The position numbers and the translations under genes are program-made. The notes under the pieces were generated by a model, which was not told where the DNA came from, did not search any database, and saw only the letters and a program-made list of their open reading frames with translations. DNA of 64,000 bases from Cephalotus follicularis (lineage: Eukaryota; Streptophyta; Magnoliopsida; Oxalidales; Cephalotaceae): NCBI GenBank assembly GCA_001972305.1, contig BDDD01000263.1, forward strand, positions 31,597 to 95,596, read 5' to 3'. Each line of letters opens with the position of its first letter. Within the stretch, counting starts at the first letter, position 1. Of this stretch, positions 1-64,000 are shown one piece after another.

Positions 1-763
1 TCGTTACATGGACCTTATAGAAAGCTCAAATAAAAAAGATCTATATAAAATTACCTCTTTGAATTCAGTCTTAGTCTATAGCCTATTTGATTCGAGTTAT
101 TAAAACCTTAGGGGTGTTCTACACCTAGTTCCTTAAAACCAATTGGTTTGAGAGCAACTGTTCGAAAGCTCGCTACATGGATCCTATAGCAAAGCTAAAA
201 AGCAACTTTCATGTTTAAGAAATGATCTAGTTATGATATTAACTAGAAAAGTGATATGTTTTATGAATGTTTTAGTCATATATGTTGACTAGAAAATTGT
301 TATGATGAAATGTGTTTAAACACCTTACTGAGCTATTTTGAGCTCATTCCTTTCAATGTTATTTTCAAATAAAATGTTTTCAGGAAATGAATGAGTGGAG
401 AATGCGAGCTTAGAGGAAGCTCTTAAGAAGGAATTTTTTGAGAAACGAAGGCTATGCGATGATATTCGCATTATGTTTTGTTATGTAATAAGAATAATGT
501 TTTTCCGCTGTAATATGTGTTTATGTACAATAGTGATCCTGTGTAATGTAGACCTATGATATGGTTATGACATATTTTTTATAAGATGATTATGTGTAAA
601 GATAAATTGAAGATTATGTACGATTTTGCCAGACGTGAATTTATGATGTTATGTACTTTTAGAAAAGAATACCTAAGGATGTAACGTTTCACACCCAACG
701 TAACGCAACCGATCTTTGGAGTTCGCTTTGAGCTATTAGCGAGCTCGGCTCGGGGTCGTTACA
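1..763. repeat. 3' portion of an unidentified LTR interrupting a copia element
   Basis: No coding potential. The segment ends in CGGGGTCGTTACA, a typical plant LTR 3' terminus (CA end), and copia pol sequence starts immediately afterwards in mid-domain. The simplest reading is an LTR, or the right end of an element, inserted into the copia coding region. Its left end lies outside the window, so the target duplication cannot be checked; GTATG at 764-768 would be the right-hand copy. A short imperfect direct repeat (TCGTTACATGG... at 1 and TCGCTACATGG... at 170) lies inside. The superfamily is unknown; gypsy is a guess. Confidence 0.5.
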
Positions 764-764
764 G

Positions 765-3458
765 TATGTGGTAGATATATATGATTTGAATAATGTTAAA
801 TGTCTAGTGTCTATAAATGAGGATAGTTGGCTATAGCATAGAAGATTAGGTCATGTAGGTATGTCAACCATATCAAAGCTTTTAAAACATGAATTAGTTA
901 AAGGACTCCCTAAAATTAACTTTGAAAAAGATAAAGTTTGTGACGCATGTCAATACGGAAAACAAACTAGAGTTTCTTTCAAAAGCAAAGACATTGTATC
1001 AACAACTAGGCCATTGCAACTTTTGCTTATAGATTTTTTTGGTCCTATAGATATTAGAAGTCTAGGTGGTAAGTCCTATGCCATGGTCATAGTAGACGAT
1101 TATTCGAGATATACATGGAATATTTTCCTAGCCCACAAAAATGAATCTTTCAAAGAATTTTCAATTTTTTGCAAAATTGTTCAAAATGAAAAGGATACTT
1201 ATATTTCTAAAATTAGAAGTGATCATGGAAAAGAGTTTGAAAATCATTTGTTTGAAAATTTTTGTAATGAAAATGGTTTTATACATGAGTTCTCCACTCC
1301 TAGAACACCTCAACAAAATGGGGTTGTTGAAAGGAAGAATAGAACGTTACAAGAAATGTGTATAACACTTTTAAACGAAAATAATTTACCAAAATATTTT
1401 TGGGCGGAAGCAATAAATACTTCGTGTTATATCCTAAATCGCATATCAATAAGACCAATTCTCAAAAAGACTCCATATGAATTATGGAGGGGGAGAAAGC
1501 CGAACATTAGTTACTTTCACACCTTCGGATGCAAGTGCTTAATCCATAATAATGGAAAAGAGCATCTTGGAAAATTCGACTCCAAAGTCGACGAAGGTAT
1601 TTTTCTTGGTTATTCCTCTAGTAGTAGGGCCTATAGATGCTTCAATAAAAGAATCTTACTAGTTGAAGAATCAATGCATGTTATATTTGATGAAACTAAC
1701 CCTAAACTTCCAAAAGAAGTTATTGATGATGATTGTGTAGAGTTTATTGAAAATGAAGTTAACAAGCTAAATCTAGATGAAACCAAAAAGGAGGAGTCCA
1801 CTATAGAATAAACCCCTCAAGAAAGCTATCAAGAAGCTCTCCACGGCAAAATGTTGAAGGTGGTAAGAGGACACCCTCATGAAGCAATAATAGGTAATCC
1901 TAGATTAGGTGTATCTACTAGATCTAGTGTAAATCATAATTATATTGCATTCTTGTCACAAATAGACCCTAAAAATATAAATGAGGCCAAAAAAGATGAA
2001 AATTGGATTAATGATATGCAAGAGGAATTAAATCAATTCTAAAGAAATAAAGTATGGAATCTAGTTCCTAGGCCTAGTAACCAAAACATAATCAACACAA
2101 AATGGGTATTTCGTAACAAAGTAGATGACCAAGGAATTATAATTAGAAACAAAGCTAGGCTAGTTGCTAAGGGATATTCCCAAGAAGAGGGAATTGACTT
2201 TGATGAGTCATACGCACCCGTAGCAAGATTAGAGTCTATACGAATGTTACTTGCATATGCATCATTTAAGGATTTCACCCTCTTTCAAATGGATGTAAAG
2301 AGTGCATTCTTAAATGGTGTAATAAAGGAGGAAGTTTATGTGGAACAACCTCCCGGGTTTGAAAACCCTCATTTTCCCAACCATGTCTTTAAACTTTCAA
2401 AAGAATTATATGGCTTGAAACAAGCTCCTAGAGCTTGGTACGAAAAGTTAAGTGCCTATTTACTCGAAAATGGCTTCAAAAGAGGAACAATCGATATCAC
2501 CCTCTTCACAAAAACTGTTAATAAAGAAATTTTAATTGTTCAAGTCTATGTTGATGATATAATTTTCGGTTCTACTAACAAAGACTTGTGCAAAAGTTTC
2601 GCTAAGATCATGCAGGAAGAATTTGAAATGAGCATGATGGGTGAACTCAGCTACTTCCTTGGACTTCAAGTCAAACAACTAGAGGAAGGAATCTTCATCA
2701 ATCAATTAAAGTATGTCAAGGACTTACTCAAAAGATTTGGGATGGAGAACACCAAAAAGAGTAAGACACCTATGAGTACAACTACCAAACTTGATAAAGA
2801 TGAGCAAGGTAAGTCTATTGATCAAAAATTGTATAGAAGCATGATAGGTTCATTGCTTTACTTAACAACGAGTAGGCCAGACATTTTGTTTAGTGTATGC
2901 TTATGTGCTAGATTCCAAGCATGTCCCAAGGAATCCCACTTGCATGCCGTAAAACGAATATTCAACTATTTAGCATACACACCCTTCTTAGGACTATGGT
3001 ATCCTAGGAAATCATCCTTTGACTTACACACTTACTCCGATGCCGATTTTGGAGGATATAAAGTGGATAGAAAAAGCATGAGTGGCACGTGTCAATTTTT
3101 AGGCAATATGCTTATTTCTTGGTTTAGCAAGAAACAAAATTCGGTAGCACTTTCTACTACCGAAGCCGAATATATTGCTGCCGGAAGTTGTTGCGCCCAA
3201 ATTATGTGGATGAAGCAACAACTCCTTGACTATGGCTTTAACATTGAAAAAGTGAAAATTAGATGTGATAACACTAGTGCGATAGGTTTAGGGAAAAACC
3301 CAGTTCATCACTCTAGGACTAAACACATTGACATAAGATATCTCTTCATAAAAGATCGCATAGAAAAAGGTGATATTGAATTAGTTTTCGTCCCGACTCA
3401 AGAACAAGTCGCGTACATCTTCACAAAACCATTGTTGACATTTATGTCTCAATCCTAG
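765..3458 (+). pseudogene. SIRE-like Ty1/copia pol (integrase, reverse transcriptase, RNase H), 5' truncated, three in-frame stops
   Basis: One reading frame spans the whole segment. It opens inside the GAG-pre-integrase region and continues with the integrase zinc finger (HRRLGH near 837, CDAC near 940) and the integrase core with D (near 1030), D (near 1222) and E (in PQQNGVVERKNRT near 1310). The reverse transcriptase follows, with [11 protein letters not shown] near 2548, then copia RNase H with SDAD, EAEY and CDNTSA. Only three stops interrupt it: TAG at 834-836 (where the family has Trp), TAA at 1809-1811 and TAA at 2040-2042. There is no frameshift, so decay is recent or mild. Gag and protease are absent, cut off by the LTR at 1-763. 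The C-terminus ends abruptly just after TKPL. Words such as [16 protein letters not shown] suggest the SIRE/Maximus lineage; this is by memory of the family, not a search. Confidence 0.9.
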
Positions 3459-3554
3459 TTTTGATTATAACATATTTGTGTTTAACCAAGTTTCTTTGTG
3501 TGCAACAAAAACGTGGAAAGCGCAAAACAGCACAAAAAACTGCAGAAACAGGCC

Positions 3555-3920
3555 AAACCGTCGACGCTCAGAAATAAAGTGTCAGCGCTTTGTGCAACAG
3601 TCGAGACAATGAACAAAGCGTCTACCGTTGAAGTATTTTGAGGAGAGGAACAAATGCTCAAACCTTCGACGCCTAAATTTAAGCGTCTGCGCTTTAAGGC
3701 AAAGCGTCTGCGCTTTGACACACGGAGTCTGCTGATTAAACCAGTGACTTAAGGAGGAATTCAATTTGGCACAAGCGGCGACGCTTTGATCTAACCGTTT
3801 GCGCTTTGAGGAAACAGTCGACTCCAACATCCAGAACGCCTGCACTTTGACTCGACAAATTCAAATTAAAATACCTAACGGTCACATAAGCGTCGACGCT
3901 TTGAAGGAGACAGTCGACGC
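3555..3920. repeat. Phased array of AAGCG-N4-CGCTT dyad motifs in the copia LTR
   Basis: Four-base cores (TCGA or degenerate) start at 3561, 3582, 3601, 3621; 3666, 3686, 3707, 3728; 3778, 3798, 3818, 3839; 3893, 3914. Spacing inside groups is 19-21 bp; groups are 45-54 bp apart. Typical units are AAGCGTCTGCGCTT (arms perfectly complementary, core TCTG) and AAGCGTCGACGCTT. An additional TCGA at 3852 is out of phase. Spacer sequences differ, so this is not a simple tandem repeat. Confidence 0.75.
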
Positions 3921-4568
3921 TTTGCGCGGCTGAAAAGAATTCTGACAGAGTTTTAATGCGCCGTTTTTTATGCAACAACTTTCAAGACATACCCAATGGA
4001 TCTCTGAGGCAAAAACATATATATACAAAGGTGTTTTGAAGAGAAAAGAGGAAGGCGAACAACAAGTGACATCAAATAAAAAGATCATTCAAGAGAACAC
4101 ACCACAAGCATTCAAAAATCAAAGTTCATCTCAAAAGCCTCTATCTTATATATTAGCCCATATTTGTTCTCACTTAAATTGAGCGATCTTATCTTGTAAA
4201 TCCAGCCTTTTGAGAGGTTTAGAATGAAACACTATTTTATCTATTTCGATTGTAATAGGGGAGTGAACCCTAAAAGAAATTAGGGAGTGAACCCAAGAGA
4301 GTTGTAAGTGATTGAATTCAATCACAAAGGTGTACCGAATAGCACCCGGAATTGTATTCGGAGAATAGTGGAAACTCAAGGAGATCCTTGGGAAAAGTGG
4401 ACGTAGGCAAGAGTTTTGCCAAACCACTCTAAAATCGTGTTTGCACTCTCTCTAACTCTCTCTCTTTAAATTGTTTATTTACTTGCTTTTGTGTGCATAC
4501 ATATGTGCTCATTGGTTTGTTAAATTAAAATTGCAAAAAGTATAATTATTTTTAGAAACTACAATTCA

Positions 4569-4601
4569 CCCCCCGACCCCCCCCCCCCCCCCCCCCCCCC
4601 C
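4569..4601. repeat. Poly-C tract (6 C, GA, 25 C)
   Basis: Six C at 4569-4574, then GA, then 25 consecutive C at 4577-4601. A C run is usual near the end of this LTR class, but 25 is long, and the next element starts truncated about 20 bp later. It may be slippage expansion or a sequencing/assembly join. Confidence 0.9.
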
Positions 4602-4621
4602 GCTGACTGATGTAGTTTATT

Positions 4622-6746
4622 CACTGGGGATAGAGGAGAGCTTGCTGGAGAATTGTTGGAGCTTGCATGTTGAAGGATTAGAGGTCAAAGAAGGAGTTGA
4701 AGCCTTGATTCCTGGTAAGCTTCCAATTTGGGATTATGGTTGAAGTTATAGGCTAACAGTAGTACATACGGTTTACATGTATATTGTCCATAATGTCAAA
4801 TTTAGAAATGGTAATGAAAGCGGTCAAGAATGTGAATGTGAAGCTTAGGGAATTATTGATAACTCTAATTCGAATTATAGTTGTTGTTATAGTTGTCAAA
4901 AGGTATATATATACATCTTATGTCAACACGATTAAGGTTAATGAACATGGAATTGAAATAGAATTGGCAAAGGGTTCAAAGAGAAGTTGTAAATGGGTAA
5001 TTTTGAGGCTTAATGAACTATTGATGAACTACTGTTAGAGTAGTAATTGGTATCTGGATAATTAGTTAAACTTACTGATTAAATGTCTGAACCTTCGAGC
5101 ATGCTTTGTATAGATCAATTCTGCTGAGATTGGAAGGTTAAGTTGGTGAAAGACATTTGGGAGCTCAAAGAGAGAAATCAATCCAAATTGATTTCAGGAT
5201 AGCGTTTAAGGTAGGGGTAATGACATGTTTTTGAAGATATTATATGCATATCATGTATGGTTAATTTTCTATTTGATTGCATGTGTTGATTGAGTTAGTA
5301 TTTGGACATTGAAATACATACCCTGCTACTGCCTGCCAGTTTCTGGGCAAGGCAGTCGACTGTTCTTCATGGCAGTCGACTACTCAATATATCCAGTCGA
5401 CTGTTAAGAGAAACAGTCGACTACTCAATCCAAATAGCCGACTGTCCTGGGATAAGATTCTGATATAGGTTCTGTTAGGGCCTCAATTTGAATGTAATTA
5501 ACCCGGCCCCATATGGGATGACTGTAACAGTTAATCCTGGCCTTATATAATTACATTCCAGAAATTAAACGACATATGCACTCCTGGTGAAAGTTGTGCA
5601 AGAATGACTATGGTATGCCTTGACCGTATTGAATCCTTCGAATTGCTACTGTCCTTTACTGTTTTTGCTGCATATGCTACTGTTATAATTAGTATATACT
5701 GTTTTGGGTGTTCATTAACACCACTGTCCCTTATTTTTCAAATGATTGAACCAACTAGTGCTTTAAGCACAAATATGAGTTCCTTATGGTTTTCAAAATG
5801 GAAATGTATAATGTCAAATGATTACTGTGTTTCCTCCAACGTGAGGTACTGTTACTGTACCGAATATCGTTTTCCTCCAAGGAGATGTACGATTACTGAA
5901 TTTTTATATGTTTCAAAAGAAAACAACCCTATATTACAATTTAAAAACTTGTGTAATATTACTAAATTGATTGAATTGATTGTCTATGCTATTGCCGTTA
6001 GTCGAGTGATAGGAGACATCACTGGCTACGGAGGTAGTCCTATGTGACAGGAGTTGGCTAGAGAATCCACCCAAATTGTCTGCAATTGCAGAGGTTGATT
6101 GTTAAACTGCCCGCTAATGCCGGTAGTAACTGACCTGATTTATCATCCTCGGAGTGAAGGGTGATAGATAGGTGGTGCACTGTTGGTGCTAGGAGTTAGC
6201 GACATGTGACACCCAAACCACTGTACTGATTGATTGTACCCTTGTGCGGTATTCTTGCATTGTACTGTCTATGGCCACTTGGCATGATTGCTTAAATATT
6301 GGAATATTAAGATGCTATTTTATATATATAATGTCATACATGTTGCATCTATAGATTCGATTATCATGCATTATCTTCCTACTTAGCCAAGTGAGGACAA
6401 CGGGTAACCCCTACAATTTCAAATTAAGCAAAGACGTACGGGAGGTGCTATTGGAGCTTTTGGAGAGTTTCTATTCTGTTAAGGTTGTTACTCTTATGTT
6501 GTAATTAGTTTTGTAATGAACGATTCGCACTCCGTTGTTGTTGTTGTACTTTCCTTATGTATAAGGATATTATTGGATTGTATAAGCACGTAGTATGGGC
6601 TTCGTGCGGATGACTTTTATAATCCGGGTCATGGAATGCTTCCGCTTATATATTTGAATTGTTATTATTTATTGCTGGATTGTTTACTTATTCCTGATAT
6701 TACCACATATGTTGTCTAAATGTAAGGGAATTAACTGGGTGTGACA
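4622..6746 (+). repeat. Tekay-like LTR1 (5' LTR, first ~510 bp missing)
   Basis: Aligns to LTR2 from CACTGGGGATAGAGG onward and ends GGGTGTGACA followed by the primer binding site. About 510 bp present at the start of LTR2 is missing. It carries private differences in its 5' half and is one 20-bp array unit shorter than LTR2 and LTR3. A stretch readable as 147 codons at 5604-6047 is non-coding LTR. Confidence 0.9.
5353..5446. repeat. CAGTCGACTG array, five units, in LTR1
   Basis: Units start at 5353, 5373, 5394, 5414 and 5435, spacing 20, 21, 20, 21. The first four contain GTCGAC; the last is degenerate (TAGCCGACTG). Confidence 0.9.
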
Positions 6747-6749
6747 GCA

Positions 6750-6761
6750 TGGTATCAGAGC
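6750..6761 (+). other. Primer binding site, copy 1
   Basis: TGGTATCAGAGC three bases after the LTR end (6746), complementary to the 3' end of initiator methionine tRNA, the usual primer of plant LTR retrotransposons. Confidence 0.85.
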
Positions 6762-6849
6762 ATATTCCATATACGCTAGCTGGGATAAGTTTCTCGGAAA
6801 TTAAGTGAATTGTTTCCTAATGATTATGTCATTCCATATAGGAAACCGA

Positions 6850-7787
6850 ATGGACCTACGAAGAGGTAGAAGAGGAAGGCTTAGAGCCGACGAAGTAGTT
6901 AATGCACCGCCAGTGCACGAACATGATCCGCCAGCGAATGAAGGAGTAAATGTTCCTCCAGCGCATGATGAGAGGAGTAACTTTGACCGCATGGCTGACC
7001 TCTTTCAACAACAGATACAAGATAATGCGGTGGATTTGGCCTATCATCAGGCTCCTGAAGCTTGTCATACTGGTGGATTTGGCCGAGATCTGGAGCGGTT
7101 CATGAGACAGAATCCTCCGACATTCAATAGTGAACTGAATGCTATTGTGACCGAGCAATGGATTAGAGATTTGGAGAAAATATTTGCTGCCCTTGAATAT
7201 ACTGATGAGCAGAAACTCAACTTTGCTGTATACCGCTAATGGGGCGAGGCTACTTATTCGTGGGAAAGGACTGAAGCAAAGTGGGAATCCCATGGACTTG
7301 ACAGGACTTGGGATAGATTTCAGTCTGAGATCCTTACCACTTATGTGCCACAGATAGAACGTGACCGGAGGGAGACCGAACTGATGGAGTTACATCAAGG
7401 GGACATGACGGTAGCTCAGTACCAGACTAGATTTGTGGAACTGGAAAGACATACACCTTATCTTGTGGAGGGTGAATCATGAATGATCCGAAGGTTTCTA
7501 AAAGGCCTTCGACCTGACATCAGATATAAACTGTTGGTGTTGCAGCTAACCTCTTTTGTAGACATTGCTGAGAGGGCAATGATTCTGGAAGCCGATGTGA
7601 ATGAGAGAAGGGCGGAACGGACTTGTACTAATCAATCGAGGGCCGCACAGTCACAGGGGTAAGGGAGTAATAATCCAGCTAAGTCAACAAAGTCTGACAA
7701 CAGAGGTCAAGGAGGTTCTCGACGTAGAAATTCACGATCAAGGACTCCTAACCGAAGCGGTCAACAAATGCGGGTGGATGAACTTTT
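6850..7787 (+). pseudogene. Tekay-like gag, copy 1, three stops and a frameshift
   Basis: Encodes the retrotransposon capsid protein that packages the RNA. I choose the ATG at 6850, starting MDLRRGRRGR, just after the primer binding region; an in-frame ATG at 6805 is upstream. The gag core (RFMRQNPP..., WIRDLEKIF) is followed by the usual acidic/basic region. The frame is broken by TAA 7237-7239, TGA 7480-7482 and TAA 7660-7662. It leaves frame near the T-run at 7784-7788, so the zinc knuckle continues in the next reading frame. Two of the stops fit C-to-T change of CGA or CAA codons. Confidence 0.9.
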
Positions 7788-10700
7788 TGTGGTCGTCAGA
7801 ACCATGATGAGACTGAATGCTGGAAAAATATGGGGAAATGCTTGAGGTGTGGTTCACAAGAACATATGCTGAACAGTTGTCCTATGATGAGGGATCAAGC
7901 ACGCGGCCAACAGGGAAGTGCTGGTGCAAGTGGTAGTGCTGCGGCTGCTCAACCGCGAAAGGATACCGGGAAGGGGACTGTGAAAGGTAGGGTCTACACC
8001 TTATCTAGAGATGATGTGCCAGAATCTACTACTGTTGTGGGAGGTACTATTTATATATCTGGCATACTAGCTCATGTATTGATTGACCCTGGTGTGACAC
8101 ATTCATTCATTGCATCCGAATTTACTTGCAATTTGCATGGTATTACTTCTTGATTGCCTTATGTACTGGAGGTGAGTACTCCTGCGGGTACTTGTCTTCT
8201 ATCTGACACTATAATGAAAGATTGTGAGATCATGGTAGCTGGGATTCAGTTATCTGCTGACTTGATAGTGTTACCTATCCGGGATTTTGATGTAATCTTG
8301 GGGATGGACTGGCTATATACTTATCATGCTTGTGTTGATTGCTATAACAAGATGATGACTTTTTACCTTCAAGATGGGACTAAGTGCATGTTTATCGGGG
8401 AGAAGAATGTTTCTGCTCCTATCATTTCGTATACCCGAGCACAGAAGTATCTCAAGCAAGGATGTGAAGGCTATTTGGCGTATGTGATTGATCATACGAA
8501 AGGTACGCCTAGTATTGAACAAGTGCCTGTTGTATGTGAATTTCCTGATGTATTCCCAGATGAACTCACTTCGTTGCCACCTGAGAGAGATGTAGAGTTC
8601 AACATCGAACTATTGCCTGGGACAACTCCTATATCTAAAGCTCCGTATCGAATGGCTCCTGCCGAACTGAAGGAGTTGAAGACTTAATTACAGGATTACC
8701 TTGATAAGGGCTTTATCAGATCGAGTGTATCACCTTGGGGAGCATCGGTTCTGTTTGTGAAAAAGAAGGATGGATCAATGCTACTATGCATCAATTACAG
8801 GCTGCTAAATCAGGTAACGGTGAAGAACAAGTATTCTCTGCCACATATTGAGGAGTTGTTCGACCAATTGCAAGGCTCTACTGTATTCTCCAAACTTGAC
8901 CTAAGAACAGGTTATCATCAGTTGAGGATCAGAGAAGGTGATGTGGAGAAGACCGCATTTCAAACCAGATATGGGCATTACGAATTTCTGATACTGCCGT
9001 TTGGTTTGACAAATGCTCATGAAGCCTTTATGTGTCTGATGAACAAAGTGTTCCAACCCTATCTTGACCAGTTTGTCGTTATATTCTTAGATGACATCCT
9101 GATTTATTCGAAGAGCATTGAGGAACACATGCAACACTTTAGAATTGTATTGCAGACACTGCGAAAGGAACAACTATACGCAAAATTCAGCAAGTGCGAA
9201 TTTTGGTTGGACCATATGACTTTCCTAGGTCACATAGTGTCAAGTGAAGGATTGTCGGTGGATCCTTCGAAGATAGAAAGTATTGTTGATTGGCCCCAAC
9301 CATGGAATGTTACTGAGGTTCGTAGTTTCTTGGGATTGGCTGGCTACTACCAAAGGTTCATCAAAGGGTTTTCGAAGCTTGCCACACCGTTGACACAGTT
9401 GACTGAGAAGAAGTCAAGTTTTGTATGGGATGATTCTTGTGAGGCAAGTTTCCAAGAGTTGAAGAGTCGGTTGATTTCGGCTGCAGTACTGGCATTACCG
9501 GAAGGTAATGATGGTTTCACTGTCTATACTGATGCTTCTGGGAAGGGATTGGGATGCGTTCTTATGCAACATGGTAGGGTGATTGCATACGGATTGAGGA
9601 AGTTAAAGCCGTACGAAGAAAATTATCCCCTCCACGATCTTGAGTTGGCAGCCATAGTGTTTGCTTTGAAGAAATGGAGGCACTACCTCTATGGTGCTCA
9701 ATTGGAGATCTTTACTGACAACAAAAGTTTAAAGTATTTATTTTCCCAGAAGGATCTCAACATGAGACAGAGACGATGGGTGGAATTCTTTAATGACTAC
9801 AACTGCAACATTCAATACCACCCCGGGAAAGCGAATGTAGTGGCAGATGCGCTGAGCCGCAAGGTTATAATTGTTGGAGCAATGGTTTCACAGTGGAAGC
9901 TATTGGAGGAATTTCAGAGATGGAATCCGTTCATGGTTTCCCATGGAGTTATTGTGGAAAATCTGAGAGTACAACAGGAACTTCTTGAGCGTATTCTGAC
10001 TGCTCAGTACAGTGATTCTGAATTATGGAGTATTCGTGAGAACCTAGACATTGATTCTGAATTCTCCATTCATACTGATGGCATACTAAGGTTCCGAGGA
10101 AGGATACGTGTTCCAAATGACGGGAGCATCAAGGATGAACTACTGCAACAAGCTCACAAGTCCAAATACAGTGTTCACCCGGGAAGTTCCAAGATGTTGC
10201 ACGACCTGAAAAGAGACTACTGGTGGGGTGGCATGAAAAGAGATATTGCCGAATACGTAGCAAGATGTTTGACCTGTCAGAGAGTGAAGGCTGAACATCA
10301 GAAACCTGTGGGATTGCTGCAATCGCTACCAGTGGTTGAATGGAATTGGGACCATGTGACCATGGACTTCGTGTCAGGATTACCGAGGTCACGGAATCAG
10401 CATGAAGCAATATGGGTAGTAGTGGAAAGACTCACCAAGTCTGCTCACTTTCTTCCGATGAACATGACGTATTCTATCGAGAAGCTTGCTCGATTGTATA
10501 TCCGGGAGATAGTGAGATTGCATGGGCTGCCGATCAGTATTGTTTGTGACCGAGATGCTAGATTTACTTCAAGGTTTTGGAAGAAGTTCCAAGAAGCTAT
10601 GGGAACAACCTTGAACTTCAGCACTGCATTTCACCCACAGACTGACGGACAGTCCGAGCGTACTATTCAGACTCTGGAGGATATGCTACAGGCTTGCATG

Positions 10701-11405
10701 ATTGATTTCGCTGGGAGTTGGGAGGACCATCTGGCACTGATTGAGTTCTCCTACAACAACAGTTTTTGCACCAGCAATGGAATGGCTCCCTATAGAGCCT
10801 TGTATGGCAGAAAATGCAGATCACCTATTTGCTGGGACGAGGTAGGTGAGAGACAAGTGTTGGGACCGAACTTGGTACAGGAGACTACTGATAAAGTAGG
10901 GCTAATCAAGAAGAGACTACTAGCTGCACAAAGTCGGCAGAAGAGTTACGCCGATAGCAAGAGAAGAAAGCTAGAGTTTGAGAAGGGGGATCATGTTTTC
11001 CTGAAGATCTCGCCTTCGAAAGGGATACACCGTTTTGGCCTCAAAGGGAAGTTGGCTCCAAGGTATATTAGACCTTACGAGATACTGGAAAGAGTGGGGG
11101 ATGTAGCATACCAGATTGCACTACCGCTTAGATTATCAGATGTGCATAACGTATTTCATGTTTCGATGTTACGGAAATATGTACCCGACCCATCTCATAT
11201 TTTGAGCTACGACCCTGGATTCATTAGCCCTAGATTGACTTATGAGGAAAGGCCGACAAGGATAGTAGATCGGATGAAAAAGGTACTCAGGAACAAGACC
11301 ATTCCTATGGTAAAAGTGCTGTGGCGTTTTCACGGAGTGGAGGAAGCTACGTGGGAGCATGAGGACGAAATGATGGAGACATTTCCTCACTTGTTCGAAA
11401 TGTAA
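7788..11405 (+). pseudogene. Tekay-like zinc knuckle, protease, RT, RNase H, integrase, chromodomain tail, copy 1, two stops
   Basis: One frame from 7788, broken by TGA 8151-8153 and TAA 8685-8687; from 8757 it is open for 882 codons. In order: zinc knuckle CLRCGSQEHMLNSC near 7843; aspartic protease with DPG where family members have DS/TG (near 8083); RT with FLDD at 9084-9095; RNase H from about 9520; integrase zinc-binding region near 10150 and catalytic D (MDF near 10360), D (CDRDARF near 10546) and E (SER near 10651); GPF/Y-like module near 11050; and a C-terminal chromodomain-like tail ([18 protein letters not shown]) ending at 11405. Chromodomains in this group guide integration to heterochromatin. 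The stops and altered protease triad make it inactive. Confidence 0.93.
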
Positions 11406-11430
11406 GGGCTAAATTCGAGGACGAATTTTC

Positions 11431-11446
11431 TTTAAGGAGGGGGGAA
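11431..11446 (+). other. Polypurine tract
   Basis: TTTAAGGAGGGGGGAA directly before the LTR start TGTAATAACC; the purine part primes plus-strand DNA synthesis. The same tract recurs at 18786-18801. Confidence 0.85.
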
Positions 11447-11618
11447 TGTAATAACCACAATTTCAATTAATGTATATAGCTCAATTTTTTTTATAAAATA
11501 TACATTTTAATTGAGATTATTTGTCCAATTATCATAATAATTGTGATTAGTGAATATTTGGGTTGGTTAGAAATACAAATTGGCAAACAAATTTAAGGAA
11601 CCCTAAAATCAGCTCAAA

Positions 11619-11676
11619 CATCCGACTGTCACAGGGTAATAGTCGACTGACTGATGCGTGGTGTGACAGTCGACTG
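11619..11676. repeat. CAGTCGACTG array A in LTR2 (near LTR start)
   Basis: Units at 11619 (CATCCGACTG), 11640 (TAGTCGACTG) and 11667 (CAGTCGACTG), about 170-220 bp inside the LTR. Duplicated at 18974-19031 in LTR3; the equivalent part of LTR1 is missing. Confidence 0.8.
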
Positions 11677-12687
11677 GAACGGCACAGAACAAGTGTATGT
11701 GCATGTATGTGAGACAGAGTTGTGGCATTGCATGATGGACAGGTGTTAGGCGAAGTCACTAACTGCCATAGCATGCAAAAAGGAGTGCCTTGCATGTGCT
11801 CTGTAGAGCTACAACCTGCAAGACAGAAATGGGAAGAAGAGAAAGATGAGAAAGAAATGGACATGTGAGAGAGAGAAGGAGGAAATGTTGAAGGGAAGTA
11901 ATGACACGAACTGAGCCTTATATCAGCTGTACATGAGCTGACCGAGTGCAAGAAAACACTGGGGATAGAGGAGAGCTTGCTGGAGAATTGTTGGAGCTTG
12001 CATGTTGAAGGATTAGAGGTCAAAGAAGGAGTTGAAGCCTTGATTCCTGGTAAGCTTCTAATTTGGGATTATGGTTGAAGTTGTAGGCTAACAGTAGTAC
12101 ATACGGTTTACATGTATACTATCCATAATGTCAATTTTAGAAATGGTAATGAAAGCGGTCAAGAATGTGAATGTGAAACTTAGGGAATTGTTGATAACTC
12201 TAATTCGAATTATAGTTGTTGTTATAGTTGTCAAAAGGTATATATATACATCTTCTGTCAACCCGATTAAGGTTAATGAGCCTGGAATTGAAATAGAATT
12301 GGCAAAGGGTTCAAAGAGAAGTTGTAAAAAGGTAATTTTGAGGCTTAATAAACTATTGATGAACTACTGTTGGAGTAGTAATTGGTATCTGGATAATTAG
12401 TTAAACTTACTAATCAAATCTCTGAACCTTCGAGCATGCATTGTATAGATCAATTCTGCTGAGATTGGAAGGTTAAGTTGGTGAAAGAGCTTTGGGAGCT
12501 CAAAGAGAAAAATCAATCCAAATTGATTTCGGGATAGCGTTTAAGGTAGTGGTAATGACATGTTTTTGAAGATATTATATGCATATCATGCATGGTTAAT
12601 TTTCTGTTTGATTTCATGTGTTGATTGGGTTAGTATTTGGACATTGAAATACATACCCTGCTACTACCTGCCAGTTTCTGGGCAAGG

Positions 12688-12799
12688 CAGTCGACTGTTC
12701 TTCATGGCAGTCGACCACTCAATATATCCAGTCAATTGTTAAGAGAAACAGTCGACTACTCAATCCAAACAGTCGACTGTTCTTGGGAACAACCGACTG
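12688..12799. repeat. CAGTCGACTG array B, six units, in LTR2
   Basis: Units start at 12688, 12708, 12729, 12749, 12770, 12790; spacing 20, 21, 20, 21, 20. Includes the CpG-decayed core CAGTCAATTG at 12729. Repeated in LTR3 at 20043-20154. Confidence 0.9.
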
Positions 12800-14104
12800 T
12801 CCTGGGATAAGATTCTGATATAGGTTCTGTTAGGAACTCAATTTGAATGTAATTAACCTGGCCACATATGGGATGACTATAACAGTCAATCCTGGCCTTA
12901 TATAATTACATTTCAGAAATTAAACGACGTATGCACTCCTGGTGAAAGTTGTGCAAGAATGACTATGGTATGCCTTGACCGTATTGAATCCTTGGAATTG
13001 CTACTGTCCTTCACTATTTTTGCTGCATATGCTACTGTTATAATTAGTATATACTGTTTTGGGTGTTCATTAACACTACTGTCCCTTATTTTTCAAATGA
13101 TTGAACCAACTAGTGCTTTAAGCACAAATATGAGTTCCTTATGGTTTTCAAAATGGAAATGTATAATGTCAAATGATTACTGTGTTTCCTCCAACGTGAG
13201 GTACTGTTACTGTACCGAATATCGTTTTCCTCCAAGGAGATGTACGATTACTGAATTTTTATATGTTTCAAAAGAAAACAACCCTATATTACAATTTAAA
13301 AACTTGTGTAATATTACTAAATTGATTGAATTGATTGTCTATGCTATTGCCGTTAGTCGAGTGATAGGAGACATCACTGGCTACGGAGGTAGTCCTATGT
13401 GACAGGAGTTGGCTAGAGAATCCACCCAAATTGTCTGCAATTGCAGAGGTTGATTGTTAAACTGCCCGCTAATGCCGGTAGTAACTGACCTGATTTATCA
13501 TCCTCGGAGTGAAGGGTGATAGATAGGTGGTGCACTGTTGGTGCTAGGAGTTAGCGACATGTGACACCCAAACCACTGTACTGATTGATTGTACCCTTGT
13601 GCGGTATTCTTGCATTGTACTGTCTATGGCCACTTGGCATGATTGCTTAAATATTGGAATATTAAGATGCTATTTTATATATATAATGTCATACATGTTG
13701 CATCTATAGATTCGATTATCATGCATTATCTTCCTACTTAGCCAAGTGAGGACAACGGGTAACCCCTACAATTTCAAATTAAGCAAAGACGTACGGGAGG
13801 TGCTATTGGAGCTTTTGGAGAGTTTCTATTCTGTTAAGGTTGTTACTCTTATGTTGTAATTAGTTTTGTAATGAACGATTCGCACTCCGTTGTTGTTGTT
13901 GTACTTTCCTTATGTATAAGGATATTATTGGATTGTATAAGCACGTAGTATGGGCTTCGTGCGGATGACTTTTATAATCCGGGTCATGGAATGCTTCCGC
14001 TTATATATTTGAATTGTTATTATTTATTGCTGGATTGTTTACTTATTCCTGATATTACCACATATGTTGTCTAAATGTAAGGGAATTAACTGGGTGTGAC
14101 AGCA

Positions 14105-14116
14105 TGGTATCAGAGC
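14105..14116 (+). other. Primer binding site, copy 2
   Basis: TGGTATCAGAGC after LTR2, identical to the first copy. Confidence 0.85.
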
Positions 14117-14204
14117 ATATTCCATATACGCTAGCTGGGATAAGTTTCTCGGAAATTAAGTGAATTGTTTCCTAATGATTATGTCATTCCATATAGGAAA
14201 CCGA

Positions 14205-15142
14205 ATGGACCTACGAAGAGGTAGAAGAGGAAGGCTTAGAGCCGACGAAGTAGTTAATGCACCGCCAGTGCACGAACATGATCCGCCAGCGAATGAAGGA
14301 GTAAATGTTCCTCCAGCGCATGATGAGAGGAGTAACTTTGACCGCATGGCTGACCTCTTTCAACAACAGATACAAGATAATGCGGTGGATTTGGCCTATC
14401 ATCAGGCTCCTGAAGCTTGTCATACTGGTGGATTTGGCCGAGATCTGGAGCGGTTCATGAGACAGAATCCTCCGACATTCAATAGTGAACTGAATGCTAT
14501 TGTGACCGAGCAATGGATTAGAGATTTGGAGAAAATATTTGCTGCCCTTGAATATACTGATGAGCAGAAACTCAACTTTGCTGTATACCGCTAATGGGGC
14601 GAGGCTACTTATTCGTGGGAAAGGACTGAAGCAAAGTGGGAATCCCATGGACTTGACAGGACTTGGGATAGATTTCAGTCTGAGATCCTTACCACTTATG
14701 TGCCACAGATAGAACGTGACCGGAGGGAGACCGAACTGATGGAGTTACATCAAGGGGACATGACGGTAGCTCAGTACCAGACTAGATTTGTGGAACTGGA
14801 AAGACATACACCTTATCTTGTGGAGGGTGAATCATGAATGATCCGAAGGTTTCTAAAAGGCCTTCGACCTGACATCAGATATAAACTGTTGGTGTTGCAG
14901 CTAACCTCTTTTGTAGACATTGCTGAGAGGGCAATGATTCTGGAAGCCGATGTGAATGAGAGAAGGGCGGAACGGACTTGTACTAATCAATCGAGGGCCG
15001 CACAGTCACAGGGGTAAGGGAGTAATAATCCAGCTAAGTCAACAAAGTCTGACAACAGAGGTCAAGGAGGTTCTCGACGTAGAAATTCACGATCAAGGAC
15101 TCCTAACCGAAGCGGTCAACAAATGCGGGTGGATGAACTTTT
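14205..15142 (+). pseudogene. Tekay-like gag, copy 2
   Basis: Equals the first gag shifted by 7,355 bp, including the same three stops (TAA 14592-14594, TGA 14835-14837, TAA 15015-15017) and the same frame change before the zinc knuckle. I found no difference from copy 1. Shared defects show that the duplication came after the decay. Confidence 0.92.
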
Positions 15143-18100
15143 TGTGGTCGTCAGAACCATGATGAGACTGAATGCTGGAAAAATATGGGGAAATGCTTGA
15201 GGTGTGGTTCACAAGAACATATGCTGAACAGTTGTCCTATGATGAGGGATCAAGCACGCGGCCAACAGGGAAGTGCTGGTGCAAGTGGTAGTGCTGCGGC
15301 TGCTCAACCGCGAAAGGATACCGGGAAGGGGACTGTGAAAGGTAGGGTCTACACCTTATCTAGAGATGATGTGCCAGAATCTACTACTGTTGTGGGAGGT
15401 ACTATTTATATATCTGGCATACTAGCTCATGTATTGATTGACCCTGGTGTGACACATTCATTCATTGCATCCGAATTTACTTGCAATTTGCATGGTATTA
15501 CTTCTTGATTGCCTTATGTACTGGAGGTGAGTACTCCTGCGGGTACTTGTCTTCTATCTGACACTATAATGAAAGATTGTGAGATCATGGTAGCTGGGAT
15601 TCAGTTATCTGCTGACTTGATAGTGTTACCTATCCGGGATTTTGATGTAATCTTGGGGATGGACTGGCTATATACTTATCATGCTTGTGTTGATTGCTAT
15701 AACAAGATGATGACTTTTTACCTTCAAGATGGGACTAAGTGCATGTTTATCGGGGAGAAGAATGTTTCTGCTCCTATCATTTCGTATACCCGAGCACAGA
15801 AGTATCTCAAGCAAGGATGTGAAGGCTATTTGGCGTATGTGATTGATCATACGAAAGGTACGCCTAGTATTGAACAAGTGCCTGTTGTATGTGAATTTCC
15901 TGATGTATTCCCAGATGAACTCACTTCGTTGCCACCTGAGAGAGATGTAGAGTTCAACATCGAACTATTGCCTGGGACAACTCCTATATCTAAAGCTCCG
16001 TATCGAATGGCTCCTGCCGAACTGAAGGAGTTGAAGACTTAATTACAGGATTACCTTGATAAGGGCTTTATCAGATCGAGTGTATCACCTTGGGGAGCAT
16101 CGGTTCTGTTTGTGAAAAAGAAGGATGGATCAATGCTACTATGCATCAATTACAGGCTGCTAAATCAGGTAACGGTGAAGAACAAGTATTCTCTGCCACA
16201 TATTGAGGAGTTGTTCGACCAATTGCAAGGCTCTACTGTATTCTCCAAACTTGACCTAAGAACAGGTTATCATCAGTTGAGGATCAGAGAAGGTGATGTG
16301 GAGAAGACCGCATTTCAAACCAGATATGGGCATTACGAATTTCTGATACTGCCGTTTGGTTTGACAAATGCTCATGAAGCCTTTATGTGTCTGATGAACA
16401 AAGTGTTCCAACCCTATCTTGACCAGTTTGTCGTTATATTCTTAGATGACATCCTGATTTATTCGAAGAGCATTGAGGAACACATGCAACACTTTAGAAT
16501 TGTATTGCAGACACTGCGAAAGGAACAACTATACGCAAAATTCAGCAAGTGCGAATTTTGGTTGGACCATATGACTTTCCTAGGTCACATAGTGTCAAGT
16601 GAAGGATTGTCGGTGGATCCTTCGAAGATAGAAAGTATTGTTGATTGGCCCCAACCATGGAATGTTACTGAGGTTCGTAGTTTCTTGGGATTGGCTGGCT
16701 ACTACCAAAGGTTCATCAAAGGGTTTTCGAAGCTTGCCACACCGTTGACACAGTTGACTGAGAAGAAGTCAAGTTTTGTATGGGATGATTCTTGTGAGGC
16801 AAGTTTCCAAGAGTTGAAGAGTCGGTTGATTTCGGCTGCAGTACTGGCATTACCGGAAGGTAATGATGGTTTCACTGTCTATACTGATGCTTCTGGGAAG
16901 GGATTGGGATGCGTTCTTATGCAACATGGTAGGGTGATTGCATACGGATTGAGGAAGTTAAAGCCGTACGAAGAAAATTATCCCCTCCACGATCTTGAGT
17001 TGGCAGCCATAGTGTTTGCTTTGAAGAAATGGAGGCACTACCTCTATGGTGCTCAATTGGAGATCTTTACTGACAACAAAAGTTTAAAGTATTTATTTTC
17101 CCAGAAGGATCTCAACATGAGACAGAGACGATGGGTGGAATTCTTTAATGACTACAACTGCAACATTCAATACCACCCCGGGAAAGCGAATGTAGTGGCA
17201 GATGCGCTGAGCCGCAAGGTTATAATTGTTGGAGCAATGGTTTCACAGTGGAAGCTATTGGAGGAATTTCAGAGATGGAATCCGTTCATGGTTTCCCATG
17301 GAGTTATTGTGGAAAATCTGAGAGTACAACAGGAACTTCTTGAGCGTATTCTGACTGCTCAGTACAGTGATTCTGAATTATGGAGTATTCGTGAGAACCT
17401 AGACATTGATTCTGAATTCTCCATTCATACTGATGGCATACTAAGGTTCCGAGGAAGGATACGTGTTCCAAATGACGGGAGCATCAAGGATGAACTACTG
17501 CAACAAGCTCACAAGTCCAAATACAGTGTTCACCCGGGAAGTTCCAAGATGTTGCACGACCTGAAAAGAGACTACTGGTGGGGTGGCATGAAAAGAGATA
17601 TTGCCGAATACGTAGCAAGATGTTTGACCTGTCAGAGAGTGAAGGCTGAACATCAGAAACCTGTGGGATTGCTGCAATCGCTACCAGTGGTTGAATGGAA
17701 TTGGGACCATGTGACCATGGACTTCGTGTCAGGATTACCGAGGTCACGGAATCAGCATGAAGCAATATGGGTAGTAGTGGAAAGACTCACCAAGTCTGCT
17801 CACTTTCTTCCGATGAACATGACGTATTCTATCGAGAAGCTTGCTCGATTGTATATCCGGGAGATAGTGAGATTGCATGGGCTGCCGATCAGTATTGTTT
17901 GTGACCGAGATGCTAGATTTACTTCAAGGTTTTGGAAGAAGTTCCAAGAAGCTATGGGAACAACCTTGAACTTCAGCACTGCATTTCACCCACAGACTGA
18001 CGGACAGTCCGAGCGTACTATTCAGACTCTGGAGGATATGCTACAGGCTTGCATGATTGATTTCGCTGGGAGTTGGGAGGACCATCTGGCACTGATTGAG

Positions 18101-18760
18101 TTCTCCTACAACAACAGTTTTTGCACCAGCAATGGAATGGCTCCCTATAGAGCCTTGTATGGCAGAAAATGCAGATCACCTATTTGCTGGGACGAGGTAG
18201 GTGAGAGACAAGTGTTGGGACCGAACTTGGTACAGGAGACTACTGATAAAGTAGGGCTAATCAAGAAGAGACTACTAGCTGCACAAAGTCGGCAGAAGAG
18301 TTACGCCGATAGCAAGAGAAGAAAGCTAGAGTTTGAGAAGGGGGATCATGTTTTCCTGAAGATCTCGCCTTCGAAAGGGATACACCGTTTTGGCCTCAAA
18401 GGGAAGTTGGCTCCAAGGTATATTAGACCTTACGAGATACTGGAAAGAGTGGGGGATGTAGCATACCAGATTGCACTACCGCTTAGATTATCAGATGTGC
18501 ATAACGTATTTCATGTTTCGATGTTACGGAAATATGTACCCGACCCATCTCATATTTTGAGCTACGACCCTGGATTCATTAGCCCTAGATTGACTTATGA
18601 GGAAAGGCCGACAAGGATAGTAGATCGGATGAAAAAGGTACTCAGGAACAAGACCATTCCTATGGTAAAAGTGCTGTGGCGTTTTCACGGAGTGGAGGAA
18701 GCTACGTGGGAGCATGAGGACGAAATGATGGAGACATTTCCTCACTTGTTCGAAATGTAA
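15143..18760 (+). pseudogene. Tekay-like pol with chromodomain tail, copy 2
   Basis: Equals copy 1 shifted by 7,355 bp: TGA 15506-15508, TAA 16040-16042, then an 882-codon open stretch 16112-18760 with RT (FLDD), RNase H, integrase (D, D, E all present) and chromodomain-like tail. The predicted protein of the open part is the same as in copy 1. Confidence 0.93.
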
Positions 18761-18801
18761 GGGCTAAATTCGAGGACGAATTTTCTTTAAGGAGGGGGGA
18801 A

Positions 18802-21456
18802 TGTAATAACCACAATTTCAATTAATGTATATAGCTCAATTTTTTTTATAAAATATACATTTTAATTGAGATTATTTGTCCAATTATCATAATAATTGTG
18901 ATTAGTGAATATTTGGGTTGGTTAGAAATACAAATTGGCAAACAAATTTAAGGAACCCTAAAATCAGCTCAAACATCCGACTGTCACAGGGTAATAGTCG
19001 ACTGACTGATGCGTGGTGTGACAGTCGACTGGAACGGCACAGAACAAGTGTATGTGCATGTATGTGAGACAGAGTTGTGGCATTGCATGATGGACAGGTG
19101 TTAGGCGAAGTCACTAACTGCCATAGCATGCAAAAAGGAGTGCCTTGCATGTGCTCTGTAGAGCTACAACCTGCAAGACAGAAATGGGAAGAAGAGAAAG
19201 ATGAGAAAGAAATGGACATGTGAGAGAGAGAAGGAGGAAATGTTGAAGGGAAGTAATGACACGAACTGAGCCTTATATCAGCTGTACATGAGCTGACCGA
19301 GTGCAAGAAAACACTGGGGATAGAGGAGAGCTTGCTGGAGAATTGTTGGAGCTTGCATGTTGAAGGATTAGAGGTCAAAGAAGGAGTTGAAGCCTTGATT
19401 CCTGGTAAGCTTCTAATTTGGGATTATGGTTGAAGTTGTAGGCTAACAGTAGTACATACGGTTTACATGTATACTATCCATAATGTCAATTTTAGAAATG
19501 GTAATGAAAGCGGTCAAGAATGTGAATGTGAAACTTAGGGAATTGTTGATAACTCTAATTCGAATTATAGTTGTTGTTATAGTTGTCAAAAGGTATATAT
19601 ATACATCTTCTGTCAACCCGATTAAGGTTAATGAGCCTGGAATTGAAATAGAATTGGCAAAGGGTTCAAAGAGAAGTTGTAAAAAGGTAATTTTGAGGCT
19701 TAATAAACTATTGATGAACTACTGTTGGAGTAGTAATTGGTATCTGGATAATTAGTTAAACTTACTAATCAAATCTCTGAACCTTCGAGCATGCATTGTA
19801 TAGATCAATTCTGCTGAGATTGGAAGGTTAAGTTGGTGAAAGAGCTTTGGGAGCTCAAAGAGAAAAATCAATCCAAATTGATTTCGGGATAGCGTTTAAG
19901 GTAGTGGTAATGACATGTTTTTGAAGATATTATATGCATATCATGCATGGTTAATTTTCTGTTTGATTTCATGTGTTGATTGGGTTAGTATTTGGACATT
20001 GAAATACATACCCTGCTACTACCTGCCAGTTTCTGGGCAAGGCAGTCGACTGTTCTTCATGGCAGTCGACCACTCAATATATCCAGTCAATTGTTAAGAG
20101 AAACAGTCGACTACTCAATCCAAACAGTCGACTGTTCTTGGGAACAACCGACTGTCCTGGGATAAGATTCTGATATAGGTTCTGTTAGGAACTCAATTTG
20201 AATGTAATTAACCTGGCCACATATGGGATGACTATAACAGTCAATCCTGGCCTTATATAATTACATTTCAGAAATTAAACGACGTATGCACTCCTGGTGA
20301 AAGTTGTGCAAGAATGACTATGGTATGCCTTGACCGTATTGAATCCTTGGAATTGCTACTGTCCTTCACTATTTTTGCTGCATATGCTACTGTTATAATT
20401 AGTATATACTGTTTTGGGTGTTCATTAACACTACTGTCCCTTATTTTTCAAATGATTGAACCAACTAGTGCTTTAAGCACAAATATGAGTTCCTTATGGT
20501 TTTCAAAATGGAAATGTATAATGTCAAATGATTACTGTGTTTCCTCCAACGTGAGGTACTGTTACTGTACTGAATATCGTTTTCCTCCTAGGAGATGTAC
20601 GATTACTGAATTGTTATATGTTTCAAAAGAAAACAACCCTATATTACATTTTAAAAACTTATGTAATATTACTGAATTGATTGAATTTATTGTCTATGTT
20701 ATTGCCATTAGTCGAGTGATAGGAGACATCACTGGCTACGGAGATGGTCCTATGTGCCAGGAGTTGGCTAGAGAATCCACCCAAACTGTCTGCAATTGCA
20801 AAGCTTGATTGTTAAACTTCCCGCTAATGCTGGTAGTAACTGACCTGATTTATCATCCTCGGAGTGAAGGGCGATAGATAGGTGGTGCACAGTTGGTGCT
20901 AGGAGTTAGCGACATGTGACACCCAAACCACTGTACTGATTGATTGTACCCTTGTGCGGTATTCTTGCATTGTACTGTCTATGGCCACTTGGCATGATTG
21001 CTTATATATTGGAATATTAAGATGCTATTTTATATATAAAATGTCATACATGTTGCATCTATAGATTCGATTATCATGCATTATCTTCCTACTTTGCCAA
21101 GTGAGGACAACGGCTAACCCCAACAATTTCAGATTAAGCGAAGACGTACGGGAGGTGTTATAGGAGCTTTTGGAGAGTTGCTATTCTGTTAAGGTTGTTA
21201 CTCTTATGTTGTAATTTGTTTTGTAATGAACGATTCGCACTCCGTTGTTGTTGTTGTACTTTCCTTATGTATAAGGATATTGTTGGATTGTATAAGCACG
21301 TAGTATGGGCTGCGTGCGGATGACTTTTATAATCCGGGTTATGGAATGCTTCCGCTTATATATTTGAATTGTTAATATTTATTGCTGGATTATTTACTTT
21401 TTCCTGATATCACCACATATGTTATCTAAATGTAAGGGAACTAACGGGGTGTGACA
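18802..21456 (+). repeat. Tekay-like LTR3 (3' LTR), 2,655 bp
   Basis: Starts TGTAATAACC after a polypurine tract and ends GGGTGTGACA. Its 5' part matches LTR2. Its 3' part diverges from both LTR1 and LTR2 by scattered substitutions. It carries the same two palindrome arrays as LTR2. No primer binding site follows; minus-strand copia sequence starts at 21457. Confidence 0.95.
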
Positions 21457-21655
21457 ATTACATATAGCCGGTTTTGCCATTGTGATTATATATGCATGGT
21501 TGAACATAACTGGAACTTAGAATGTGGGATAAGAGTGCAAAGTACATACATGTAGCAAACCATAGGCTTTCATGGATCATTTCAATTAAGGAATATATCA
21601 AATATGTACACCCATTTAGTCCCTTCATGGCTTGCAGGGACACCCAAATCCAACA
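21457..21655 (-). repeat. Copia element B, start of 3' LTR (truncated)
   Basis: Read on the minus strand, the LTR begins TGTTGGATTTGGGTGTCCC just after the tract CCAAGTGGGAGAT. Only about 200 bp remains before the gypsy LTR3 boundary at 21456/21457. The rest of this LTR is not seen on the other side of the gypsy tandem. Confidence 0.7.
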
Positions 21656-23169
21656 ATCTCCCACTTGGCCCTACAACCATGAAGACCTTACAGCCTGAGC
21701 ATATCGTACATATGACTCTCTAAAGTACTAAATAGCTAATGGCATTTGTCTGTGGGTCTGCTAAGTTTGCTACCTTCGCAAATCTCTCAATTGGTTCCAT
21801 TTCTTTGCATTATGATCTCCATGATGATATGATCTAGTTGATCAAGTGATACCGTCGCTGTTTAAAATGATGGAGCGGTACTGAGACCGCAGTTTTTGGG
21901 TTAGTGCAAAGGCCTCCATCATCATCACAGTCGCCATAACTGGATTAAGATTGTGTTGGAACCACTAGAAGTTCACCAATGAACTTTCGCATCCAAAACA
22001 GCTACTTTAATGCGGTATACTAGGTCATGACATACTCAAATTGCATCATGGAGTTTTCAGCATCCTTTTGCTTCAATCTCTTGCATCACTTAAAGCGCCT
22101 CCGTTCAGGATATTAAAAATATCCTTAAACGGTTTCGTGATCATCCAAATCACTTTAAAACTATAGAGTTCCCATAACCCTTAAGTTTTAAATTTTCACT
22201 GTATTCTCCATATGTCAAGTAAGGATCCTGAGCTCTTCTCAGTTTTACCATTATCCCTATTGACAATTTCTAGTGCCATTCACTGAAATTAGGACCGAAA
22301 ATCGACTAGCCACTCTGTCTGTCATGTTTGACATCAGGCCTAGTACAAGGTATGACATACATGATGGAATCCACAGACCATGCTTATGGTTTCCTGTTCA
22401 TGCGTGTCCTCTCCTCAATGTCCCCAAAGACATCCTCTCGGAGAGAAGAATTCCATGGCCAATTGGTAGTAGGCCATATGAATGGAATCCTTTCTGCCAT
22501 ACCATACTAGTTCACTGCTGATGTACTGGCTTTGGAAAAGCCCAAGCAATTTACTCGATCTACTCTTTAGATATTCATACTCTAAAACGTAGAAAGCCTC
22601 TCCCAAATCCTTGATAGAGAAATTCTTGGTTTATTGTACTTACATGAACTGTACCATGGTAATGTACTTTAACCAAGACAATGATATTTGGGTTATCATA
22701 TATCAATTAGACATAAGGCACATTTATACCAAAAGATGTTTCAGCTATGGGATGTTAGCTTAAGGTCAACCATAGACCTTTATAGCTTGCATTATCCAAA
22801 TGGACTAAAGCATTTGCGATTTGCTAGAAAATATAGTCAACCTCTCGTTTCATTCTATACCCTTTCAGTGTTAATTGTGCTTTAATGGTTTCCACTTTTT
22901 CCATTTACGCCTATCCTATCCTTGAAGATATTTATATACATCCAATGGGCACCCGGCCCTTTGGAAGTATTTACCGAGTACCGCACCTGGTTGGCGTATA
23001 TGGTGTCCATTTCGGGTATCATGGCCCCATGACATGCCCTGGAATCAGTGTCCCTCACAATTTCTTGTAGCTGATAGGCTTGTCATCCCTTGCTGACATC
23101 AGTTTTGTCAATGCTGTCATCGAGAAAACCTATCTCTCAAGCGCTGTCAAAACGTTTGCCTATAATATA
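21656..23169 (-). pseudogene. Copia element B, RNase H and RT remnant
   Basis: Minus strand, heavily decayed. Near 22500-22600 it reads as the copia words SRSSKLLGL and SQYIS, followed by GYH/VCHTLY-like words that mark the RT-to-RNase H region. Near 21730-21760 it carries the end of RNase H (ANLADP-type word). Stops and shifts occur in all frames and part of RT appears deleted. The sequence is cut at 23169 by element A and resumes at 38603. Confidence 0.75.
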
Positions 23170-25723
23170 TGTTGGAAACCTGTCAAGGGTTCCCGGTCGA
23201 TTTGGTCCTAGGACGCAAGTGTGTATAATTTTAATTTTTCAAAACCACCAAGACTGAAATTCATGGTCCACACTTACATCTTAGTACCAAATAGAAAAGC
23301 CTCGGATCTTCGTTTAATTAACAAGCGAACTAAAACAATAACAAGCATGCAAAAAGAGATAAACCGAACACACGTCGGTAAAGATAAAAGTAAGAGCGAA
23401 GCAATCATACCCACGTTGGAGGCTCCACCACTTTGCCGCTACGCGCTTGTAGTAGCAAATGCCGGTCACCGGTAACACCGCCGGATTTTGGACAGTCCAC
23501 GTTCGATTTGAAGTTGACACCTCCGGACTCGAAAAAAACTGCTCAACCCGAATCTGGAGGAGACACGCCCAGAAGTGCGCCAGAACACGGCAGCCAGAGG
23601 CGGTGACTCACTGAGTTCGGACTCAGTGAGTCTCGGTCAACTCGCCATTGACCAGTGAAGACATATGTGGACGCTAACACCACAACGAATGCTCTGGTGG
23701 CCAAGAGTCGGTGAGACTCGGCCAGGAACGCCAAAAACAGCCGACGGCGAGTCACGGGGTTGACTCATCGTTCGTCATCAGCGGCCACCAAGCCACCAAA
23801 CAGCTTAGCGACACCAACCCGACACACCTAAACCCAAGACTCACCGTGACTCGGCGCGAAATGCCAAGTCATAGCAGCCCGATGCGTCAACTAGCCCAGT
23901 TGACTCACCACACACAAACACCAGCCAAAACGCACGGGAAACGCAAAACAAGGATCAAAATGGATAAAGCCATTGATTGGCTCCACCCACTGTGATCAAC
24001 GGCAGTGGAAGAGGCGCCGAGAGCAAACGTCGGATAAAAATGCGATCTGCCACCAGGGAGAAAAGAGAGGAGAAAACGGGAGAGAAAGGGGAGAAGGCTT
24101 ACCGAGGAAGGACGCTCGACTCTTCCCAGGCACCGATGCGAAGCGCCGTCGTCTTCTCCGGCTAGAAACTCACCCCTGCGCGACGCGTGAAGCGTCTCTC
24201 TCTCTCGGCTTATTGCGCACGCCAGGCACTGGGAGAGAATGTGAGGGAGAGAGTGTGAGAAAGATTAAGAGAGAGATTTTAAAAATTGATTTTAAAATAC
24301 ATTTTTTACTTAATAAATAAGTCTCTCTTTTTCTCTCTTATTTCTCTTCTTATTATTTTCTCCTTCTCTATAAATTTAAAGTCTCTTTCAAAATTAAAAT
24401 GTTTCTCCCCTTTTTAAAATAAAGACTCTCTCTTTAATTTTGATTTAATAAAATTAAATCATGCCCCTTCTTTAAATCTCTTATATATCAAGATGACTAT
24501 TAGTGGAACGAAAAATAAACCACTAATGTCAAAATAATATATACTAGTTAAAACTAGATTTACCACCAAGAGAGCATGTGTGCAGCATGCATCACTTTTC
24601 CAATAATCGAGCAGGACCCGAAAGCCCAGTGGATTTCCGGTACAATGATAAATTTCCCAGAACATCCCGAAGTTCTGGTATGACTATCCAGCTAATAGTA
24701 CTGGTGTGATCTATAATCACCCCAGGATCCGCGGACCAAAAAGTACCACGTATATCATCCGTTAACCGGTTCCCCAGCACTTTATCACTGTCATCGGCTT
24801 GCGTGCCATGTCTCCTTCGTCATCTCGCCTCCGACCGCGGACTAGGGTTTGGATAAATGTCACCCCTAGGAAAAACCGTGATAACTATAATTCTATGAAC
24901 TCACTCAGACTATGGGAGATATCCCCTGAAACCTCTTGTTCCCAATCTCCCAGTACCCGCCCGGGAATTTTAAGTCTTCAATGGTTATAGATGTTATAGA
25001 GCCTATAACCCTCAACACAGGTGTGACGATCCCATCCTTCGAACTCACCCATACATCTCAATGCATCTCCCACAAGGCCCAAAGACAACCCTTTTGCCAG
25101 CATGTGGCTAGTGTTGGGGAAGGCGGAAATCAAAGCCAAGCAGTTACTACACAACGTATGCCAGCCGCTCAGGTCTAACGATACAACGTAAATCACGTAT
25201 GATCTACAAGTCAACTTTGACTAAGCACTACCGCGATAATAGGAACTCTATTGACAGAGGTGTTGACTCTCCAAATATATAACCTATGGTGGGTCGGTTC
25301 AGTGTTGTGCCTCTGCACGCACCCCGCATCAGCTTTAGGGTAAAACCCAAATGGCAATGAGATGATCCATCCTCCTTTACCATTCGGAGCAAGCATAACA
25401 CGGAAAGTCTCTGCGGTTCATCAATTGCCCTAAGAAAGTGAACCTATGACTTGGAACTTTTGTCACAAGGGAGTAAGGATCTCATTCTCATAACCTCTCA
25501 GGCACGAGATCCAACCCTTTACGGACAGGGCGCTATATGTGTATTTTGTTGACATGGTGATCAACTGATCCGTAGAGACGGTATGGGATAATACATATAG
25601 CCAGATGCCAATCTTTACTGAAAATGCACAATAAAACATGAATGGAACTAAAAATGTATGATTTAAGAGTGTGTCATATGTCTGCTGCCTTGTCATGGCT
25701 TGCAGGGACACCCTCATCTAATA
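23170..25723 (-). repeat. Copia element A 3' LTR, about 2,554 bp
   Basis: On the minus strand it starts TATTAGATGAGGGTGTCCC (the first TG has become TA) at 25723 and ends GGTTTCCAACA at 23170. It aligns along its length to 36042-38602 with scattered substitutions. It contains a strong hairpin at 23605-23632 and a CT-rich patch near 24190. Reading frames such as 23973-24320 are not supported as genes. Confidence 0.88.
23605..23632. repeat. Perfect 12-bp inverted repeat in copia A LTR
   Basis: GACTCACTGAGT, loop TCGG, ACTCAGTGAGTC. The 5' LTR copy at 36478-36505 keeps it with one mismatch. Further GACTC/GAGTC words cluster within the next 300 bp in both LTRs. Confidence 0.9.
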
Positions 25724-26040
25724 ATCTCTCACTTGGACCTCTAGCCACGAAGACCTCTAGCCTAAGCATATCGCACTCTAGCACTGCTCATGACCTTTGT
25801 CAGTGGGTCTGCTAAGTTCACTTCTCGCGCGACTCTCTCTATGGTGACATCTACTCTCATGATGTCTCCTATATTTTCTCAATAACATCCCTCTTGAGAC
25901 GTTATATTCATCTATGATCTCCACGATCAAATGATACCGTTGCTGTATAAGTTTGGGCGGTAATGAGACCCGGGTTCCAAGGTTTGTGCAAAGCCCCATC
26001 GCTGTCCCTATGCTGCACAACTCGATAACGATGGAAGGAT
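25724..26040 (-). pseudogene. Copia A RNase H, C-terminal part
   Basis: Minus strand carries the end of RNase H: the ANLADPL-type ending near 25810, the basic stretch near 25860 and the upstream region to 26040, parallel to 61880-62170 of element D. It is interrupted at 26041 by a solo gypsy LTR and resumes at 28678. A TG...LTR boundary with the tract CCAAGTGAGAGAT lies at 25723. Confidence 0.75.
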
Positions 26041-26754
26041 GTGACGACCCGAATTCCCTTTTGTACTATTCATGCATACATCGTACCGTATTGGACCGTA
26101 TCGAATTGTATTGAATTGAGGTATTCCTATACCTATTGTGATTGTATTGGTTTTATTCATGTATAGTCGGGATTCTGGGCTGAGTTTCGGAGAGTTGGTC
26201 GAATTGACTACATAAGTCAATTTCTCCCTCTCATCTTCTCATTCTTCACTCTTCTCCTTCTTTCTATCTTTCTCCCTCTCTCTCTCTTGCTGGCAGCCCC
26301 CCTCCATCTCCTTAGCAGCCGGATTGCATCTTCTTCAACAAGAATTGTGATTGCAAGAGGTGGGTTGCCGATTGAACAAGAAAGCAGCTGATTTTTGGGC
26401 GATTTCTACCGATCGATTGAGTGGAAGCTCAACTTTCGAAGCTTCAGTGACAGGTAGGACTTCTTTACTGAATTGCCTATTCTTTTATTGATTGATTGAC
26501 TGAATTGCATGATTGAATGAGTGATTGAATGATTGAATTGAATGTATTGAGTGAAATTGGGGTTTTAGGGTTTTTAGTAAATCCTTGGCCTAATTGTTAA
26601 TAGAAAGATTGAAATGTTAAATTGAAGGTTGTAACTAGTTTTACTAACCTTAAAGAATGATTTTTAACCCTTAGCTTCTTAAAGAATGGATTTGATTGGA
26701 TTTTGGCTTGAAAATTGCTGGTTTTCTGCAGAAAAATCGGCCATTCCCAGCAAA

Positions 26755-27082
26755 GACGTCGATCCCTTTGCCCATGGGCATCGATGTCTTTCACTTTGGG
26801 ATGCAGCCTCCTTGTTTTCACAGCAAAGACATCGACGTCTTTCAAAGGCGTCGACGTCTTTTGCTTGAGATGCCTTTCCCCAGAGAAGGCGTCGGCGCGA
26901 GACATCGATGCGCATTCCTAGGCCATTTCATTGAAACGCGTCGACGTCTTTGTCCAAGGACATCGACGTCTTTGGCCGAATTGAGAAAGGCATCGATGTC
27001 TTTGAAAGACATCGACGTCTTTCTACCGTTTTCAAAAGCATGCCCTGATACGCATCGACGTCTTTTGTTAAAGACATTGACG
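26755..27082. repeat. AAAGAC-ATCGAC-GTCTTT type palindrome array in solo LTR
   Basis: Cores start at 26759, 26781, 26832, 26851, 26892, 26905, 26941, 26963, 26993, 27012, 27054, 27077. Several are near-perfect palindromes such as AAAGACATCGACGTCTTT (27006-27023). Neighbours are usually 19-23 bp apart, or about 41 bp (twice that). Confidence 0.8.
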
Positions 27083-27351
27083 CCTTTCGGGCTGAGTGGA
27101 ATTTTTGACTGTTAAAGCTAGTTTTTCAACCCTTTTCACATTGCCGCTTGACCGAAACCTCACTTGAGGTATTCAAGCGTTTAAAACATAGCTTTCAATG
27201 GTTTTCAAAGATCAAATTGCTTGATTGCTAGAGTGACAGCTTGAGCCATAGGTGACGACTCAGTGACTTTCATTGACCAAATAGATGTTCATTCCTATTC
27301 CATCAATTCGATTGTCACCGCCTAGCGGCTACCAATTGATTGATTGATTGA

Positions 27352-27596
27352 GTCATAAGTGTTGTTGTGAGTCTAAGTCGGTAAAATGGACGCACGTTCC
27401 CATCCCTCCATTAGGCACCACCACTTATCGGCCTTGCTTCGATGTTGTATTGATACATTGATCGATTGCTTGAGCCATGAATGTTGTTGTGAGTCTAAGT
27501 CGGTACGATGGACGCACGTTGCCATTTCTCCATTGGACACCACCACATATTGACTTTACTTAATATTGTATTGACTCGATTCATTGATTGATTGTA
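27352..27596. repeat. Tandem duplication, about 125 bp, in solo LTR
   Basis: Two copies of a block containing GTTGTTGTGAGTCTAAGTCGG, then ATGGACGCACGTT, then CACCACCAC, at roughly 27362 and 27485, diverged by substitutions. Confidence 0.75.
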
Positions 27597-28111
27597 TTGT
27601 ATGGATCCTATAGAGCGACCCTTTGGTTTATGTTGGCATGTTAGGTCCACTTTGTCCACCTATTCCATCGATCATTTCTTGTATTGTATTGTCTTGCTGA
27701 CGAGCATGTGCTGACGGGCACAATTGATTGACGATTGACGCTCGCTGAGGGTCGTAGCTCCCTAACGGCATCAGTAGCTCCCTTAGCTGTAACTTATCGA
27801 GATTGTATTGACCCAGCCATAGGATGGAAGATCTATGAGTTCCAGACCTGATCAGTCTGAGAACTGTAGATAGATCTCCTACCCTTTTTGAAGGACTACC
27901 TTCCGTGGGATTGATCATTGCTGACTTATTGACATTGTATTGACACCGGTCGCATGCTCTATAGGATATTGATTGATTGATTGGGTGTTTTATACACCAC
28001 CATCGAAGATCTGATATTGATTGATTGATTGAATGATGGATCGATTGATTGTTATAGATCCTATCCGTATGCTCTCATGGGCCATTGTACATGTACATTT
28101 GCCATGTCATG

Positions 28112-28241
28112 CATTGATATTGTACACCGCACATTGGTATTGTATAGACTGTCACCGATATTGCACATTGCACATGCATTGATATTGTACACCGCACATT
28201 GGTATTGTATAGATTGTCACCGATATTGCACATTGTACATG
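28112..28241. repeat. 65-bp tandem duplication in solo LTR
   Basis: CATTGATATTGTACACCGC... at 28112-28176 is followed immediately by a nearly identical 65-bp copy at 28177-28241, with only two or so differences. Confidence 0.9.
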
Positions 28242-28677
28242 CATACATGCTGCATGGGGTTTCTGCTTAGCCAGTGTGGCTAACCCCATCCTTCGGGGTG
28301 GGGCTGTGTTGTACCTTTGTGTGTGGCATAGGTAGGGCAGCAGGTAGCAGTAGACAGAAGGATTGAAGAATCAATTGATCGCACGACTGCTTGGGCATCG
28401 CAGAGCTGTTTGACACATTGTAGTGAAAGGATTGAAATGTATTGCATTGTATTGAGAAATTGATAAGTGTATTGTAAAAGATTGATATTGTAAAGGATTG
28501 TTATTGCATTGTACTATTTTGATGGATCATTGTATTGTATCTTCCGCACAGTGATATGTTTTATAAAGTTTTAAGTTTTTCCACATTTTTATATTGCTAG
28601 TCCCGGCCATTGTATTGTGTATTGGATTGAGAGTAATGCCACGTGTCCGCCCTGCGGGCGAGAGGTGTTACAAAGGA

Positions 28678-30250
28678 ACCTCATAAAGTTCCACAAAGAA
28701 CATCCGCAGCCAAACCAGCTATCATAACCGGTATCACAGGTTGTAACATACTTTTATTCTCTGGTAAGTCTGCAGTCCTCGTCTATAACAAACTCCTCCC
28801 ATTCATACAGCACTTCCATTCAGGATCAACACATATCCTGAAAAGAATTTGTGATCTTCCGGATCACAATTGAAACTAGAGTTAACCCAACTCTTACGTC
28901 TCAATTTACTATATTCTCCATGTGTCAAGAAATAATCCTGAGTCTTTCACCAGCATTATATCCTCTTGATATGTCCCTATTTCTCTTATAGGGACTGGAC
29001 TGAAATCGACTAGCCAGACCCTTAGGCATATTGACATCAGGCTCAGTACAAAGTATGGCATACATGATGGAGCCTATTGCCGAAGCCTAAGGTTGTTTAT
29101 TCATGCGTGTTCTCTCCTCATAAGTCTTAGAAGACATCCTCTTGGAAAGGTGAATTCCTTGGCTAATTGGCAGTAAGCCATATATGGAATTCCTTCCATA
29201 CCATTTCAGCACTCTGCTGATGTACTGGCTTTGGGAAAGTCCAAGCAATCTACTCGATCTACTCTTTAGATCTTCATTCTCTAAAACGTAGAAAGCCTCT
29301 CCCAAATCCTTTGTGGAGAAGTTCTTGCTTAACTATACTTCAACATACCTACATCATTCCCTATGTATAGTATGTCTTCTACATACAGCACCAAGAAAGT
29401 GATTTCTGGGTTATCCTATTTTTTGTAGACATTAGGCTTGTCCATATCTTTAATAAAATCAAAATGGATATTTCAGCTACGGGATGCTTGCTTAAGGTCA
29501 TAGACCTTTGGATCTTGCACCTCTTGTGCGAATGCTCCTCAGATGTAAACCCCTCAGGTTTGGGACATAAAGATGTCCTCTTCAATATAGTCACTCTTGC
29601 AAACTGTCTTGACATCCATTTGTCATAGCTCATTACCACAATGAGCAGCAAAAGCAAGCATAATCCGAATGGACTAAAGCATTGCAACTGGTCAGAAAGT
29701 TCTCAGCATACAGACCTCTTGTCTTAGTGTATATCCTTTCGTGAGCAATTGCACTTTAAAAAGGTTTCAACCTTTACAATTAATGCCAATCTTCCTCTTG
29801 AAGATTTACTTGCATCTGATAGGATTTTAAGCTTTCGGGTGCGTATACCAAGTCCCTCACTTGGTACGCGTATATGGAGCCGTTTTCGGATTTCATGATC
29901 TCTTATTATGTGCTGGAATTAGTGCTCTTCACTATTTCCTTGTAGCTGACAGGCTCGTCATCACGCTGATGTTAGGTTCGTCAGTGCCTTAATGAGAAAC
30001 CTCATTTCTCAGCCATTGTCGAAAACCTTTGCCCGATCTCCTCGCTAGAGGAGTGCCTTACCGAGACTCTATCTTAGATTGGGATCATTTCTCAATTATG
30101 TCTTTAGAAGAATAAACTTCTAATTCCTTATCATCCTGTGGGTTTCTACCTAGTGGAAACTCTCTTTGTTTCACCTAACTCCCACAGCTTCCTACAATCA
30201 GGTATTCCCCTCTAGGAATTTTGTAGTACGCGAAATAAAACCATATTTGT
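28678..30250 (-). pseudogene. Copia A RNase H and RT remnant
   Basis: Minus strand continuing from 26040. RNase H words (GWFGCG) lie near 28700. RT words SRSSRLLGLSQSQYISR lie near 29230-29270. The stretch near 29380-29680 reads MSYDKWMSRQFARV and then PEGFTSE with shifts, matching the DVKTAFLNG/PEGFTSE part of copia RT. The YVDD site is not intact. The link to integrase is at about 30000-30250. Stops in every frame. Confidence 0.75.
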
Positions 30251-31450
30251 TCGCAGGGATGGTAGAATTAATATCCTAAGCACATCTTAGAATATTCCAA
30301 AAACCGGCAACATCTAAATCGTGCCTCCAGCTTAGAAGGTTTTTGCCTTCTTACATAAACTGGACAGCCTTAACCCTCAAACGGTTTAGGTTGGGTTTCC
30401 TCCATTTATGATCTCCATGATCATATGATATCCTCTCGATAACGAAGGGAACGGATTTTAAAGGAATCCGGATTAGGATATGCTCTGCCAACTGCAGTGC
30501 ATTGCCTAGAAAAAGATTTTGGAAGATGTATAAAAGACATAATGAACCTTAACATTATTTACTTCTAGCCATAAATCCATGACTCTTTCTTAGGATTTTA
30601 GACTTGTTTTCCTCTTGAAACACTTACCCAAAATCGTGATAAAACACCGATGATGGTATTGAAGTAGTCAAAATTTCCATTTGCATTAACCGATATTGGT
30701 TCACTACCGCGGTGTGGACTTAACCTAATATGTCCACCATCCTATCTCCTCGCACGGAGAACGGAGATTTGGTCATCACACATGGTGCACACATTGGAGA
30801 GGACCACACGTCCTGGATGTCCTCATAGATCATCCTTAACCATTGTGTTTTCCTAGCATCTCTAGGATGACCTAAAGGATGACCTAATCAACAATGCAAT
30901 AAAAATGAAGGATTTAAATCTTTTATTAATTTGTTCCTTTGAATTGTTAATATAATGTTATGGTAATTGTATAAGAAATAGATCTCTTATGTCCACGTGC
31001 CTCTTGCACTAACTAGAACATTGAATTGTATAAGACTAAGAATTTATACCAAAAATTTGAGCTTACAGCTCATCTTATACATATATCACATAGAAAAAAA
31101 ATTCCATACAATGTTCTTTATATACAGAGATCAAATCATTATTACATAACCATTTACAAAAATATACAATTCAAAAACGCCAACTACATAGGTGTGAATC
31201 CTCGATGCATCACCACGGTGCAAGTCCATAGCTTTGTCAGCTCTCTTAGCTGTCTAGCGTCTCCCAGCAACCTGCAAAGAGTTACAAATGTTAGTCTCCC
31301 AATCTGAGCCAACTACTCAAATTGAACATACATTGTAAACTAGAAAAAACATGAAAGTACCTAACCATAAGGTATTTCCTGCTTTGGACTATAGGAACAG
31401 ATTTTATCTCTTCCAATTGCCTTAGCTTCCCACAATGGAAGTAGGCAAAC
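30251..31450 (-). pseudogene. Copia A integrase and protease remnant
   Basis: Minus strand: a KLEAR-type integrase end near 30310-30340 and integrase core remnants to about 30870, then sequence matching the protease-integrase stretch of element D (59190-59700), including the long AT-rich part at 30900-31150. A degraded protease region is near 31270-31330. The zinc knuckle of gag begins at 31420-31450 and is split by the solo LTR at 31451. Confidence 0.65.
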
Positions 31451-32739
31451 TGTCACGCCCCCGTTTCGGTAAGACAACATTAAAGCGGTAAGGTAATTAA
31501 CACATAAATTCAGCTCATGCAATTACCATAAAATTTAAACTTATAAGCGGACATCAGTTGCGGAAGCATAAGATTTATAAGCTGAAGACATGTAACGTGC
31601 ATCCCATACTGCACGGTACCCAATACAAGTCCATCATTGTTAAAAGCCCCCCAAATGGAGTGTGATCACAGTACAATACCAAATCCCATCAGTAAACAAA
31701 ACCATAAGTACAATACATTGGTCTTTAAACAAGCTCGGTTTATTACAAAACATGAGAAAGTAAAACCAAAAACAAAATAACATAACGACTTGTTCTTCGT
31801 CCATGCCAGTCCAATCAGTCCACTGCATCAATCTGTAAAGTAGGGGGTTAGCCTTTGTCCTCACTCGGCTAAGTCATAAAAGTAGCTCGGGATCAACATT
31901 AGATGCATGTCATGTAATGTATGCATAAAGGATGCAGTGCAGGAAATACCAGTTTATATATATATGAGAAATATATATATTTTAATAGTACAGTATAACA
32001 GTGGGTACATATATAAGAAATATATGTATGCAAGAACAGTACAGTAGTGATCCGGCCAGGACCACATCCACAATCACAGCAATGTCCGAAAAGGACCAAC
32101 AGGCAGTACAGTATGTTCGTAAGAGGACCACAACAGTCAGGCAGTATATGTAACGCCGCCAACTCCTGGCCCCACGCTACACTCCCACTCCGGTCCCTAC
32201 TCCAGGAAACCAAGCGAGGCAACAGTACAGTACAGTGAGTCACCCAGCCATACTCCTGGCCGCTAGGTCAACCCTACCACTAGCTGGCGCTGGCAGCCTC
32301 CGCCATGCAACCAGTGGCTCAAGCACAATCACATATCAATTCACAGAGCAAACAGTGAATTAAACAGTAAACAGTGCAGTCAACGGTACAGTGGTGATCG
32401 ATTAGATCAACAACAGGCAGCCCATTTTCAAATATTTCTGAAGTAATAAATATTTGAAATACGCAACTTCAGTAGTAGAATACCTTTGAACAAATCAGTA
32501 GTGTAAATCGTTTACCAGTTCATTTGAAAATACGTTATTTAATCAATACATTTTTTCATACCCAAAATAGCACATTCTGAGTTCACATATGCATTTCTAA
32601 CATCACAGCTTTAGAAATCATAAACGATTTACAAACACAAACCAAACAGGCAGTAAACAGTGTATATGCAATGCATCCTAAGCGAAATCAGGATCGTCGC
32701 GCTTCGTTTTAAGCAAGAGGGAACCAAACTGTAGCTTGG

Positions 32740-32905
32740 CAGTCGACTGGATTCTCCACCAGTCAGCTGTTCTGAGAATTTAGTACGTGAGTAGTCTCCT
32801 GGTTCGTTCTACCAGTCTACTTGTTCATTAGGCAGTCGGCTGTTAGTCTTCAACAGTCGACTATTTAGGTTGAGTAGTCGACTCTCTTCCTTCGACAGTC
32901 GACTG
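32740..32905. repeat. CAGTCGACTG array B in solo LTR
   Basis: Units start at 32740, 32760, 32792, 32813, 32833, 32854, 32875, 32896 (spacing 20, 32, 21, 20, 21, 21, 21). Variants include CAGTCAGCTG, CAGTCGGCTG and TAGTCGACTC. Confidence 0.88.
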
Positions 32906-33719
32906 TTCTGGGAAAGAGTTGAATGCAATCCGAAATACACCACTTAAGCAGACAATTGCAAGCATCCATAATGTATCCTCAAGGCAGAAAATCATCATTC
33001 AGTCTTCCACAGTCTCATAGAACACAACAGTAGCATGCATCTTATCCAGCAATCCAATACCAAGATAAAACTCAATATGCATGTACATAAGTTCAAGATT
33101 CTCAACAGTACGCATGGTATGCGTAAAACCAGCAATAATCGTGGTCATATCAACTGAGCATCGTGGTTTATACTAGCAGACAACCAATTGCATAACATGC
33201 AGTAATATTGAACTCAAAACACAATCATAACTTCCACTACCTTTCGATTCCAAGTTAGGAATCTGTAAATCCACCTCTTTGTGTTCCAACAGCGACGTTT
33301 TGAGCTCCCCAGAAGCTCCAACTCCAGTCCAGTAGCTCGAATTTGTCTCTTCCAAGCTTCCCTTCTTGGTTCCAAAGTTGGACAAGAAAACAAACTCAAA
33401 CTCTCTCCCTCCTTTCTCCTTTCAATCTCACTGTGTTTTCTTCTCCTGCATGTACTGGGTGAGAGGGGGACAGTAAGGGAGAGTGTTTTTATGCCATCTC
33501 TTCTCCTAACCCGTTGTATGGCACTAAATGCCATTATTTCTCCTCCATAACTTGCATGCCTCCACACATGTCACTCCCACCCTTTCCTATCAGTCTTTGT
33601 AGGTTCCAGCAGTACTGTGCATGGCATACACATTTTATCCATCATCAGATGGCGCCTGCAAGATGCTCTTGTCAGTGGTTGCATGTGATCTCATCACATG
33701 AAATAAACAGAGCACAAAC

Positions 33720-33870
33720 CAGTCGGCTGTCCATACCCAACAGCCGGCTATTCGCCTGACAGTTCGTTGCCATGTGGCTCGACAGTTGGCCAGTCGACTG
33801 GTTCATTCCACCAGTCGACTGCTTCCATACGCAGTCAACCAATCGGCTGGTCTACTGTACCAGTCGACTG
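33720..33870. repeat. CAGTCGACTG array A in solo LTR
   Basis: Units near 33720, 33741, 33760, 33783/33791, 33812, 33832/33840, 33861. Clear members are CAGTCGGCTG, CAGCCGGCTA and three CAGTCGACTG. Confidence 0.82.
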
Positions 33871-34051
33871 CTCATAGTGTACTTACTAAGCAATCACACT
33901 TCTAAGTACTTAATTGATTTAAAATCAACATCATCAGAGTTTGGGAAAACATAATCAAATTCGGAAAATCCATCTTTTTATTAGTTCCACAAATAAAGTA
34001 CATTTACATTGTGAAATTACAACACATGAAATTTCCGAGCGTTACACAAAC

Positions 34052-34562
34052 TCCATATAAAACTTTTAGATCGTTTTTCTAGAGTGGAATCCCTTTGCAC
34101 TAACTGCCTCTTCCTTGGGTTTTCACCCTTGGAACATAAATTCACTTGATCTATCTCCCCTTGAGATTATTCAAGTAGGAAATGGAGACATCACAGACGA
34201 TCATGACCTCTCTTGGTCAAAATCCACCTTTACAGTCCTCGACTCAGTGCCATACAAATCCTCGAGTTGTGTAAGCATGACACACAAGGTTTATGAGTGC
34301 ATATCCCGATCATGCAGAATTATGGAAACATGCCAACAATTGATAGGGTACGAGCTCGATAATCTTCGTTCCACCATTTAGCCCAACTGGCCTTGTGATG
34401 GTCGGATACATCGTTCACTAGCTCGGGGTTATCTCAGTTATGACATGAGCGACTCTCATGCTCGTGAGAATGTTACGTTAAATGCGTTTCCATTCAGTGA
34501 AATACGGATGTTCAAGTTTTGGAGTGTTAAACGTGTTTGATGTTGGTTTGTGCTGTTTGCCA
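34052..34562 (-). pseudogene. Copia A gag remnant
   Basis: Minus strand, parallel to the gag of element D (58748-59190), with the same order of words but frequent stops and shifts. The position of the start codon reads AATTGGCAAAC where D has AATGGCAGAT, so the ATG is broken by a one-base change. Continues across the solo LTR into the zinc knuckle at 31450. Confidence 0.7.
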
Positions 34563-36027
34563 ATTTGAGTATATAATCAAGTATGTGAAAACTAGCAACC
34601 TATATGAGGAAAAAGAAAGAGAATATTAACAGATCATTCCATTTATATTATTACCATAATCCTTGATCTTTTGTAATTATGGCTCCTCCCACTATTCTAA
34701 TCGTATCCCACACCTCCAATGTGGAACTCGATAAGCCTCTTGCCTCCTAGTGGGGATCGGAATCTATCCCGCCCTATCATGATCTCAGCTTTGGCATGAC
34801 AAACCACAATAACAAATAGTTAGGCTTAAAGCACCATATTTACATTAGGTCCTCTTGCCCAAAATGTAAGATCCGATACAAGTTGCGGCCTCCCAGCACA
34901 TACAATCCAAAGCTTTAGCGTGCCAATAGTATGACCCCGGTATAAGTCCGAACCCACAATCCTCAAAGAAATGAACCCGTTTTGACACCCACATGCTTTG
35001 GCCTGTCAGAGTGCCAAAACATGATTATTTCCTTCCGGTGCACCTCACACTGAAATTGAACAGAAATGGTCATACGGGGGACCTCTGCTTTGGCAGTGCT
35101 ATCCCCAATATGTCCACACCATTCAACGAAAATTATGGAAGGCCAACGATGGGACAGCCTTATGTCGCACCGCTTATGGACTTATTATTTCACATGTTTG
35201 GAGGAATTTGGTCTCATAAAATTTTATATATTACCATGACGTTAATTAGATTGATTTTATCTTCCAATCCAATTGAGCGGCTTAGCATGCTTGACGTGTT
35301 TGGATTGTTTGCAAAAAAGAAAACATCCATCTCATGCAACCTATTTCCCACTTAGAAATAAATATGGCGTGGCCAGGGACTAAATCTATGAGTGATCACA
35401 CATGCCAATGTGACCACTCGATCTCATAGGTGAACAATTTAAAACTACTTTATTACAAAATGCACACGCATACATGGCCTTCACTTGGTCTTGTAACTTC
35501 CTTTATCTTCTTCTACAAGCTCCTTTGTTATTCTTCTCTTCTTTGTTTACAAAAAGAAATTTCTCAAAATACATTTAAAAATAAAGAACATAATACAAAT
35601 TGGAGAGAGAGAGAGAGAATAATACGAATAAGGAATCTGTGGTGCTCACAGGCAACCAAATTACAGACCAAATAAAAGCACAAGTTAACAAAGAAAATTA
35701 AACCATCCACAAAAGAAATCAAAAGCTAGGTCGTGTCCCATAACCAACCATCATGCATAAGACATTTAAAATCTACATCCACTATAGACTTTAAATAAAC
35801 ACAAGTAATTTCAATTTCCGATGGCCAATTGAAATAGTTCCACAAGTCCGCCGACATTTCAATAAACCTCCCACTAGATTATTTAAAACCTAGTTTTCCG
35901 AAAAATAAAAAAATTTATTTTATAAAACAACCATGGGAAGGGAATTAAACTAGAATTTCAGGTACTTTAATTATTCCAAAATAGCCACCAAAACCGAAAT
36001 TAAAGTCCAATTGAAATTAAACGGATC
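34563..36027 (-). other. Copia A untranslated leader
   Basis: Between the primer binding site and gag. It matches the leader of D (58372-58747) and part of E (52990-53320), for example the CCCCACTAGGAGG and GTATCGGATCTTACATT words. A GA microsatellite lies near 35604-35618. No gene seen. Confidence 0.7.
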
Positions 36028-36039
36028 GCTCTGATACCA
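36028..36039 (-). other. Copia A primer binding site
   Basis: GCTCTGATACCA, the reverse complement of TGGTATCAGAGC, two bases from the LTR end at 36042. It fixes the element on the minus strand. Confidence 0.9.
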
Positions 36040-36041
36040 CT

Positions 36042-38602
36042 TGTTGGAAACCTGGCAAGGGTTCCTAGTCGATTTGGTCATAGGACGCAAGTGTGTATAA
36101 TTTTAATTTTTCAAAACCACTAAGACTGAAAGTCATGGTCCGCACTTACATCTTAGTACCAAATAGAAAAGCCTAGGATCTCCGTTTAATTAACAAGCGA
36201 ACTAAAACAAGAACAAGCATGCACTAAAAGATAAACCGAACACACGTCGGTAACGATAAAAGTAAGAGCGAAGCAATCATACAAACGTTGGAGGCTCCAC
36301 CACTTTGCCGCTACGCGCTTGCAGTAGCAATTGCTAGTCACCGGTAACACCGCCAGATTTCGGACAGTCCACGTTTGGTCCGAACTTGACACCACCGGAC
36401 TAAAAAAAAAACTACTCAACCCGAATCTGGAGGAGACACGGCCGGAAGCGCACTGGAACACGATGGCCAAAGGCGGCGACTCACTGAGTTCGGACTCAGT
36501 GACTCTCGGTCAACTCGCCATTGACCGGCTAAGACATATGTGGATGCTAACACCACGACGAATGCTCTGGTGGCCCAGACTCAGCGAGACTCGGCCAGGA
36601 ATGCCAACAACCGCGGACAACGAGTCATGGGGTTGACTCGCCGTTTGTCATCAGCGGCCGCCAAGACACCGAACGGCTCAGCGACACCAGCCCGACACAC
36701 CCCAACCCAAGACTCACCGTGACTCGGCGCGGAATGCCAAGTCACAGCAGGCCGATGCGTCAACTCGCCCAGTTGACTCACCACGCACAAACACCGGCCA
36801 AAACTCATGGGAAACGTAAAACAAGGATCAAAATGGATAGAGCCATTGATTGGCTCCACCCACTGTGATCAACGGCGGGGGAAGAGGCACAGAGAGCAAG
36901 CGACGACAGAAAACGTGATCTTCTACCAGGGAGAAAAGAGAGGAGAAAACGGGAGAGAAAGGGGAGAAGGCTTACAGGGGAAGGATGCTCGAATCTTCCC
37001 AGGCACCGACTCGAAGCGCCGTCGTCTTCTACGGCCAGAAACGGGCCCCTGCGTGTGACTCGTGAAGCGTCTCTCTCTCTCTCGGCTTATTGCGCACGCC
37101 AGGCGCTGGGAGAGAATGTGAGGGAGAGTGTGTGAGAGAGATTTTAAAAATTAATTTTAAAATGCATTTTTGACTTAATAAATAAGTTTTTCTTTTTCTC
37201 TCTTATTTCTCTTCTTATTATTTTCTCCTTCTCTATAAATTTAAAGTCTTTTTCAAAATTAAAATGTTTCTCCCCTTTTTAAAATAAAGACTCTCTCTTT
37301 AATTTTGATTTAATAAAATTAAATCATGCTCCAGCTTTAAATCTCTTATATTTCAAGATGACTATTAGTGGAACGAAAAACAAAACACTAATGTCAAAAT
37401 AATATACAGTACTTAAAAACTAGATTTACCACCAAGTGAGCATGTGTGTAGCATGCCTCACTTTTCCAATAATCAGGCAGGACCTGAAAGCCCGGTGGAT
37501 TTGCAGTACAATGATAAATTTCCTAGAACATCCCGAAGTTCGGATACGACTATCCAGCTAATAGTCCCGGTGTGAGCTATAATCACCCCCGGATCCGCGG
37601 ACCAAAAAGTACCATGTATATCATTCATTAACCGGTTCCCCAGTACTTTATCACTGTCATCGGTTTGCGTGCCACGTATCCTTCGTCATCTCGGCTCCGA
37701 CCGCGGACTAGGGTTTGGATAAATGTCACCCCTAGGAAAAACCGCGATAACTATAATTCTACGAACGCACTGAGACTATGGGAGATATCCCCGGAAACCT
37801 CTTGTTCCCAATCTCACAGTACCCGACTGGGAATTTTAAGTCTTCAACGGTCATAGATGTTAGAGAGCCTATAACCCTCAACACGGGTGTGACGATCCCA
37901 TCTTGCGAACTCGCCCATACATCTCAATGCATCTCCCACAAGGCCCAAAGAAAACCCTTTTGCCAACACGTGGCTAGTGCTGGGGAAGGCGGAAATCAAA
38001 GCCAAGCAGTTACTACACAACGTATGCCAGCCGCTCAGGTCTAACGATACAACGTAAATCACGTATGATCTACAAGTCAACTTTGACTGAGCACTACAGC
38101 GACAATATGAACTCTATTAACAGAGGTGTTGACTCTCCAAATAGATAACCTATGGTGGGTCGGTTCAGTGTCGTGCCTCTGTACGCACCCCGCATCAGCT
38201 TTAGGGTAAAACCCAAATGGCAATGAGATGATCCATCCTCCTTTACCATTCGGAGCAAGCATAACACGGCAAGTCTTTGCTGTTCATCAATTGCACTAAG
38301 ATAGTGAACCTATGACTTGGAACTTTTGTCACAAGGGAGTAAGGATCTCATTCTCATAACCTCTCAGGCACGAGATCCAACCCTTTATGGACAGGGCGCT
38401 ATATGTGTATTCTGTTGACATGGTGATCAACTGATCCGTAGAGACGGTATGGCATAATACATATGGCCAGTTGCCAATCTTTACTGAAAATGCGCAATAA
38501 AACATGAATGGAACTAAGAATGTACGATTCAAGAGTGTGTCATATGTTAACAACATATGTTTGCTGCCTTCTCGTGGCTTGCAGGGACACCCTAATCTAA
38601 CA
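36042..38602 (-). repeat. Copia element A 5' LTR, 2,561 bp
   Basis: On the minus strand it begins TGTTAGATTAGGGTGTCCC at 38602 and ends GGTTTCCAACA at 36042. Paired with 23170-25723; roughly one substitution every 15-25 bases by eye, so an old insertion. No genes; reading frames such as 36807-37058 and 37778-38044 mirror those in the other LTR. Confidence 0.92.
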
Positions 38603-38888
38603 ATATCCTACCTAGAGGATTTCCTTACTGAGATTTCTTCTCAGATTTGGGATCCTTTCCCAATTATGTCTTAAGAGGATTCAACATCTAATTCCTTATC
38701 GTCCTATGGTTTTTCACCTGGTAGTAACTTCCTTAGTTACACCTTACTCCCACTATTTCCTGTAATTAGCAGTACGCGATACAAAACTTTTGTTCGCTGG
38801 GATAGGCGCAACAAAAACTTTTGTTCGAAGGGATGGTAAAATGATATCCTAAGCCTATCTCAAGATATCCCATAAACAGGCAATGATC
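38603..38888 (-). pseudogene. Copia element B, integrase-RT linker fragment
   Basis: Minus strand, continuous with 23164 once element A and one copy of the target duplication are removed. It parallels 60420-60660 of element D (the region with CAGTGGGAGT, then GGATCCCAA...CTGAGA words). It ends at 38888 against another LTR. Confidence 0.75.
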
Positions 38889-38890
38889 CA

Positions 38891-39525
38891 TGCTGGGAAC
38901 GCGTGGCCCACACGCAGCGGAAGACTTATCAACTCGTACTTGTTACAAATCCAGTCGGCTGGATTTATACGGCAGTCAGCTGGATTTGATGGCGCATATC
39001 TTGAATATAGCCGTTGGTGATGGACAGTCGGCTGCTTACTCTGGGCAGTCAGCTGGTGGACCTGGCAGTCGACTGGTGCTCTGTTCCAGTCGGCTGTTGG
39101 AGCTAGAAATGGAGTTTTCAGAAGTCACTGCCTGAATTTGCACAAATGTGGACAGTCGGCTGGATTCCCTGGCAGTCGACTGGTTCCCCTGGCAGTCAAC
39201 TGGATCCCCTGGCAGTCGACTGGTGCCCTGCTTCAGTCGGCTGTCTTGTCCTGGCAGTCGACTGCTCCCCTGTGGCAGTCGGCTGGATCATGTGTTCCTG
39301 CAGTTTCTGGAGTTGTTTGAAGAACCAGTCGGCTACACAACCCATGGCAGTCGACTACTCAACCTTGGCAGTCGGCTGGATTTCTTGGCAGTCGGCTGGA
39401 TTACCCTGTACCTGCAGAAATGACCTTGGCACAACTTTGTACACAAAATCAAGTGAGTATATGAAGTTGTAACTCAGAGAATTATGCATACAAGTAATAT
39501 ATGTTTGTTAATCATCAAAATAACA
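38891..39525 (-). repeat. Copia-type LTR G, 635 bp, minus strand
   Basis: On the minus strand it starts TGTTATTTTGATGATTAAC at 39525, a start typical of several copia LTRs, and ends GCGTTCCCAGCA at 38891. To its left GCAATGATCCA could be a decayed primer site. Flanks (ATCCA and TATGT) do not match, so no target duplication. Most of its length is a 17-unit palindrome array. Confidence 0.65.
38952..39398. repeat. 17-unit CAGTCG(A/G)CTG array in LTR G
   Basis: Units start at 38952, 38973; 39025, 39046, 39066, 39087; 39153, 39173, 39193, 39213, 39234, 39255, 39276; 39326, 39348, 39369, 39389. Within groups the spacing is 20-22 bp; groups are 50-66 bp apart. Unit variants are CAGTCGACTG, CAGTCGGCTG, CAGTCAGCTG and CAGTCAACTG. 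Confidence 0.93.
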
Positions 39526-39527
39526 TA

Positions 39528-40736
39528 TGTTAATGCAATTAACGGGGTGGCAAAGGCCAACACAATCCATGCAAGCCGCAATTCAAATTCTGCCGAATCT
39601 CCATCATGCGCCCCATGTGTTCGCCATCCATGATGTCTCAAGCCCACCATACAGGCATGCAGTCTTCAACACAACCCATGCATGCAACACGCCACAATTC
39701 AACGCCAGCAGCGCTCCACGTAGCCCAGCCCACATGCGCATCAAGCCCATGCGCCTCAGGAAGCAACATAAATTTTAATGTATGCATTAGGTTTTTAGTC
39801 GGCTACATGTACATATATATATTGCATTGTGAGTAGTAAGTAGGTGGCTGCAACACAATTAGCGGTAGTACGAAAACGCAAAAAGAAAAACACGCGAGAA
39901 GGCGGCAGCAACAGTTGATTTTTAATGGTGAATTCTTTGAAGAAGATAGCTGCTATCATCGTCGTGTCCGGCTAAGTATTTTTAATCCCTAGATGTAGAA
40001 GAACCTATGTTATATATATATTTCTATTTTGGTTTCAAGTTTAATTGCATGTTTGTGAGACACTTTTTCTTATTAATGTAGTGACAACATTGATGAGAAC
40101 AATTTTTAATATATAAAATATGTTTTGATGATTTATTGTTAGTAGCTTTATTTCATCTATATCATGCAATACTTTTTATGTGATTGAACCAATGACAGCC
40201 TTTAACCAATCAACCTTTTGAGAGTATCAAGGTGTGATAGGATAGGTTGTACCTAGGCTAAATAACCAGTTTGCTGTGTTAAACAAAGACACCCTTTAAC
40301 CAATCAACCTTTTGAGAGTATCAAGGTTTGACAGGATAGGTTATACCTAAGTTAATTCGGTAATTTTCTGCGCTAAACTGAAACTTGTGCCATGAATTTG
40401 AATATATATATATACATGCGGGGATTCTCACATCTACGGGATTGCTGTTTCATAATACTATTCTTGTTTATTTATTTTGTTAGTTTACGTTAGATATTTA
40501 ATTTGAATTGTTTAGTTTTTCATTAAATTAGTTTAATTCAAAACCAATTCTCTTTTCAATTCATTTGCATTGCTAGCTTAGATTAAATTAATTTAGTATT
40601 TGTTATTTCTGTTTAGTGGCATCCTAAGTTTATTTTTATAGCTTCTCCTTTCAGTACTTCATGGGAACGATCCCTACTTCCACTTGCTAAATTATTAGAT
40701 TAGGGTAATTTTGATTTGGCCTAATGACACCCATCA
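39528..40736 (+). repeat. Tat/Athila-like gypsy LTR (ends approximate)
   Basis: Runs from about TGTTAATGCAATTAACGG to CTAATGACACCCATCA. Words such as AATCCCTAGATGTAG, CATGGGAACGATCCCTACTTCC and the GACACCCATCA end are familiar from Tat/Athila LTRs (recollection, not a search). No target duplication found. No credible gene. Confidence 0.5.
40198..40379. repeat. About 92-bp tandem duplication
   Basis: CTTTAACCAATCAACCTTTT followed by GAGAGTATCAAGGT occurs at about 40199 and again at about 40294. Both copies continue through GGATAGGTT and end near a GCTAAAC/GTTAAAC word. Confidence 0.85.
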
Positions 40737-40751
40737 GCCTCTGATACAACT

Positions 40752-43182
40752 TGTTGGAACCTAGGAACGCAGCGGAAGAAAATAGTTTCAGGCAACTAGG
40801 GTTTAGGGTGACTAATTTTGAAAATCGGATTCTGGCATAAAGAACACCCATAACTATTACCTAAAATTGTCCCAAGTTGGCCCTAGGATCACTAATTGGA
40901 CATGTAAATGTCCACATGGCCGATCCAAGCATGGGAGGGTTTGGTTGGCCTAGGGTTTTCCAACCCCAAAAAAGGCCAACTAGGTGAATGGATAGGATTA
41001 GCACACTATACCCTAAACCATTGCCAAACTTTGTCTAACCCTTAAAAGGAGAGCTAGGGTTCAGCATAACCCTAGACATAACATACAACCTACATATAAA
41101 CAAATCATCTAGAGCTTGGCAAAGCTCTAGGAACAACACACACACCACTTCCACAAAGAAAGTAAAGGTGAAGGATGATAGAACTTACTTAAGGTCTTTA
41201 CTCCTTCAACTTTGAGATTTCCTTCCTTTGAGCTCCAAGACTTTCAACTTCAAATTAATTACTCCCCTTGACAAAACAAAGAAGTTTTATGAAGCCACTT
41301 GAAGTGAAGCTTATGTTCTAGAAAAACTAGACAATTGGAGATAGAGATTTTTGTGTAATCTCCACCTACAATTGCTTTGGTATGGTAAGAGGAAGGTAAG
41401 ATGGATTTTCTCCTTTTGAACAATGAAGTTCTAAGCATCCATGGTGATGCTTTCTTCTTCAACAAAGTAGAGAAGATGAAGAGAAGAAAAGAGAGAGTGT
41501 TAGAGAGAAAAATAATTTTCTTCTTCTTTATAATTATGTTGTCATGTGCTATCTTAAATGTTCATGATAATATCTTCACTCACATGTCTTCTAATCCACT
41601 TAGAAGATGACAACAAACACCATTTCCCTCTCTCTTTGGCTGGCCGTGTGCTTTCATTTTAAGCCAAGCATTAGCTTGCTTCATGGCTAAGTAAAGCATT
41701 ACTTAATGGCTAAGTAATCTTTTACTTAATGGCTAAGTAAACCTAGTTACCTCAAAATAACTATTTAGTCACTACATAGTAACTTAGCCTCCAATTTAGG
41801 CAGGCCATACCCTAGCTCACAAAGTTAGGGTTCGGCCCAATTGGTCTCTCTCTCCATAAAAAGTCAACTTTTCACAAATGACCAAAATACCCCACAGCCC
41901 GGAATGATCTATTTATGGTGCAGCTCGATTTCACTTCCTTAGAAATGAATAAAGTCTAGCAAAATAAATATTCATAGGCCAAGTAACACCTCCCAGGTGC
42001 TATCCTCTCACTAAATGACATGTGCCCCGCACATATCAACATGATCCATAAACAGGAGGGACCCGAAAGCCCGGTTGGATCCCGGTACCACTATAAGTTT
42101 CCCAGAACATCCCAGAGTTCTGGTACGACCACTTTAATAGTTCCCGACCATTAAAACTACCCCAGTGTGATTCCTTATCAACCCCCGGATCCATGGGATA
42201 AACCATGTCTATAAGTCGTTATTCGGTAAACCAGTACTTTATCCAGTTAACGGCATATGTGTCATGTATCCTACGCCATACTTAGCTCCGACCGTGACCT
42301 AGGGTTTAAAATAATGTCACCCCCAGGTAAAGCCACGATAACTATAAATTCATGTATGCACTAAGACTATCGACAGACTATCCCAGAAAACCCTATTCCA
42401 GCCTGCCTATACCTGGCCATGAATTTTAAGTCTTCAATGGACATAAATAATATAGAGCCGATCACCCTCTTACCGGTGTGAGGATTCCTTATTGCAAACT
42501 AATCCATACATCTGAATGAAGTTTCTACAAGACCCAAAGACAACCCTTTTGCTAGCACGTGGCTAGCGCTGGGGAAGGCAAAAATCAAAGTCAAGCAGTT
42601 GCAACGTAATGCATGATAGCCGCTTAGGTCTAAGGACACAACGTAGCTCCATGAATGGTCTACTAGTCACCATATACTATACATTACCGAGACTATAGGA
42701 ATCCTACTGACATAGATAAGACTTTCCAAATAGGTTTCCTATGGTGGGTCTGTTCAGTGACATGCTCCTTGTATGCACCCCGCATCAGCTTTAGGGTAAA
42801 CCCAAATGACAACGAGATGATCCATCCTCCACTAAACCCGGGAGCAAGCATAATACAAAAAGTCTTTACGGTTCAACTATTGCCCTAAAAAGTGAACCTA
42901 TGACTTCGAATAATTTGTCAAAAGGGAATAAGGATCTCATTCTCATAACCTCTCAGGCATGAGATCCAACCATTTTACGACATGGCACTATATGTGTACT
43001 CAGATGACATGGTGATCACCCGATCCGTTTAAGATGGTTTGGGATAAAACATATAGTATGGTTTGCCATTGTTCAATTAAATGTGCACATTAACAAAAAA
43101 AATGAATACAGATCATATAAATAGAAAGTGTTTGTACAAGCTGAATATCACCACGTGGCATGTAGGGACACCCCTACTCCAA
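40752..43182 (-). repeat. Copia LTR C (minus), truncated, with adjacent primer binding site
   Basis: Ends (minus strand) GGTTCCAACA at 40752, with a decayed primer site CTCTGATACAAC at 40739-40750 to the left, so it is a 5' LTR. Its start (minus) GGAGTAGGGGTGTCCC lacks the first bases at 43182, where gypsy F begins. It shares blocks with copia A and D LTRs, such as CCCAGAACATCCC near 42100 and CCTATGGTGGGTC near 42740. The internal region is gone, replaced by the Tat/Athila-like LTR. Confidence 0.78.
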
Positions 43183-44474
43183 AATGGTTTATGCAAAACG
43201 AGGTAGATGACATTCTGGATGACTTAACCGTCGACGCCCACGTTATAAGCATCGACGCTTTTACGTGTTAGAACTATTATCGTCGATGCAAAGGTAAAGC
43301 GTCGACACCCTGTTGAACATTGCAGGTGTTGCGATGTTCATAACGATTCCTAACTTGCTAAATGTTAGTGTGATGATTTGGATACATATGTATGGAACCC
43401 ACTACGCGTATTACACATGAACGGAACGCCTCTGGGATTGCATGTAGGTTTGGGGGATGAATTCTCCCTTGGATCATGACTGGTGGAAGTGATATTCATG
43501 TTATCACTTAAACAGTCGACACTTAAGATAAAGCATTGACGCCTGTGGAATGGTACGCTATGGAAATGGAACTATTGAAGCGTCGACGTTAAGGTTCCTA
43601 CCTTAAGCATCGACGCCCTCGAATTACATGTCAACGCTCAAGGGTCCTGACCTTGAAGCGTCAACGCCATTGGAAGGGATCAACGCTTTACATTGTGATA
43701 AGCACTGACGCTTGGAATGGAAATGTCGACGCTTAGAGATCATAAGCGTCAACTCCCAGGGGATAAACGTCGATGCTTATCCCCCTACTATTTCAGATTG
43801 AAGCAGCGGATTGGCTATGAACCAGCTTGGATGAGGAACAAGTTGTAATAATGTATTTATTTGGAATTGTATTCTTCTGGATATTGTTAAGTTGGTTCTG
43901 TACTAAATGGTGGTTGTACACTGCATTATTGGTTTACATGTTTTATGTTGTTAATGGATAACGTCATGATCATGCTTCATCGTGAGCTGTTAGCATTTAG
44001 TCGTACTTGTTATGAAATATCAATTGGTGTTGAAACGATGGAACCATGTACTAGTTAAAGTGATCGGATTATTGCATAACGGATTATGACATTTATTTAA
44101 TGGGGTTGCATTGTTATTATGATTGATGAATAATGTTTACCGTACTTGATGATTTTACGCATCGTACGGATCGTTAAATGTTATTGAAATCAATGGTTCA
44201 AGTACCTTTGGATTAAACATCATCGTATTGATGGATTTATGAAATGATTGAATCATGCTCCATTTTGTGGGCAATTAACGATGGAGTTTGATTAAGTGTT
44301 GGTAACATGTGGTGTGGGACGCATGTTACGTTGTTTAATTCGGATTATAATTTGAATGCTTCCGCAAGATGTAAACTGTCCTAAAGGTTTTAAATTTTAC
44401 CGTAAATTGTATTGGCCGGATATCGTGTTAATTGCTTAAGCTTTCGCGTTTGTTTGTGAAAACGGGGCGTGACA
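43183..44474 (+). repeat. Gypsy F 5' LTR, truncated and internally deleted
   Basis: Matches 47280-49423 but lacks about the first 1,020 bp of the LTR and an 893-bp internal block. Ends GGGGCGTGACA at 44474 before the primer site. Carries AAGCGTCGACGC units at 43231, 43252, 43283, 43302 and then from 43516 to 43770. Confidence 0.85.
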
Positions 44475-44478
44475 AAGG

Positions 44479-44490
44479 TGGTATCAGAGC
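44479..44490 (+). other. Gypsy F primer binding site
   Basis: TGGTATCAGAGC four bases after the LTR end. Confidence 0.85.
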
Positions 44491-44582
44491 ATATTCCATG
44501 TATGCTTAGCTTGGATATTATCCTTGTCAATTAACATTTGTTTCCTAAAAGATGACTGAAACCTTTTCCTTATAGGGAACAA

Positions 44583-45722
44583 ATGGATGGTAGAAGGAAG
44601 TGCGGAAGGACTAGAGCTGTGGACGAGAATGCTCCACAAGAGGCCAATGTGCCACAAAATGCAAATGTGGGGAGAGATCCGATGAATCTCATGGCTGATA
44701 ACTTCCAACAATATCTGGCTACCATTGCAGCAAATACAGAGGCGATGCGGCGCTCGTATGCCCATGGTGCACATAATGATGGTAATCAGTTTGGGACAAA
44801 CCTTGAGAGGTTTATGAGGCAGAATCCTCCTAGCTTCAAGGGAGAGCTCGATGCTACAATTGTAGAAAGATGGTTACATGATCTAGAGAAGATCTTTGAT
44901 GTGATGGAATGCACCGATGGTCAGAAACTAAGATTTGCTGTATATTGGTTATGTGAAGAGGCCACCCACTGGTGGGAGATGGTCAAGGCAAAATGGGAGT
45001 CAATTGGGCTTGATAGTACTTGGGATAGGTTTCAGGAGGAGTTCTTGGTGACCCATGTGCCCCGGATTGAGCGGGAACAGAGAGAGACAGAACTCTTGGA
45101 GTTACGTCAAGGTGACACGACAGTGGCCGAATATCAGGCCAGATTCATGGAATTGGCTACACATTCAGCATACTTGGTGCCTGATGATGAAAAGAAAATT
45201 CGGAGATTTCTGAACAGCTTGCGACCGGATCTTCGGTCAAAAATTAGAGCTATGGAGCTGGAGACCTTTGTACAGGTTGCTCAAATAGCAAGATTGTTGG
45301 AGAGCATATTAGATGAAGACCATGCTGAGAGGGCGCTGAGCAAACAAATCTCTACACAGTCTAGACCCGCCTCATCAAAATGACAAAGTAGTGATTCTCC
45401 AACAAAATCAGTGAAGGATAGATCTCAATAGATTGCTATTAAGGGTGCTACTAGTATGGGAAGTAATGTGAAAACAGTACTTTGCTTCCATTGCGGCCGT
45501 GTAGGCCATCAGCAGAAGGAGTGTTGAGCAAAGAATGGATTCCGTACGAGGTGTGGTGCACCCAGTCATGCAAAGACCAAGTGTACGAGACGTCAGACAA
45601 GAGTGCTTACTGGACCTACGATTAGTGGCGGCACTGCGGCCGAACCTTCACGACAGGTAGATAAGGGCAAAGGTATCATGAGAGGTAAGATTTTTACTCT
45701 TACTTTTGAAGTTTACTTCTGA
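44583..45722 (+). pseudogene. Gypsy F gag, Tekay-like, with zinc knuckle
   Basis: Starts MDGRRKCGRT at 44583, just after the leader, and is open for 266 codons to TGA 45381-45383. The same frame goes on to 45722 with two more stops. The gag core (LERFMRQNPPSF, LRQGDTTVAEYQ, RRFLNSLRPDLRS) is well kept. Zinc knuckle CFHCGRVGHQQKEC lies near 45482, with a second cysteine cluster after it. The match to a normal Tekay gag-pol breaks off at GKIFTLT, where protease should begin. This is the best-kept gag in the window and could produce a capsid-like protein of 266 residues without the knuckle. Confidence 0.88.
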
Positions 45723-46079
45723 TGTCGAAAGTACTTCGTATTGCTTAATATAAAGTGTTATTGATTGACTGGATTGTCCGTGGTTGTGATTGGATAGATG
45801 GATACTAAGAAATATTAAGTTAGGACCTACGAGGGCTAACTAACGTGTACGAGAATGAATAAATGGTTGACCTAACGGTCAAGGGAATTATTGGATATTG
45901 TCTGATTGACTGAGAAAATGAACAACCATACACAATGTGTTGGTATAGGACAACGTGTGTCCTTAGCTAACTTCTATATTCTTCTTGACATAATAAATGA
46001 GTGTGGGCCGTATCGTATCCATACCGGTTGTATCGAATGGTGGACTGGATGGTGACTCGACGAAAAGATCGGCGAGGAT
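45723..46079 (+). other. Unrecognised segment replacing pol in gypsy F
   Basis: About 360 bp with no protease, RT or integrase words and no long reading frame. It lies between the gag end and the chromodomain scrap. Might be filler from the deletion event or untranslated sequence of a non-autonomous subfamily. Confidence 0.5.
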
Positions 46080-46235
46080 TCCGGATTGGAAGACTCGGGT
46101 GTTGAGGGACCGAACCATACCTATGGTGAAAGTTCAATGGTAGTTCCGCTATCCTGATAAAAAGAAGTGAGAATGTGAAGAGGATATTAGGGAATAATAC
46201 CCTAATTTACTCTACAAGTGTTGAAAAAATTCGAG
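46080..46235 (+). pseudogene. Gypsy F chromodomain-end remnant
   Basis: Reads as RVLRDRTIPMVKVQW with a stop, followed by a frameshifted end near YPNLLYK, the same position as the chromodomain-like tail at 11290-11395. RT, RNase H and the integrase core are missing. Confidence 0.8.
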
Positions 46236-46243
46236 GACGAATT

Positions 46244-46262
46244 TCTTTGAAGGAGGGTGGAT
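46244..46262 (+). other. Gypsy F polypurine tract
   Basis: CTTTGAAGGAGGGTGGAT just before LTR start TGTAATGCCC, preceded by the conserved ATTCGAGGACGAATTT word also found at 11412 in the Tekay-like element. Confidence 0.82.
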
Positions 46263-46422
46263 TGTAATGCCCGGGAATTTCACATGATATAATATTTTAA
46301 TTCTGATATAATTCGATTGTGAAATTAAGGAGATATGATGGGAACTCCATATTCTTATGTAGCAATTTGACAAAGGAATGTCAAGGTGTTGTTTGGAATT
46401 GAAATGTTGAAATATTGAACTG

Positions 46423-46561
46423 AAGCGTCGACGCTTATGAGACATGCGCACACGTAAACCATTCACATGCATGTCGATGCCTGTTGATAACGTCGACGCC
46501 TTTGAGGTAAAACGCTTTAAGCGCTGACGCTCAAAAGATAAACATCGACGCTTTACGTCGA
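46423..46561. repeat. AAGCGTCGACGCTT array A in gypsy F LTR
   Basis: Cores at 46428, 46450 (degenerate), 46474, 46493, 46524, 46545, 46558. The first is the perfect 14-bp palindrome AAGCGTCGACGCTT. Offset from the LTR start (165 bp) equals that of array A in the Tekay-like LTR2. Confidence 0.8.
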
Positions 46562-47315
46562 GTATCAGACAAGTTTAAGCAGACGGGAAACGTGTCACGT
46601 GGAGGTGGGGAATGCCACTCTTCAGGTGCGTTCACAGGTAGTTGTGACGTGTTGTGCATGCATTATAACGCCCTGACTTACCAGGACTGAAAAGGGAAGA
46701 AAGGATATGACAACGGTGTGCATGCAACCTGGAAGGGAGGAAGAAACAGACACATGGTGCACATGCAACCAGGTGAGAATGGGGTGTTACCTACACATGC
46801 ATGTGGGCTGAGAGAAGCCATAAAACTCTCCTCTCATCAGCTCGCCTACGGGAGAGAAGGAAGAGGAAGAGAACACATAAAACAAAAGAGAAAAAGGAGA
46901 GAAATGGTGGAGAAAAGGAAAAAAGTTGGGAGAGGGGTTGGACCTCCATTGCTGAACCTGGTTCAGAGCTTGGAGCTTGGAGTTGTTGGACAAGGATTGA
47001 GGCTGCTGTGACGAGTTTTGGAACACAAAGAGGTGGACTTGAAGTTCCTAACTTGGAACAAAAGGTAGGGGATTGTAGTGGAATTATACATATTCATTTG
47101 AGTTCAATGATGGTGTTTTGCCATGGATGACATGCTTGAATTGTAAGTTGATTTAGGATTGTTTGGATTGCTCGATCGGTTGCATGGCTACTGTAATGTG
47201 AAGATTGACCATGCATGACTTGTTTTGAGTAAGGATTGAACTAGATTACATGAATACTTGATTTGTAATTGTCTAGTTTCTACGAAATGAGGAAGATGAC
47301 ATTCTGGACGACTTA

Positions 47316-47866
47316 ACCATCGAAGCCCATGTTATAAGCGTCGACGCTTTTACATGTTAGAACTATTAACGTTGAAGCTAAGGTAAAGCGTCGACACCCT
47401 GTTGAACATTGCAGGTGCTGTGATGTTCATAACGATTCCTGACTTGCTAAATGTTAGTGTGATTATTTGGATACATATGTTAGGAACCCACTACGCATAT
47501 TACACGAGAACGGAACGCGTCTGCGATTGCATGTAAGGTTGGGGGATGAATTCTCCCTTGGATCGAGACTGGTGGAAGTGATATTCATGTTATCAGTTAA
47601 ACGGTCGACACTTAAAATAAAGCATCGACGCCTGTGGAATGCTACGCTTTGGAAATGGGACGTTTGAAGCGTCGACGTTAAGGTTCCTACCTTAAGCGTC
47701 GACCCCCTCAAATTAAATGTCGCCACTTAAGGGTCCTGACCTGGAAGCGTCGACACCATTGGAAGGGATCAACGCGTTTTACATTGTGATCAGCACTGAC
47801 ACTTGCAATGGAAACGTTGACACTTAGAGGTCATAAGCGTCGACTCCCAGGGGATAAACGTCAATG
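47316..47866. repeat. GCGTCGACGC array B in gypsy F 3' LTR
   Basis: Cores at 47320, 47341, 47372, 47391; 47605, 47625, 47672, 47699, 47720, 47750, 47769, 47796, 47817, 47840, 47861. The same layout is seen at 43231-43773 in the 5' LTR with core substitutions at CpG. Confidence 0.85.
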
Positions 47867-49423
47867 CTTATCCCCCTGGTTTGGTTGGATTGGCCCGAAT
47901 TGGACCTGCTAACTCCGAAACGATTCTAGGCATGTTTGAGCATATGATTACATCGCATTTGCATTGTATTGGGTCTGGATTGTCGATTGCATGGATAGTT
48001 ATTGCTTTAAAAATGATTTATCATTTTTAGGGAGCTGCATTCATGACATGTTGCAAATTATTATTTTGCATAAAATGCTATATTAAAACTGATATACGGT
48101 TGGAAAAGGGATTGATGCATGTTTTGAATAAACTTGTTGTTTTATAAGGGATTGTTACATATGTTGAACGAATACGTTTTTAGAAGTATTTTATGATACA
48201 TATTTTACTTGGAAAATGGATTGTTTTATAAAATGGCGAATATATATTTTCAGAAGTATTTATTTTTATAGATGACTTGAATTGGATTGTGTTTGTAACT
48301 CTGTTAGTGCGGTGACGGAGGTTGTCACTTACGCTAATGGTAGGTTGTTCCTTGGGGCCAGGAGTTGGCAGGACACCACACTATGAGCTATCCTCCGCCT
48401 ATGTGCCGGTTAGACTCATTTCTTTGTTGAACTTTCCTTCGCCATGTGCCGGTTAGTTTTGATTATTGATCGAACTTTCCTCCGCCTATGGGCCGGTTAG
48501 CGTCGACATGAGATAATGCTAACCCACTGGTGGCGGTTATCGAATTCGGATTGGATTGATTGGCCCTTAGTGACATGATTGATGGATTGTGTTGATGTAG
48601 CCACTTGGCATGGTTGCGTAACTATTGATCGAGATACATATAAAAATACGTATTGTATATATATTGTACTGCATCATTATGCATTCATTACATGATTTAC
48701 ATTGTTGTTGATCCCGAAAGGTACTTATACTTTCTCTACTTAGCCGAGTGAAGAAAAAGGAAAACCCCCTACTATTTCAGATTGAAGCAGCGGATTGGCC
48801 ATGGACAAGCTTGGATGAGGAACAAGTTGTAATAATGTCTTTATTTGGAATTGTAGTCTTCTGGATATTGTTAAGCTGGTTCTGTACTAAATGGTGGTTG
48901 TACTCCGCATTATTGGTTTACATGCTTTATGTTGTTCATGGATAACGTCATGATCATGCTACATTTTATGTTGTTAGCGTTAAGTCCTACTTGTTACGAA
49001 ATATCAATTGGTGTTGAAACGATGGAACCATGTACTAGTTAAAGTGATCGAATTATTGCATAACGGATTATGACATTTATTTAATGGGGTTGCATCATCA
49101 TTATGAGTGATGAATAATGTTTACCGTACTTGATGATTTTATGCATCGTGCGGATCGTTAAATGTTATTGAAATCAATGGTTCAAGTACCGTTGGATTAA
49201 ACGTCATCGTATTGATGGATTTATGAAATTATTGAATCATGCTCCATTTTGTTGGCAATTAACGATGGAGTTTGATTAAGTGTTGGTAACATGTGGTGTG
49301 GGACGCATGTTACATTGTTTAATTTGGCTTATAATTTGTATGCTTCCGCAAGATGTAAACTATCCTAAAAGTTTTAAATTTTGCCGTAAATTGTATAGGC
49401 CAGATATCGTGTTAATTGCTTAT

Positions 49424-51407
49424 GTTGGGAGCATGTACACTGAACTTGAACCACCATGGGAATTCTATTTAAATGGTCACATATCCCATGTCTGTAGAGT
49501 TTCCCATCTGAGACACTGGTGTATAGACTCTACGAGTCTAGCAAGTTCTTGATGGACTTGTCTGATCCTTAGACCTGAGCGGCTACTGTACATTGCATAG
49601 AGACTGTCTTACTTTGATTTCTGCCCTACCCAGTTCTTTCGCGGGGCTGGCAAATAGACAGCTTTTGGGTCTTGCAGGATTTATGTGAATGTAAGTGAGT
49701 GCGCAACATGGGATTGTCACACCTGATCTATGGTATCTATATGCATTTTGGACTTTGAAATACATTGCCAGGTTACGAAGAGCTGGAAACTAGGGTTTTC
49801 GGAAAGGCTTGTTGATAATCGTGATGGTAAGATACGGATTTATAGATATTGGCATATCTAGGGTTGACACGTATCCTTACCCTAGGCCGTGATCGGAGTT
49901 GATGACGACGAGGGATTATAGTACACGGTAACTCTCGTCAGGATAAAGTATCGGATGTATCAGAAACAGACTTAATTGTGGAAATTAATCAAGGGATTAA
50001 TTTACACATCTGGAATATGATAGTCAAAGGTTCAGGGTCTTAAAAAGTGTCAATGACTATTTATGCTTAGTTTACTTAAGACCAAGGCGTCTTAGTAACA
50101 TACCATCGCTACCGATCAATGCCGGACTTTCGGGTCCTGCCTCACGAGTATATGTATTGGATACATATATCGTATAGTTTTATAACGTGTGATGGCACAT
50201 GTTATATTGTAGTGTATTAGTGATGTTACGTGACTGGCTAGTTGACGTAATATACTAATATGATTATGGTATTAGAATAATAATTGGATTATTATTATCT
50301 CTTATCTCTCATTCTCTGTCTACACATTGCTGGTCGTTTTGTTGTGGCGCCAATAAATTAAAATAATCCTTTAAAGCATCTTGACAGCCAGGTTGCATTT
50401 TGGAAATGGATAAGCCATTTGTTATGGCTCCATGGATGGTAAACTGGATTTCTATTCTAGGAATGAAATCAGGTTAACTCATTTCCATTCTGGCTGGCCT
50501 TATGCTGATCCACATTTGGTGGATCACAACACTGGATGCTGAAAAGCATATCGAGAAGAAACACATTTTCGTGTAAATGGAAACTAGCCATAAGTTATGT
50601 AAGAAAGAAATGGAAATTCTTGAGTCATGGAGACAAGGATAGAAGGAAACTAAATTCAAAGGAATTCAGAATCTTTGTAATACGGTTTCTGATTTCTTTG
50701 TATAATGGCTATCCTGGTTTCACGGTTCAATTCACTAGGTGATTGAAACATATAAGGAGAGCTGGTACAAAGATAGAAAACGGGATTTTCATTCAAGGAA
50801 TGAATTCCATTAAACGCGTTTTCTGATTATGGCTTTATGACGGTCCACAATTGGTGGATCATGACATTGGATTGTGCAATGCATAAGAGAGAGGGAACCT
50901 GGACGTTTATAAAAGGTGTGCTAGTTCCTGGTTTGCAAAACATTTTTTCAGTGAGAGAGTTTTGTACTGGTTTGTTCTTAGAGAACAAAATAGTGAAAAG
51001 AGAAAACTCAATACCATTGTCTTCAAACACCACATCTTAATTTCTATAGGTGGTGTACTAATTACATTGAGCACTACGTCTCCTATATTGATCCTAGATT
51101 AGGATTAGTAATATAGGACTTGTATTTACATTGGTTATTCCGCTGCTGTCTGTTCTTCAGTGAAATCTTGAAGTCTCAGAATGGATTCTTGAAGGAAGGA
51201 GTTTGGTAGCTCCGTATAAACTCTATCCTTCTCTATATGTTTATATTGTTTGATTGGGTTGTTGATTATGGATCCTAGGTTTGTGATCGTTTATGGAGTT
51301 AGTTTATGGGATGTTTATTGTGTTTGAGCCACTTTAATGAAAATTAAAGTTACACACCCTATGTACCTAAAGCCTAAAATGACCATAAACTCGGTTTTAT
51401 TCCTTCA
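49424..51407 (+). repeat. Copia E 5' LTR (first ~390 bp missing)
   Basis: Matches 56383-58371 closely. It starts abruptly at TTGGGAGCATG, missing the TGTTCGAGAGAG start seen at 55987, and ends TTTTATTCCTTCA. Followed by the decayed primer site TTTGTATCATAGC. Contains GATCCAC...GTGGATC hairpins at 50506 and 50841. Confidence 0.85.
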
Positions 51408-53319
51408 ATTTGTATCATAGCGAATTAATCAACCCCAGTTAAACATTATTTTTTGTGGCTGTATTGGATTATATTTGTGGCTATTTGTCATTCTAAACTG
51501 TCTAACCGTCGACGGTTTTGAGTAAACCGTCGACAATTTGACGTTAAGCGCTGACAAGGTGTTGTTAAGCGCTGGTGGTAACCATGGAGCGTTGGCGCTT
51601 TGAGAAGAGCATCGATGCTTAATGGTTTAAGCTCCGATGCTTTGTCTAAAGCGCAGCAGGTTACGCAAAGCGTCGACGTTAGTGTTAAAGCTTAGCTTGT
51701 AGCCGCCGACGCTTATTATAAAGCGTCGACACTATCATCATGTGAAATGCAACAACAAAATGGAAAATCCATAAGTCATGTCTTTTAGAAATGGATATGG
51801 CACCAAAGATGGAAAACGGGATTTGTATTCATGGAATGAAATCCCATTAACATGTTTTCCATTTTGGCTGGCTTAATGGTGATCCACATTTGGTGGATCA
51901 CATCATTGGATGCATAAATTATGCAAACAGGTAATTGAAACATCCATTTTTGTCACGGTGACAAGAAAGGAAACGGGATTTGATTTTAGAAATTAAAATC
52001 CTGTTAACATGTTTTCATTATTCTTGGCATAATGGTGATCCACAATTGGTGGATCATGACACTGGATTTTAATTAATCTAGTGGGAGTAATACCGATAAA
52101 AGCCACGATTGATTCAATTAGCCATAAAAAATTAAAAGGTTTATATGTTTATTCAAAAATTATATTAGATATATTTTTGGATGTTGTTATGCATGATGGT
52201 AGGGTATGGGACTTGACCTAAATTTTAGTTTCTTTTGTGGATGTTTAAATTTGCTTTATTATTTTTATTGGGTTTGTAATTTGGTGGCCTACGAGCACCT
52301 TAATTCCTTGTTTTTAATCCTCTCTAGAATGGTGTTCTCTCCTTTATTTTTTAAATGTAATTTTTATTAAAACGGTTTGTAAGCAAAGGAAGAGAATCAG
52401 TCGGTGCTTGGAGAGGAAGATCAAGGAAGTTGCAAGACCAAGATGAAGGCCATGGATGCATGGTACTTTGTGCAATGAAGTAGAATTAAATAGTTCACCT
52501 AGGAGACCTAGTGATCACATTGGCTCATATGAATCACTATAGTATTGTCCCTAGCCTAACCATTTTATTTTGTGTTGTACTTCGGATGCATGGTTTGGAC
52601 AATTGGTCCAAACACATCATTGCATGTAAGCCGTAATTAATTGGATTTGGCTAATATAACCAAAGAATTGATTAAAGGATCGGCTTAATTAAAATGTGAG
52701 ACCTGAAATCTCTCCAAAGTTTGAAATAATAAGTCTTAACTCCAGGGACACTAAGAGTGACCCGACGTGGCCTTCCATAGTTCTCGTTGAGTGGCATGGG
52801 CAGACTGTGGGTTTGTCAAGCTATAGCTGAGGCCTGCTATATGTCCAATGTCATGTCAACGTCAGTATTAGATACTCCAAGGAAATCACAATGTTTTGCA
52901 CTTGGACACGTAAACGTGTGGGTGTCAAAACGTGTGTATTACTTTGAGGACTTTGGGTGTATACTTATGCTGGCTCTAACGATTTGTTGAGCTATAGCCG
53001 AGATCATATTGAGCTGGTAGGCCGAAGCTATGATTGGATCTTACACGAGCGTGGGTGGGATTGGATCCCAAGCTGCGTAAATTGGCAGGTGAGCCTACCT
53101 ATCTTAAGTGTTATGGTTTGTCAAGCTATAGTTGAGGCCAAAATATGCTGAGATAGATTCCCATCCCCACTAGGAGATTAGATCTCCTGAATTCCACATG
53201 GTGGTGTGGGATACGATTAGAATAGTGGGAGGAACCATAATCACTAAAGACCAAGTGTTATAGTAGTAACATAAAAATTGGAATATTTGCTAATAACCTC
53301 AAAATGTTTCCTATAGGTT
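51408..53319 (+). other. Copia E leader with decayed primer site, palindrome array and LTR-like repeats
   Basis: TTTGTATCATAGC (51410-51422) is a decayed form of TTGGTATCAGAGC. A palindrome array follows (51505-51732). Then come two segments resembling the LTR hairpin region (51755-51920 and 51950-52080), each with a GATCCAC...GTGGATC inverted repeat. From about 52680 to 53310 it shares leader words with elements A and D. No gene seen. Confidence 0.7.
51505..51732. repeat. ACCGTCGACGGT / AAGCGTCGACGC array in copia E leader
   Basis: Cores start at 51509, 51530, 51551, 51572, 51592, 51612, 51634, 51654, 51673, 51692, 51706, 51726. The first nine intervals are 21, 21, 21, 21, 20, 20, 22, 20, 19. 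Arms stay complementary where the core decays (for example GCG-TTGG-CGC at 51592). Confidence 0.88.
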
Positions 53320-53328
53320 GTGAAATAC

Positions 53329-54470
53329 TTTGCAAAAATGTCTGTCAGCGTCGCAATTGCTAAAGTCTTTGAGACTAATAAACTGGATGGGCCAAATTTC
53401 CTTGACTGGCAGCGCAATCTGTGCTTGGTTCTGACATCAATGAAATTGTCTCATGTGATGGCGGAAAAACCCCATGTACTAGGTGACGACCCATGTTTGG
53501 AAACTCAGGCCGCTATTGCAAAGTGGCTTGATGATGATGAGCAAGCTCGGTGCCTTGGTATAGCTAGAATGGTGGTGAAGCTATAGCGATAGCACGAGCA
53601 TATGGAGAGCCTTGGTGCTATACTTCTCCGTCTCAGGGAGTTGTATGGTGCACGGTCTAGGACTGCTAGGTTCAACCTCTCTCGTCAGCTTTTCAGTATA
53701 AAGATGGTGGAGGGATATTTGGTCCATGAGCATGGACTAAAGATGATAGATCTTATTGAGCAGTTGGCTCAATTAGATTTGACTATGGATAACGATTTCT
53801 ACATAGATCTCGTTTTGTCATCCCTCCCTCGGTCGTTTTCGCAGTTTATATCAAACTTCCACACGAACAAGGTGGATTGTTCTTTGCCTGAGCTGGTGGC
53901 TATGCTCAGAACTGCGGAGGCAGATCATGACATTGGTAAGTCAAAATATGTCGTGATGTTTGTTTCCTCTTCTTCAAAGACTGCCTTGGATAAGGGTGGG
54001 TCTAAAATGAAAGGCCAGACCAAAAATAAGAAGAAGAACATAAAGGAAGAAAAGCCACTTGGAGTGGTTGGGGGAACTATCAAGGAAAAGCTCAAACAGC
54101 TTATGGATGAGAAAGCTTGTTTCCATTATGGGAAACAAGGACACTGGAAAAAGGAGTACAAGGAGTTTCTTACTACCACTGCTGGTGCCTCTGGTTCAGG
54201 TATCTACATGATTGACCTTCATGTAGCTTCTAATATTAGTTATACTTGGGTGTTTGACACTGGTTGTGGTACTAACATTTGTAATTCTTAGCAGGGTCAA
54301 AGAAGCACAAGGCAGCTTAGAGCTGAAGAAACAGTGGACTTATGACTGGGTGATAGATCAAGGATCATTGTTGGAGTTGTACATGTTTTTGATTTGCATT
54401 TGCCTAGTTGGTTTGTAATCAGTTTGAGAACTTAATAAGGAACATTGTGAGTGTTTCGTACCTTTATAAA
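53329..54470 (+). pseudogene. Copia E gag and protease
   Basis: One frame from about 53320 to 54291, with adjacent TAG stops at 53584-53586 and 53590-53592. I prefer the ATG at 53338 (MSVSVAIAKVF) as start, since gag of this group begins near KLDGPNFLDW. Zinc knuckle near 54117 reads CFHYGKQGHWKKEY: its second and last cysteines have become tyrosine. Protease starts with WVFDTGCGTNICNS near 54247, with the DTG active-site triad, then a stop at 54289-54291 and several more to about 54470. Confidence 0.85.
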
Positions 54471-55462
54471 TTAGGCTTATAGCTTAATTTGGCTGTGAAT
54501 CGTTGTTCTCTTTTGTCTGATGACAAATTTTCTATATGTGATGACATATTGAAATTGGGATTTATGCTGATCACAAAATGGCATTGTCCATCAAGCAAGG
54601 AACTAAAAGACATAGAGAGAATAATGAAATTAATCAATCCTATACTTGGCATTGCAGATTGGGTCATCCTAAGGATGGTCTTTTATACGTCCAGGACTTA
54701 GAGTCCTTTCCAACGTGTGAATCTTGCTTGCTTTAAAAAAATGACCAAATCTCCCTTCTTCAGTTATGGAGAGAGGGCGATGGATTTACTGGGTTCAATC
54801 CACACCGACGTTTGTGCACATATGTCGGTCAGTGCGCGAGGAGGATATTTTTACTTCATTACTTTTACCGATGATTTGTCACAGTATGGGTGAGTGTTTC
54901 TGATAAGACACAAATCAAATTCCTTTGAGTGGTTCAAGGAATTTAGAAATGAAGTAGAGAAGCAAACAGGTAAGCCCATTAAAACACTTGGATCAGATCG
55001 AGGGGGCGAACACCTTTCTACTGAGTTCCAGGATTATCTAAGAGATAATGGCATTCTCTCACAGTGGACACCTCTAGGAACACCGCAGCATAATGGTGTG
55101 TCCAAATGGAGGAATCAGACCTTGATTAATATGGTTGTGTCCATGATGTATTTTGCGGACCTCCCTACCTCTTTTTGGGCTATGCATTGGAAAGAATTGC
55201 ATTTGTCGTTAACCGGATTCCTTTGAAATCCGTTCCCTCCACTCCATACCAGGTATGGACAGGAAGGAAACCTAGCCTAAAACATTTGAAAGTTTGGGGC
55301 TGTCTAGCTTGCGTTAAAAGGTTGGAGCCTAGTAAGCTAGAGGCACGATCAAATCGATGCCAGTTTGTAGGGTATCCCAAAGAAATAATGGGATATTATT
55401 TCTACCATCTTAGTGATCAAAATGTGTTTGTTTCGCGTACTGCAGTTTTCCTATCGAAATGA
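54471..55462 (+). pseudogene. Copia E integrase
   Basis: Integrase remnants from about 54660: LLGSIHTDVCAHMSV (first catalytic D, near 54805), LGSDRGGEH (second D, near 54995) and GTPQHNGVSKWRNQTL near 55080. The last holds Lys where the catalytic Glu is expected. Stop in the core near 54892, then a frame change near 55190. The open stretch 55175-55462 carries the C-terminal part (GRKPSLKHLKVWGC, FVGYPKE). Inactive. Confidence 0.87.
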
Positions 55463-55930
55463 ATGCCTACTCGCAGGAAACAGTGGGAGCAAAGTGGGAG
55501 TCGGGGAGTTACCATTGGGAGAAACACCACAGAACGAAAAGGAATTAAAGGCAGGAACCTCAACAGACACAGCTGGAATTAGATTCCAGCATGAGATTAG
55601 ATCTCATTCAGGCACTCTTATATTGAGGAGATCAAGCAAAGTATATAGCAGCCTAAGATGTTACAAAGGAGGGTGTTTGGATGTGTAAGTTCATAGCTGA
55701 ACTTGGAGTGGTTCCAACAATTAGTCTTCTTGTAGTTCTCTACTGTGACAATAATGGGGTTGTTGCATAGGCAAAGGAGCCCAGGTCTCGCCAACGATCC
55801 AAGCATATATTGTGGCGTTATCATTAGATTCGAGAGATCATTGGTAGAGGAGACATTGTTTCGAGAGGGTTCCCTCAGAGACAAATTTAGCAGACCCACT
55901 GACTAAAGCTCTATGTAGTCAAGCGTCATA
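55463..55930 (+). pseudogene. Copia E linker joined directly to RNase H end; RT deleted
   Basis: Linker reads to a LRRSSK-type word near 55620-55640. The next bases read AKYIAA, then a stop, then DVTKEGVWMCKFIAELG, LYCDNN and AKEPRSRQRSKH, the C-terminal part of RNase H. The whole reverse transcriptase and the front of RNase H are missing, about 1.2 kb or more compared with the family. Several further stops. Confidence 0.85.
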
Positions 55931-55986
55931 GTAGTGTGATGAGCTTGAACTACAGGGCTTCAGGTCTTGAGGGCCAGGTGGGAGAT

Positions 55987-58371
55987 TGTTCGAGAGAGTA
56001 TGACCCGTCAAGCCACTAAATGACTAGATATACTTATACTCTGCTCTTTTCATATACAGTCTTGTTCTATTCATGTTACGTTGTGCAAATTGTATTTATT
56101 TAATGGCATAACAGTTTATGTTTTGTCACATAATAGAAGCATGTCACTGCTTACATATATGGTGCCCCGTCACATCGAAGGGTTGGTTGTTGAGCCAAGG
56201 GCTACGAGAGCGACTTCCTTATTCCCTGTGACTAAACTGTTCCAAGTCATAGGTTCACTTATTTTGGGCATTCGTGAACCGGATAGACTTGTTGTGTTAT
56301 GCTTGCTCTCACGAATGGGAGGGTGAAGTATCTCATTGCCACTCGGGTTGAACCCTAAAGCTAATACAGGGTGCATGCTGGGAGCATGTACATTAAACTT
56401 GACCCACAATGGGAATTCTATTTGGATGGTCACATATCCCGTGTCTGTAGAGTTTCCCATCTGAGACAGTGGTGTCTAGACTCTACGAGTCTAGAAAGTT
56501 CTTGAAGGACTTGTCTGATCCTTAGGCCTTAGCAGCTACTGTACATTGCATAGAGACTGTCTGACTTTGATTTTTGCCCTACCCAGTTCTTTCGCGAGGC
56601 TGGCAAACAGGTAGCTTTTGGGTCTTGCAGGATTTATGTGAATGTAAGTGAGTGCGCAACATGGGATCGTCACACCTGATGTGAGGGTGATTGGCTCTAT
56701 GGTATCTATATTCATTATGGACTTTGAAATACCTGGACAGGTTACGACGAGCTGGAAACTAGGGTTTCCGGAAAGGCCTGTCGATAGTCGTCATGGTAAA
56801 ATACGGATTTATAGATACCGACATATCTAGGGTTGACACGTATCCTTACCCTAGGCCATGATCGGAGCCGAGGATGACGAGTGATTATAGTACATGGTAA
56901 CTATCATCAGGATAAAGTATCGGATGTATCAGAACGGACTTAATTGTGGAAATTAATCAAGGGATTAATTTACACACCTGCAATATGATAGTCATAGGTT
57001 CAGGGTCTTAAAACTAGTCAAGAACTATTTATGGTAAGTTTACTTAAGAGCAAGGCGTCTTAGTAACACACCATCATTACCGATTAATTATGGACTTTTG
57101 GGTCCCGCCACACGAGTATATGTATTAGATACATATATCGTATAGTTTTATAACGTGTGATGGCACATGTTATATTGTGGTGTATTAGTGATGTTACGTG
57201 ACTGTCTAGTTGACGTCATATACTAATATGATTATGGTATTATAATAATAATTGGATTATTATTATCTCTCATTCTCTCTCTACACATTGCTGGCCGTTC
57301 TGTTGTGGCGCCAAGAAAGCAAAATAATCCTTTAAAGCGTCTTAACAGCCAGGTTGCATTTTGGAATTGGATATGCCATTTGTTATGGCACCATGGATGG
57401 TAAACTGGATTTCTATTCTAGGAATGAAATCCAGTTAACTCATTTCCATTCTGGTTGGCCTTATGCTGATACACATTTGGTGGATCACAACACTGGATGC
57501 TGAAAAGCATAAAGAGAAGAAACACGTTTTAATGTAAATGGAAACTAGCCATAAGTTATGTAAGAAAGAAATGGAAATTCTTGAGTCATAGAGACAAGGA
57601 TAGAAGGAAACTGAATTCAAAGGAATTCAGAGTCTTGGTAATACAGTTTCTGATTTCTGTGCATAATGGCTATCCTGGTTTCACTGTTCAATTCACTAGG
57701 TGATTGAAACATATAAGGAGAGTCGGTACAAAGATAGAAAACGGGATTTTCATTCAAGGAATGAAATCCATTAAATGCGTTTTCTGATTATGGCTTTATG
57801 ATGGTCCACAATTGGTGGATCATGACATTGGATGGTGCAATGCATAAGAGTGAGGGAACCTGGATGTTTGTAAAAGGTTTGCTAGTTCCTGGTCTACAAA
57901 ACATTTTTGCAGTGAGAGAGTTTTGTACTAGTTTGTTCTTGGAGAACAAAATAGTAAAAAGAGAAAACTCAATACCATTGTCTTCAAACACCACAGCTTG
58001 ATTTCTATAGGTGGTGCACTGCTTACATTGAGCACTACGTCTCCTATATTGATCCTAGATTAGGATTAGTAATATAGGACTTGTATTTACATTGGTTGTT
58101 CCGCTGCTGTCTATTCTTGAGTGAAAGCTTGAAGTCTCAGAACGGATTCTTCAAGGAAGGAGTTTGGTAGCTCCGTATAAACTCTATCCTTCTCTATATG
58201 TTTATATTTTTTGATTGGGTTATTGATTAGCGATCCTAGGTTGTTTGTGATCGTTTATGGAGTTAGTTTATGGGATGTTTATTGTGTTTGAGACACTTTA
58301 ATGAAAATTAAAGTTACACACCCTATGTACCTAAAGCCTAAAATGACCATAAACTCGGTTTTATTCATTCA
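55987..58371 (+). repeat. Copia E 3' LTR, 2,385 bp
   Basis: Starts TGTTCGAGAGAG after the tract GGCCAGGTGGGAGAT and ends TTTTATTCATTCA. Holds hairpins at 57467 and 57802, mirroring the 5' LTR. No genes. Copia D leader follows directly. Confidence 0.9.
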
Positions 58372-58747
58372 TTGACTTATACCGGGATCCTATGGTTATT
58401 CTCATGCACTCAGCGGCCGCTAGGCCGAATCTCGTATCGGATCTTACATTTTTGGGCAGGAGGTCCTGATGTAAATCGACACTCGTGTCCACCTATCTTG
58501 ATATTGTGGTTAGTCATGCCTTAGGCTGAGGCCATGATAGAGAGAGATAGATTTCGATCCCCACTAGGAAGCAAGTGGCTTCACGAATTCCACATGGAGG
58601 TTTGGGGTACGATTAGAATAGTGGGAAGGAGCCTTAATTACAAAAGGACAAGAATTATGGTAATAACATTAATGGAATAATTTTCTAATATTCTCTCTCT
58701 TTCCTCATATAGGTTGCTAGTTTTCAAATACTCGATAAATTACTCAA
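58372..58747 (+). other. Copia D leader remnant
   Basis: From GACTTATACCGGG to the gag start, matching the minus-strand leader of element A. The 5' LTR and the beginning of the leader are absent, consistent with E having inserted here and later loss on its left side. Confidence 0.72.
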
Positions 58748-59400
58748 ATGGCAGATAGCACAAACAAATCAAATACATTGTGGACTCCTAAACTCGAACA
58801 TCCTATATTCACTAAATGGAAACGGGTTTTACCTAACATTCTCAGGAGCATGGATATTATTCATTTTATGACTGAAAAACCCCTCGAGCTAGGGAATGAT
58901 GCATCCGACCATCACAAGGCAGGTGTTGCTAGATGGGTGAAGATCAACTGTGATGCCTTCACTTCCTACTGGAACAACCTCCAAGAGAGGTAGATCAGTT
59001 AGATCTAGTTCCAAGGGTTAAAACCCAAGGAAGAGGCAGTTAGTGATAGGGGATGACATTCTAGAAAGGATGAAAAAGCTTGCAAAGGAGAAAGCCTGCT
59101 TCTATTGTGGGAAGCCATGGCACTGGAAGAGAAATTGCAGTATGTTGCTAAAGTCCAAAGCTGGAGGTGCCTCGGGTAAGGTACTTCCATGTTTTATCTA
59201 GCTTATAATGTAAGTTCAACTTGGGTGTCTGACTCAGGTTGTGAGACTAACATTTGTAACTCTTTGCATGAGCTAAAAGACGCTAGACAACTGAAAGATG
59301 GTAAAGCTAAGGTCTGCCGCCATGGTGATGCATTGAGGATTCACACCAATGTTGTTGGCATTTATGAATTGTAAATTTTTGTAAATGGTTATGTAATAAA
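58748..59400 (+). pseudogene. Copia D gag and protease remnant
   Basis: Gag starts MADSTNKSNTLWTPK and is open to 58993, with a deletion after WVKINCDAF-like words compared with normal gag length. Zinc knuckle ACFYCGKPWHWKRNC is intact near 59096. Protease begins SSTWVSDSGCETNICNS near 59217 with a DSG triad, in the stretch 59189-59374, ending at a stop. Confidence 0.8.
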
Positions 59401-60880
59401 GACTTGATCTCTATATATAAATAACATTGTAAGAAACTTTGTTTCTATGTGATATATGTATAAGATGAACTGAGAGCTCAATTTTTTGTATAAATTCTTA
59501 ATCTTATACATCTCAATGTTCTAGTTAGTGCAAGAGGCACATGAACGAAAGGGATCTATGTCTTATACAATTACCATAACATTAAATAAACAATTCAAGG
59601 AACTACTAATAAAAGACTATGAGTGATAAATGATATAAACTCGTCAACCTTTGCATTGTAGATTAAGTCATCATAGCGAAGCTAGATAAACACGATTGGT
59701 TAAGGATTGACATCCAGGATAGTGAGTCCTTTCCAATGTGTGAGCCATGTTCTATTGGCATGATGACTATATCTCCCTTATCCGCGAGAGGAAAAAGGGC
59801 AGCAGACATATTAGGTTAAGTCCACACCGAGGGTTGTGCACCAATGTCGGTTAATGCAAATGGAGGTTTTCACTACTTCATTTCCTTTACCCATGTTATA
59901 TCATGGTTTAGGTACATGTTTTGAGTGAAACACAAACCTGAATCCTTTGAGAGATTTAAGGGATCAAGAAAAGCAGTAGATAAGCTAATAGGTAAGCCCA
60001 TGTTAACACTTCGGTGCAACCGAAGAGGGCAAATACCTGCCTGCTGAATTCCAACATTATCTGCGAGATAATGGAATTCTTTCTCAATTTACACCTCTAG
60101 GAACACCACATGATGGTATATTCGAAAACAGAAAATTGACCTTGATGAATATGGTCCAGTCCATGATGTCTTTTATTCATCTTCCAATATCATTTCGTGA
60201 TAATGCACTGCAGCTGGCAGTGCACATCCTAAACCAGATTCCTTTGAAATCCATCCCCTCCATATCTTGTGAGATATTGAAATGGAGGAAACCCAGCCTA
60301 GACCAATGTTAGGTTAAGGACTGTCCAGCATATATAAGAAGGTGATAACCTTCTAAGTTGGAGGCACAATCAGACTGTTACCAGTTATTGGGATATCCTA
60401 AGGCAAGCTTAGGATATTATTTCTACCATCCCAGTGAACAAAAGATGTTTGTTTCACGTACTGCTAAATTCCTAGAGACGGAATACCTGCTTGCAGGAAA
60501 CAGTGGGAGTTAGGTGAAACCAAGAGAGTTTCCACAAGGTAAAAACCCACAGGACGATAAGGAATTAGAGGTTGAAACCTCTAGTGACATAATTGGGGAA
60601 GGATCCCAACTTGAGATAGAATCTCAGTAAGGCACGCCTCAAGTCAGGAGATCAGGTAAAAGGTTTTCGACATCGCCTAAGATATATGGTTCTCTCATTG
60701 AAGGCACTGACGAACCTATCGACAGCGATGATGACAAGTCAGTCAGCTATAAAGAAGCAGTGAAGTGCATTGATTCAGGGGCATGGTAAGAGACCATGAA
60801 ATCCGAAATGGAAAAGGTTAAAACCTTTAAATCGCAATTAGTCGTGAAAGGGTAAAGACTAAGACAAGAGATCGACTATA
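59401..60880 (+). pseudogene. Copia D integrase and linker remnant
   Basis: AT-rich protease-integrase region, then a shattered integrase: VHTEGCAPMSVN near 59820, the second catalytic region near 60000, GTPH near 60105 and KLEAQSD near 60355, in changing frames with many stops. Linker 60480-60880. Confidence 0.72.
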
Positions 60881-62200
60881 CCAAAACTTTGTCTACAATT
60901 GCAATGCTTAAGTCCATTCGGATAATGCTTGCTATTGCCGCTCATTGTGATAATGAGCTATGGAAAATGGATGTCAAGATGGCCTTCTCGAAGCGCTATC
61001 TTGAAGAGGACATCTACATGTCCCAAACCCGAGGGGTTTACATCCAGGTAGCATTCACACAGAAAGAGCAAACTCCAAAGGTCTATGCCCTTAAGCAAGC
61101 ATTCCATAGCTGAAACATCCATTTTGATTTCATCAAAGAAATGGATAAGCCTAATGTCTACCGGGAACTAGATAACCTAGAAATCAGTTTCTTGGCACTG
61201 TATGTAGAACACATACTACGCATAGAGAATGGTGTAGGTATGTTACAGTATAGTTAACCAAAAACTTCTCGGAAAAGTAATAGGGAATTTCTTCCTACAT
61301 TTTTTGTATGAAGATCTGTAAGAGATAGATCAAGTAGGTTTCTTGGACTTTCCCAAAACCAATACATTAGTAGGACACTGAAATGGTATGGAAACGAATT
61401 CCAAATATGGCTTACTGCCAATTAGCCACGGAATTCACCATTCTAAGAGGATGTCTTTTAAGACTTATGCGGAGACGACACGTATGAATAGTCAACCTTA
61501 TGCTTCGGCAATTGGCTCCATCATGTATGTCATGCTTTGTACAAGGCCTAATGTCGCATATGCCTAGAGAATGGCTAGTCGATTTTAGCCCAATCCCTGT
61601 GAGAAGCACTAGGACATTGTCAAGAAGATATAATGCCTGTGAGAGACTCGGGATTATTTCTTGACATATGGAGAAGATAGTGAACTAAGACTTAAGAGTT
61701 AGGTTAACTCTAGTTTCAATTGTGATCTGGATGATCACAAATCCACATCAAGATATGTGTTGGTCTTGAATTGCAGTGCACTGTGAGTTGGAGGAGTTTG
61801 AGGCAGTTGAGAACCGAAAACTCCAACATGAGAGTATGTTCCAATATATGATACTGATATTGATAGCTGGTTTGGATGCGGAAGTTCATTGTTGAAATTT
61901 ATATGGTTCAAACCATCTCTCGTCTAGTTGTGGTAACTGTGACAAAGATGGTGGCAAGCCTAGGAACCCGGGTCCCATTACCACCCAAACATATACAACG
62001 ATGGTATCATTTGATCGTGAAGAGCATGTATGAATGTAACATTTTGAAAAAGATGTTATTGAGAAAATATAGGAGACATCATAAGAGTAGATGTCACCAT
62101 AGAGAGAGTCGCGCAAGATGCGAACTTAGCAGACTCACTAACCAAAGCCTTGAGCAGTACTCAAGAGGCAAGAGAGTGCAATATGCTTAGGCTGTAGGTC
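60881..62200 (+). pseudogene. Copia D RT and RNase H remnant
   Basis: RT begins near 60890 (STIAMLKSIRIMLAIAAH, WKMDVKMAF, YLEEDIYMSQ), with YALKQAF near 61087. The catalytic YVDD has become YVEH near 61200. GLSQNQYISRTLKWYG lies near 61340. RNase H covers about 61490-62160, with the ANLADSLTKAL end near 62115 in a shifted frame. Comparison with these words identified the minus-strand remnants of A and B. Confidence 0.82.
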
Positions 62201-62228
62201 TTCATGGCTGCAGGACCAAGCAGGAGAT

Positions 62229-64000
62229 TGTTAGATTGGGGTGTCCCTGCAAGCCACGAGGAGGCTACAACCATATTTTCTTAACATATGGTACACTCTT
62301 TAATCTTACATTCTTAGTTCCATTCATGTTCTATTGTGCATGTTCAGTAAACAACTGGGATTTGCTACATGTATTATCCCAAACCATCTCAATGGATAAC
62401 TTTATCACCACGTTAACTGAATACACATATAGCACCCTGTCGCTCAAGGGGTTGGATCTCGTGCCTGAGAGGTTATGAGAATGAGATCCTTACTCCCTTC
62501 TGCCAAAAGTTCCAAGTCATAGGTTCACTTTCTTAGGGCAATTGATGGACCATAAAGACTTGCCGTATTATGCTTTCTCTCTTGTGTGTGGAGGATGGAT
62601 TATCTCATTTCCATTAGGGTATACCCTAAAGTTGATATGGGGTGCATGCAAGAGGCATGAAACTGAACCGACCCACCATAGGCTATCTATTTCGAGAGTC
62701 AACACCTATGTCAATAGAGTTCCTATTGTCTCGGTAATGTAAAGTCAAAGGTGACTAGTAGATCATACGTTATTTACGTTGTGTCCTTAGACCTGAGCGG
62801 CTGGCATGCTCTCGGTAGTAACCGCTGGGCTTTGATTTTTACATTCCCTAGCACTAGCCACATGCTAGGAAAAGGGTTGTCTTTGGGCCTTGTGGGAGCT
62901 ACATTGAGATGTATGGGTGAGTACGCAAGATGGGATCAACACACCTGTGTTGATGGGTTATAGGCTCTATAACATCTATGACCGTTGAAGACTTAAAGTC
63001 CTGGCCAGGCACTTGGGAGATTGGAAACAGTAGGTTTCTTGGGATGTCTCTCAATAGTTTCAATGCAATCATAGAATTATAGTTATCACGGCTTTACCTA
63101 GGGTTGACAATAATCCAAACCCTGGGTCACGGTCGGAACCGAGATGTTGAGGGATATATGACACATAAGCCGATGACAGTGAGGAAAGTACAGGTTATTT
63201 GGCTAATGTATGATAGATATGGTACTTTTTTTCACAGATCCGGGGGTGATTGGAGATCACGTCGGGGATATTTAGATAATCGAAAGACTATTGGGATGGT
63301 CATACCAGATCTTCGGGATGTTCTGGGAAATATATCGTTGTACCGAAACCAAACCTGGCTTTTGTGTCCCACCTGATTTTGGAATAGGTTGACTTGTGTA
63401 TGGGACTCATGTCATTTAGTGAGAGGTTGACATCTAAGAGAGATGTTACTTTGCTAGTGAACATTTTGTTTGCTTGACATATGTCATTTCTCTTGAAGTG
63501 TATGTGAGCATCACAATAATAGAATGTTCTGTGCAAAGGATTGTTTTATGTAACTAGTAAGTGCACTTGGGCACTTACTGGTAGAGGGAGCATGTAGGAT
63601 TTGGGAAAAATTCGGGCCAGGGATTTTCTTCCCACATGGGCCAAAATTTGGGCATTGATATCGCCTTGAAATTGGGCCTTAGCATTTGCAAGAGAATGCA
63701 AATCCCAAATGCAAAACCTTAGCCTACTATTGTTGACTATTCAACTATGACATCACTTGCATTTTGCCTTGTATTTGGGCATGCACCTGGCACATTTTGT
63801 GTGTGTATTGGTCGGCCATAAGTGATGAAAATTAGAGAGTTTAGTGGGTCATCAAATGCTAATGACACAAGCTAAAAATTAGATATTTGTTGGTGACTCA
63901 AAAGTTAAGATATTTATATGTCTTAACTTACATGACACACTTAACCCTCTTTACTCTTCTCACTTTCTCCCGTCATGCTCTCTCTTCTTTCTCTTCTCCT
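62229..64000 (+). repeat. Copia D 3' LTR, running off the window
   Basis: Starts TGTTAGATTGGGGTGTCCC after GGACCAAGCAGGAGAT. It shares blocks with LTRs of A and C (CTATGGTGGGTC complement near 62680, GGGATGTTCTGGGAAA near 63315, CATGTCATTTAGTGAGAGG near 63408). By comparison with C (over 2.4 kb) its end lies beyond 64000. Reading frames such as 61876-62190 and 62542-62742 are not genes. Confidence 0.82.

Follow-up and report, generated by a model that had tools for sequence, protein, structure and literature searches.

Unrelated copia and gypsy LTR retrotransposons of Cephalotus follicularis carry arrays of short palindromes (dyads) that are mostly centered on TCGA and most often follow each other at a step of ~20 bp. 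The palindrome arrays are real, both in the 64,000-nt stretch of DNA analyzed here (contig BDDD01000263.1, positions 31,597 to 95,596, forward strand; from here on, the window) and in a comparison set of 26 stretches of 10 kb (L-numbered) from elsewhere in the same 1.58-Gb genome. Comparable rows were known before mainly from one retrotransposon group, the Sireviruses. On balance, we incline to regard the arrays as convergent, enhancer-type candidate sites for host dimeric DNA-binding proteins that would raise or time the transcription of the elements.

RESULTS

An earlier note on this DNA had reported clusters of dyads in the LTRs of several families and in the leader of a copia element, and these dyads and clusters exist where it had placed them.

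3561 to 3936, + strand: copia dyad array, 3' of the copia pol stop (3458) and 5' of a TATA-like box; GACGCTTTG-like half-sites predominate; the family matrix finds 12 sites, TCGA core in 6
4018 to 4025, + strand: TATA-like box, 81 bp 3' of the copia array
5353 to 5444, + strand: dyad array of gypsy LTR1 (4622 to 6746); half-site GACTG; TATA-like box at ~5544
12688 to 12799, + strand: copy of the GACTG array in gypsy LTR2 (11957 to 14101); one 20-bp unit more than LTR1
20043 to 20154, + strand: copy of the GACTG array in gypsy LTR3 (19312 to 21456)
26752 to 27087, no strand assigned: dyad array in an LTR-like region; half-site GAYGTCTTT; 11 sites, TCGA core in 10
32740 to 32905, no strand assigned: dyad array; half-site GACTG
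33720 to 33870, no strand assigned: dyad array; half-site GACTG
38952 to 39399, no strand assigned: dyad array G; 17 sites; half-site GACTG or GGCTG; some units near-copies
43226 to 43780, + strand: dyad arrays in the 5' LTR of gypsy F; half-site GACGCTT; F gag at 44583 to 45383
46422 to 46556, + strand: dyad array near F pol; first TCGA 216 bp past the last F pol similarity (46063 to 46212)
47312 to 47872, + strand: dyad arrays in the 3' LTR copy of F
51504 to 51733, + strand: dyad array in the leader of copia E, ~100 bp after its 5' LTR (49422 to 51407); ACCGTCGACGGT first, mostly AAGCG/CGCTT arms thereafter

Alongside the 12, 17, and 11 sites of the copia LTR, G, and the array at 26752, L006 has 19 sites, and several other arrays have fewer than 8. 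By the criterion used to screen the 26 stretches, L013, L014, L021, L025, and L028 bear pol and have no array. The claim that cores mostly read TCGA fails for two arrays, the copia LTR at 3561 and G; in G, TCGG is the commonest core (9 of 17 sites) and TCGA accounts for 5 of 17. ACCG/CGGT, which had been listed as the arm of a whole family, is by eye complete only at 51509; its left half, ACCG, is joined to a different right half at 3561, 43231, and 51530. A domain scan of five window proteins bears on two family labels. The element at 3561, called SIRE-like, is copia by its RVT_2 domain, but the sole exact copy of the Sirevirus PPT octamer AGGGGGAG in the window lies at 1488, inside the integrase ORF; a search of the 10 kb upstream did not find the 5' LTR of this element. 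The gypsy element of LTR1 to LTR3, labeled Tekay-like, has gypsy RT, RNase H, and integrase domains, but a chromodomain is not among the domains listed.

Using 100 dinucleotide shuffles as the control for TCGA pair spacing, we counted 24 pairs 19 to 22 bp apart in the window (1.3 ± 1.3 in shuffles) and 86 in the 26 stretches (6.8 ± 2.5). Pairs in which both sites are dyad symmetric numbered 55 in the 26 stretches, versus 0.2 ± 0.5 in shuffles. Among the 16 self-complementary 4-mers, only TCGA shows both an excess of flank complementarity and a peak at 19 to 22 bp, in the window as well as in the 26 stretches. Its flank complementarity in the window is 0.42 and 0.47 at the first two positions, and 24 of the 82 pairs within 60 bp lie 19 to 22 bp apart. 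For the 26 stretches, a fraction of 0.143 of the 805 TCGA sites has at least four of six flank matches (0.028 to 0.081 for the other cores), and 86 of the 360 TCGA pairs, a share of 0.239, fall at 19 to 22 bp (0.04 to 0.141 for the other cores). Of 85 perfect 12-bp palindromes whose arms each contain two or more G/C, 29 have a TCGA core. Perfect palindromes with 6-bp arms and gaps of 0 to 3 bp form one cluster of at least three, in L029, consisting of two TCGA dyads and one TGCA palindrome; this criterion is strict, misses most TCGA arrays too, and is therefore a weak test of other palindrome centers. Genome-wide, two copies of CAGTCGACTG lie exactly 20 bp apart at 8471 places, versus 36 for a reversed-pattern control, although these places are not independent because the families are multicopy. 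Double dyads with an N20-22 spacer occur at 729 places, mostly of one family among the matches listed.

The step is ~20 bp for the 10-bp CAGTCGACTG and the 18-bp AAAGACGTCGACGTCTTT palindromes alike. Spacing of 19 to 22 bp had been described as holding almost everywhere; when 28 arrays, each from a different sequence group, are scored for neighboring spacings of no more than 110 bp, it holds for 111 of 196, while the remainder range from 10 to 95 bp (two L015 spacings were entered twice; two overlapping scan ranges). Beyond the ~20-bp step, helical phasing of neighbor gaps of at least 24 bp was not significant (p 0.11 and p 0.54; one array per group). Plots of all pairs look periodic near 10.2 to 10.3 bp; this periodicity is not reliable because the pairs are not independent, and a helical register across long gaps was dropped.

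Two half-site types, GACTG and GAYG(Y)CTTT, seldom mix. Half-site pairing is homotypic: AA was observed 51 times versus 4.9 expected, while half-site A combined with B or C was observed twice versus 16.7 expected. Arrays are present in both copia and gypsy elements, and relatives differ in their arms. Copia elements related at 70 to 84% aa have CGCTTTG (window), GTCTTT (L006), GTGTTT (L007), and CTG (L029); gypsy relatives have CTG (window, L001, and L009), GTCTTT (L010 and L015), and CGCTT (L019 and L031). Arm types do not track the pol tree, which has no support values, but are interspersed on it, and some are common to copia and gypsy. Based on single-linkage BLASTN (E 1e-8, at least 60 bp), the 45 first-pass arrays from the window and L001 to L024 fall into 28 groups, which makes one recent shared insert unlikely. 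The arm-independent step, the homotypic halves, and the arm types crossing families and the pol tree would fit putative dimeric-protein sites better than one inherited repeat. To this extent, the binding sites proposed earlier are supported, but their phasing beyond the 20-bp step is not.

The position of TATA-like boxes after some arrays would favor enhancer activity. Of 13 pol-oriented elements, 5 have such a box 60 to 150 bp downstream of the array (control rate, 0.088), the range and the array ends having been picked after looking at the data. The other 8 have none 60 to 150 bp past the chosen array end, and 6 of these have none within 400 bp; in copia E, the array lies downstream of its LTR.

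The palindromes could instead work in RNA and form hairpins that drive small-RNA production and silencing, an idea put forward for maize Sirevirus LTRs; we consider this unlikely. TCGG can pair with itself through G-U, so G-U pairs were also counted to probe strand-specific RNA pairing. In 22 arrays, within-site pairing of arms slightly exceeds the pairing of arms shuffled between the sites of an array (818 of 1463 positions versus 787 ± 12, p 0.005; 981 versus 948 ± 11 once G-U is allowed, p 0.0015), but this excess is small and comes partly from site choice, the sites having been chosen in part for symmetry. Three arrays fold better than dinucleotide shuffles (z of −2.1 for 3550 to 3945, −8.4 for 26740 to 27090, and −4.6 for 38940 to 39400), but palindromes fold whatever their role. 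Small-RNA hotspots over Sirevirus palindromes, described in the available parts of two studies (PMC10760457, PMC5311732), are consistent with hairpins. A hairpin, however, needs neither a fixed 20-bp step nor a TCGA center nor rarely mixed half-site types, and it would expose the element to silencing, so that it might explain a cost of the arrays but not their spread.

Quite unlikely, in our view, is a role as anti-silencing or insulator sites, at which bound proteins would prevent methylation of the LTR or hold it open, in the way that VANC acts on VANDAL. The CpG observed/expected ratio is 1.29 to 1.87 in five B/C-type arrays versus 0.60 in the rest of the window, and arrays changing fast between relatives resemble VANC targets. 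Four GACTG arrays are not CpG-rich (0.5 to 0.85). Comparison of LTR pairs gave no clear signal of CpG protection in dyads after insertion, with loss at 3 of 17 dyad TCGA, 15 of 54 other TCGA, and 114 of 350 other CpG; the silencing evasion put forward earlier finds no backing in these counts. Moreover, only gag, integrase, RT, and RNase H type domains, and no VANC protein, were found in the five window proteins scanned.

Slippage had been dismissed too broadly. Gypsy LTR1 lacks exactly one 20-bp unit that LTR2 and LTR3 have, and several G units match almost perfectly over 20 bp, as expected if chance palindromes were multiplied by slippage or unequal exchange and had no function. As an account of the arrays, such minisatellite growth is nevertheless very improbable: spacers differ in the GACTG arrays compared (likeness, with G excepted, of 0.42 within an array in 23 comparisons and 0.37 between arrays in 82), one step serves different arm lengths, and the same core and arm types recur in elements that share no sequence similarity. 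Plants commonly have chimeric LTR elements and the arm types are few, but it is most improbable that recombination or template switching carried one or two arrays from family to family before they diverged, given that same-type arrays fall into separate BLASTN groups and that types are interspersed on the pol tree, albeit one without support values.

DISCUSSION

If the arrays are sites for host dimeric proteins, as we favor, the clustered sites would act chiefly within the U3-like part of LTRs or close to it, and in one case in a leader. Each dyad would offer two like half-sites to a homodimer. Since palindromes of 10 and 18 bp share the ~20-bp step, it may be fixed by protein packing and DNA twist. 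The half-site types, at least two in number, would each belong to a different host protein or paralogue. Convergence would have brought copia and gypsy elements to the same few types, with repeated changes of type through point mutation and the gain or loss of single units.

A broader reading, which we hold only tentatively, is that a few host dimeric regulators drew unrelated copia and gypsy families into a common cis-regulatory grammar, consisting of a TCGA center, a ~20-bp step, and two seldom-mixed half-site alphabets, with elements switching alphabet as the regulators change. In plants, this would parallel the arms race that pits LTRs against sequence-specific host proteins. If this is true, superfamilies of plant LTR elements converge in their regulatory code. 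The CAGTCGACTG and AAAGACGTCGACGTCTTT arrays would then serve as two short baits for fishing out the host protein that drives or restrains the elements, and the reading bears on why LTRs retain palindromes that invite small-RNA silencing.

Comparison with known systems

bZIP factors bind as dimers, and an 18-bp dyad exceeds the typical length of a bZIP site. We also weighed BED-type zinc fingers (DREF-like) and RWP-RK proteins as presumptive binders; a literature search on BED/DREF proteins as binders found nothing. The bZIP FD is reported to recognize TCGA-containing motifs and binds a GTCGAC motif in the FT promoter (PMC13360168), a site that is likewise TCGA centered and read by a class of plant transcription factors. 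Unlike the arrays here, it is a single site in a gene promoter, and the available part of that report mentions neither arrays nor longer arms.

Searching the literature for the motif words gave, among the matches listed, only titles that seem unrelated. Viral contigs gave 0 matches to the double GACTG dyad, and single B- and C-type dyads matched 3 and 7 stretches, respectively, none similar to the window gag or pol proteins. One viral-contig match (L039) has a few dyads 18 to 31 bp apart. GTDB contigs gave 14 stretches in 257 Gb, prokaryotic by title.

The VANC targets of VANDAL elements (PMC5735166) are, like the arrays here, short motif arrays in noncoding transposon DNA, with rapid turnover and differences among related elements. 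VANDALs, however, are DNA transposons with same-orientation motifs read by a protein that the transposon encodes, while the motifs here are palindromic, so that the analogy drawn earlier is a loose one. Closer are maize cis-regions, for which the accessible part of PMC10760457 describes one palindrome recurring in Copia and Helitron elements; sharing across transposon orders therefore has a precedent. Both systems have palindrome clusters with hairpin potential in LTR regulatory regions, but the maize motif, CACCGGACNNNGTCCGGTG, has no TCGA center, and small-RNA maps exist for maize while the present case rests on sequence.

The nearest precedent is the palindromic repeated motif (RM) boxes of Sirevirus LTRs. 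As described in the available part of Bousios et al. 2010 (PMC2829016), these boxes lie upstream of TATA, vary in sequence by element, and are reported absent from the classic Ty1/copia elements examined. The RM boxes occur in many copies and are CpG-rich, and 12 of 13 consensus boxes have a CGG-CCG signature, with Tnd-1 the exception; two of the 13, from Vitis (CGGTCGACCG) and Tnd-1 (ACAATCGATTGT), are TCGA centered. Our arrays are similar in that short palindromes are repeated in the LTR, with at least eight copies in some arrays; a TATA-like box 60 to 150 bp downstream is seen in 5 of 13 elements. They differ in having a TCGA core with CTG, CGCTT, or CGTCTTT arms and no CGG-CCG signature. 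Sirevirus hosts of the boxes have the PPT octamer 10 bp before the 3' LTR; its only exact copy in the window lies inside an integrase ORF, and gypsy elements carry arrays too. A step and arm switching are not reported in the part of the Sirevirus paper available. What sets the present arrays apart from this precedent is a plan common to two superfamilies, in which copia and gypsy elements share a TCGA center, a ~20-bp step, and two rarely mixing half-sites.

Abundance of TCGA dyad arrays

The earlier note had claimed TCGA-cored, symmetric arrays of palindromic sites (dyads) spaced by about 20 bp and had suggested comparing their spacing with that in shuffled controls. Using 100 shuffles as the control, we found that 35 of the 207 TCGA sites in the window had complementary flanks at at least 4 of 6 positions (6.8±2.9 in the shuffles) and that 24 pairs of TCGA sites were 19-22 bp apart (1.3±1.3; maximum, 5). 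A further 26 stretches of 10 kb (L005-L030; 260 kb, including 4977 masked bases), positioned by contig number and offset, blind to content and only within contigs C10-C200, contained 805 TCGA sites. Among these, 115 had such flanks (29.6±5.3 in shuffles), 86 pairs were 19-22 bp apart (6.8±2.5; maximum, 16), and in 55 pairs both sites were symmetric at at least 3 of 6 positions (0.2±0.5; maximum, 2). In the window and the 26 stretches, TCGA was the sole one among the 16 self-complementary 4-mers to behave in this way. These results bear out the claim: the arrays are real and strong and are not due to chance. At least one array, i.e., three or more such dyads, was present in 13 of the 26 stretches, a count made without a shuffle control. 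In the 1.58 Gb of genome searched, two CAGTCGACTG lay exactly 20 bp apart at 8471 places versus 36 for the reversed control and at a spacing of 30-32 at 729 places versus 6, mostly from one family among the places listed; because families are multicopy, these counts represent non-independent events.

Step and array anatomy

Array anatomy was analyzed in 28 arrays, one per sequence group, from the window and L001-L024 (of which L001-L004 were fetched by motif), scored with family matrices. Of the 196 neighboring spacings up to 110 bp, 111 were 19-22 bp (two L015 spacings counted twice), while the 77 spacings of at least 24 bp showed no significant helical register, likewise with TCGA-only sites. 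The proposed helically phased spacing of 19-22 bp almost everywhere holds as a common step of ~20 bp, but a register at 24 bp or more is not supported. The step was equal in GACTG arrays (10-bp palindrome) and AAAGAC/GTCTTT arrays (18 bp). In non-GACTG arrays, a short step followed a short one at a frequency of 0.38 and a long one at 0.75 (129 transitions); these arrays often switch between short and long spacings, and doublets ~20 bp apart are therefore common. GACTG arrays had longer runs (0.68; 30 transitions). Gain or loss of a single unit was observed once, as a 20-bp difference between LTR1 and LTR2/3 of the window gypsy element; such changes would provide raw material.

Arm types and pol descent

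The following coding regions were identified in the window.
861-1811, 2244-3458: copia integrase and RT
8757-11405: gypsy pol; identical copy at 16112-18760
44583-45383: gypsy gag (element F)
53602-54291: copia gag

The related copia pols of the sample share 70-84% identity, and their arms nonetheless differ: CGCTTTG (window), GTCTTT (L006), GTGTTT (L007), and CTG (three dyads in L029). Among gypsy pols, identity is 54-87% (rows over 450 residues; the L001 row is short, and the pol tree has no support values), and the accompanying arms are CTG (window, L001, L009), GTCTTT (L010, L015), and CGCTT (L019 and L031, the latter with only three imperfect sites). Five pol-bearing stretches (L013, L014, L021, L025, and L028) had no array of three or more dyads; the L013 pol shares 78% identity with that of the window gypsy element, and scattered CGCT-like dyads occur there.

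Location within elements

Arrays start ~100-350 bp past the last pol similarity in several elements and 1.2-1.3 kb past it in others. LTR pairs placed two window arrays as follows.
5353-5444: gypsy array, inside the LTR 4622-6746
51504-51733: array of copia element E, just outside the LTR 49422-51407, in the downstream leader and not in U3

A TATA-like box was found 60-150 bp downstream in 5 of 13 pol-oriented elements, compared with a rate of 0.088 at control positions (p 0.004, binomial). This excess is only suggestive: the range was fixed after inspection, a single array end was taken for elements with more than one (F, L010, L015, L019), and the 13 include both L001 and its relative, the window gypsy element.

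A segment of ~0.9 kb (47877-48765) in the 3' LTR copy of F is missing from its 5' counterpart and carries a separate small cluster of dyads at 48470-48543. The gypsy element at 4622-21456 has an LTR-internal-LTR-internal-LTR layout with a period of ~7355 bp; both 882-aa ORFs are identical, yet LTR1 and LTR3 differ by ~4%. This layout reflects either unequal recombination or assembly duplication. Directly ahead of its LTR start, a poly-C run at 4569-4601 is possibly an assembly or slippage artifact at a copia LTR end.

Half-sites and candidate binding proteins

We typed outward halves as A (GACTG), B (GAYGC[TC]T), or C (GAYGT[CG]) at the 1062 TCGA sites in the window and L001-L031, of which 783 had neither half typed. 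Like halves paired (AA, 51 versus 4.9 expected; BB, 15 versus 3.5; CC, 20 versus 3.6), while A-B (1 versus 8.3) and A-C (1 versus 8.4) were rarer than expected; as any one array is uniform in type, uniformity at the family level accounts for part of this contrast. B-C pairs were commoner than expected (23 versus 7.1), and B and C therefore look like variants of one type. Only two typed dyads combine a GACTG half with a B or C half (window 3914 and L019 1646); they are possible transitional forms between arm types.

Taken together, a step that stays fixed whatever the palindrome length, the pairing of like halves, and arm types that do not follow pol descent point to the arrays, as read from sequence, being sites for homodimeric proteins supplied by the host. 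The dimeric proteins proposed earlier fit these three features; the helical register proposed with them was not significant over long gaps, and their function at the arrays is one that we only infer. The three arrays tested have real RNA folding potential (z -2.1, -8.4, and -4.6), and arms pair slightly more within sites than expected (p 0.005); hairpins formed by the arrays in RNA may be a price paid and not what the arrays are for. Binders encoded by the elements are less likely, because unrelated elements share arm types and related ones do not. As for the earlier suggestion of silencing evasion, CpG decay at only 17 dyad sites gave no clear sign of methylation protection.

Comparison with known systems

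Double CAGTCGACTG dyads also occur in 14 stretches of bacterial or archaeal contigs (L042-L055), four titled Sporosarcina, and may be operator or repeat arrays there. The bZIP protein FD is described as recognizing ACGT- or TCGA-containing motifs and as binding the FT promoter at a GTCGAC motif (PMC13360168). VANC targets (PMC5735166), as described there, are unlike the TCGA dyads in their orientation and in their reader, a TE protein. Among the matches listed, none was recognizable, by its title or the beginning of its abstract, as describing a TCGA palindrome grammar common to copia and gypsy elements; the literature covered lies mostly outside subscription journals, and this result does not prove absence. 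Palindromic boxes reported in 13 Sireviruses are CpG-rich and upstream of TATA, two are TCGA-centered, and they were termed Sirevirus-specific and absent from classic retrotransposons (Bousios et al. 2010, PMC2829016); maize Sirevirus palindromes have been linked to small RNAs (PMC10760457, PMC5311732). The arrays described here are of the same kind as this Sirevirus-type palindromic LTR array, which is known already; here they extend over copia and gypsy elements with one center and one step.
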